Source: Spisula solida
Lineage: Eukaryota; Mollusca; Bivalvia; Venerida; Mactridae
NCBI GenBank assembly: GCA_947247005.1
Contig: OX365944.1
Location: 26,883,501-26,947,500 of the forward strand
Reading direction: 5' to 3'
Length of the DNA stretch: 64,000 nucleotides
Below, one piece after another: positions 1-64,000 of this stretch; the stretch's first letter is position 1, and each line of letters starts with the position of its first letter. The notes beneath the pieces are model-generated. The model worked only from the letters and a program-made list of their open reading frames with translations. It made no database searches and had not been told where the DNA came from. A program made the position numbers and the translations under genes.

Positions 1-261
1 TATGTTTTTATAACTTCGGGAATTTCCGGATTTGAACGAATTATGCAAGGAGTCTCAGTTTAATCTGGTCAGACAATACTCCACTACGATTAGACGAAGA
101 TACCCTGTAGTAAACACCAGCCTGCTTCAACATTCAAGTTGTGTGTGCTTAGTTATGCTCCCATCCGAGGAAGCTTTGTCTAGTGTCGGTAGGTCGGACT
201 AGTTTGCTGCTGTCGGATTCGTTCATGTTTAATAATAATAAACATCCTATTTGTCTTTCAG

Positions 262-1558
262 TTCGTTTGGAAGCAATAGCAATCCTAGCAACGATTACAT
301 TAGCAATGAGCTTGCTTAGTCTGATTATAGTTCTTGTGTTTCATTGTCATGTATGTGGTAGACGGTATAGTTACCATAACTACGTCACAAGTGCGGCTAT
401 AGTACAATTCATTGCTGGTAAGTACGAGTATATGTATACAGTTGTTTGTTGTTTCGGGTTTTATATCAATGAATTTGTGGCTAGGCATACTTCACCTACA
501 TATCTAAGGAGCATTTAATATTTTTGCATTTAGCATGTTAACATACCTCTGGTTAGTACACATTGTTGTCATTTCGTAATTAAAGTTAAGTGTCACAACA
601 CAATCATGTTCTAGTCGTACATGAAGTCCACTTTTACTCCTCATTTTCCAACAAATATAGTCATATATGGACTTAATACCCACCATAACAACTTGCTCAC
701 CACAATGAACAAACAAGATCTCTATATATCGTTTGATACGTATGACCATAGCTACTGGAGACTATTATACATAGTTAACCTTGGAAGCGTAGCTGGCTAT
801 TCCGCTTAAGAGTTCCCTTAGTCATGACGTCACATGCATAACAGAGGTGTTTCTTATGTCATATGAATCATTACATATTAGCTTTTTTATCAATTTAGTT
901 TTGACTTTTTTCAGCTGCATTTGCATTCCTGACAATAATTCTCTCAGCAATAGCCAATGGTGTCTTCTTTTCAATGCTGCCACTTGATGACGTCATAGAA
1001 TTCCCGTGGTCCTTGTTGTTTTACTGTATTGGTGAAGTTCTGCTGATAGCGTCTGCTGTTCTTTATCTACTGATAACTTGTCAATGGAAGAAATACAGAC
1101 ATGTATACGCTAAAAAAAGATATATTTTGGAATCACATGACGACCGTTACTATAGATACTCAGAACCACTTCCGGATTACACAATTGATAAGAGACATCG
1201 CTATAAACCGTACAACCGCGATTCGTTCGTCGGCTATTTCCGTGGTAGACACGATGATAGGCGAGAGAAGGAAAAGTCCTGGAGAGATGATCAATTCTAT
1301 ATTCCGGACAGAAACCCATGGGAGAAAAGACGCCATTACTATACATATCCATATAAAAGTGCATTTAATGACTATGGGTTTAGAAACAGCAATAATTACG
1401 CCCGATTTAACACACTAGGGTACGGAATGGGTCCGGATAGACGTGACCGCTATAACAAACCAGTCGTAGTATCGAATTCCAGACTTTGGCACACAGGCAG
1501 TTCGTTGAGGAACCATCCACATAGAAGGCGTGACTTGTACAGTGATGTATATATGTGA
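262..1558 (+). CDS. Claudin/PMP22-like tetraspan membrane protein, 5' partial (exons 262-417 and 915-1558)
   Basis: Two exons are visible. Exon 262-417 (156 nt) follows an acceptor tttcag and ends at GTAAGT in phase 1. Exon 915-1558 follows ttttttcag and ends at TGA. The first carries a hydrophobic helix (AIAILATITLAMSLLSLII) then CHVCGRRYSYHNY. The second starts with a helix (FAFLTIILSAIANGVFF), a short loop DDVIEFPW, the last helix (LLFYCIGEVLLIASAVLYLL), then WKKYR and a cytoplasmic tail rich in Tyr, Arg and Asp. The downstream paralogue at 9693-16653 has the same phases and exon size and supplies the missing first exon type (helix 1 plus the W/GL/C-C extracellular loop), so this gene's first coding exon should lie before position 1. 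Claudin-superfamily membership is inferred from the paralogue's loop signature and four-helix plan. Junction, channel-subunit or other roles cannot be told apart. Both splice sites and paralogue conservation argue for a real gene. Confidence 0.75.
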
Positions 1559-1931
1559 GCACTGCAATCATATGCATTTGACCTAACCAAAGAACATAGT
1601 GCATGAGATCGAATTCCATGCATTCATGTGGATACACACGGGCAATGTGTTTAAATGCATGTAGCCAAATGGAATCATTGAATAGTTTATGTACCACATC
1701 ATTCTAGGTCGATAATGAAACCATTCTTACAATTTATATTTATTACTGTTCGCATCTCATTCATGGTGGTAATGAGAGAAACTGTCCATTCTATGCTAAG
1801 CATCTAGAAGGGAATTACTGGTACCATTTTTATTTTATATTTTGTATGATGCAGGCTATGATCAAGGGGGAGTAATCATGCTGCATACATGTACAAGCAG
1901 CCTTGAACATATGCCAGTCACAATAATATGG

Positions 1932-2578
1932 TTAACGGATTTAAAAACGCGACACTTGGGTATGTTGGTATATTTTAGGAAAACAAATTCCGATATAACA
2001 TGTATTTATATATTCGTAAAGGCTAATTCAATGTCGCATTTTGATACCAAACTTAATAAAATCCAACGAGAATTAAGTAAATTATCGCACGAATGAGACA
2101 TTGGTCCAGAAAACAAAAGTAACACGTTTATCGGCGCATTGGTTTTATCGTTGAAGATGACCAGCCTGTATAACAGGTCGAATGTTTACGTAAGGCTAGT
2201 CTGACTTCTATATACAAATTCTTAATTAAACTGAATATAATAAATGACATATCCAACTTTTATTTAAAATGAGTCTATATGACACGGAAACATTGTTGCA
2301 GGAAACATACACCGTTGTCTCATAGACCTACATACTATTTTTATGGTCAAGGGGAGGTAACCCTGAAATATATTTTGGTCAGATTGCGACTTTTGTTTTC
2401 TGGATCGACGTATTGATTGTACTATATATTTGTTAATACTCATCTCATTTTTATCATCTTAGTACCAAAATGACGCCAGTACATATATATCTTTACGCTG
2501 TACTATTCCAATACCGGCATCAACTTGAATAGTCTATATAACAACATACCCCCAATGTCCCGTTTTTAAATCCGTTAA
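1932..2578. mobile_element. TTAA-flanked fold-back (MITE-like) element
   Basis: TTAA at 1932-1935 is followed by CGGATTTAAAAACG, and the reverse complement of the same sequence precedes TTAA at 2575-2578. The arms stay recognisably complementary for about 190 bp each (1936-2125 and about 2370-2574), including a shared ccagaaaacaaaagt block near the inner ends. No transposase frame is present. TTAA duplication is typical of piggyBac-like and Kolobok-like DNA transposons, so this is probably a non-autonomous derivative. Confidence 0.6.
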
Positions 2579-2870
2579 GTATACTTCTAATTGACACAAT
2601 ACAAATAAACACAAACTCGATCGTTATGTGATACACAACATACACATGCACGAGACTCTCGTATACACATACATGTAGAACATAGTTTGTGAATGATCAA
2701 CGTTTCAATGGAGTAATGTAGTCGAGGTGTTACTAGAATTTATCAAACAATAATAAAGTATGAACTATTATATACCGATTATGCAATATCAGCATTATAA
2801 TTTAAGGGTCACAGCTTATTCTCCCCAGAAAACGTCATATGTGCCTTTTTAATCAAACTTCTTACCTCCT
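2579..2870. other. No feature seen
   Basis: AT-rich spacer between the TTAA element and the SINE. Confidence 0.5.
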
Positions 2871-3112
2871 CCTCGATAGCCTAGTGGTTGAGCGTTCGCT
2901 TCGAGTGCGGGAGGTCTCGGGTTCGATCCCTGGCCGAGTCATACCAAAGACGAAATAAAAATGGTACCAGAAATTTCCTTGCTAGTCGCTCAGCATAAAA
3001 GGAAACTGGCTTCTCTTCTCTCCTCCCCTCGTGGCGATGGATAACATCAGGAATGAGGTGTCGAGAGTAATTAATATAAGTTGAAAAAACTTGTCGACAA
3101 TAAATAAATTAA
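2871..3112 (+). repeat. tRNA-derived SINE
   Basis: The head has an A-box-like tagcctagtggttgagcg (about 2877) and a B-box ggttcgatccc (2920-2930) spaced as in a tRNA gene. The acceptor stems do not pair well, and an unrelated body of about 170 bp follows and ends in an AT-rich tail (aataaataaatt). That arrangement is a SINE rather than a tRNA gene. Confidence 0.65.
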
Positions 3113-3651
3113 CTTCTTGTCACATAATTTCACAGAATGTGTATCCTACATACATAGTATACAACGAGAGTGGAGCACGATCCTCATATTATATGATTAT
3201 ACATGTAGCTTAGGTGAGTTATTTAAACGAATATCATGTAATAAATGTGTTTTACATAATCTATGAATGCTTGTTATAAATGCTAGTCTGCATACAAAAG
3301 GTTTGTGAGTTATAATGACAAATTGTTATAATCAATTGTAAATACGATATATTTACCTATCACTCCATTGGGCACGGTCATGTCACGTGAACAGTACGTT
3401 GTTCTATTTACTACTCCCCGAGGATCATAACGCTACACTGTTACTATAACCATGTAAGACAGTTTATGGGTTATCATCACGGGTTAGGTCGGTTTCAACC
3501 TTTGTCCTATACAGCGGGAAATAACCATTTTTTTAAAATTAGCAACCTATACTGACTTGCTCTTCCACATGTAGCCGACATTTTTTCCATATGTGGAGTA
3601 TGTGGGGATGTGCATTCCTGTAATCAAAGCCACGAATGAACAAATGTCCAC

Positions 3652-4034
3652 CTGCGTAACCAGGGTTTCGTTCACGTGTCTGCGTAACCAGGGTTTCGTT
3701 CACGTGTCTGCGTTACCAGGGCATCATTCCCGGGTCTGCGTAACCAGGGTATTGTTCCCGGGTCTGCGTAACCAGGGTATCGTTCCCGGGTCTGCGTAAC
3801 CAGGGTTTCGTTCACGTGTCTGCGTACCCAGGGTATCGTTCCCGGGTCTGCGTAACCAGGGTATCGTTCACGTGTCTGCGTAACCAGGGTATCGTTCCCG
3901 GGTCTGCGTAACCAGGGTATTATTCCCGGGTCTGCGTAACCAGGGTATCGTTCCCGGGTCTGCGTAACCAGGGCATCGTTCACGTGTCTGTGTAACCAGG
4001 AGATCATTCCCAGGTCTGCGTAACCAGGGTATCG
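3652..4034. repeat. 28-bp minisatellite, about 14 copies
   Basis: Tandem units of 28 bp with core tctgcgtaaccagggt followed by a variable half (tcgttcccggg or tcgttcacgtg). The unit is not a multiple of three, and the frames reading through it (YPGYAD-type) are artefacts of the repeat. Confidence 0.93.
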
Positions 4035-4941
4035 TCTGCTTCCATGTGGCACTAAATCTATCTCGTCCGCATCGAAATGATGAAGGCATTTAGCCTACAA
4101 CTGAATGGTGGAAATACGAGCTTCTTTCTAGGACATTGAACATATAGAGGCAGATTTTCCAGCATAAAAGTATGTCATGAGCCCCCATTATGACATAAGC
4201 AATTTTATTTCATGCTTTAACTATGTAAGTATATAGTTTACATTTACACCGAAACAAATGATCATGAATCAGACTTATGAGCATGTATCTAACACAATGC
4301 TCGAATCATCTGATGTCATCGTTGTTTTGTCATAGAGACATCCGTGTGCACGTTACATAATAAATAAACTACATAAGCTAATCGCTGGTGCTACAAACAT
4401 GCACTTTGTAGCAGAACGAAGCTGTGCTTATACAGATATAGCAATTGCACATGAAATTAAAATGACATCGAGGACGCGGTTCATTGTAAAAATAGTGTAG
4501 GATAGTAAGTCCTCGTGGTTTGACGATCATCCGTCATCGCCCTAAATCTAAGGTTGCTAGTTCATATAACTTAAATTCTTATGTGCCGTTTAATGATGAA
4601 ATTAGTGATTAATTAATACTAAATGTGTTGATGTGTACCACTTGTTGAAAAGCTTTGTGTTTTCAAGCGAAGATAATGAATAGTGCACATCATCAATTAC
4701 TTAATACGTGAGAGTAACAAATTGAACACAACTTTAACATAGGATCGTCCTAATGTGTGCGAGAAATAACAAACAACAATATTTCGTAATTTGGTGTAGA
4801 ACTTGGATTGTGTGAGCCTATAGTTCCGGATTATGTCCACTTTCGGAAAGACGTATCCTGTGAATTGAAAGGGCATACTTATATATCTTTGTGACAGTAT
4901 ACAGGTACGTGATATTTACATATCAAACACACATAATATAT

Positions 4942-5042
4942 AACACTACTGTTCATATGATAGACCGATGACCCATACTTATTTGGTATATTATATCAAA
5001 TATGTGTATGGGTCGTCGGTCTATCACATGAACAGTAGTGTT
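4942..5042. repeat. Hairpin-forming inverted repeat, MITE-like
   Basis: A 101-bp near-palindrome. The arm starting aacactactgttcat at 4942 is complementary over about 37 bp to the arm ending atgaacagtagtgtt at 5042, with two or three mismatches, around an AT-rich centre of about 25 bp. Confidence 0.85.
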
Positions 5043-5517
5043 TAATGGAGACAAATGTTTGCATATTTATACAACCAAATCTGTGTTAGTGGTGACCAAC
5101 ATTAAACAACTAGTTGGCTTGACATGTCTCCTTTCACGTATGAAAATCAGTTCTTAGGTGAAAACTGCATCCATATCGGTCTAATAATAAGCAAGATATG
5201 ACGTTATATAATTTGACTATCACATATTGTGCTTTGGTTATTACTGTATGGTGCCTCTTCCAAGGTAACCTAAATGAGTATTTTTCCAAACTTCGGGTTG
5301 GCAACGGACGATGACGGTTTTTGGTGCCTTTATGCTTACTCAGCTGAAATAACTTACTTTTTCTTACATAACAATCATTCAGACGTGTAGCTATCTAATT
5401 GCATGTTGGAATCGTACGAGGATATTCTATCTTTGTCTATACATACCATATATGTATAGGTTATAGATCATAAATCCTTTCCGCTACCATAGCATACTAC
5501 GACCTAAATGACTTAAT

Positions 5518-5800
5518 TCGGGAATTTTGCTGTCATGGGTACACATACATCCCAGACTACAGAATATTACGGGCACAAGGTCGTGCACAGGTTTTGGGCC
5601 CGCTGGTCCCGTTTAAAGAGGGCTTTGAACGTAGATTTTCCAAAACTGAAATTACTGGTCCTACCCGCCATTGCGGTACGATTCCCTGTGGAATTGCATT
5701 AACATTTAGCGCCAAAATTTTATTTTTCTATAGAAAGAACATAAGGCTAAACAAAGGGGTCCGGATCAATGCCCTAAAGGGACTCAAAAGTAGGCATACC
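5518..5800 (+). repeat. Dispersed repeat, copy 1 (copy 2 at 21980-22310, opposite strand)
   Basis: The block from gggaattttgctgtcatggg through ggtcctacccgccattgcg and gtggaattgcattaacattt recurs on the minus strand near 21980-22310 at high similarity. The protein-like frame across both copies (KTEITGPTRHC, IPCGIALTFSAK) is kept only because the copies are similar; no start, family or splice context supports a gene. Repeat class not recognised. Confidence 0.7.
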
Positions 5801-7448
5801 AAGCTAAAAAAAGATTTTCGCGCAAGGGTCACCGTCACACCGTCACATCGTCATTTCCGGTGACCTTTAGTCGAAATCTTGACAATTTTTCCTACTTTCA
5901 CTTTGGGGCAGGTGTGTAGCATCCGGATGTATCGAGTTTTTATCAGTGCTGCAAGTCAATATTGTCTCAGGTACGAGGTATAGGGACCATATGAATTTCT
6001 CATAGCCCCCCCCCCCCTTAATCGTGGTAGTGGAAAGTATATTAGAATTATAAGTCTAAAACAGGTTAAATAAGTATGTGTGATTCAAATGAACAGCAAA
6101 AGTTGGCAAAATGGTCAAATATAACTGTACATTAAGCTACACATCAGTCACCGTTGTTAATACTGTACATAGCGAGGCTCATCTTAGATTGTTTAAATAA
6201 CTGTAGCAACTGTGTTGAAACTGTTGTAAGAAAAACCTATACAATACGAGTTTGTACAAATGATCACTGGAATCAGAAGATGGGTCTCAACTTTATACAA
6301 GCCTTTTTATTTTATGGCAGTTGGTAAGTCGTTTTAGTATGGTATGCATGTGTACAAATTTTGTTTCTAATCGGCACGATACGTTTTAAAATATTTAACG
6401 TTTATGGGATCGAACCTGATTGCAAATCAACTATATACATGTTTTAAAGACATTCTGACTTGTCTGTTTTCATGAAGTAATAAACAATAGCTGACATGCG
6501 GTGTATTATTATCAAAATTTAAATAAACCGGTGTGGAGCTTTTTGTTGTGTTCGGGAGCACATATTGAACATTATAAGACAAGTTAGCTAGTTAAAGCAT
6601 GCTGCATAATATATATTTTGATAATATAGTATGCCGTTGCCATGTAAGATTCGTAAGATCCGTTAAGTTTTCCGAAAATTATTAAATAACACTGGACCAT
6701 TGACATGACTCCCGACAGGTATCATTATTTAAAACCCTTATCATGGACTGGACGCAAACTTGTCGTCTGAATGTAAAGAAAAACGTAACGTCAGTGTTGG
6801 TGTTTACCATATGTCAAGATTTGATGTATCTGTTGGGTTATCTGTTGATCAGCTATACGCGATATAAACTCAGTTAGACAAAGGAAAGGCACCCTACACG
6901 TACGTTTTCTCATTCAGTGGTGGGTTGGGCATTGTGTCGTGTAATTGTGGTCTGTGTTGTTGTTATGTTATATAGTCCAGTCAGGGTAAAAATCCAGTGA
7001 CGCAGCGGTTGAGTCCACTTATATGGTGTAAAAGGCTTACACTGCACAAACAGCTATGATTTCAATGCTACACTAACAAACTATATTTTATCTACCTGTT
7101 TAGACAATGGTTGTTATCTTTCTGTTCACATAAATTGCAACGTCACTGTCACAATATCCTAACTGGACTGTAGATCCCATGTATACTGACTGTATGTATA
7201 TAAGTGTACCAGGGCAAGGGAGATAACTCTATCGCGAATGAAACAATTCAATATAATTGCTTCCCGTGATTGAACAAGACACAGCTATAGTGCGGCCAAG
7301 ATATGATGTCACAATAACATTGTGTAAACGTCACTGGTTGGATTAGCCCATATCAAAACGCGGGTAAGTAAATAAATCACGATCATCTAAGCGCTTGTTC
7401 AGTTATTTTTACTTATTTAATTAAGGATGAAAATCGTTGTGCTTATTA

Positions 7449-7522
7449 TATAGGCTAGTGGTAACGTTTCTAATCTCAACGCAGACGGTTCGGGTTCGAA
7501 TCCCATCCGAATCTTTTTTTAT
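7449..7522 (+). repeat. tRNA-like sequence (A and B boxes), not a functional tRNA
   Basis: taggctagtggtaacg resembles an A box, and ggttcgaatccc (about 7492) is a consensus B box with normal spacing. The 3' acceptor half ccgaatc has no partner at the 5' side, so this is probably a SINE head or a decayed tRNA. Confidence 0.5.
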
Positions 7523-7622
7523 TTTTATTTTGTTTCGCGAATTTCCTTTCCGCACACTTTTCACAAAACTGTATTACAACAAGATAAACTGTGTACGCTG
7601 CACATCATTAAATCGAAGTATG

Positions 7623-7919
7623 GCTAAATGTATCGTTTTAACGCAGCCAGGACGATGCATTGTGTCGAATGTTATAGACTTCTGCACACGAGAGGCATCA
7701 ATAGAACTACCAGTGATTCCGTTGTCCTGTCCAAGGAAACAAACTACCGCGATGACAGGGGTATCAAAAAGGACGGTTTCACGCATAAAGGAGACGAAAT
7801 TGCACAACGGTGTAAGAAAATCAAGAAGAAACAAAATTTCACTGGATTCTTTTGATGATAATGACTTTGATTATGACGAGGCGGATGGTGATAGTGATTA
7901 TAAGTTTGCAGATTTCTAA
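7623..7919 (+). pseudogene. Transposase N-terminal fragment (helix-turn-helix), degenerate
   Basis: The frame from ATG 7623 encodes about 98 residues. It contains AMTGVSKRTVSRIKET, a helix-turn-helix pattern typical of the N-terminus of IS630/Tc1-type DDE transposases, followed by basic residues and LDSFDD, which resembles the linker (LDDFD...) after that helix-turn-helix in the family. It then turns acidic (DYDEADGDSDYKF) and stops, with no DDE catalytic core. Its position between matching terminal inverted repeats supports a transposon origin. Family is inferred from motif memory only. Confidence 0.5.
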
Positions 7920-8138
7920 AATGATTCTGTCACAAACACTGCTGATGAACAATGTTTATTCATATAACTTATATACACATGTATACATACAGAATATTAA
8001 TTTTTAATCGATTGTTCTAGATAAATAAAATAACATATTATATAATAATATATAGAAAAATGTAACAAGATAGTCAACGTGTAACGGTATATACTAAGAA
8101 AAAAGTTTACTAGAACTGAAGAATACAATTCATTACAA

Positions 8139-8227
8139 AATGCACAAGAGTGAGACTCGAACCAGTAACCTCCTTCCATAATATTGTTGTATTTCCAACG
8201 CTTTACCGACTGAGCTAGCGAGGCACA
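8139..8227 (-). repeat. tRNA-like sequence on the minus strand
   Basis: Read on the minus strand: gctagctcagtcggtaaagc (A box and D-arm), a gttg/caac anticodon-like stem, and ggttcgagtct (B box). The variable region is about 15 nt too long and the acceptor halves do not pair, so a functional tRNA is unlikely. Confidence 0.5.
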
Positions 8228-8392
8228 TGTTAAATCGTCGCGTATATTTGCTCATATTGCGAAAACGTAATACGAGACAAGCGTTTATTGACCCTGACTG
8301 TAAATAAGCACCCCTTTCTGTTGAAAATGAACCCATCGGCTAATTAGCATGTGTAAATGTTATTGTGCCATCATATCTTGGCCGCACTATAG

Positions 8393-9670
8393 GTAGCGCT
8401 TATAATGCGATAAGCAGTGTTCATTAACGCCTAAACATCTTATAAACACTAGATCAGAAATTGTTAAGTGTTGTTATGTCTGATATCACTATGTTATAAA
8501 CAGCTAAACACCCATTCTGATGTACATCTCCGCACGTATGATCCTACATCCGGTAAAAAACCAATCACGTGATTAAGAATTAACTTTAATAACATCGAAA
8601 CTTTAAGTAAGAGGAGTGATCCAGAACTAAGTGGACTTTTGCTCCAATTCGAAAACCGTTAAGCTGAAAGCTACATAACTAGTATCTAATTAACCCTGTA
8701 ATGTTGATACTTAAATAGTAGGGGATTCCCCATTAACGATTACATTCCGCGAACACACACAGTTGTTGTTGTAGTATTGCATTGGCTAATGCCGATTTTT
8801 TTAAGACGGAAGTATATGGTGATAAGTAGACAAACTCTCATTTCCGACTTCCAATAGCGGGAACTAATCGGGTTCCCTGGTGAAATCCGTACTCGCCCGT
8901 ACTCAACTTATTATCGGCTACATGCCTTTTGTATCAGGCGAGATCAAGCTATCGACAACAAAATTGGCAGCCATTTTTAAGTATTTTCAGTTAATAAACG
9001 ATGCTTCAAACTGTTATGAGACACATGAATACTCTTAGATTACGAAGTAGATCGAGCGGGAATCGTTCAAATGTGTGAGATGTCAACCAAACGTAAGAAA
9101 AGCGAATTAAACACGACGCATAGTCGTGTTACACCCCTTTGCAAAGCAGTTACTTCCCTTTGTAGTGCAATACGTCCGTACCGGGTCAGTACATCCGTAC
9201 GTACCCGGACCGAAAATACGTCCAGAGAACATCACGGAATAGAAATCGAAAAACACCTTGATAGCTCATACAATTTGTACTATATATTTATAAGAGCTTT
9301 AAAGAAAGTATGATAAATGACTAATTAGTTGTTCGCTTGGTCTTCTATGTGGTGCTGCCTGAGCTAGGGACTATAGTCTCTGTGGGAGCAAACAAATTCC
9401 TTGGTCATGTTTTCCTCAGTCAGATTATCGAAAGACCTGATGGGAAATCCCCGCTGGATGCAGTACATTTGTTCTAATTAAAACAAAATTAAACAAAATA
9501 TCATTCGGATACTATCATTAATAACGTAAATACAGTGTATGTAAGAAAGTATGGTAATCAAACGATTGGCAGCCTAGAAATCTTCACGTCTGTATCATTT
9601 CATGACGCGCTTAAACACTGTTAATCAACTGATCGAATGCCCTTAAAAACGTGTCTGTATTTTCTTTCAG
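8393..9670. other. Upstream region of the second claudin-like gene
   Basis: This should contain the promoter and a non-coding first exon, because the coding exon opens after an acceptor at 9670. I cannot place a TATA box or start site with confidence. The 80-codon frame at 9071-9313 has no family features. Confidence 0.35.
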
Positions 9671-9692
9671 GTGAAAGGATAAGAGATAAGTG

Positions 9693-16653
<6,961 letters not shown>

Positions 16654-17369
16654 ACAATACGTTCCACGTCCTACACCGTGATTTATGTTTCCAATTATTC
16701 ACTGTATTCACTAGTATTATACTTATACATTATAGTACATTATATACGTAGGCTTTATATGTATTGTGTTTTTCTGCGTGTCGTATCAAACAAATTGACG
16801 AACTGTCACATTCTATCAAGACGAGTTGCATCATGTCCGGCCAGCGGAGTTTCTCGGCGGAAAACTGGCTTCAATTAAATGGTTGGCAAGTTACGACTAT
16901 AGGGAGGTGACAAAATCGACGCGTACGGGAACATGCATGGGGACATTCAAGTTGTACTTTAATATCGTTTGATTGAATATATAACACATTGGTTAAAATG
17001 ATATTGATCTGTTCATGTCCTATGCTTTGCAACCTGCCTATGAACTACAGACATGTCTGTACATAGTATGCTTGCTTAAGAAAAAGTAGTACATGAAAAC
17101 TGGTTAGAGCAATAGGCCGCTGTATATGGCTGACACTATGGTTAATATTACACAAAATCCAAGTACGTAGAGTAGCAGTTTACTGTTTATTACCACTACA
17201 ACAAGAAGCAGTCACCCGCCGAAGGGTAAATGGTTATAACAAAGATTATTGAATACAATAACATAAGTTATGTGAAAGTTTGGTTCCAATCCCAAGAGAA
17301 ATGTTTGAGATGCACAAAATATGTTATACTATATCCACATTTATTACATACAAAATAAACATAATCAAC
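16654..17369. other. 3' flank of the claudin-like gene
   Basis: Expected to hold the 3' untranslated region; no canonical AATAAA was noticed close to the stop. Nothing else recognised. Confidence 0.4.
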
Positions 17370-18075
17370 AAGAAGCAGTCACACTACATGAAAACCAGGT
17401 TAACGGTGACCTTGATCCAACCAGTCCCACTTTCAATCTCAATTGTTGTCTTCACAAAAGCTACTACCTACATAGCAATATTCATCATGATATCGAATTC
17501 CTAACTAATGTTATAGAGCAAAAACAATTAATATCTATTTTAAGTAACTGTGACCTTGACCCGCTTCAGCTAACTGTCAATGGCAAGTCACGTCTTCACA
17601 TAAGCTATATAAACTGCAAGTTTCACAATGATATCTCATTCCTAACAAAAGCTATTGAGTGAAAACGTTTTTTCTATTTTTAGTAACGGTGACCTTGACC
17701 CCCACTTTCAATCCAAAGTGACTCTTCACACAAGCTACTTACAAAGCTAGCAAGTTTCATCATGTTATCTCAATCCTCACAAAAATGAGCATAACAATTT
17801 CTATTTTTAGTAACGGTGACCTTGACCCTCACCGGCCCCACTTCCCGTTGAAGTGCCCTATGCAGACAAACTACATATCTCATCCCAAACTTAAGCTATC
17901 CATCAGAAACAAAAATATGAGCAAAAATGATTTTTTCTATTTTTAGTAACGGTGACCTTGACCCCCACCGGCCCCACTTCACATTGCAAGTGCCGACTAC
18001 GCACAAACAACACACACAGCAAGTTTCATCGTGATATCTCATCCCAAAATTAAGTATCCATCAGAAACAAATTGT
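17370..18075. repeat. Tandem repeat, about 134-bp period, about 5 copies
   Basis: Each unit carries a version of tttttagtaacggtgacctt followed by gaccc; copies near 17400, 17533, 17668, 17801 and 17937 show spacing of about 134 bp. The open frames at 17280-17662 read through it and are not credible genes. Confidence 0.8.
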
Positions 18076-18104
18076 TTTCTCTATAGCTAACACATGTATA
18101 AAAA

Positions 18105-18810
18105 GGACCATAATTCTGTCAAAAATTGCCGAAATTAAAAACCATGACAATATGCGCTATTGCATCTCATGAGTGTTCATCAGTGAAGGTTTCATAAGAA
18201 TTTCTTAAGAAATGGAGGAGAAGTTGCACACAGAAGAGTGAATCATTTTTTCTATATCCAACAAAGGTACAAAATAAACAGAGGGCCATAATTCTGTCAA
18301 AAATGGCCGACATGAAAAACCCTGACGATATGCGCTAGGGCACCTCATAACCGTACTTGGGTAAATGGTTTGACAAAATTCTTTGAGAAATGCAGGAGGA
18401 GTTGCACACAGAAGAGTTTAAATGTAAAAAATCAACAAAGGGCAATAACTATGTCGAATGGTCGAATAAATAAATCCTGACAATATGCGCTGGGGCACAT
18501 CATAGCAGTTAATCTGTGAAAGTTTCGTCAAAATCTCTCAAGAAATGAATGAGGAATTGTACACAGAAGTTCGGACGGACGGTCGGACGGACGGACTCAC
18601 TGACTTGACGTTGTGTGGTTTTCTTTTGTTCTTTCTTTTGTTTGTAAAGCCCCATAAGCAACATTTTGCACCCTGTAAGCAACGGAATGGATATAATCTA
18701 AATATAGCCTATTGTTTCACACCCCAACACGTCAAGTGAGCGCGTACGGACAGACGGACGGACGGAATTACGCCTACCATTACCATATCCCCTTCGCCTT
18801 CGGCGGGGGA
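18105..18810. repeat. Dispersed repeat: 3 units of about 185 bp, ending in CGGA-rich tail
   Basis: ccataattctgtcaaaaatg, acaatatgcgct(g)gggc and agttgcacacagaagag recur about every 185 bp. The unit series ends in ggacggacggtcggacgg (18574) and again in cggacagacggacggacgg with the palindrome ccttcgccttcggcggggg (about 18790). This block structure is familiar from bivalve dispersed repeats. Confidence 0.7.
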
Positions 18811-18854
18811 TAGTAAAGCGAATGACAAAACATATTGATTGTATGTGTAGCTCA

Positions 18855-19165
18855 TTGAGCTTCAATACAACACGTTCAGACAACATGTGATACAATATAG
18901 TGTGTAACACAATACAAGAGCTTCATCACAACACGTTCAGACAACATGTGATACAATATACAATGTGTAACACAATACAAGAGCTTCCACACAACACGTT
19001 CAGACAACATGTGATACAATATAGTGTGTAACACAATACAAGAGCTTCATCACAACACGTTCAGACAACATGTGATACAATATACAATGTGTAACACAAT
19101 ACAAGAGCTTCATCACAACACGTTCAGACAACATGTGATACAATATACAATGTGTAACACAATAC
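18855..19165. repeat. Tandem repeat, about 60-bp period, 5 copies
   Basis: Units read as gagcttcatcacaacacgtt, cagacaacatgtgatacaat, atacaatgtgtaacacaata, with small length variants of about 59 and 62 bp. Frames across it are artefacts. Confidence 0.9.
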
Positions 19166-20570
19166 ACAGTGACATATATATTTGTACAACGGATGGAAAA
19201 CTAATTCAGTTTGTGTGTAATCAGACCCGAGTAAGATTACAGGTAATTGTATCATTAATTAAAGAGTAAACAAAAAAAACATTTTTATAACATTTATAAT
19301 ATCTAAGATAACATTAAATTTATAAAAGAAAGAATAGTTTTACTCTTTATGAATGATACAGTTACCTGTGAGTAAGATTGTACTGAATCTAACTGTCTGC
19401 ACCAAATAAGTGTATGCTTCCGGGAACTATTATGCTCAGTACATTTGCGATCAATACGTAGCCTATTTCGGCCTGAAACACTCATCCTGACAGAGTCTAA
19501 TTTTACCACTGTCTACATAATTATTATACACGAGGTTACGAGCTTGGACGTATTTCTATCTCAAGTCAGACAATGGCGATTTGTTTTATTATTGAGTGAA
19601 ATGCGATGTTTCGAGACACAGTATGTACGAGTATAATACTAGTATTATATATACATAATTCACATATACTTTCAGTAAATATTAACTATTAGTAACAAAC
19701 GCTTTATGAACATTATTCCAAACGCCATGCCAATTCCTTCGTAAACACGTTAAGTATACATGAATGTATACAGTCAAATGTAAACGTGGAATTTCTACAC
19801 CGTGCATGGTTCATGCTTAACAAAAAGAGATGAAAACACATGCAATCAACATTCAAAGTCTAAACTATTTTTGCGACTGGTGTAAGATTTATAATTAGTC
19901 AAGTAGCTTTATATAATGTGTTTGTATATTGTCAGAAGCTATGCATACAGTTCTCCAGCAATATACTAAAATGAGTACAAAAGGTACGTAAGTGCAGAGA
20001 CTGCTTACAGACGACATGACACTTGCTCATGTAAAATGGCCAAATAATGTTGAAAACCGATGGCGATGCGAGGTTTCATTTTAGAATCCATGTAATCAAA
20101 TATGAGCCAGAAAATAAAGTAACTCATCTTGCGATTCAACAGCGATATGAACGTCCAAGGTAATGTATCACATTTACTTTACACATTCAGGTCTTGTCTC
20201 TCAAATTGATGTATAAAACGGATAATGCGCATATGCAATGCTATACAAAGGTAACAAATGCAATAACTGAAGACACGCTATATAAACAAAACGCAGAAAA
20301 ACGCATTTATATGGTAAATGATAAGTTCAGGAAAGGAAGTGCTTTGTGTTTCTTATGCAAGGTGATCCATTAATTCCGCACATCAGTAAATGCCTATTAC
20401 TTAACTATTTCTTTACTTACACATATACAGTTGGTATTGTTCGAAAGGTAACAAATACAAACTTTGCTTAAATGAAAAAGTATTTGACTTTGTGCCTTCA
20501 AAGTTACATTATGACGTCATATATCTTTCGATATTATACATTCGATTTGGCAGGAAAAGCGACTGGTTAC
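19166..20570. other. Intergenic, no feature seen
   Basis: AT-rich sequence with only short random frames on both strands. Confidence 0.5.
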
Positions 20571-21979
20571 TTAAGGTGGAACCACACTATAAAAAAAGTT
20601 CCTAACCCATATACAAGTTTGGTATCATAGTAAACTTTGATTTATTCCCAATTCAATGTCGCGTCTTATATCTCCATGCGTGTTACCATGACGTTACTAT
20701 GACGTCATGTAGTTACCATGGAAAACGCGTTTTGACGTCGTTCCGCGGATCGCAACGGAGTCAAGAAATAGCCCATACAGGGCTTCATTATTACACGTCA
20801 GGTGAGTAGTGGGCACCATTCGACGCATTTTGTAATTCCAAATCCGGTCTGGTAACAATATATATAATTAATCTAATAGCGTGCTAACAAAGTGAACAAA
20901 ACGTCGAGTCTGGCATTTTTGAGATTTCAAAAAATTATGACGTTTCGACAAATTGCAAAAATTCCACCCGTCAAAAAATGTTTAAATTTTATTATGTTAA
21001 AATATTGTATACCTGTAACAAAATATCAAATTCATAGAAAAATTGACTTCGCTTAACTCGATCAATATAGTTTTAAAGTTGTATAGTGTGAACAGAAATT
21101 ACGTCATTTTTCACTTTGACAACGTTACATAGCGTCAATTATTTTTTCTGTGCTGCCGTCCACTGAGGGCAATGTGTAAGAGAAATTAGTCAAGGCTATC
21201 GAAAAAATATATAGTGAATTGATTACTCGACACTGATTCGTTCCCCTAAAGTATGATCTAAATAAAGAAACCCATCGTATCGCGCTTGTTACTCAATATA
21301 ATCTCAAATGTGTTTTTTTCGCCGTTATTTCTGACGATATTCGTTAATCTTTGATCAATAACATTCTATGGTACATGATTTAATAGAGACATTGTCAATG
21401 GGGCACCCGCATTAGGGACGATATATTTGAACTATGAGTTCGAACGGTAAGCGCTGTCTTGTTGAAAAGGAGATAGATGTATGCTATGATTCCAATACAA
21501 CTCCCCAGTGTATATATATGCAGCTCTGACCATAATTTATGCACGGATTTGTATGTATGCAATGCAAACTAAACTCTGAAGCAGGACAAGATGTGCAAGT
21601 TCAATGACGTTCCAATTTAATGGAAGCGTACCGTTTTCAGTAGTTACATAATGTGGATAATAAAGTCGCCGTTTCGTCCACCCGACCGCCCGTCCATGCT
21701 AGTTCTCTGTAAGTAACTAGCGGATGAGTTTCAACGACACTGTATTCGTAACTACCTAATAATATTTTTTTTCGCATTCTATTATGTTCCGGTTTTATCT
21801 ATTTTCTTTAAGTTATCGCACTTGAGTATTTTTACTCATTGTTTTTCGCGTTATTTCTGAGCAACTATTATATGAACGGGGTAACTTTTATAACCGCCTC
21901 ACGGCACAAATAGTACAACTGTAAAATAAACAGTTTGAACATAGAGAGAGATTGGAACATATAATATACGGCGCCATCG

Positions 21980-22310
21980 CTTTGTAAACGATATAGAAGA
22001 ATTCGACAGTTGGCACGTACTTTTGGGCCCCTTCAGGGCACTGATCCTGACCCCTTTGTCTAGCCTTATATTCTTTCTGTAGAAAAAAAAACTTTTTGGC
22101 GCTAAATGTTAATGCAATTCCACAGGGAATCGTATCGCAATGGCGGGTAGGACCAGTTATTTCAGTTTTGGGAAATCTGCGTTCAAAGGACTCGTTAAAG
22201 GGGACAAGCTGGCCTAAAAACCTGTGCACGACATTGGGCCCGTAATATCCTTTAATCTGAGATGCATGTGTACCCATGACAGCAAAATTCCCGAATTTTG
22301 GCATTTAGGT
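21980..22310 (-). repeat. Dispersed repeat, copy 2 (copy 1 at 5518-5800)
   Basis: Minus-strand counterpart of the 5518-5800 block, sharing gggaattttgctgtcatggg and the ctacccgccattgcgatac stretch. It sits inside the TTAA-flanked element, so it may be part of it or an insertion. The 138-codon frame over it is not supported as a gene. Confidence 0.65.
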
Positions 22311-23539
22311 CGTAAACTACGGAAGGCCGAAATGGCCATCACGGCAAGTCTGCATTAGTACGCTATGGTAGCGGAAAGGATATACATGTAGCATTTTTTG
22401 AAAAATGAATTGTATTCGAACTGACTCTTTATTCGAATAAAGCTTCCAATAGCAAGGAGCAATAATCATCCGAATACTGCTAGTACAGACCCCGAGGTGT
22501 GAGAGCTCAGAAAGCACACCCGATGCACACTCTAAGTGTTCTTCACTAAAGTAAATACTAGTTTAGATTATGTCGGTTCAAAATTCATTTTCAGTGGGAA
22601 ATGAATATTTTGGTCAAAGTTTGTGCAATGTTATATCTCATATTATGGTCGAAACAGTGTTGTGTTATTATCGCGTATGCAGAAATACTCTTCCATATAC
22701 TTATACTTACGTAAAAATTGCTGCAAGTTCGAATGTTATAAATGCTAGTCCCACGAGATTAGAGTTTTGTGGTATTACCGGTTTACCGGTTACCGTGGTA
22801 TCAATTTCCCGCGGTACGATACCGCGATACCACCCGATATAACCGGTATTTGATCATCATTATACCCTTCTGATTATATTTAAAGTATCTGTTATAACAG
22901 CCAGGTTTCATCGTCTACGAAGTCGTGCAAGGCCCTACGAGTTCCGCACGACGTGTCTGTGATAACCTCACGGAGATCATACGATAGCATCCCCTAAATA
23001 TCGTAATAGCTGCAATCGGGCGCTACGTTGATATGACTCGAACAAAAAAACCTAGTAATATGCAATTCAATATTTATTTGTAGTTATATTATTAGATAAA
23101 AAACTTAGTTTCTCGTTCAACAATATTTGCAATGGCAAATGGCAGAATGCATATGTTTGTACAGAAGATACATTTTAGATGTAAAAATGACGAAACGTCA
23201 TAGTATTAGGATTTCGACTAGGACCAGCCCACGTTACATGTACGTTTTAAAATGTTAATATTATGTGGACCCTTCGTCGCAGCACGTTCATATGTTATAT
23301 ACGAACCAAGGGATAGTGGCAAGTTGTTGCTACCCGTTTTTCTTTCTGTTAATTAGTTTTCCATCAACACCGATTGTCCGGGCATTAACTTATCATTCCT
23401 AGTAACGTAGGCAATATAATAATGACGTCATTCCTAAAAAACATACCTGCGAACTTCAAAAACGCATTAATCGAGTTTCGCGAGGTCAGTTTTTTTTAAA
23501 TTGTGATATGTTGTTACAGGTATGCAACAATTAAACATA

Positions 23540-24661
23540 CTTACTTACTTAATCCTCTTCGCCCAGAGGTGGGCATAGGGCCTTCACTACCCGTCTCCAT
23601 CTACATCGGTCTCTGGCCATTCTTTTCACTTCTCCCCATGATAGTCTAAGGGGTTTCAGTTCTGCCTCCAGTGTCCTCCTCCAGGTTGTCACAGGTCGAC
23701 CTCTTTTTCTGCGTCCCTGTGGATTCCAGTCCAGGGCATGGCGGGTAATGTTCGATTGTTCTCTCCGCAGAATGTGACCAATCCATCTCCACTTTCTCTC
23801 TTTGATGGTCTGGATGATTGGTTCCTGTTTGGTCTTCCTCCACAACTCCAGATTGCTGATCTTGTCTGGCCATCGTATCTTAAGTATACTTCTAAGGCAT
23901 TTGTTGACGAAAACCTGTAGTTTGTGATCTAGCATCTTAGTGTGCTTCCAGGTTTCCGAGCCATATAGGAGAACCGCCTTGACATTTGAGTTAAATAGTC
24001 TGATTTTGGTGTTAAGCCGTATGTTGGTGTTGTTCCATACTGGTCTTAGGGACGAGAAGACGAACCTCGCTTTTCCAATTCTGACTGTAACATCTTCATC
24101 AGCCCCACCATTCCCACTCACAGTGCTTCCGAGGTATGTGAAGCTGTCAACATCAGCTATATATTGTCCTTCAAGTCTGATAGGATCATCGTGGAGAGCA
24201 TTTATTCGTATACTCTTTGTCTTCTTGATGTTGATCTCCAGACCTGTTGTCCTCGCTATGTTTTGAAGGGCTTGAGTCTTTTCCTGGATGTGCGCATATG
24301 AGTGGGAAAGGAGTCCGATGTCGTCCGCAAAGTCAATATCTTCAAGCTGTTTTGTGAAGGTCCATTGTAGTCCTCTTGGCTGGCTCGTCACTCTTTTCAT
24401 AACCCAATCTATGACCATTGTGAATATTAAAGGAGACAGCAAGCAGCCTTGTCTAACTCCTGTAGTGACAGCGAAGGATGGGGTGAGGTCTGTGTTATGG
24501 ATTACTTGACAGATGGTGTTTTCGTAATAGCTTTGGATGATATTAACTATCTTGACTGGGATGCCGTAGTTCCTCATAATCTTCCATATGGTTGGGCGAT
24601 CTATCATGTCAAATGCCTTACGGAAGTCGATGAAATTTATGTAGAGAGGGGATTTCCATTC
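23540..24661 (-). mobile_element. 5'-truncated non-LTR retrotransposon with 15-bp target-site duplication
   Basis: The 15-mer caacaattaaacata occurs at 23525-23539 and again at 24662-24676, bracketing the element. The 3' end (minus strand) carries a short tandem tail, TAAGTAAGTAAGTA, right after the stop codon. 5' truncation, a target-site duplication and a microsatellite-like tail are the standard products of target-primed reverse transcription. It is nested in the right arm of the TTAA element, whose sequence resumes exactly on the other side. Confidence 0.92.
23549..24661 (-). CDS. Reverse transcriptase, C-terminal part (5'-truncated LINE, RTE/Nimb-like)
   Basis: An open frame of about 371 codons without internal stops. 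It begins mid-domain at SPLYINFIDFRKAFDMIDR (RT motif A, with the catalytic Asp), continues through TTGVRQGCLLSPLIF (motif B) and EDIDFADDIGLLSH (motif C, ADD), and then a C-terminal region with YLGSTVS, LLYGSETW, RWRWIGHILRRE and GRRKRGRPVTTWRR. It lacks the endonuclease and the first RT motifs, so it cannot be active alone. Clade (RTE versus Nimb/I-like) is uncertain. There is no ATG at its 5' edge; the frame simply starts at the truncation point. Lack of stops suggests a fairly recent insertion. Confidence 0.9.
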   Translation of the reverse strand, partial: EWKSPLYINFIDFRKAFDMIDRPTIWKIMRNYGIPVKIVNIIQSYYENTICQVIHNTDLTPSFAVTTGVRQGCLLSPLIFTMVIDWVMKRVTSQPRGLQWTFTKQLEDIDFADDIGLLSHSYAHIQEKTQALQNIARTTGLEINIKKTKSIRINALHDDPIRLEGQYIADVDSFTYLGSTVSGNGGADEDVTVRIGKARFVFSSLRPVWNNTNIRLNTKIRLFNSNVKAVLLYGSETWKHTKMLDHKLQVFVNKCLRSILKIRWPDKISNLELWRKTKQEPIIQTIKERKWRWIGHILRREQSNITRHALDWNPQGRRKRGRPVTTWRRTLEAELKPLRLSWGEVKRMARDRCRWRRVVKALCPPLGEED

Positions 24662-25098
24662 CAACAATTAAACATAATAAAATATAAACATTTTTTGACG
24701 GGTGGAATTTTTGTAATAAGTCGAAACGTCAGATAATTTTGAAAACACCAAAATGCCAGGCACGACGTTTTTCCCACTTTGTTAGCACGATATTAGATTA
24801 AGTGTAAATATATTAACGTGACTCGATTCGCAATTACATAATGCGTCGAATGATACCAACTAATTACCTGTCGTGTAATTATGAAGCCCTGTGTGTGCTA
24901 TTACTTGCTTCATGTGCCTTCCACGGAACGACGTCAAAACGCGTTTTCCATGGTAACTTCACGACGTCAAAGTAACGTCATTGGAACGCACACGGAGATA
25001 TAAGACGCGACATTGAATTGGGAATAAATCAAAGTTTACTATGATACCAAACTTGTATATGGGTTAGAAACTTTTTTTATAGTGTGGTTCCACCTTAA

Positions 25099-25871
25099 GC
25101 TGCATGCAACAACGTCATGTACAGAATTTAAAACTACGTTTGAAACTCGTTTAAGAGAAAATGGGTGGTCTCATTGAGCATCTGCTCTAGATCAGGATTA
25201 TATTGTTGAACACTCGTTTTAGATCAGAACAGAATTTTCACATAATTAAACTCTGCAATTACATGTTTTCTTTAATATAATAACTTTAAAGATGTTAAAG
25301 TTATAAGCATTAACTAATGTTCGGAATTAATTGATCACCCTGTATGCCTGAGGCTTGTCCTATTTCAATACCGAAGTTTTGCATATCTTTTAGAAATTCT
25401 GCGAGGTGATAAAACAAAATATTGAAAATCTACTAAAAATATATGTTATATGTTTTGATGCATTGGTAGTTGAACAATCGTGTAACTGTAAAATTAACTT
25501 TTGGTTAGTAAATTCAGTGTTTAGTTAAAACCTCTAACTAATTCATAAACAAGAATATCAGATTTTCAAACAATGTCAAATTTCTTGCCGAAACCTAGGT
25601 CGAGCAAACCACATATACTTGTTTACAGGTTTATACATGTTCAAGCTGAAATGTGCTTTGGAAAACTATAATGATACACATTCACCTCGAGAAAAAAACA
25701 GTAGTATATATACAACAATATTTACATCAATATATGCACATGAAACTCGGTATGCAGAATTCAAATGTGAGCTGTTTTAACTAGATTATAGACACATCTC
25801 TTGATGCCAACGTCACTCTCATGCTTGCACGCACGCCTGTACTTCTATATAATATCTAAAACAATGTTTAT
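25099..25871. other. 3' flank of the mucin-like gene
   Basis: Downstream (minus strand) of the stop at 25872; expected 3' untranslated sequence. The rest is AT-rich with no recognisable feature. Confidence 0.4.
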
Positions 25872-28800
25872 CTATATGTAAAACAAGAAGCTGAATATTC
25901 CGGACAACGCGATGACTATATACATTGGAACAATCAATGTGCTACCACAGGTAACATCACCACCAAACTTGCGGAAGTATGCGTGACTCTGTGATCCACA
26001 TCTGGCGTAACTCGCCCCCACCATTGCTAGACCTTTAGCATGCGCAGCCATCTTAGGAGAACAACTTTCTGAAGTGGTGTATTTGATGCAAGACTTGTAA
26101 CTTGTCGTGGCACTACATAAAAATACACATGCAATACAATGTTTGAATACAATAAGGAACGGATTTGGGGTAATGAGCGACAATCGATGTTCAATGTACA
26201 TGTATCTACAAGTTTAGCGCAGTTATACTTGTTATAGCTGTAAGCAATTATAATGATGTAGTTTTACATACTTGTAATAACCCACGCTACTCGTATGAAG
26301 ACATGTACTAATTTTTATTTAGAACTGTCTCAATGATGAAAAGGCAGCGGTTGTTCACATTCCAAAATGAATCGTTATTTACAAAGGTTGGCTATAAACA
26401 AATGATAGCCCATTCTAACCAGTCAACGATTGAAAGAATTAATGATAGATCTACTACAAGTTTTAACTATTCCTAAAATCGTTTCAAGGGCATATCAGGG
26501 GCAAAAAATGTTTTAAAATAGAATAGCATAGAGGTTATTGCAAGGCAATATTGCCCATGAACATATAATGCATACATACAATGTACAGATATTAACGTAG
26601 TAATGCATACATAAGATAAAATAAACTTCCGGTCAAGTGCACATCATGGATTATGATAATTAATCAGAAAAATGTTATACAAAGTGTTTTTCAATATCAA
26701 CATAAAAAGCAGACATCGTAAAGAAGTAAAGTCGTTTTCTTACATAAATTATAATGAAGAAATTTGGAGAACAGTGTTTAGTTGTCAATATAATCAAAAG
26801 AGCTGTATAAACATTTAAATCATAATAATTCATATGCAGTATTGATTATGTAAAAAATAAATTTATTCAGCATTTTAATGTAGATTGCAGAGTCAAAGAT
26901 TTCTCAGAGACCTGTTGAACTAATGCGCGGTCATAACAGGAAGTAGTGTTCAATAAAGATGAGAAAAGATCATTACAAGCATTCTGTAATGACATATACT
27001 GAATTCTCAATACACGATAATAATCGAAAATAAATTTAGAAAACACTTACAGGCAATAATCGTTGACAAATGTCGATGGGTTACCACTGCCGTCGTAAAA
27101 GGCTATAATTAGATCTACATACGTCTCAACACACGTTGTGTTGTCCACGGTGCAATGAACGAACGCTTCCATAGACTCTGATGAATATATTCCAAAGCAT
27201 AAATATTGGATATGCAAGAAAATGATACTGGTTATAAATGTATGAGATGTTCATTGAATAGGTTTGATGATTATCATCAATAAATTATATGTTTATCTGT
27301 TTAACATTAATTTTGTGATACGAATTTTACATAGAGAGAACAATAACATTCGTACGATTAATATAAATAGTTTAATAAAAAGAGGAAAACTGTCTTCTTC
27401 GAAACTACGTTTGTTAAGAGTTAGGTGAAATTTGCATCGTTATAAAATACGAGTCGAATAGCATTTGGATCTATGTCGATTCAGTGACGGTAGTTCAAAT
27501 TATTTTATATCATAGTTTATGTTTATTTGTTTCATTCTGTTAATTACGTATTTGTTACAAATATGTTTCAGGTCAGCCTCTGCATCAATTAACCATGTGT
27601 TTGAACTACCAGCATCTATATGTGATTCATATCTCTCACATGTGTTTGAACTACCAGCATCTATATGTGATTCATATCTCTCCCATGTGTTTGAACTACC
27701 AGCAGCTATATTTGAAACATCTCTCTCTCGGGTGTTTGAACTACCAACAGCTATATTTGATAAATCTCTCTCCCGGGTGTTTGAACTACCGACAGGTATA
27801 TATGATAATTCTCTCCCGGGTGTTTGAACTACCAACAGCTATATTTGATACATCCCTCTCCCGGGTGTTTGAACTACCAACAGCTATATTTGATACATCT
27901 CTCTCCCGGGTGTTTGAACTACCAGCAGCTATATTTGATAATTCTCTCCCGGGTGTTTGAACTACCAGCAGCTATATTTGATACATCTCTCTCCCGGGTG
28001 TTTGAACTACCAGCAGCTATATTTGATACATCTCTCCCCCGGGTGTTTGAACTACCAGCAGCTAAATGTGATAAATCTCTCTTACATGTGTTTGAACTAC
28101 CAGCAACTATATGTGATACACCTCTCTGCCATGTGTTTGAACTACCAGCAGCTATATGTGATACATCACTCTTACATGTGTTTGAACTACCAGCAGCTAT
28201 ATTTGATAATTCTCTCCCGGGTGTTTGAACTACCAGCAGCTATATTTGATACATCACTCTCCCGGGTGTTTGAACTACCAACAGCTATATTTGATACATC
28301 TCTCTCCCGGGTGTTTGAACTACCAGCAGCTATAATTATATGATACATATCTCTCACATGTGTTTGAACTACCAGCAGCTATATGTGATACATCTCTCTC
28401 CCGGGTGTTTGAACTACCAGCAGCTATATTTGAAACATCACTCTCCGGGGTGTTTGAACTACCAACAGCTATATTTGATACATCTCTCCCCCGGGTGTTT
28501 GAACTACCAGCAGCTATATTTGATACATCTCTCCCCCGGGTGTTTGAACTACCAGCAGCTATATTTGATACATCTCTCTCCCGGGTGTTTGAACTACCAG
28601 CAGCTACATGTGATACATCTCTCTCCCATGTGTTTGAACTACCAGCAGCTATATGTGATACATTTCTCTCACATGATTTTGAACTACCAGCAGCTATAGT
28701 TGATACACCTATCTGTCATGTGTTTGAACTACCAACAGCTATATATGATACATCTCTCTCACATGATTTTGAACTACCAGCAGCTGTAGTTGATACATCT

Positions 28801-29805
28801 CTCTGCCATGTGTTTGAACTACCAACAGCTATATATGATACATCTCTCTGCCATGTGTTTGAACTACCAACATCTACATTTAATACATCTCTCTGTCATG
28901 TGTTTGAACTACCAACAGCTGTATATGATACATCTCTCTGTCATGTGTTTGAACTACCAACAGCTGTATATGAAACATCTCTCACCCATGTGTTTGAACT
29001 ACCAGCAGCTATATGTGATACATCTCTCCCCCGGATGCAGCCGGATAGTCGGTTTATACGAAGTAAGCAAATACGTACCAGTAAATGATTTACAGTAAGC
29101 CCGACTCATCACCTTGAACACTGTCGGCTCAAAGATAAATGCTTCATCCATCGAATAACAATCACGCACGGCTTCAGTGTAACATTGGATATTGCATTCA
29201 ACACTAAAAAATAAAGTTGAAATCTTATGAACTGTCAGTATGTATCACAATTAGCAAGTTCTTTTTGCCACCTCGGTCACAAAAAGCTGGTTTCACTTAT
29301 TATTGTTTTACCTATATGCACAAGTGATAAAGTACGGAGAATTTGGCATGGTCCTGACCTTTATGCATGAGTATCTAACAAGGTTGTTGCAGTGGATGTT
29401 TAACATCCTGCAAGCAAATCATGGAATATCAGTTCTTTGGATTTGTGTTTGTACATGTATAACACTTTGAGTGTCTTCATGCATCAGGGGTTATACATTT
29501 AGACAATATATCATCTGTTAAAGTTTGCTAATAAAAGGTCGAGGCTGGTGTCAAATTATCTGTATAGTGGATTGCATCGCCGTAGCCAATGCCAGGAATC
29601 CGGTAAATCGAGCACTGACATGTCGCACAAACGGAGCTTTTCGAATATCAATGTGGTCATTGGTGTTTTAACTACAATTACGATATCGTACTTACTCATC
29701 ACAGAACGTTGATATAGCGCTCGATGGTGATAACATAGCCATCTCATCATAGCTCACATAAACACATGCTGATAGTCGAGATAAAATAGATTGTAATGAG
29801 CATGA
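25872..29805 (-). CDS. Exons 15-18: diverged Cys domain 5 and hydrophobic C-terminus
   Basis: Exons 29696-29805 (SCSLQSILSRLSACVYVS..TFCD), 29079-29203 (VECNIQCYTEAVRDCYSMDE), 27051-27177 (SMEAFVHCTVDNTTCVETY) and 25872-26112 (ATTSYKSCIKYTTSESCSPK..DVTCGS). Each aligns with one quarter of the repeated domain by Cys spacing and exon border, but the residues have diverged widely, so this looks like the oldest unit. The protein ends with TLIVPMYIVIALSGIFSFLF plus two residues, with no basic residues after it. That is typical of a GPI-attachment signal (candidate omega site in CGS) and less like a stop-transfer helix. Confidence 0.78.
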
Positions 29806-32800
29806 CTGAAAGTAAACAATAACTATACTGTAAGTAACACTCCAAATACAGGATCGTATAGTAACGTTCACAATGAGTACAACAAGCAGTAGTTTATGTT
29901 TATAAAATCTGCAGCATCAGTTTGATGAATGTACAGGAGGTAGCAATACATACGATGACTATTACAATACGTACTTACCGGGACAGTAGAACTCTGAATT
30001 AATTCTGTCGTAGTTTGACTGGATGACGTCGATTGTGACGATTCCGGTGTTTGGAAGAAGGTAGACGATTGCGGTGTTTGGGAGGAAGTAGACGATTCCA
30101 GTGTTTCGGAGGAAGTAGACGATTCCGGTGTTTGGGAGGAAGTAGACGATTCCGGTGTTTGGGAGGAAGTAGACGATTCCAGTGTTTCGGAGGAAGTAGA
30201 CGATTCCGGTGTTTGGGAGGAAGTAGACGATTCCAGTGTTTCGGAGGAAGTAGACGATTCCGGTGTTTGGGAGGAAGTAGACGATTCCGGTGTTTGGGAG
30301 GAAGTAGACGATTCCGGTGTTTGTAGGGAAGTAGACGATTCCAGTGTTTGTGCGGAAGTAGACGATTCCAGTGTTTGTGTGGAAGTAGACGATTCCAGTG
30401 TTTGTGTGGAAGTAGACGATTCCAGTGTTTGTGTGGACGAAGACGATTCCGGTGTTTGTGTGAAAGTAGACGAAACCGATGTTTTTGTGGAAGTAGACGA
30501 TATTGGTGTTTGTGTGGAATCAGACGATATCGGTGTTTGTGTGTAAGTAGACGAACTCGGTGTTTGTGTGGAATTAGACAAAACCGGTGTTTGGGAGGAA
30601 GTAGGCGAAACCGGTGTTTGTGTGGAAGTAGACGATATCGGTGTTTGGTTGGTGACAGTTTGAGAAGATGTTTCTATCGTACAAGTTGGTAATGATGGAT
30701 TATTATAATATATATCATACAATACGTTGTCCTGTAAAACGTCACATTGTTGGTAAGAATATATTGCAGTGAAATAGTTTGTAAAGAAGTCAAACATTTC
30801 GTTGGTACAGTTGGACCCATCCGTCATATTAACAACATCAATACAACTCAGCATAGCATCGTTATTTCTGAAAAGGAGTGAGTAATGATGTTAAGCAGAT
30901 CTGAAAGTGTCAATGCAATCAATTATACAATACATCGTGTTATGACAGATACTATGTTTACGGATTGTATTCGGTTGAATGAAAGGTAAATAACAGTACA
31001 GAATAGAGAAGTATTATGAACACCTTACGATCTGGATCGAAGAGGATAAGGTAAGGTAAGGTCTTCGTTGGAACTTGTTGTGAACATAAGTGTACACTTT
31101 GGTGCAAACATGTCGGGTATAATAAAATTATAATCGACACAATAAGGGATACATTGTTATAACCTGAGGTGGTATCAAATATTGATCTTAGTTAATTGGA
31201 GTATAAAGATAGCCAATCATATCGCCTGTTACTGACCAAGATTTGATATGGCGTGATCTGATTGGTTATATTTAATCTTAAGTCACGTAAGATCAATATT
31301 GAGTATCACCCCCAGAACGCAAGAATAAATAAAACTCATAATTATACAATTTCTTCATCTTAGCGAACAAATATCAAACAACACGTCCTTTAAATATAGC
31401 AAGATTTTCACAACTTAAGGTTGTTAACAGTATTCAAACGGTTTGATGTGTGAAAAGCAACGTTTGTGATTTTACTCTACCATTTTATATTCAAGACAGT
31501 CGGTGTGTGACATTACGTTGAACTAATAAACAAGAAGGGAACTTACTGACAAAATAAATCTTTGAAGTTGTCGAATTCAGAGTCGTTGTAGTACGTCCAT
31601 GCTTCTTGTATCATTGGTAGGTTTTGCATCATACAGGTTGTATTGAATGACAAACATTCTGACAAACCATTAACTGAAATATCAAGTATTATCATAGCAA
31701 TAAAAGAAGGCATAACTTTTTATGAAGCAGGAAAATATGACAAAGAGGATCTTTTCCCGGCCGGGTGATCATTTGTATAGAATTCGTAAAACGACAGCAC
31801 TAACAAATAATACCAAAAATTGTATATGTTAGTATTGCTGACTAAAACGATTACAGGAGCAGTCATCAAACGAGAAGCCATCTCGTACTTCACTTGTATA
31901 ACGTTTTGAAGCTATTGTTATTGTATGCCAGATGTACTGGGACATTTATTTGTGACACATGGTACTAAATGATCAAACTAACATGACGTTACTATAATGC
32001 AGATAATTAAAATGAAGGAGAATTAATGCAAATGTTTATATGAGCTGTCGATTATTTAAGAATTATTGATCATAAAAACAGATTGTGAGAAGAGCCACCT
32101 TTAGTGTTTTATATCAACTGATGTTATTTGCAAGGAGAAACTGGATAAATGATTTATGCCACAGGGTAATTTATCAAACAACAGTATTGATGAAACTAAT
32201 ATCATATAAATGAACTCTCTATAAAGCACCTACTGTATAATTCAATGTTGTCACACAATGCTCGCGTGGTCGTTATCGTTAAGGGTATATCGTACGACAG
32301 GAATTCAGCCTCACCCAAATAACATTCCCCTACAGCATCCTGTATACATTTCAAATAACATTCAGATCTAAAATGTAAAATTGAAGCAGCATTCTGTAAT
32401 GATCGTTAGCTTCAAAACAACATAAAGTCTTTAAGTATAAAAGCAAACTAAGCATTATAATGTTTTGTTATCTAATAAGCATACCATTGACATAAACTAC
32501 CTGTATACACTAGATGTAGTATAAATGTGTATAATAAAATATTTTATTTAAATTCCGAACTATATTTGTAACAACATAACGCTACGATGTCACTTTATTT
32601 TAGGTTATCCAGTGCGATTCATGTTGATAATATTTAACTCAATAAAGACGTAAGTGTGAGAATAGAAATGCTGGCTAATCCTGATCTGATATATGTTGGA
32701 TAGCATAGACCCACACATATGCGACTTAAGTATTCGCGATTATATGTACCACATTTCGTTATATTTAAATCCATGTATGACAATTTAGTCCGATCAAACA

Positions 32801-35800
32801 TATTGGGTTAAAGTTATCAACAACATGCCAAATCATTATAGAAACTTGTTGATGCTTTATGCAAAGGTTGAATACCTTGTACATGTATATTCGACAACGT
32901 TGTAGACCATGTATTATTTAGAGATTTTAATAACTGGCCGCGCTGTGGCATTAGATGATAATATCCCCGGCACGACGATAATGGCTCGAGGGCGCTAGCC
33001 CGAGTGTCATTATCAAGCACCGGGGATATTATCATCCAATGCCACAGACAGCGCGCCCAGTTATTGAACTGTTTACTATACATGTTCCAGCGAAGGAAAT
33101 AATTATATAAAAGCACTCAATGTCAACATCTTACATAACAGTATAGAATAAAGGTTACACGTCTTCATTCGTCAATGGATACGAACGAACCTTCGGAACA
33201 ACGAGAAATAGCACGGTGCAATTCTCATTCCGAGGCAAAATAGAACTAAACGAAGAAAATGGTCAATTAAATATTATGTCTTTTTAGTAAAATAAAGAAG
33301 TTTGGATGTCCCGTTTTCCTTAATTTATTAGGCCTAGCCTCCAAGCGTAGTTTTCGACGTCTATGTACAATAGGAGCCGTACATTTAATGTAAATTCCGC
33401 GTAAAAAACGTCACGTCGCGCGTGCGCACGATCGCAGGGCGATTATTGATCACGTGATCGATAATATCCCCGGGGATATTATCAGTCCGGGGATATTATC
33501 AGTTTTCAACATTTTGATGATAATATCCCCGGTGGGGCGATAATACAGAGTTTGTCAACGTAAAAATGTTACTATAAATAGTAACAGGTGTATTAATTGA
33601 AAATAAAAATACTGGTCAAGTTTAAAAGTTCAAAAGTATCTGGTTGTGGTTGTGATTACTTACGTCATACAAGCTTCATAGAGACTCGTAAGGTTGCCAG
33701 AAGACACGGGTAAGTGTTGTTGGTAACAAGCGTTAACAGCTGCCATGACATTTGTACAACTGCCGGCGCTTTGTGTAGTTTCTGCAGTGGTTTGTGAAGT
33801 CAGACTTGTATCTGCTGAACTGTAAGGCGAAGATTCTTTCGTTGGTGGGGTATCGCTTGTTGCAGTTGAACTGTACGATGGCGATTCTTGCGTTTGTGCG
33901 GAAGTTGACGATCCCGGTGTTTGTGTGGAAGTAGACGATTCTGGTGTTTGTGCGGAAGTAGACGATTCCGGTGTTTGGGAGGAAGTAGACGATTCTGGTG
34001 TTTGTGCGGAAGTAGACGATTCTGGTGTTTGTACGGAAGTAGGCGATTCCGGTGTTTGAAAGGAAGTAGACGATTCCAGTGTTTGTGTGGAAGTAGACGG
34101 TACCAGTGTTTGTGTGGACGAAGACGATTCCGGTGTTTGTGTGAAAGTAGACGAAACCGATGTTTTTGTGGAAGTAGACGATATTGGTGTTTGTGTGGAA
34201 TCAGACGATATCGGTGTTTGTGTGTAAGTAGACGAACTCGGTGTTTGTGTGGATTTAGACAAAACCGGTGTTTGGGAGGAAGTAGACGAAACCGGTGTTT
34301 GTGTGGAAGTAGACGATATCGGTGTTTGGTTGGTGACAGTTTGAGAAGATGTTTCTATCGTACAAGTCGGTAATGATGGATTATTATAATATATATCATA
34401 CAATACGTTGTCCTGTAAAACGTCACATTGTTGGTAAGAATATATTGCAGTGAAATAGTTTGTAAAGAAGTCAAACATTTCGTTGGTACAGTTGGACCCA
34501 TCCGTCATATTAACAACATCAATACAACTCAGCATAGCATCGTTATTTCTGAAAAGGAGTGAGTAATGATGTTAAGCAGATCTGAAAGTGTCAATGCAAT
34601 CAATTATACAATACATCGTGTTATGACAGATACTATGTTTACGGATTGTATTCGGTTGAATGAAAGGTAAATAACAGTACAGAATAGAGAAGTATTATGA
34701 ACACCTTACGATCTGGATCGAAGAGGATAAGGTAAGGTAAGGTCTTCGTTGGAACTTGTTGTAAACATAAGTGTACACTTTGGTGCAAACATGTCGGGTA
34801 TAATAAAATTATAATCGACACAATAAGGGATACATTGTTATAACCTGAGGTGGTATCAAATATTGATCTTAGTTAATTGGAGTATAAAGATAGCCAATCA
34901 TATCGCCTGTTACTGACCAAGATTTGATATGGCGTGATCTGATTGGTTATATTTAATCTTAAGTCACGTAAGATCAATATTGAGTATCACCCCCAGAACG
35001 CAAGAATAAATAAAACTCATAATTATACAATTTCTTCGTTTTCTTAGCGAACAAATATCAAACAACACGTCTTTTAAATATAGCAAGATTTTCACAACTT
35101 AAGGTTGTTAACAGTATTCAAACGGTTTGATGTGTGAAAAGCAACGTTTGTGATTTTACTCTACCATTTTATATTCAAGACAGTCGGTGTGTGACATTAC
35201 GTTGAACTAATAAACAAGAAGGGAACTTACTGACAAAATAAATCTTTGAAGTTGTCGAATTCAGAGTCGTTGTAGTACGTCCATGCTTCTTGTATCATTG
35301 GTAGGTTTTGCATCATACAGGTTGTATTGAATGACAAACATTCTGACAAACCATTAACTGAAATATCAAGTATTATCATAGCAATAAAAGAAGGCATAAC
35401 TTTTTATGAAGCAGGAAAATATGACAAAGAGGATCTTTTCCCGGCCGGGTGATCATTTGTATAGAATTCGTAAAACGACAGCACTAACAAATAATACCAA
35501 AAATTGTATATGTTAGTATTGCTGACTAAAACGATTACAGGAGCAGTCATCAAACGAGAAGCCATCTCGTACTTCACTTGTATAACGTTTTGAAGCTATT
35601 GTTATTGTATGCCAGATGTACTGGGACATTTATTTGTGACACATGGTACTAAATGATCAAACTAACATGACGTTACTATAATGCAGATAATTAAAATGAA
35701 GGAGAATTAATGCAAATGTTTATATGAGCTGTCGATTATTTAAGAATTATTGATCATAAAAACAGATTGTGAGAAGAGCCACCTTTAGTGTTTTATATCA

Positions 35801-38800
35801 ACTGATGTTATTTGCAAGGAGAAACTGGATACATTATTTATGCCACAGTGTAATTTATCAAACAACAGTATTGATGAAACATATATCATATAAATGAACT
35901 CTCTATAAAGCACCTACTGTATAATTCAATGTTGTCACACAATGCTCGCGTGGTCGTTATCGTTAAGGGTATATCGTACGACAGGAATTCAGCCTCACCC
36001 AAATAACATTCCCCTACAGCATCCTGTATACATTTCAAATAACATTCAGATCTAAAATGTAAAATTGAAGCAGCATTCTGTAATGATCGTTAGCTTCAAA
36101 ACAACATAAAGTCTTTAAGTATAAAAGTAAAACTAAGCATTATAATGTTTTGTTATCTAATAAGCATACCATTGACATAAACTACCTGTATACACTAGAT
36201 GTAGTATAAATGTGTATAATAAAATATTTTATTTAAATTCCGAACTATATTTGTAACAACATAACGCTACGATGTCACTTTATTTTAGGTTATCCAGTGC
36301 GATTCATGTTGATAATATTTAACTCAATAAAGACGTAAGTGTGAGAATAGAAATGCTGGCTAATCCTGATCTGATATATGTTGGATAGCATAGACCCACA
36401 CATATGCGACTTAAGTATTCGCGATTATATGTACCACATTTCGTTATATTTAAATCCATGTATGACAATTTAGTCCGATCAAACATATTGGGTTAAAGTT
36501 ATCAACAACATGCCAAATCATTATAGAAACTTGTTGATGCTTTATGCAAAGGTTGAACACCTTGTACATGTATATTCGACAACGTTGTAGACCATGTATT
36601 ATTTAGAGATTTTAATAACTGGCCGCGCTGTGGCATTAGATGATAATATCCCCGGCACGACGATAATGGCTCGAGGGCGCTAGCCCGAGTGCCATTATCA
36701 AGCACCGGGGATATTATCATCCAATGCCACAGACAGCGCGCCCAGTTATTGAACTGTTTACTATACATGTTCCAGCGAAGGAAATAATTATATAAAAGCA
36801 CTCAATGTCAACATCTTACATAACAGTATAGAATAAAGGTTACACGTCTTCATTCGTCAATGGATACGAACGAACCTTCGGAACAACGAGAAATAGCACG
36901 GTGCAATTCTCATTCCGAGGCAAAATAGAACTAAACGAAGAAAATGATCAATTAAATATTATGTCTTTTTAGTAAAATAAAGAAGTTTGGATGTCCCGTT
37001 TTCCTTAATTTATTAGGCCTAGCCTCAAAGCGTAGTTTTCGACGTCTATGTACAATAGGAGCCGTACATTTAACGTAAATTCCGCGTAAAAAACGTCACG
37101 TCGCGCGTGCGCACGATCGCAGGGCGATTATTGATCACGTGATCGATAATATCCCCGGGGATATTATCAGTTTTCAACATTTTGATGATAATATCCTCGG
37201 TGGGGCGATAATACAGAGTTTGTCAACGTAAAAATGTTACTATAAATAGTAACAGGTGTATTAATTGAAAATAAAAATACTGGTCAAGTTTAAAAGTTCA
37301 AAAGTATCTGGTTGTGGTTGTGATTACTTACGTCATACAAGCTTCATAGAGACTCGTAAGGTTGCCAGAAGACACGGGTAAGTGTTGTTGGTAACAAGCG
37401 TTAACAGCTGCCATGACATTTGTACAACTGCCGGCGCTTTGTGTAGTTTCTGCAGTGGTTTGTGAAGTCAGACTTGTATCTGCTGAACTGTAAGGCGAAG
37501 ATTCTTTCGTTGGTGGGGTATCGCTTGTTGCAGTTGAACTGTACGATGGCGATTCTTGCGTTTGTGCGGAAGTTGACGATCCCGGTGTTTGTGTGGAAGT
37601 AGACGATTCTGGTGTTTGTGCGGAAGTAGACGATTCCGGTGTTTGGGAGGAAGTAGACGATTCTGGTGTTTGTGCGGAAGTAGACGATTCTGGTGTTTGT
37701 ACGGAAGTAGGCGATTCCGGTGTTTGAAAGGAAGTAGACGATTCCAGTGTTTGTGTGGAAGTAGACGGTACCAGTGTTTGTGTGGAAGTAGACGATTTCA
37801 GTGTTTGTGTGGACGAAGACGATTCCGGTGTTTGTGTGAAAGTAGACGAAACCGATGTTTTTGTGGAAGTAGACGATATTGGTGTTTGTGTGGAATCAGA
37901 CGATATCGGTGTTTGTGTGTAAGTAGACGAACTCGGTGTTTGTGTGGAATTAGACAAAACCGGTGTTTGGGAGGAAGTAGACGAAACAGGTGTTTGTGTG
38001 GAAGTAGACGATATCGGTGTTTGGTTGGTGACAGTTTGAGAAGATGTTTCTATCGTACAAGTTGGTAATGATGGATTATTATAATATATATCAAACAATA
38101 CGTTGTCCTGTAAAACGTCACATTGTTGGTAAGAATATATTGCAGTGAAATAGTTTGTAAAGAAGTCAAACATTTCGTTGGTACAGTTGGACCCATCCGT
38201 CATATTAACAACATCAATACAACTCATCATAGCATCGTTATTTCTGAAAAGGAGTGAGTAATGATGTTAAGCAGATCTGAAAGTGTCAATGCAATCAATT
38301 ATACAATACATCGTGTTATGACAGATACTATGTTTACGGATTGTATTCGGTTGAATGAAAGGTAAATAGCAGTACAGAATAGAGAAGTATTATGAACACC
38401 TTACGATCTGGATCGAAGAGGATAAGGTAAGGTAAGGTCTTCGTTGGAACTTGTTGTGAACATAAGTGTACACTTTGGTGCAAACATGTCGGGTATAATA
38501 AAATTATAATCGACACAATAAGGGATACATTGTTATAACCTGAGGTGGTATCAAATATTGATCTTAGTTAATTGGAGTATAAAGATAGCCAATCATATCG
38601 CCTGTTACTGACCAAGATTTGATATGGCGTGATCTGATTGGTTATATTTAATCTTAAGTCACGTAAGATCAATATTGAGTATCACCCCCAGAACCCAAGA
38701 ATAAATAAAACTCATAATTATACTATTTCTTCGTTTTCTTAGCGAACAAAAATCAAACAACACGTCTTTTAAATATAGCAAGATTTTCACAACTTAAGGT

Positions 38801-41800
38801 TGTTAACAGTATTCAAACGGTTTGATGTGTGAAAAGCAACGTTTGTGATTTTACTCTACCATTTTATATTCAAGACAGTCGGTGCGTGACATTACGTTGA
38901 ACTAATAAACAAGAAGGGAACTTACTGACAAAATGAATCTTTGAAGTTGTCGAATTCAGAGTCGTTGAAGTACGTCCATGCTTCTTGTATCATTGGTTGG
39001 TTTTGCACCATACAGGTTGTATTGAATGACAAACATTCTGACAAACCATTAACTGAAATATCAAGTATTATCATAGCAATAAAAGAAGGCATAACTTTTT
39101 ATGAAGCAGGCAAATATGACAAAGAGGATCTTTTCCCGGCCGGGTGATCATTTGTATAGAATTCGTAAAACGACAACAAATAATACCAAAAATTGTATAT
39201 GTAAGTATTGCTGACTAAAACGATTACAGGAGCAGTCATCAAACGAGAAGCCATCTCGTACTTCACTTGTATAACGTTTTTAAGCTATTGTTATTGTATG
39301 CCAGATGTACTGGGACATTTATTTGTGACACATGGTACTAAATGATCAAACTAACATGACGTTACTATAATGCAGATAATTAAAATGAAGGAGAATTAAT
39401 GCAAATGTTTATATGAGCTGTCGATTATTTAAGAATTATTGATCATAAAAACAGATTGTGAGAAGAGCCACCTTTAGTGTTTTATATCAACTGATGTTAT
39501 TTGCAAGGAGAAACTGGATACATTATTTATGCCACAGGGTAATTTATCAAACAACAGTATTGATGAAACATATATCATATAAATGAACTCTCTATGAAGC
39601 ACCTACTGTATAATTCAATGTTGTCACACAATGCTCGCGTGGTCGTTATCGTTAAGGGTATATCGTACGACAGGAATTCAGCCTCACCCAAATAACATTC
39701 CCCTACAGCATCCTGTATACATTTCAAATAACATTCAGATCTAAAATGTAAAATTGAAGCAGCATTCTGTAATGATCGTTAGCTTCAAAACAACATAAAG
39801 TCTTTAAGTATAAAAGTAAAACTAAGCATTATAATGTTTTGTTATCTAATAAGCATATCATTGACATAAAATACCTGTATACACTAGATATAGTATAAAT
39901 GTGTATAATAAAAGATTTTATTTAAATTCCGAAATATATTTGTAACAACATAACGCTACGATGTCACTTTATTTTAGGTTATCCAGTGCGATTCGTGTTG
40001 AAAATATTTAACTCAATAAAGACGTATGTGTGAGATTAGTAATACTGGCTAATCCTGATCTGATATGTGTTGGATAGCATAGACCAACACATATGCGACT
40101 TTTGTAGTATCCGCGATTATAGGTACCACAATTTGTTATATTTAAATCCATATATGACAATTTAGTCTGATCGAACATATTGGGTTAAAGTTATCAACAA
40201 CTTGCCACATCATTATAGAAACTTGCTGATGCTTTATGCAAAGGTTAAACACCTTATACAGGTATATACGACAACGTTGTAGACCATGTATTATTTGAAA
40301 ATAAAGATACTGGTCAAGTTTAAAAGTTCAAAAGTATATAGTGATGTGGTTTTGATTACTTACGTCATACAAGCTTCATAGAGACTCGTAAGGTTGTCAG
40401 AAGACACGAGTAAGTGTTGTTGGTAACAAGCGTTAACAGCTGCCATGACATTTGTACAACTGCCGGCGCTTTGTGTAGTTTCTGCAGTGGTTTGTAAAGT
40501 CAGACTTGTATCTGTTGAACTGTAGGGCGGAAACTCTTGAGTTAGTGGGGTAACGCTTGTAGCAGTTGAACTGTAGGGTGGAGACTCTTGTGTTGGTGGA
40601 GTAACGCTTGTATCTGTTGAACTATACGATGTCGATTCTTGCGTTTGTGTGGAAGTAGACAATTCCAGTGTTTGTGTGGACGAGGACGATTCTGGTGTAA
40701 GTGTGAAAGTAGACGGTTCCGGTGTTTTTGTGGAAGTAGACAATTCCAATGTTTGGGAGGAAGTAGACGATTCCAATGTTTGTGAGGAAGTAGACAATAT
40801 CGGTGTTTGTGAGGAAGTAGACGATATCGATGTTTGATTGCTGACAGTTTGAGAAGATGTTTCTATCGTACAAGTTGGTAATGATGGATTATTATAATAT
40901 ATATCAAACAATACGTTGTCCTGTAAAACGTCACATTGTTGGTAAGAATATATTGCAGTGTAGAAGTTTGTAAAGAAGTCGAACATTTCGTTGGTACAGT
41001 TGGACCCATCCATCATATTGACAACATCAATACAACTCATCATAGCATCGTTATATCTGAAAAGGAGTGAATAATGATGTTCAGCAGATCTGAAAGTGTC
41101 AATGCAATCAAAATATATACAATACATCGTGTTATGAAAGATACTATGTTTATGGATTGTATTCGGTTGATGAAAGGTAAAGAAAAGGGCTGAATGGAGA
41201 AGTATTGTTACGACCATACGATCCGATCCGGATCGAAGAGGATAAGGTAAGGTAAGGTCTTCGGTGAAACTTGTTGTGAACACATTTGTACACTTTGGTG
41301 CAAACATGTCGGGTATTATAAACGTATAATCGACACAATAAGGGATACATTGTTATAACCTGAGGTGGTATCCAGGTATCCAATATTGATCTTAGTTAAA
41401 TGGAGTACAAAAATATATAAAGATAGTCAATCATATTGCATGCTACGGACCAAGAGTTGATATGGTGTGATCTGATTGGTTGTAAGAATAAATAAACTCA
41501 TAAGTATACAACTTCTTCGTTTTCTTTCGCGTACAAATATCAAACAACATGTATTTTAAGTGCTACTGCATGCAATAGAGTCATACGGCAAGATTTCCAC
41601 TACTTAAGGTTGTTAATAGTATTCAAACGGTATGATGTGTTGAAGCAACGTTTGTGCATTTAATTCAATCATATTATAGTCAAGATAGTTGGTCGGTGTT
41701 GATCTAGAAGGGAACTTACTGACAAAATAAATATGTGAAGTTGCCGAAGTCAGAGTCGTTGTAGTACGCCCAGGCTTCTTGTAGCATTGGAAGGTTTGGC

Positions 41801-44800
41801 ATCATACAAGTTGTATTAAATGGCAAACATTCTGACAAACCATTTACTGAAATTTCAATTATTATCATAGCAATAAAAGAAGGCATAACCTTTTATGAAG
41901 CAGGCAAATATGATAAAGAGGATCTTTTCCCGGCCGGGTGATCATTTGTATAGAATTCGTAAAACGACAGCACTAACAAATAATACCAAAAATTGTATAT
42001 GTAAGTATTGCTGACTAAAACGATTACAGGAGCAGTCATCAAACGAGAAGCCATCTCGTACTTCGTATTTCCCGGCCAAAATGATCATTTGTTTAGAATT
42101 CGTAAAGCGACAGCACAAATAAAATAAGAAACACCAAAAGGTAGTCATTTAAGTACTAGTATTGCTTATTAAAAAAATTACAGGAGCAGCAATTAATTAT
42201 ACTTCACTTGTATGACGGTGTAGATACTCGACGTATATGGGGCATTTATTTGTGACACATGATACTAAATGATCAAACCAACATGCCATAAATATAATGC
42301 AGGCAAATAGAACGAAGGAGAACTATAGCGGACGTTAATTTGTCTAGAATTTGGGAAAGATAGTTTATTTGTGAAACGATGCTAATACGAAATTTGAAAT
42401 GTTGATTATTTAAGAATTATTGATCATAAATACAGATTGTAAGAAGAGCTACCTTTAATTTTATATAGGTATAAAACCTTGTGGCAACTAATGGTATTTG
42501 AAAGCACAATCTGGAAAAATCATTTATGCCACATGGTAATTTATCAAACAACATTATTGATGAAACTAACATTACATAAATGAACTCTCTATATAATACC
42601 TACTGTATAATTCAATGTTGTCACACAATGCTCGTGTGGTCGTTATCGTTAAAGGTATATCGTACGTCAGGAATTCAGTCTCATCCAAATAACATTCCCC
42701 TACAGCATCTTGTATACATTTCAAATAACATTCAGATCTAAAATGTAAAATTGAAGCAGCATTCTGTAATGATCGTTAGTTTCAAAACAACATAAAGTCG
42801 TTTATGATAAAAGTAATACTTATCCTTGTAATGTTCTGTAATTGACTATATACATAATAACACACTAAACGTAGAAAGAATGTGACATTTTACACAGACT
42901 ATAGTGATAATCACATTATTGAATTTCGAACTTTGTTCTAACTTCTCGGAGCTTAAATATTCTACTTTTAATTTAACAATGCGTTCTTGAGTGTGTATAT
43001 AAGACATTTTCTAACTACATGTAGGTTCATGGTTCAAACCTCTCTAAAATTAGTATCTGACACATAATTTTATCCCGTAGATCTCACTTATAAATTAGGA
43101 TGGCATATATATATATACATATATAGTGTATATATATATATATAAGCTATACCATAGTATCAGCTGTTTTTATGAGCGATAAGGGATATATTTGCGTTCC
43201 GTCCCGTATAAATTGCGGTACGGACACGCCACTGTCATGTTTGGAAAGGGGGACAACTGTTGATCCGTCCTGGTACGGACACACAGTTCTTTATACCTTC
43301 CTAACTGGTTCCCACAGAATTGCGCAGTTAAATGAGTCATCCAGTTGTTTGTTAAATTTTAGATTGTATTTTGGACATTACACTTGACGAATGTTCTAAG
43401 TACACACTTTTAGAACTCGAATAAATCTGAAACATAATCATCTCAACTCAATAAAACTGTTTAGATAGCATATGTTGGTGACTGTCTTTGATACAGTAGA
43501 AGAAAACCCAAGATCTACGTGACAATCATTGATGCGTGACGAAAATGACAAAATAATATTTTTCTCGTGCTCACACCTCAAATATGTGTAAATGTGTTTA
43601 AATCATTTCATACACGATTAACATTCGACCCCCAAACATAAAGCCATAAAAAATAGTTCGCATCATTTAACGCAAATGACGATTAGGGAGTGCGCAAGTG
43701 CAATATGAATGCTTGAAATTGGCATGCCAATAAGACTGGTAAGATTGAATTCATTAATTGGCTGTTTTGGGGTTCTTAACACATGCACAAACTTTTTATT
43801 ATGGTTGTTGCATTGAATTCTCGAAAAAGCTGCATGTTTCTATTGACTCGATTTAAAAATGAGACGTCACATGGCGTCATTTACATTTAGTCCTTAAATT
43901 CGTCAAAACACGTTTATGACAACATCTGGCTGATGGTTGTATCACTTAAAGATTGTGAAATAATGAGGAATCGTTGAATTCAACAGAATAAGTCCATTTA
44001 TTTGTATGGAGCAATTTGAAGTTGAGCATGGAAGTAACTTAAATAGGCATTTGTCATCCGAATTACTACTACAATTTAACAATAACTCACTATTTTTCGA
44101 TCAATCATGTATTTTGTAAGATATGAGCACATTTTCATCACATGGGGTTTGATTTTGATGTAATTTCCTTTTTAGGTTGCACGAATGAATGCCCGCCTTG
44201 TAGCCCGGACCAAAATCCGATATAATAAGTCTGGGATAAGTTGGGGCGACGCATCCGAGCACGACGGCAACACCAGAACGTACAGGAACTCACAACGAAC
44301 ATTTTACTAGAACGGAATGCACTCCAGCAGCAATTGGTACACATCATTATCAATTTAATGCCTCAGAAGATGTCAGGCTATCATCAGGGCAGACGGTGGT
44401 CATACATAATATTGATGTGCGACTTTGTTGTTTTAAGCAGTGAACTAAATGGTCATTTTCTAGTATGTTGTTATTATATTTCAGAATGGTGATTAACTCA
44501 ACTTGATAGACAATAGTTTCCTGATTCCAATGGTATATTCGATTCACTGATAGGTCTAATACTTTTCCTGTTAAATGAAAATTACAAAGTGTGTACTTAG
44601 AACATTCGACTAGTGTATAACGTTTTTATGGTATAGCTTATGTTGAATGACCCAACATGAATGACCGGTTTAATTTTTTAAAATTAACATATATCATTAT
44701 ACCAATAAATGACAAAACACATGATCAAAACTTTATAACATGTACATATGAAACAATCACAGCTAAAATGTGGGGTGTCCGAAGGAAAATTGGGTAAGCT

Positions 44801-47800
44801 TTAGTGTGTGTGTGTTTTTTTAACAAATATTGTGGAGAAAGGGGATGGAGGTTGGAAAAACGTTATAATGTCCAAAATACAATCTAAAATTTAACAAACA
44901 ACTGGATGACTCACTTAACTGCGCAATTCTGTGGGAACCAGTTAGAAAGGTATAAAGAACTGTGTGTCCGTACCAGGACGGATCAACAGTTTTCCCCCTT
45001 TCCAAACATGACAGTGGCGTGTCTGTACCGCAATTTATACGGGACGGAACGCAAACATATCCCTTATCGCTCTTAAAAACAGCTGATACTATGATATATA
45101 CCCTACGTTTTTCGCACGTCGTCGCCTGCTTTAGCATGGTACGAGCTGTGATCAAGCGCTATTTGTGTACAACAACCGTAAGTATTCAGACATCGGTGAC
45201 ACATAACTCCAGTTAGTCCGGCAGATAAACGGCAATTTTTAGGGTAACCGTGCAATGTCTTCTATACAAAATGTTTTTGCATTTTCTTGTACTCTGGACA
45301 ATACTATAACAGAATCCGGATGATGCCACCTTGTCATCATTGAGCAATTCTCACAATGAGGCCCCAGAGGGGGGCAAGTTTTTTCTCGAATTAATCGGTA
45401 TATATACATTACTATTCATTCAAATGTGAATCAAAACACCTTAAATGCGATTGTATTGTGTTAGATAATAGTGCGTTACACCAATACATACAACCTTTGT
45501 AATAATAAAACGTGGAAATGAGGCCCCATTTGTGGTTTAAACCTAACATGAGGCCCGGTATTACACAAAAATATTCATTAGATAAATACATGAATACATG
45601 TAAAGTAAATATCTCTTTATATTGCTAATACATAATATAGTCAATGGCATTGATAAGTATAAGGAACCTGCAATACATTGCTTAATATTTGTTTAATGGA
45701 AATTGAGGCCCTGGTAAGGGTTAATGTATGTAAAAGGATGCAATCTTTCAAATAACTTTCTGTTTCTCTCATATTTCAGAAAAAACGTTAACTATAACTG
45801 GAAGTTATAAAAGTGTAATTAAGTTATAGAAATACCATGTTCTGAATAAGTAAAATAAGGAAATGAGGCCCTGCTTGTGTGTTGAACTGTAAATTAGGCT
45901 TTTATCAAAACACATTGATATTATTTCATTTCACGTGTAATTTGACAATCACATATGACGTGTCAATGTGTCGTAACAGGCCTATAAGTAAGTGACATAG
46001 ATAAGTATAAACAGCATGAGTTGCATGTCTGAATTACATGGCTTAATATTTCATAATATTGAAGCCTTAATAAAGGTAAATTTAAATGTTAAAAAGTATA
46101 AAAAAGTCAAGTAATGAAACTAAGGCTATTATTATTTAAAAAATAATACAACGAGGACGTGGGTCTCTACTAGTGATTTAAACTACAAAAGAGGCCTTAG
46201 ACCAAGTTTAACAAACCATTTCATTGTTATCAAGCATTTAAAAGACCGAATAATAATTCAATTACGGCTTGGTGAATTAAGGAAATGTGAGATATCAATG
46301 CCTGCGACTGGTATGCTCTTATCAGTACTGTCTCTATATAATGAATACGGTCCTCATTATCACAGACTACTGTCATGCGAGTACCTTTATAGTATTTAAA
46401 AAGGATTATTCTAGTCGGACAGGGAAGACAGCACTCACCAGAAACAACAAAGCATGAAATACATGTACTTATCAGCTGCAAAACACCCCTGCATTTAATT
46501 AATTCCAAGCTATATCAGGTTCACATGACGACAGACTACGTACCATCATTCCGATCGCCATTTCAAACTATACGCCACAACCAAGTATGACTTTTCGTAT
46601 GTACTGCATTTCCATGCAAATGGATAATTCACAACCGCCAAGTGCAGGTATTCGTGAATAGGTAGGGTACACAACACGGTGTCAAGCTATACATGTACAA
46701 TATTTTCAGTCTTGTAAAACATCCACCATATGTTCAGTCAAACCTAATATTTAAAGGGAAATGCCACTGCCGGCTATGTATATTCCTGGCCCTTCATAGC
46801 ATGGCAAGCTTCAGATACATGGGACGTTTAAGTACTGACCGACACACCAATCAATGGTTATGTTGGGACCCAAAAGGCACTAACAAATATGACAGGGAAG
46901 TTAGTACTCAACAGTAACACCACTCATTAACTAATGATATTTGTCTGGCAGTTTACAGTACAAATATTACACTTATAAGTTGTGCTTGGATTCAATCAGG
47001 GATGGAATATGTATGTGATGTATCGTATGGGATAGAATAGATCTACTTGGTAAGTTAGTGAGTTCACCATAGATATGGCTGACATGGTATACTTCGCTGA
47101 TAGAGGACCTTAGAGGTCGTGCAGGTTCAATTCACGGCATGGGAACTGGACATTTCTTAAATTATTTTCGTAGCTTTTCCCGCTATATATGACCGAGTGT
47201 ACTGTAAAGTATCTGGTTAAAGGTGCCAGGAAACTGTGTATCGGTGCTATACGCCGGGGACATTAAAGAACCAGACTGTCTGTTCGAAATAATAGCTAGA
47301 CGCACTCTTGCAGCGCTGGACCTGCCTGTATCTAATGTCTCTCTCTCCCTTCCCTGGGGCTTTCTCTCGGTCCCTCTGGTCAGATCATGCTGTATCTGCA
47401 CTGGCAGAGGATGCGCATGCGCCCTTGTGGCTGCAACACTTTGTAAAGCGCCTTTAAACGTGTTTCGCATGAAAAGGGCACTATTCGAGTATAATCTGGT
47501 ATCCATATTCACTTACAGTAAACGACGGTAGTGACTAGAGAGTACACAATGGGACCTTGTATGGTTGAACTCTGATATAATGATATAATCACTGATACAG
47601 TGTGGTAAAATAAACCATCTGCAAATTTAACGATTATTCGTTAACCAAATCTGTCCCCTATTTCGCTAGCTTAGAATTAGACGGTCGTAAGTACAAAATC
47701 AATATTTAGAGAAAACAAGAAAAAACTATCTGAAAACTACTCTTTACTGATGGAAAAACAAGTTTTAAACTTCAGTTTGGTCAATAGACGATTTACATGA

Positions 47801-50800
47801 AAATAGACTCATAAAAAACGCCTTGAAATGCAGATTTCAAATATGCACGAGGCTTATAAGGTCGTAAGTAGTACAAACGACCTTCTAATTCTAAGACAGC
47901 GTTTTGTAGGTTTATAATTTGAGCGTAAGTTTAAGATATTCGAAAGTGCTTCCCGGAGACTATCGACCCATTCCGGGCCTTAGTTGAAATTATCATTTCT
48001 ATATAGTATTAAGTTATGTATACTTAACAATACTATAATTTAATTAACCAGTAAAATCTAATGTTAGATATGTTGAAATGGTTAATTGAACATGGACTAT
48101 TTACCATTCTTGCATTATTTATAGTTTAACACGCAAGCAGGGCCTCATTACGAAATTTTACTTTTTTAGAATATGCGCAACACGAATATTTAGATCACAT
48201 GGTCATAACAATATAAGTTACGGAGAAAGTATTAGAGAATAAACATTTCTTGACGTCGATTTTGGAGAAGTTCACTCATTTTTCTACATTTGGATTTACC
48301 ATTAATAGGGCCTCAATTTAATGAAATAAAATATTTAGCTATTCAATGTAGGTTGTATATGATTGCCAGTGACATTGAATTCAATGTTAAGTATCAATAT
48401 AATGAAAAACATTGTACCATGTATCATTTACTGATTTAATCCATATGTTTGTCTAAAAACGGGCCTCATATAAGACGTTAACCGCCAACAGGGCCTCATT
48501 TCCACATGTTAATATTATAAATGTTGTGTATATTGATGCAACGCATTATTTAACACTATATAAATGACATTTGAGGTATCTTGCTTTACGTTCGACTAAA
48601 CGATCATGTACTAATACAACTTAATTAATGAAAATTCATGTACCCCTTCAGGGCCTCGTTGTGAGAATTGCTCAATGATGACAAGGTGGCATCATCCAGA
48701 TTATGTTATGGTATTGTCAGGAGAACAAGAAAATGCAAAAACATTTTGTATAGAAGACATTGCACGGTCCATTGCAAGTTCTGCCGGACTAAGTGTTTAA
48801 GTTTGATTTTATGGATGGTGTAATTGATTGTAGCTTTTACCATTCTCGTTTCATGTTTTTATGATTTGTTTATTAATACTTTTGTACAGATCTATACATG
48901 AATACATTTATGATGTTGACACACTACAACGTGAAATAACACAGTATGCCGAACGCTCGAGAATTTTGGCAAAATCTAAATCAGGTAAGTTGGGGAATCT
49001 AAGTTCTACACACATTAAAGCACGCTGATATACGACGACATATCTGACATCATTGTCCAAATGATTTACTGGACGCTACGTATTCGGCTCAATATTCATA
49101 TTCTATGTTATTAACCTGCGGCCTTGAGCCGCAGGTTATATTGGTCAAGGCCGCAGGTTATATTGGATTGCCAAAAGTATAATGACCATGGAGGGGCACG
49201 TGACATGTTCTCGATGGTTTACGATTTCAAAAAAAATATCCAAAAAAAAGAAGCATTTTGTAAGAATGTCGTGAACCAGACTAATTCCATTATTCCATGC
49301 GGATAAGATCGGTCTTTATCGCATTACAATAGTTTATTTACCAAAGAAAGCAGAACTATTCCGAAATTTCACTTTGAAAGCGAGACCACGAATCTAAACA
49401 GCAGGTGTCTGCAGCTTCATAAGATTCCCAGTCAGTAATGAATATAGTGGGCAATGCACTACATCCCGTAGAGAACACATCGCTAGATTAACAGAAGCAT
49501 GGTATTGATACATGATAATTCTTTTTCTAATTCTTTTGAATTTGTTCATTCGTTCGGCACATACATTTAACACAACCAAATAATTGGAAGATAATCGTTA
49601 TTGTCCGATTTTACATGTATTGGAGTTATTTTGACAGAAACATTAATTTAAACTTACACCGGAATAAATTCGAATTGCATCCAAAATGCAAAAATCACAT
49701 CCTAAACAATACAACTAAATTGCAAGGCCGCAGGTAATTAATCACCCGCAGGAAACTATTTGACTTGTACTAATGTTGCGAATAAGCTATGTACACTAGA
49801 TGTGCCTTGGCACACACGGTCACACGCTTGGTCGGTTGTGTATACGCCCAACAGATGCTTCAGATGATTGTTTCGGACATCACCAGCATACACTTGTATA
49901 TCTTAATTAACTTTCTTTAGCTCGGCATAGGTAGGTTAATGTTAAAGAAATAAAAATCTGTTCGCGTTTATTGTCGGTGAATAAAACACAGGCAGGAGTT
50001 CGGATGCGGAAAAATTAAATCACTCGTGCCTATTCACCGACAATATACAAGAACAGAGTTTTTATTTCGATTCTAAACAAGATAGTATCCCGTACTATTT
50101 AACTGCGCGCATTCCACTTTACCGGTTTACCTTTCACGATTGCTTAAATTGAGTGGCAATAGCTGGTACAATTACCTCCCCCGACACCGATACATACCGG
50201 AAGTGCATTTTACTACGAACCGGAAGAATAATTTACTACAATGTTTACATTTTTCATTCATAAATATGTCACGTGATATTTATTTCACACGACGGTAGTT
50301 GGAACTATTTTTGAAACGCACATGTTGATGTTCGATGTATTGTGAACAGTAACAGTGTATTGAATAAATGCTTATTATGTATTTTATTGAGTTGTTTTGC
50401 CATTTTAGAGCGCACAAACAGATATGAGCAATTTGCTGTATACGGGGCGTAAATAGTAACAGCCAATGTGATAGCTATTTATTATGGGGGTAATAAAACA
50501 TGGTTCGATTTGCACTTGTGTATTGGATTAATCCGCGGATCGTGTTAGAATTAACGTTAATTGTGACAATGCCGTACATAATTGTGACAATGCTAGTCTC
50601 CACAAAAACCTGCTATATTGACATTATGTAATTACTGCATGTAACAAGGTTTTGAAAAAGCTTTCAAAGAAGAAAAATGACATATCTATAGTTTCAATTT
50701 GAAGTCATTTATCCATATATTACCATATATTAGCTTTAAAATATCTTATGCATTATGTCGAAATCATTTACTTCGTTGCTATGGTGACCAATTTCAGAAA

Positions 50801-52476
50801 AGTACTCCGATTCAGAAAAACGAGGAGATAGTTGATTAAAACAGTAGTAGCCTTTCTCTAAATGTGAACATTTACAATTTGGATGTATATTTAAAAATTT
50901 AAAACATCATTCTAAAACTTGATACCATTTGACCAGTTTATGTAAAGAATTAATCAAATGCAGTATTTATAAAGAACTTGTTACAACGACGTCGAATAAC
51001 GATTGAATGGCGTTTGCGACGTCACGCAAAAAGGGTCTGAATAGGGCCTCAACAAAACAGCTGTAACTTTCTTAGAAATCAAGATACTTACAAAATTTCT
51101 TTTGCATTTTGCTTTATTAAAATTACTCTTTTAAATAATAAAAAATCTCAAAATCTAATTTTTTGTCAAAATAGCAGGTTTTTCTGGAGACTGGCTCATA
51201 TATAAACTTACAGATGTGGATTTTGTAGTTTATCTATTATTTGAAAAAAAATACATGTCTAGTTTGGAAAGACCACAAGTATACCTGTGAGAATGACTTA
51301 CGTCATACAAGCTTCATCGAGACTTGTAAAGTTACCAGAAGACACGGGTAAGTATTGTTGGTAACAATATTCAATATCTGCCGTAACATTTGTACAGCTG
51401 CCAGCACTTTGAGTAGTTTCTGAAGTGGTTTGTGCATGTACAGAATAAACTGTAACAGCAAATAGGACGACTGCAAAATAAAAGTTTCAAAGACATAAGA
51501 AGCCGACCTGAAGTACGAGCAGAGCTGAACATTCGAGGGGTGTATGATAAGTGCGTGGACTGTACTCGTGGTAAATAAAAACAATGTTATGAAATTTAAA
51601 AATTACAAGTACAACACAATGGCATTAACATACAAAAAAAACAGATACAAATACATAACACCGCTTGCGAATAGTGATCGCATATGCTAGATACATGTGC
51701 ATATACCGGAACACGACGTTATATTACGTCGATATTGCATGACATTTTAACATGCGAAGATCACTTTTGAAATAGTCACTTGCCAGAAGTACTGACTTTT
51801 CATGTCGTTTGATTTACTTGGTTAATATTGCAACATACCATTCTTACCGAAATGTGGACACGATTTTCTGCATTTGTATCTTATGTTCACAAAACGAGTA
51901 GAAACTATTATTATTATGAGCACAAATGGGCAACAATTCCTTGTTTGATAGTTGTGTTGCGGAGTCTAAGATTTACTAAGATTTATGACATTATTACGAA
52001 AATCCATGTTGACAATTGACTTTTATTATTTCGGAAGTACATGTATATAGAGTTTCCTGTATAATTTGACTTTTACTTAACATAGCACGCTCTAAATTTA
52101 GGAGAACCGTGTAAAGACATCATTTGGGACGGGTGCACATTTCTACAGTTATGCTGCTATGACGAACATCAAAATGTTTCTTATAGTTCCTACGTGTAAA
52201 ATTATGAAGTGCTCCGGTTGACGTTTCCATGGCTACATCTGAGGGTCAGTGATGGCTCATTATTTTACCAATTTAAAATAATTTGTTCTTAATCCATTGC
52301 ATACCTTTAGTGACAATATTAATGTAACTTCAAATTGATCGTATACAAATGGAAAGAATAATAGAAAATTCAACAGGAAATATTTCAATATTCAAAAAGA
52401 GAACATCTGAAGCAGTTAATTAGAATTTACCTGTGGCAAGATTCATCCGTGAGCTTTGAAACATCACCAACATCAT
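25872..52476 (-). CDS. Giant modular secreted/GPI-anchored mucin-like protein, 18 coding exons
   Basis: Exons, 5' to 3' on the minus strand: 52476-52431, 51470-51302, 42737-42604, 41846-41720, 41056-40364, 39740-39607, 39052-38926, 38243-37332, 36051-35918, 35357-35231, 34548-33664, 32367-32234, 31673-31547, 30867-29979, 29805-29696, 29203-29079, 27177-27051, 26112-25872. All have AG/GT borders and matching phases. They sum to 5241 nt, a 1746-residue protein: signal peptide about 1-28, five Cys-rich domains (about 38-222, 356-540, 747-931, 1129-1313, 1547-1723), Ser/Thr-rich linkers between them, and a hydrophobic C-terminal tail. The chosen ATG (52476) directly follows an in-frame TAA and has A at -3; the in-frame ATG at 52446 is an alternative giving 1736 residues. 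No known domain family recognised. Likely a glycosylated surface or mucus protein (inference). Separate genes per module are unlikely, because only the first exon pair carries a start and signal peptide. Confidence 0.8.
27594..29035. repeat. 45-bp minisatellite, about 32 copies, in intron 16 of the mucin-like gene
   Basis: Units of the form gtgtttgaactaccagcagc, tatatttgatacatc, tctctcccgg. A few 43-bp units shift the frame, so overlapping frames on the plus strand (VFELPAAIFDTSLSR-type, longest 28360-29088) are interrupted and not conserved as protein. The array ends about 45 bp from the donor of exon 16. Confidence 0.95.
29338..29562 (+). repeat. Dispersed repeat, copy 2 (copy 1 at 15645-15880)
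   Basis: Same order of anchors as the copy at 15645-15880, with roughly three quarters of bases matching by eye. It lies in intron 15 of the mucin-like gene, antisense to it. Confidence 0.55.
29979..32367 (-). CDS. Cassette 4 (exons 12-14): Cys domain 4 completion and expanded linker 4
   Basis: Exons 32234-32367, 31547-31673 and 29979-30867 (134, 127 and 889 nt). The 5' part of the third exon matches cassettes 2 and 3, but its linker has expanded to about 230 residues by homogeneous SQTPESSTS and SETLESSTS units, and it ends TELIQSSTVP at a phase-0 donor (CCG|GTAAGT). It does not run on into the GSCTN..ACMT segment. That segment is supplied by a separate exon, 29696-29805. Confidence 0.8.
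32912..33598. mobile_element. About 0.68-kb palindrome-rich insertion in intron 11 of the mucin-like gene
   Basis: Compared with the homologous intron of cassette 1 (about 40290-40300), which reads gtattattt directly into gaaaataaa, this copy has about 0.68 kb inserted, edged by tattattt and tattaatt. It contains a near-perfect 130-bp palindrome (about 32932-33068) and further gataatatccccgg motifs at 33450-33540, next to a CpG-rich patch (33405-33435). The 99-codon frame on the minus strand is not supported. Confidence 0.7.
33664..36051 (-). CDS. Cassette 3 (exons 9-11): Cys domain 3 completion, linker 3, start of domain 4
   Basis: Exons 35918-36051, 35231-35357 and 33664-34548 (134, 127 and 885 nt; 1146 nt total, in frame). 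The linker is the cassette 2 linker minus one 27-bp unit (TLKSSTSTQ). Splice sites are identical to those of cassette 2. The flanking introns match cassette 2 nearly base for base, showing very recent duplication or gene conversion. Confidence 0.82.
36605..37268. mobile_element. Second copy of the palindrome-rich insertion (intron 8)
   Basis: Nearly identical to 32912-33598, sharing the same borders, but with one fewer gataatatccccgg-type unit near 37155. It was duplicated along with its cassette. Confidence 0.7.
37332..39740 (-). CDS. Cassette 2 (exons 6-8): Cys domain 2 completion, linker 2, start of domain 3
   Basis: Exons 39607-39740, 38926-39052 and 37332-38243 (134, 127 and 912 nt; 1173 nt total, in frame). 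Linker of about 205 residues with 9-residue repeats of SSTSTQTPE type. It ends GSCTNVMAAVNACYQQHLPV..ACMT. Exons and introns are almost identical to cassettes 3 and 4, differing by scattered single bases and one extra 27-bp linker unit relative to cassette 3. Confidence 0.82.
40364..42737 (-). CDS. Cassette 1 (exons 3-5): Cys domain 1 completion, linker 1, start of domain 2
   Basis: Exons 42604-42737 (134 nt), 41720-41846 (127 nt) and 40364-41056 (693 nt). The first reads ECYLKCIQDAV..ECYLGE, the second LSECLPFNTTCMMPNLP..FTYLFCQ, and the third starts YNDAMMSCIDVVNMMDG..NCTNE. The linker is the shortest of the four (about 130 residues) and differs from the rest in carrying TPPTQESPPYSST-type units. 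It lacks the roughly 0.7-kb intron insertion present downstream of the later cassettes, and is the most diverged of the four cassettes. Cassette length is 954 nt, phase 2 to phase 2. Confidence 0.8.
41935..42180. repeat. Local duplication, about 125 bp, in intron 3
   Basis: Two diverged copies of cccggcc..tgatcatttgt, tagaattcgtaaa(a/g)cgacag and attacaggagcag lie head to tail. The other cassettes have a single copy. Confidence 0.6.
43100..43146. repeat. (TA)n-rich simple repeat
   Basis: About 45 bp of alternating ta with minor interruptions, adjoining the left end of the next inverted-repeat element. Confidence 0.9.
43148..45100. mobile_element. Inverted-repeat DNA transposon remnant with Tc1/mariner-like transposase fragment
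   Basis: Arms 43148-43384 and 44866-45100 are complementary over about 235 bp (landmarks agcgataagggatat, ccgtcccgtataaattgcgg, ggttcccacagaattgcgca). The 1.5-kb interior holds a degenerate transposase C-terminus on the plus strand. It sits in intron 2 of the mucin-like gene. Confidence 0.75.
44190..44420 (+). pseudogene. Tc1/mariner (DDE_3-type) transposase C-terminal fragment
   Basis: Translation gives CSPDQNPI, two stops, VWDKLGRRIRARRQHQNVQELTTN... then NALQQQLVHIIINLMPQKM. This follows the C-terminal block of the DDE_3/Tc1 family (SPDLNPIEHVWD.LGRR..., ...W..IPQ..I..LI.SM..R), with stops where the conserved Glu-His would be. The residues before it are frameshifted. Clearly a dead transposase, within the 43148-45100 inverted repeats. 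Confidence 0.7.
45213..48792. mobile_element. 3.6-kb long-inverted-repeat element with repeated GAGGCCC motifs
   Basis: Ends ttagtccggcag (45213-45224) and ctgccggactaa (48781-48792) are inverted. Complementarity continues through tgatgccaccttgtcatcat and ggaaatgaggcccc inward for roughly 750 bp on each side (about 45213-45990 and 48060-48792). Each arm contains several aatgaggccc(c/t) blocks spaced about 150-200 bp apart. The 2-kb centre has no recognised transposase, so it is non-autonomous; superfamily unresolved. Confidence 0.7.
47220..47480 (+). repeat. GC-richer patch, possible dispersed repeat
   Basis: About 260 bp noticeably richer in GC than its surroundings, running from ccggggacattaaagaacca to ctttgtaaagcgcctttaaa, wording reminiscent of widespread invertebrate repeats. 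Both strands are open (about 100 codons) but neither frame looks like a known protein. Confidence 0.35.
48890..48984 (+). other. Exon-like open segment antisense within intron 2
   Basis: A 95-nt stretch lies between a good acceptor (tttgtacag) and a consensus donor (GTAAGT). One frame is open: SIHEYIYDVDTLQREITQYA then ERSRILAKSKS. No neighbouring exon could be joined to it by eye. It may be a remnant of a transposon gene or of a nested host gene on the plus strand. Confidence 0.3.
49948..50067. repeat. Hairpin-forming inverted repeat, about 120 bp
   Basis: The arm beginning aaataaaaatctgttcg and ending ttattgtcggtgaata pairs with tattcaccgacaatata...cagagtttttattt over about 36 bp with a few mismatches. 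MITE-like, in intron 2 of the mucin-like gene. Confidence 0.7.
50068..51301. other. Intron 2 remainder, no feature seen
   Basis: AT-rich intron sequence of the mucin-like gene. Duplicated aaggccgcaggttatattgg blocks occur just upstream at 49125-49170, but nothing is assigned here. Confidence 0.5.
51302..52476 (-). CDS. Exons 1-2: signal peptide and first quarter of Cys domain 1
   Basis: Exon 1 (52431-52476) ends ACA G|GTAAAT; exon 2 (51302-51470) follows tattttgcag. Together they read MNLATVVLFAVTVYSVHA then QTTSETTQSAGSC, a clear signal peptide with AxA-type end (VHA|Q), running into a segment with three Cys (SC..YC..AC) ending EACMT in phase 2. The same segment ends every cassette, which identifies this as the 5' end of the array. 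The next exon is 8.6 kb away because intron 2 has been filled by transposons. Confidence 0.8.
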
Positions 52477-53419
52477 TTAATTCTATCTTAGTCTTAATTC
52501 TCCTGAACGTACAGTTGATTTTTAAAACATATGTATAGATTATATTTACTTCGTCTCCGAAATCATTATCGAAACTTTGTTATCATTTAAGCAGGCAATG
52601 TGCATTATGAAAATTGTATAAGATTTCCTAAATACGATTTCCCGAAAATACGCTTAAGTAGTGTCTCAAAAGCGCCCATTTAAATATTCACATCAAAGTA
52701 ACCGCCTTGTATTTAGATCACACATGCTTTCATATTTTTGGGAAATAACAAAAGCTCTTCAGCGATTTTCAAATAATTATTTATTGATGTTATCAATACG
52801 TTGAAGCGATGATTCAAAATTCGACTGGTATGTAAATAAACATGATATAAGCAATTATGAATGCAGCTTTTTCATAAATAATTACTTTATTGACAAACTG
52901 TTCAAATACGAACTTGTTTTTGTTGTACACACGTATAATAGGAAACAACATTCTATATGCAAGAAACAACTAAACCACTGGAATACTTTTTAGTAGTTAA
53001 TTCATTTTAACAGTTTAATACATGGGAGTAAATAATAAAAATGTAAGAGGAAGTCTACGTAAATTCGTAGTCGTTTTTTTTCTGACCTGTCGCAGGTCAT
53101 CTGCTTGGCTGTTAATAATACAATACAAAGTTTATTCAGGCATAAAATTGCATTCCGCATATTCATAGCCAACATATATACATAGACATGAGCATGTGTG
53201 GTCAATAGTTAACAGAGTTATGAATAAAGTACATGTACATATATACAGGTTTACAGAGAAGTTCAATGCTGCTAGAATAGCGTAGAGACATACAGGAATA
53301 AAAGATGTGATGATTTCAATATCTAAAAATTAAATTTAAATTTGTGTTCTGACTTTAAAAGCAACATATAAATATTTTGCTACATTGTTTAAATTTTGCT
53401 AGAGTTTGTATTCATTAGG

Positions 53420-55430
53420 TCGTTGAATTTCTGTGCTGTCGGCCAATGGCAGTAATAAGTTGGGATTTATTTTCGTCTTAAATTTTTATACTTTGGACAA
53501 ACTAAAAGGAAGTGATATTCGTTTTCAATTACATGCATGTTACAGTTTTGGCAGTATCTATCTGTTCTTGGGATATTTGTATGTCTACCTATTTCGATGG
53601 CTAGTTTTGTGACGAAAGCCTAAATTGAGAAAGTGCAATTCTGTATTTGTTAATATTTACGCATGTGAGATATTTTTCTAGGGTTAATGTTTGTTTGAAT
53701 TTGCAGTATGTTGATAATCTATTTGAGTTATTTATATTATAGTGCCAGTTTTGGTAGTATGTATCAATAATTCTTTGCTTTATTGTTCCGAAGTTCACGT
53801 ATATTTCATTTTGTTGTAACCATAAATCTGTCATTCCTATTTCATCCAGAATGCGTTTTATATGACTAGCACAGTTTAGGTTAGTGTATGTGTTTCCGTT
53901 ATCTGTGTCGGTTTTTAATACATTATAGACGCTTTTTATCAATGAGTCGTCAGTAGATTTCAATATTTTTATCCAAAATTTAATCATTAAGAGTTTTCTA
54001 TGTATATACAATGGGTATCTACCCAAGTCCCCATATAGACCATCGAGGTTTGTACTCTTTTGGACGCATAACACTTTTCTTAGAAATTTACAATGAATAG
54101 TTTCTATATTTTTACATTCGTGATGTCCAAAGATTTCTGCACCATAGTCTAATACTGGGCTAACTAAGCTATCAAAGAGCTTACATTTTTCTTTCGTATT
54201 AATTTCAATTTGGTTAAATGTTATGAATAAATAATGTAACGCGAATCGTGAATGGTCTACTACCGTTTTTTGTGTTCTGTTCCAATTTCCGTTTTTATAT
54301 AGAGTAACTCCGAGATATTTGAATGAGGTAACTATGTCTAAAACTGTATTTTTGTATGTAAAGTTAAATTGTGTATGTCGGCCTTTCTCAAATATCATTA
54401 TTCTGGTTTTCCTCGTGTTAACCGTTAAGCCCCACGTGTCGCAGTACGACTGCATGTCAAAAAGTAAAGACTGTAAAGCGTGCGGAGTGTGTGCGAAGAT
54501 AACCGCGTCATCCGCGAATAATAATATACAAAGTTTAGCGTTATCAAGAGTAAAAATTTACATCATCTATATTTGTATTCATATTTGTTTCTATGTCATT
54601 TATAAATAACAAAAATAATAATGTAGAACAGGGATCACCTTGTTTTACTCCGACGTTTGATTGAAAGAACGATGATAGATCTGATTTATATCTAACACAT
54701 GCTTTAATTGTATTATACATACTTTTTAGACTTTTTACTATTTTTGATGAAACATTTTCAATAATTATTTTTGTGAATACGAAATTGCGGTCGATTTTGT
54801 CAAAGCATTTTTCAAAATCTACAAACACGCAATATAGTTTTTTCTTATTTGCTAAAGTTTTTGCTATTATTGAATGTAGGACAAATATGCAGTCAATAGT
54901 TGACTTACCTTTTTGAAATCCGAATTGATTTTTAGTGATTTTATCATGTTTTTGGCTCCATTTGGTCAATCTGTTTAAAATGATTTGTGAGTATATTTTT
55001 GATAGTATATTTATAAGTGTGATACCTCTATAGTTTTTAGCATCTTCTATATCACCACAGGCTTTAAATATGGGACATATGATGCCTTCACCGAAACAAC
55101 GTGGGTCTTCACCATTTTAGAGTAATCGGTTGAATAGTTTTAGGATGAATTCCAAAGTTTCATTGAAAGAAATTTACGTTGTTTTGTGTATTGTTGTTTT
55201 ACCCTTTTCCCGAATTGTTTTGGGTTGTATTTACTAAGTTTTGTCAACTCAGTTTTTTCTTTATTTAAGTATTTCTTTTTATTAATTCGTTTAATCTTGT
55301 TATATGCAGATTTCTTTCTCAAATAGTCAATGCGTAATTCTTGATTACTTTTATCACGGTTAAAAGCGTTTCTAACACATGTAAACTGTTTCCTGGCGTA
55401 CGTAAAAAGTAGTTCGTTTTTCAATGCGAT
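53420..55430 (-). pseudogene. Decayed non-LTR retrotransposon (reverse transcriptase in three frames)
   Basis: Minus-strand pieces in order: 55424-55140 (basic linker KKKYLNKEKTELTKLSKYN), about 55090-54544 (KNYRGITLINILSKIYSQI, NQFGFQKGKSTIDCIF, YCVFVDFEKCFDKIDR, NVGVKQGDPCSTLLF), and 54520-53601 (LFADDAVIF, GLTVNTRKTRIMIF, FKYLGVTLYKNGNW, SPVLDYGAEIFG), continuing past a stop with RTDRYCQNCNM..ENEYHFLLVCP. RT motifs A (FVDFEKCFD), B (KQGDP) and C (FADD) are all present, but frameshifts and stops break the gene, and the endonuclease is absent. A Jockey/CR1-like clade is my guess. The 3' tail may extend to about 53060. Confidence 0.85.
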
Positions 55431-55620
55431 TTTTTAATTGAAAAAAAGTGATTATGAAAAAAACCCATACAATATTCTTAAAACGTTTCAAGTATTTGTG
55501 TTATCCAAGTTATCTATAAACTGTATGTCTAATTAAAAATAGCGCGTATGAGTATCATCTTCGTTCCTAATCTGAACGGTCCGACCGGCATTAATACATG
55601 ATTGATATGTCCCATTTAAC

Positions 55621-56107
55621 AAAATCAAGCTGGCGAACGATAAATAGCCAACAATAGTGTAGCCAACAATAAGGGTGGTTAAACACCACTAAATTTCCTA
55701 GCCAACAATAACAGTATAAATGACCACGCTGTCTGCAATAACAACATAAGTTTATAGCTTTATATAGCTTTATATAGCTTTATATAGTATATATATACAT
55801 TAATATTATTATTACAATGAATGATAAATCTATCCACAAGGTTAGTACATATGACATTCTCTAGTTTTATTATTGATACATTATTGTTTGAACTTGATTG
55901 ACGGGGTTTGAATTTTCCATCAGCGTATTCACTAAATCGGATATCCAGATGTTCGGTCTTCCGGGGTCACGCAGCCTGGTTGCCTCTCTACGCTGCTTTT
56001 TCTCATGCCCGTTCTTATTGTTGGCTAGGAAATTTAGTGGTGTGTTGCCTTTTGTTATCGTTGGCTAGACTTATCGTTAAATTTTATCGTTCGCCAGCTT
56101 GATTTTA
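55621..56107. mobile_element. Fold-back element, about 490 bp, with agccaaca motifs
   Basis: The left arm (55621-about 55715: aaaatcaagctggcgaacga ... actaaatttcctagccaaca) is matched by the reverse complement at about 56013-56107, over about 95 bp with one short unmatched stretch. Each arm contains two or three agccaac(a/g)ata copies. The loop carries a short tandem tttatatagc repeat (55750-55787). No coding sequence. Confidence 0.75.
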
Positions 56108-56931
56108 TCTCGCCATTTGTTCCTGCGAGAAAAGAAATTTTATAGGAGATTTTTTTCCGGTTACACGACGCTAGTACTTGGTAAGCAAGGAAAATCGTCT
56201 TTATCACTCACAATTAACGTACTTATACAATAAAATCAACACCCGATGCCGTGTGTGACTGTCAGAGGTGTCGTAAGTACAAATAACATGTCGTACCCGC
56301 AACTATTCGACCAAAAAAAAATGCAAAATGACTCTTTGACAATGTTATGTCTGTATTGTGCTTTTGATAGCAATCTTTTTGAGATTATAGTAGTACTGTG
56401 TATAGGATTTAAGGGAAAAACTTGTGTAGGTGGCTAGCTTGACAAGCTTGCCGTCTCATTCAGTTGTAGCTTTTTTGAACTGTGCCACAGTAGTGTAAAC
56501 TTATATTTACTTAAACTGTATGCGTCCAATATGTTAAAAAAGTTGCTTGATAGCTCAGTCGATACGGTATTCGCTCTGTAAGCAAATTGTCAATGGCATC
56601 TTGCCTAGTCAAACCAACTTGAGGTGTGTAGTCCCAACCGAGACCAAACGTTTCTACACTAAACGTTTCATTACGTTAGGTGATAATAAGGTCCAACAGT
56701 CTTTACAAGTTAGGTCCCATGGTTTGGACTAGGTGTGTACAGGCTCTTCGCAGGTTGCCGAATATTGGAGCGGCGGGGGAGGGGTATCCCCTCCGTTTTT
56801 ATGAGGAAATTTTATGAAATCAGCGTAAATGGGACTATTTCCAGTTCTTTCAATATGTATTCCGTTGGATGAATTTTTGGATCGTCCGTGTATGTTAGTC
56901 ATTCTTTGGTATTATTACCAAATATTTATGC

Positions 56932-57066
56932 CTTATAGGCATATAGTTGCTGAATTACATTCATTTGGTGCTGTTGTAAATACAATCCAAATATAGAGTG
57001 ACTTATAGGCATATAGTTGCTGAATCACATTCATTTGGTGCTGTTGTAAATACAATTCAAATATAA
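56932..57066. repeat. Tandem duplication, 2 copies of about 68 bp
   Basis: cttataggcatatagttgct ... cattcatttggtgctgttgt appears twice in a row with only a few differences. Confidence 0.9.
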
Positions 57067-57480
57067 GATATTTCAAATTCATCCTTCACTTATGTAGTGA
57101 CTGCATTGACGAGTATCGTTATCGAACGCTACCCTTCGACGCATGGCATTGAATGCATGTCTTTAGAAACCACTGACCCTTATTCGTCGTTTTGCCGCTC
57201 CAATTGGTAGCCAATATTTCAGCTACAAAATTTTAAATTCTCATGCAACGCCTCTGGTGTATGCACTGAATCAAGTGACTGATCAAGACAGACAAATATT
57301 CACAGACAAGTACAAAACATTTGTAATTTCAAATATAAAAAACATAATTATAAATGTTTGAAATCATTTGTTACTAGCTTCATTAAGGTGAAATTATAAT
57401 CCCAAAAAGTTTAGAAATTCCCTGCCTGCCAGTTTAGAATTCAATTATTGATATTGAAGGAAGAAAGCTGTGTCCAGATA

Positions 57481-57552
57481 GCAGGCTCAGTTGAGAATTC
57501 GCCTTTTCTAAGCAGATGATTCTGGGTTTGAGCCCTGGTCCAACTACATACT
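57481..57552 (+). repeat. Degenerate tRNA-like sequence
   Basis: caggctcagttgagaattcgcc (A-box-like) and gggtttgagccctggtcc (B-box-like) are at tRNA spacing. The stems are broken, so this is probably a SINE head. Confidence 0.4.
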
Positions 57553-58082
57553 TTTCAGACCATGTTACATTATTAACGTTCCCACAGATTGTATTAGTTT
57601 CATTCCATTGTTCGAGTGTTGTATAGTCACAGTGTCAAAATGTCAATAATATTCCACGCGGTATTTGTCACAAATGTTGTGACCAAAAACGGTCACTTTC
57701 CGGTACATTTGTACCAATATATATAATGTTTTAAGTTGTTCAAGGAACAACTAGTTTTAATACATATCAACAATTGCAACCCATTTTTACTGCCTGAAAA
57801 TTCTTTTCTATGCCACAAATGGACAGTGCCACATTAAGGAAAGTAAACCGGTCAGCCAGCAATTGCAAATTTGCATATCTTTCGCCGATGCAAAGGAAGC
57901 ATGTAAACCGGCAAAATAGTTCTCTAGTTACTCTACGACACGTTGAAAATCTGTAATATTGAGCACTACTCTTTATGAACTGTTACATAATAGTTTATTA
58001 GGTTTGATTAATCAGTCATTGGCGTAGCCAGCAATACGGATGTATGCACATGAGTAACATTTGTACAGCAGAAATCGATGGG

Positions 58083-58145
58083 TTGGCGGAAAACTATTGT
58101 AACTCCAATGTAAATTAGAGCGAGTTACAATAGTTTTCCGCCAAA
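58083..58145. repeat. Perfect 23-bp inverted repeat (hairpin)
   Basis: ttggcggaaaactattgtaa and its exact reverse complement surround a loop of about 18 nt. The stem is long and uninterrupted. Confidence 0.9.
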
Positions 58146-58919
58146 CCATCAAAATATAATATGGTAAAAATGGCATTTAAGTCCCAAATTTCACAATCCT
58201 GAGGACCCCTAACCATACGAACCAACTTCAAGGCTTATGCGCCTGTCCGTAGTATCTGATTTTACACGTATCTGAATTATTTGGCTAATTATTCTGACTA
58301 ATGAATTTAAACGTGCACCCGGTGACCGGTATAAATTCGATCAGCATCCTAACTGCAGAAAAGCACATCCTAAGCATTTCTAGTTAATTATCTGGCCTCA
58401 GAAAACTGTTTCACTTGTACTTTCTCTGCATGCATTCTTATTCATTCTAATCATGAAAGATCGAACATTTCCATTTGTCTCCGGTAAATATTGCGCAATG
58501 CATAAAGGCCGAGGTGATCAGAATGGCATTCAATCGAACAACCTCAGGGGTTTCAGCGCTTTGATTCCTGTTAGCCGTTCAATACATGTAGTTAATATGC
58601 ATACATGTTTTCAGGGGTTTTTCGCATTAATATATAACAGAGGCCTATAAAAGGCCCCTTCCTGATTGAAAATGTCTTTAAAATCATGCAGTTTTCCCAA
58701 AAAAGTTATACCCTACTTTTTTTCCATAATCAGGAATACACCAATATTTTTCCCAAAATGTAAAGACCAAGGATCCTTCCCAAAATGAACAGAAAAATCC
58801 CTGGTTTCTTTATGTAAGCTGCACATACATAGTATATACATAGAATCTAAATTAATTAATATTCATAAAACTTCTCTGTTAAAGGCCGCGCCTAAGTTCA
58901 TAGTATCGTTCAATGTTTT

Positions 58920-59060
58920 GCATGCATGATTATTATTCCCCGCAAAAGGCGCAGGGATAATAGTAATTGTATGCGTCCGTCCTTCTGTCCGATATTTTGT
59001 CCAGGCATAACTTCCGTTTTTTAACATTTTTTTATTTTCATAAGACATATTATATAGCTA
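58920..59060. repeat. Dispersed repeat of bivalve type
   Basis: The block ttattattccccgcaaaagg, cgcagggataatagtaattg, cgtccgtccttctgtccg is a form I associate with widespread molluscan repeats. Only one copy lies in this window. Confidence 0.45.
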
Positions 59061-59318
59061 TACACAATACATAATATACAAACAATTTTGTCCAAAAAAA
59101 AAATGTGAAACTAATTCCTGAATCTTTATGATATTATTCATTAATGTCATTATGATTTTTGTAGTATATATATAGTGGAGGGGGGAGAGTTATGAGGACA
59201 GTCGCTTAGAAGATATGTTGTGGTTGTAGAGAGTGAGAAAGGAAAGTAAGAGAAAGATAATAAGAAATGGTTACGGGTTCGGGGAATTTACACAATATCA
59301 CTATTTGAGTTATACAAG

Positions 59319-62300
59319 TTATGAAAACTTCTGCCATTTTCTGTTACAGATTTGAAGTTTGTTTTTGAATAGTGCGATTGTTTGTTCCAGTTTTTTTCGA
59401 TAGTTAATGTATTCTTTAAATGACTGAATCGTCGGTGTGTGTTTATTGCATTTACATTTAAATATGAAATATTTTGCAAGCAGTATAATATAGTTGGTAA
59501 TAAGCCCATCTTCTTCTGTATTCTTTATAATGTTGCAAACTGAAATATTTTGAAATGTGATATTTAAGTCTTTTGAAAGTTTTTGTACTAGATATGACCT
59601 AACTTCAGCCCAAAAACTTTGTACAATATGACATTCCCAGAACATATGGTATATAGAGTCTGGTTGTCTATTGCAAAAATCACATAAGCTTGACTGGGTT
59701 ATATGACACTTGTGTAAAAATGAATTGTCGGGTATTATATTCATGAGGTATTTATACTGAAATTCTCTAAGTTTAGTGTCTATTGTAATAGTATTCGTTT
59801 GTTGGAAAATTTTAACCCATTCTGTGTCTTCTATGGTGAACCTGAGATTCCATTTTTGTTTGTATTTTGGTTCTGTTGATAGTTTAGTCTTGATTAGTGA
59901 ATTGTATGCAATCTTACTTAATTTGCTTTTTCCATTTAGTCTATCGATTAGGTGGTCTGGTGGGTTGTATGTTATAATTTCGTTTTGCATTTGTGTCTTC
60001 CATTCTTTCGGTATGTTTTTAATGAGGGTATAGTATTTCAAGTAGTCTCCATTAGGGATATCATATAGAAATTTCATCTGCTCGAAGCTGTGGAATATTT
60101 TGTGTCTGAAGTCAAATATATGTTCTACATACTGGATTCCTTTACTGAACCAGGTGTTATAGTAAAATAACTCATTTTTATTTATATGTTTTATACTTGA
60201 ATTATTCCAGATGATTTGTTTGGATGTTTGGATTTCAGTGTTTAGGGTGTTGACCTTAGACCATGAAATCAATATATCCTTTAAAAATTTTGATTTTATA
60301 TTGAGACTTTTACAGTCTTTTTCAGTAATATAACATTTAAATAGTAATAATCCTCCATACTTTTCTAATTCGGTCTTGTAATGAAAACTCCAGTTGGCGT
60401 TTGAATTAAAAATTCTTTTTATCCAGCTTATATTTAATGAATCTAGAAAACATTCCATGTCTATCATTTTTAGACCCCCGTCTTTGTATTCTTGAATTAT
60501 TTGTTTACGTGATATTTTATCAGGTTTTGAATTCCACAAGAAATCAAAGAAAATTGTATTGATCAATTTTATAAAATGTGCTGGTGGGTTTTGTAACACA
60601 GTAAGGGGATAAATTAGCTTTGGAAGAACAAATGTTTTTAGAACTGCTATTTTTCCAATGAGTGTTAAGTTCCATTTTTTCCATTGTTTTAGGACATTTT
60701 TACATTCTATTATCTTATTTGCTACATTTAGATCATACATTGAAGATAACTTATTACTGAAGGTAATTCCTAACGTAGTTGCCTCCGACGAAGTCCATTC
60801 AAATTCGTTGTCAAAGACAATATCTGTATTTTTTAGACTTCCAATGCGCAGGACCGAGCATTTGTTTCTATTAAGTTTAAGCCCAGATGTTTTACCAAAA
60901 TCGTCAAGAGTTTTTATAAGATTTTCGAAAGACGTTCGATTTCCTTTAAGTAGAAAGCTAGCATCGTCTGCAAAAAGAGTTTGTTTTGTGCTTTTATTGT
61001 TTAAATTAATACCTTCTATAGCATCGTTGTTTTCTATAGAAATAGATAAAAACTCAATACATAGGATAAAAAGATACGGTGATAGAGGACATCCTTGCCG
61101 TACACCACTCTTAATGTTAAAAAAGTCAGAAAAATGACCATTATTAGTTATACAGCCTTTCACATTTGCATAAAAAACTTCAACCCATTGTATGAGCGAA
61201 TCGCTAAAATTTAGTTCTTTTAAACATTTATACATGAATTCATGATTTAAACTATCAAATGCTTTTTGGAAATCAGAAAAGAATATGAGACCTGGTTCAT
61301 TGTTAAGTTGCATTTTTTCTATTGTTTCAATAATTGTTCTCACATTCTCTCCTATATATCTTCCCTTGATGAACCCAGTTTGGTTTTCGTTAACTATACT
61401 ATCTACAACCTTTTTTATTCTATTAGCAATAACTTTTGAGGCAATTTTATAATCGACATTTAATAGTGATATTGGTCTCCAGTTATTAATTGACAAAGGA
61501 TCTTTATTCTTCTTTGGTATTAATGTTATGATACTCTGGGTTTGAAGTTCTGTTAACTTCCCTATGTCGTAAGAGTAATTTAGTGAGTTAACTAGGAATG
61601 TTTTAATATCGTTCCAAAATATCTTATAGAATTCGACAGATAACCCGTCTGAACCAGGGCTTTTGTTATTATTCATTTCTCTTAGTGCGATGGAACATTC
61701 ATATTCTGAAATTATTCCACTAGTGAGTGTTTTATTATCTTCTGATAGGGTATTGTGTCCATTTGAGAAAAAAGTATTATTGCGGGTTAGACTTTCGTTA
61801 ATTTTATATAAATCAGCATAAAATTTTTTACAGTATGATAAAATATCATTGCTGTTTGTAACTATCGTGTCATTATCAGTTTTCAATTGGTGCATGGTTT
61901 TACTTTCAGCTCTTTTGCGCTCTAGATTCGCAAAATATTTAGTATTTTTTTCCGCCCCTTCAACCCATTCGGCACGTGATCTTAAAATAATGCCTTTAAT
62001 CTTTTCTTCAGTTATATCTTTTAATATTTTTTGTTGGTTAAGTAGTTCGTTATGTAGGTTTTTATTACTTGGTTCAGAGCAGATTTTACGTTCTAATCTT
62101 TCAATATTTTGTTGTATTTTTAATTCTTTTTCTTTGTTTATTTTTTGTAGTTTACTGGAATATTTAATGGCTTCATTCCGGACTGTGCCTTTAACTAGTT
62201 CCCATAAAGTATTTGGGTTTGAATCCATATTTATATTAGCTGTTTCATTAATTGCCTGCTTGACTTTTGTTTGGAAATCTGTATTTAACAATATTGAGTT

Positions 62301-62627
62301 ATTTATTTTGAAGAATCCTCGTCCACGCTCTGTTGACGCGAGTTCAAGATCAAATGTAACAACGGAGTGGTCGGATTTAAAGCCCATTTTAATATAACAA
62401 TCTTTCACATGATTTAAGATGTTGGACGAGACTAAGAAGTAATCTAGTCTACAATATATTGGTGGTTTATGATTAGATTGCCATGTAAATGTCAGAGATC
62501 TCATCACGACTTCTTTAAAACATAATATGATAGTACTAGTAATTTCATGTACGAATAACAAAATTATAAAACTTAAAGGAACTATTAAACACCCTGAATA
62601 GAAAAGCCCATCCTTAGGCCTTAACAT
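59319..62627 (-). CDS. LINE ORF2-like reverse transcriptase (Tx1/L1-like), nearly intact, 5' truncated
   Basis: A single uninterrupted frame of 1102 codons. The first 44 residues look like flanking sequence. From about residue 46 it matches the end of an apurinic-type endonuclease (CRLDYFLVS, SDHSVV at 85-90). RT follows: KSPGSDG (322), NWRPISLLN (382), GFIKGRYIGENVR (418), FSDFQKAFDS with the catalytic Asp (450), SGVRQGCPLSPYLF (507) and FADD (552). The C-terminus carries a CCHC-like motif, CDFCNRQPDSIYHMFWECH. Full ORF2 proteins of this group run about 1200-1300 residues, so roughly the N-terminal three quarters of the endonuclease is gone. The RT half could still be translated. No target duplication was found by eye at the ends. 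Confidence 0.9.
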   Translation of the reverse strand: MLRPKDGLFYSGCLIVPLSFIILLFVHEITSTIILCFKEVVMRSLTFTWQSNHKPPIYCRLDYFLVSSNILNHVKDCYIKMGFKSDHSVVTFDLELASTERGRGFFKINNSILLNTDFQTKVKQAINETANINMDSNPNTLWELVKGTVRNEAIKYSSKLQKINKEKELKIQQNIERLERKICSEPSNKNLHNELLNQQKILKDITEEKIKGIILRSRAEWVEGAEKNTKYFANLERKRAESKTMHQLKTDNDTIVTNSNDILSYCKKFYADLYKINESLTRNNTFFSNGHNTLSEDNKTLTSGIISEYECSIALREMNNNKSPGSDGLSVEFYKIFWNDIKTFLVNSLNYSYDIGKLTELQTQSIITLIPKKNKDPLSINNWRPISLLNVDYKIASKVIANRIKKVVDSIVNENQTGFIKGRYIGENVRTIIETIEKMQLNNEPGLIFFSDFQKAFDSLNHEFMYKCLKELNFSDSLIQWVEVFYANVKGCITNNGHFSDFFNIKSGVRQGCPLSPYLFILCIEFLSISIENNDAIEGINLNNKSTKQTLFADDASFLLKGNRTSFENLIKTLDDFGKTSGLKLNRNKCSVLRIGSLKNTDIVFDNEFEWTSSEATTLGITFSNKLSSMYDLNVANKIIECKNVLKQWKKWNLTLIGKIAVLKTFVLPKLIYPLTVLQNPPAHFIKLINTIFFDFLWNSKPDKISRKQIIQEYKDGGLKMIDMECFLDSLNISWIKRIFNSNANWSFHYKTELEKYGGLLLFKCYITEKDCKSLNIKSKFLKDILISWSKVNTLNTEIQTSKQIIWNNSSIKHINKNELFYYNTWFSKGIQYVEHIFDFRHKIFHSFEQMKFLYDIPNGDYLKYYTLIKNIPKEWKTQMQNEIITYNPPDHLIDRLNGKSKLSKIAYNSLIKTKLSTEPKYKQKWNLRFTIEDTEWVKIFQQTNTITIDTKLREFQYKYLMNIIPDNSFLHKCHITQSSLCDFCNRQPDSIYHMFWECHIVQSFWAEVRSYLVQKLSKDLNITFQNISVCNIIKNTEEDGLITNYIILLAKYFIFKCKCNKHTPTIQSFKEYINYRKKLEQTIALFKNKLQICNRKWQKFS

Positions 62628-64000
62628 AAAAGTTAATAAAATCTTGAAATTTGTATTTGAAAAGGTAGCCGGAGAATAATGTTTTGCAATATACTATGGA
62701 CCACTTCTTGCATTGACGCAGTTTATTATGTTTTCCATCGAACTGAATAACATTAATTTTGACACTCATATTTCGCCCAATCATAAATATATCGTGTGGA
62801 GAATTTCATAAAGGTAATGTAAATATCTTATTGGTGAATACACCTGCATTTTAAGTGTATAGGCAATAAGAGTACCAAGGCCTAAATCATTGAAAACATG
62901 TATACAAATAATACAACTTTAACATAAAAGGTTTACAACTGCACGTATATGTAGATTATTTTCTGTACATGAACGACATAAGCAAATATGTGAACACCTC
63001 ATGTTTACATTGGTGTTTACTCGTACTCACGTGATCATACTTCAAAATGCATGCTCAGTAGTATCAGTATAAATCGGCCAATACGTGTTTTATTTTGCTG
63101 AAATTTTTAATGTATGCAGCTAAGATTATATGGCAATCAACTTAATAGTATTTCAGTCTGATCGCACCCTTAACAATCACAATAAACAAATTAAAACATA
63201 AATAAAAGTAGAGGTAGCTAATTATGTGCCGTGCCTCCTTCGTCGTTGGTCAGATTGTCAGTGCAGCTGTGTACCTGTTTTGCTCATAAAGCTCGTGTAA
63301 AAGTGTCCGTTCTTGTCATGGAGACGAAAGCATACGGTGATAAATTTGAAGCTCATATTAGCAATCTAGGTTTAGAAACCCCGACTGTTTCCACTCAATG
63401 TCTAATCAGAATTACTTCCCCTTGACTGTAAAGTTATTAGTAATTTGAAGTGTAGTGTTATGATGTATATATGACTCAATTAGTGCTGTTGCTAGTAACC
63501 GGGTACTTGGATATTCACGGGTTGGGCTAGAAAATTGAGAACGAGTATTGGTCATCTCCGAGATCTTTGATATAAATACCTACCATATACGAGTACAGAT
63601 GTCTCTTAAATTCGTTACATCAAGCAGTTTACAAAAATAACATCCTTAATTTGTAATTCGCTTTGTAAAGTAAGCTTGTACTTTAAGTAAAGCTAGCGAC
63701 ATCATTACATTCGAGTATAGTATGGTCGGACAAAGTCTCGTTTCTTAAAGTTACTAACTAGTAATGAAACATTAATTCGTGTTTTGAACAATTAAATAAT
63801 TTACGACATATCTAGAAAATGAACTACATTGATCATGATGGTTGCCTACATTGGATTGCCATCATGGTCATTAGATGACACCATACGACGAACCGTCTGC
63901 AATGGCTGAACCAACGTACCGGCATTTTTCACATCGAAGACGTGGAAATACTTCGGTATTTCTATTAAAGGATGATAAGCAGGCAGTATGCAAAAGCTGT
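62628..64000. other. Intergenic, no feature seen
   Basis: AT-rich sequence. The longest frame (63231-63425) has no motif, splice context or relation to the other genes. Confidence 0.5.

What the first reader, a model, noticed from the sequence alone, without database searches (positions are those of the whole stretch)
25872..52476. One previously unannotated-looking giant gene: signal peptide, five Cys domains, four mucin linkers, GPI-like tail
Seen directly: 18 minus-strand exons with AG/GT borders join in matching phases, and their summed length (5241 nt) is an exact multiple of three. Only the first pair has a start and signal peptide, and only the last has a stop and hydrophobic tail. Each Cys domain is spread over four exon segments with conserved Cys spacing. 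I do not recognise the domain as any named family; the alternating Cys-domain/mucin-repeat plan resembles secreted gel-forming or surface-coat proteins in general design only. In a bivalve, a role in mucus, gill or haemocyte surface, or shell matrix is possible (inference).
Basis: partly seen in the sequence, partly recalled or inferred. Interest (0 to 1): 0.85.

Follow-up and report, generated by a model that had tools for sequence, protein, structure and literature searches.

The report
Tethered mucin-like gene, five repeated Cys-domains
One long animal gene appears to encode a surface glycoprotein that alternates five copies of an unnamed cysteine-rich domain with sugar-bearing mucin repeats, and it seems to have grown recently by copying a block of three exons inside itself.

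Summary
On the minus strand, 52476 to 25872, 18 exons with 17 of 17 GT-AG introns join into 5241 nt, one 1746-residue open frame: a signal-peptide-like start, five 14-cysteine domains, four Ser/Thr/Pro-rich linkers of 130-231 residues and a hydrophobic tail. The fifth domain is 24% identical to the third but clearly homologous (z 10.8), and its three internal introns share phases with the others. D1 against D2-D4 shows purifying selection (pN/pS 0.36-0.45). Introns of cassettes 2-4 are 98.5-99.6% identical, those of cassette 1 about 87-91%, so the gene grew by repeated in-frame duplication of a three-exon cassette. No named family or relative was found, but the collections searched cover animals poorly. 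Most likely it is a membrane-tethered mucin-like coat protein: architecture well supported, function inferred. GPI versus transmembrane end is unresolved; exon 1 is tentative. Assembly error in cassette number is possible, and no transcript data were available.

The parts
52431..52476 (-). exon 1: start codon(s), N-terminal part of signal peptide; tentative
   Evidence: 4 of 11 candidate ATG/donor combinations use this donor
51302..51470 (-). exon 2: rest of signal peptide, D1 unit 1
42604..42737 (-). exon 3: D1 unit 2 (cassette 1)
41720..41846 (-). exon 4: D1 unit 3 (cassette 1)
40364..41056 (-). exon 5: D1 unit 4, mucin linker 1 (130 aa), D2 unit 1
39607..39740 (-). exon 6: D2 unit 2 (cassette 2)
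38926..39052 (-). exon 7: D2 unit 3 (cassette 2)
37332..38243 (-). exon 8: D2 unit 4, mucin linker 2 (203 aa), D3 unit 1
35918..36051 (-). exon 9: D3 unit 2 (cassette 3)
35231..35357 (-). exon 10: D3 unit 3 (cassette 3)
33664..34548 (-). exon 11: D3 unit 4, mucin linker 3 (194 aa), D4 unit 1
32234..32367 (-). exon 12: D4 unit 2 (cassette 4)
31547..31673 (-). exon 13: D4 unit 3 (cassette 4)
29979..30867 (-). exon 14: D4 unit 4 and mucin linker 4 (231 aa, 27-bp repeat array)
29696..29805 (-). exon 15: D5 unit 1
29079..29203 (-). exon 16: D5 unit 2
27051..27177 (-). exon 17: D5 unit 3
25872..26112 (-). exon 18: D5 unit 4, hydrophobic C-terminal tail (about residues 1726-1746), stop
36596..37257 (-). 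transposon-like insert in intron 8, absent from intron 5 (ends placed by eye and by the offset to intron 11)
32911..33589 (-). the same insert in intron 11 (ends read by eye); its flanks look like a short target-site duplication (AATAATAC-like)

Best explanation
This is one protein-coding animal gene for a membrane-tethered, mucin-like surface glycoprotein. Shown in the sequence: the exon chain, five homologous 14-Cys domains, four Ser/Thr/Pro-rich repeat linkers, one signal-like start and one hydrophobic end, selection on D1 against D2-D4, and growth by copying a three-exon phase 2-2 cassette. Inferred: the linkers are O-glycosylated and stretched, the Cys domains fold as compact, mainly helical, disulfide-stabilised knobs spaced along the chain, and the tail anchors the chain at the cell surface. 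The whole would act as a protective or adhesive coat in which knobs contact each other or outside ligands, and whose length can change by duplication or loss of cassettes and by repeat-number change in the 27-bp arrays.
For:: 18 exons, 17 of 17 GT-AG, 5241 nt, 1746 aa, single frame; 14 Cys per domain, linkers 64-69% S+T+P. D3-D5 local score 103 against shuffle mean 35 (z 10.8, 0 of 500 shuffles as high); the only 19-residue windows with hydropathy above 1.5 lie at the C-terminal tail (first residues 1718-1728), while the start peaks at 2.67 over 11 residues; the three introns inside D5 have the phases (2, 1, 2) of those inside D1-D4, two of three at the same distance from the preceding Cys; pN/pS of D1 against D2, D3, D4 is 0.45, 0.36, 0.38 (Fisher p 0.012, 0.0007, 0.002); exons diverged less than introns, 30 of 456 against 194 of 1786 sites for cassettes 1-2 (p 0.0065); introns of cassettes 2-4 at least 98.5% identical; exon-piece models contain only helices, at low confidence.
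Against: No transcript, protein or expression data. No relative outside this gene was found, so no independent conservation. Structure models are low confidence (mean pLDDT 59 and 38). Exons 4, 7, 10, 13 taken alone differ between cassette 1 and the others as much as introns do (86.6-89.8% identity). D2 against D3 and D4 shows 8 nonsynonymous and 1 or 0 synonymous differences (p 0.36 for D2-D4), too few to judge. No AATAAA in the 1.17 kb after the stop (an ATTAAA lies at 25276), no CCAAT and only a distant TATAAA (53490) in the 1 kb before exon 1. The tail lacks the usual polar spacer of GPI signals. Exon 1 is not unique.
Confidence: 0.6

Rival explanations
1. The gene is real, but the number of cassettes is exaggerated: two haplotypes or alleles with different repeat numbers were joined in tandem by the assembler.
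For: Introns of cassettes 2-4 differ by only about 0.4-1.5%, in the range of heterozygosity that I recall for bivalves; repeat-rich linkers are hard to assemble.
Against: The linkers after cassettes 2, 3 and 4 differ in length (203, 194, 231 aa), and linker 4 is only about 86% identical to linkers 2 and 3 when aligned; intron 8 lacks 17 bases that intron 11 has; the junctions stay in phase; cassette 1 (87-91% in introns) and D5 (24% protein identity) are too different to be allelic.
Confidence: 0.15
2. A secreted, gel-forming or shell/mantle matrix protein whose tail is cleaved off or is not an anchor; the strongly acidic domains bind calcium or cross-link a gel.
For: D1-D4 have 24-26 acidic and 2-3 basic residues each, computed pI 4.05; Cys domains alternate with Ser/Thr repeats as in gel-forming mucins (PMC6861317, passages).
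Against: A hydrophobic C-terminal segment with no residues after it suggests an anchor; no Pfam hit to VWD, mucin WxxW, C8 or chitin-binding families in the pieces scanned.
Confidence: 0.2
3. Several tandem genes rather than one.
For: Near-identical repeated cassettes about 3.7 kb apart.
Against: No second signal-peptide or tail coding piece above chance; exons 5, 8 and 11 encode parts of two successive domains in one open exon.
Confidence: 0.04
4. Chance open frames or a decayed pseudogene.
For: No expression data; no relative found.
Against: No stop or frameshift in 18 joined exons; other frames carry stops in 9 of 10 exons tested; purifying selection on D1 against D2-D4; D5 keeps Cys spacing and intron phases at 24% identity.
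Confidence: 0.01

Closest known systems
Gel-forming mucins with CYS domains (MUC2, MUC5AC, MUC5B; Oikosin1 of Oikopleura is named in PMC6861317)
   Same: Folded Cys-rich domains alternate with O-glycosylated Ser/Thr-rich regions or occur in several copies per chain; proposed role in self-association (passages).
   Different: CYS domains are about 110 residues with 10% Cys; here 181 residues with 14 Cys (7.7%), strongly acidic, no WxxW (that motif is recalled), no Pfam match, no VWD hit in the pieces scanned, hydrophobic C-terminal tail.
Membrane-tethered mucins (general class, recalled)
   Same: Signal peptide, long Ser/Thr/Pro tandem repeats, one hydrophobic anchor.
   Different: No SEA or EGF domain hit in the pieces scanned; no residues after the hydrophobic segment; Cys domains repeated between the mucin tracts.
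Nematode DUF19-like and GDNF-receptor-like Cys-rich helical domains (recalled leads only)
   Same: Cys-rich, probably helical, extracellular; some GPI-anchored (recalled).
   Different: No Pfam match to either at E up to 10; no profile or fold comparison was possible.

Membership tests
Mucin-like glycoprotein (architecture) | Long Ser/Thr/Pro-rich tandem repeats in the coding region | tested here: met
   Four linkers of 130-231 aa, 64-69% S+T+P; 27-bp unit arrays
Mucin-like glycoprotein (architecture) | Dense O-glycosylation | not testable with these tools
   Needs protein
Gel-forming mucin | VWD/C8 domains for polymerisation and CYS (WxxW) domains (features recalled) | tested here: not met
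   No such Pfam hits in D1, D2, D3 (D4 has the same protein sequence), D5 and exons 8, 14, 18; no WxxW in the whole 1746 aa. The linkers of exons 5 and 11 and the N-terminus were not scanned
Membrane-tethered surface protein | Signal peptide | tested here: inconclusive
   Hydrophobic stretch (2.67 over 11 residues from residue 13) with a fitting cleavage site by eye; the first exon is not unique; no predictor available
Membrane-tethered surface protein | Hydrophobic C-terminal anchor | tested here: met
   Highest 19-residue hydropathy window 2.37 at residues 1726-1744 of 1746; that it acts as an anchor is inferred
GPI-anchored protein | Small omega site, polar spacer, hydrophobic tail | tested here: inconclusive
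   Small residues G-S-T after the last Cys and a hydrophobic tail, but no polar spacer; no predictor available
DUF19 or GDNF receptor domain (Pfam families, recalled) | Match to the curated profile | tested here: not met
   Neither is among the rows at E up to 10 for D1, D2, D3, D5; HMMER's filters drop most matches above about 0.1, so remote kinship is not excluded
Four-fold exon-unit repeat inside the 14-Cys domain | Units more alike than shuffled units | tested here: not met
   28 unit pairs tested: the 24 different-position pairs lie at z -1.1 to 2.3; of the 4 same-position pairs of D3 and D5 only unit 2 is strong (z 7.7; others 0.8, 2.4, 1.2)

The most novel reading that the evidence does not exclude
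The 14-Cys domain is an undescribed extracellular, mainly helical fold, used as a contact module in a tethered mucin whose number of domains and linker lengths vary between individuals through unequal exchange of a phase-symmetric exon cassette, making a fast-changing barrier or recognition coat.
Probability: 0.25. Interest if true: 0.6.

Novelty: new variant of a known kind. Interest (0 to 1): 0.42.

Why it matters
If right, it gives a clean case of a domain-plus-mucin gene growing in steps: an old duplication (D5), an intermediate one (cassette 1) and very recent ones (cassettes 2-4) that carried along a transposon-like intron insert. It also points to a Cys domain with no match in the Pfam copy searched. 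Variation in cassette number between individuals would be directly testable and would bear on how invertebrate surface coats diversify.

Tried and rejected
Internal four-fold repeat of the domain: each exon looks like Ca-x(6-11)-Cb-x(18-27)-Cc in D1-D4, but shuffles do not support homology between units, so it stays an impression. Extra degenerate cassettes in the 8.6 kb intron 2 or elsewhere in the window: none convincing (best hit outside the named exons E 0.051).

Family searches gave only weak rows: Pfam (D5 with tail: NIF phosphatase 0.2 and TMCO5 0.32, both below their curated cut-offs; a coronavirus NSP15 middle-domain model 0.071, NIF 0.14, TMCO5 0.26, each for one of 4 members; Mug62 0.041, below its cut-off), NCBIfam (dullard-like phosphatase 0.022 and TIGR00743 0.023, each for one of 4 members), PDB sequences (best 0.23; best 0.66). 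NIF in Pfam and the dullard-like model in NCBIfam are, as I recall, related phosphatase families. I read the pair of rows as chance, since they are weak, touch one member only and do not suit a Cys-rich secreted domain, but did not test this further.

Protein search over 5.8 billion sequences: 0 of 12 candidates at E up to 1 for D3 and 0 of 259 at E up to 10 for the four-domain alignment. This is weak negative evidence: the sources seem mostly microbial, and genes made of short exons would be missed. As a control, a 401-residue part of a LINE protein of the same window found 4276 relatives among the 7991 candidates scored (120 listed), so some DNA of animal type is present. IMG/VR and GTDB scans: 12 and 17 pattern stretches, none a relative. 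No Rfam family reached its gathering score in the window. Fold search was not run because the models were low confidence.

I also saw found passages, not whole texts, of PMC6861317 and PMC4877012; the latter, a Dreissena shell paper, gave nothing of use. So I do not claim that the protein is absent from print.

Full report
What is there. I rebuilt the proposed gene from the window DNA. On the minus strand, 18 exons between 52476 and 25872 join in phase. All 17 introns begin with GT and end with AG, the coding length is 5241 nt and the product is 1746 residues with one stop at the end. Of ten exons tested in three frames, nine are open only in the frame used and exon 2 is open in two; the other eight were not tested that way. 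Exon 1 is the least certain: a scan of 3 kb upstream gave 11 combinations of an ATG and a donor at 7 donors, 4 of them at this donor. Because exon 2 codes the hydrophobic core, other short first exons would serve too.

The domains. There are five domains with 14 cysteines each. D1 to D4 have identical cysteine spacing, and D3 and D4 have the same protein sequence (0 nonsynonymous differences). D5 is 24% identical to D3 in the alignment, where 13 of 14 cysteine columns coincide and the first is offset. A shuffle test supports D3-D5 homology strongly (score 103, shuffle mean 35, z 10.8, 0 of 500 as high). The three introns inside D5 have the same phases as those inside D1-D4 (2, 1, 2), and two of the three lie at the same distance from the preceding cysteine (+2 and +1 residues; the third is +5 against +7).

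Linkers and ends. The four linkers are 130, 203, 194 and 231 residues, 64-69% Ser+Thr+Pro, encoded largely by 27-bp unit arrays. Of 28 N-X-S/T sites, 22 lie in the domains and 6 in the linkers. D1-D4 are strongly acidic, 24-26 acidic against 2-3 basic residues each. The only 19-residue windows with hydropathy above 1.5 lie at the C-terminus, the highest being 2.37 at 1726-1744. The tail has no polar spacer after G-S-T, so GPI anchor and transmembrane end cannot be separated here.

How the gene grew. Exons 3-5, 6-8, 9-11 and 12-14 are four cassettes. The first three begin and end in phase 2, so copying one keeps the frame; cassette 4 ends in phase 0 because it joins D5. In its two inner introns cassette 1 is 86.6-89.5% identical to the others, and intron 5 is 91% identical to introns 8 and 11; introns of cassettes 2-4 are 98.5-99.6% identical (gaps left out). 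The exons of cassettes 2-4 are 96.9-100% identical outside the linkers. Linkers 2 and 3 are 99.6% identical apart from one 27-base unit, while linker 4 is about 86% identical to both. Homology of the end of intron 2 with the end of intron 5 starts at 42842/39845, and exon 2 matches exon 5 from 51433/40495 on, which suggests the edges of an older duplication. A transposon-like insert of about 0.66-0.68 kb sits in introns 8 and 11 but not in 5, so it probably landed before the latest copying.

Selection. D1 against D2, D3 and D4 gives pN/pS of 0.45, 0.36 and 0.38 (Fisher p 0.012, 0.0007, 0.002). These three comparisons share D1 and are not independent. Exons of cassettes 1 and 2 differ at 30 of 456 sites, introns at 194 of 1786 (p 0.0065). 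Against this, exon 4/7/10/13 taken alone is as diverged as the introns. Among D2-D4, differences are few; D2 against D3 and D4 leans nonsynonymous (8 against 1 and 0), not significant (p 0.36 for D2-D4). The gene therefore looks functional, but the recent copies are too young to judge.

One gene or several. Exons 5, 8 and 11 each carry the end of one domain, a whole linker and the start of the next domain in one open frame, and tblastn found no second signal-peptide or tail piece above chance in the window. Separate genes are very unlikely. A false tandem copy made by the assembler from two haplotypes is a live concern for cassettes 2-4 and cannot be excluded without reads.

What family. No Pfam or NCBIfam family matched convincingly (the lowest E-value was 0.022, a dullard-like phosphatase model in one of 4 members), no PDB sequence did (best 0.23), and no protein of the large collection. 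The viral and prokaryote genome scans confirmed no relative, as expected for an animal gene. These negatives say little about molluscs. Models of single-exon pieces contain only helices but are weak (mean pLDDT 59 for unit 2; 38 for exon 5). I therefore call the domain unnamed rather than new. A resemblance to nematode DUF19 or GDNF-receptor domains is recalled, and the only test I could make, a Pfam scan, did not support it.

Host. A LINE protein at 59319-62693 has relatives at up to 64% identity over the whole 401-residue region searched, and one at 72% over 77% of it. Of the 120 listed, 4 bear organism names: Sedimenticola sp. (2) and Candidatus Thiodiazotropha endolucinida (2, one cut short). 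I recall Thiodiazotropha as a lucinid clam symbiont, so these LINEs are probably host DNA in symbiont assemblies. This fits a bivalve host but does not prove it.

Function. By design it looks like a tethered mucin with folded knobs between glycosylated spacers. In gel-forming mucins, CYS domains in the same alternating position are proposed to support weak contacts between chains, and a protein made of 12 CYS domains stiffened mucus (PMC6861317, passages). By analogy only, the knobs here may make contacts within a surface coat. It fails membership in gel-forming mucins on the features tested: no VWD hit in the pieces scanned, no WxxW, and a hydrophobic end.

Verdict. Real gene, well-supported architecture, inferred function, unnamed domain, recent in-frame growth. 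Of moderate interest.

Noticed in passing
27593-29032: A 45-bp minisatellite, 32 copies, fills much of intron 16; since 45 is a multiple of 3, open frames appear on both strands (for example 28336-29088 +, 250 aa of 15-residue repeats). That frame gave Pfam rows (best NOMO Ig-like, E 4.7e-07, but no single stretch passing), which I take for a repeat artefact. Probably not coding.
   Followed up: partly
59319-62693, 53601-55116, 23549-24667 (minus): LINE-type reverse transcriptases (Pfam RVT_1), one with a 1124-aa open frame.
   Followed up: partly
43148-43380 and 44866-45098; 45247-45899 and 48112-48768: Two large inverted-repeat structures inside the 8.6 kb intron 2 (arms 97% and, in three pieces, 76-81% complementary), probably fold-back or DNA transposons.
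   Followed up: no
905-1558 and 15895-16653 (plus): Two paralogous membrane-protein pieces, 32% identical over 239 columns, hydrophobic start and Tyr/Arg-rich tail; no Pfam family above its cut-off. A further hydrophobic piece lies at 9690-10004.
   Followed up: partly
5474-5863 (plus) and 21888-22304 (minus): Two stretches in opposite orientation share a translated segment by eye, probably copies of a dispersed repeat.
   Followed up: no
14117-14276: A 4-bp CACG microsatellite, 40 copies, 98% matches.
   Followed up: no
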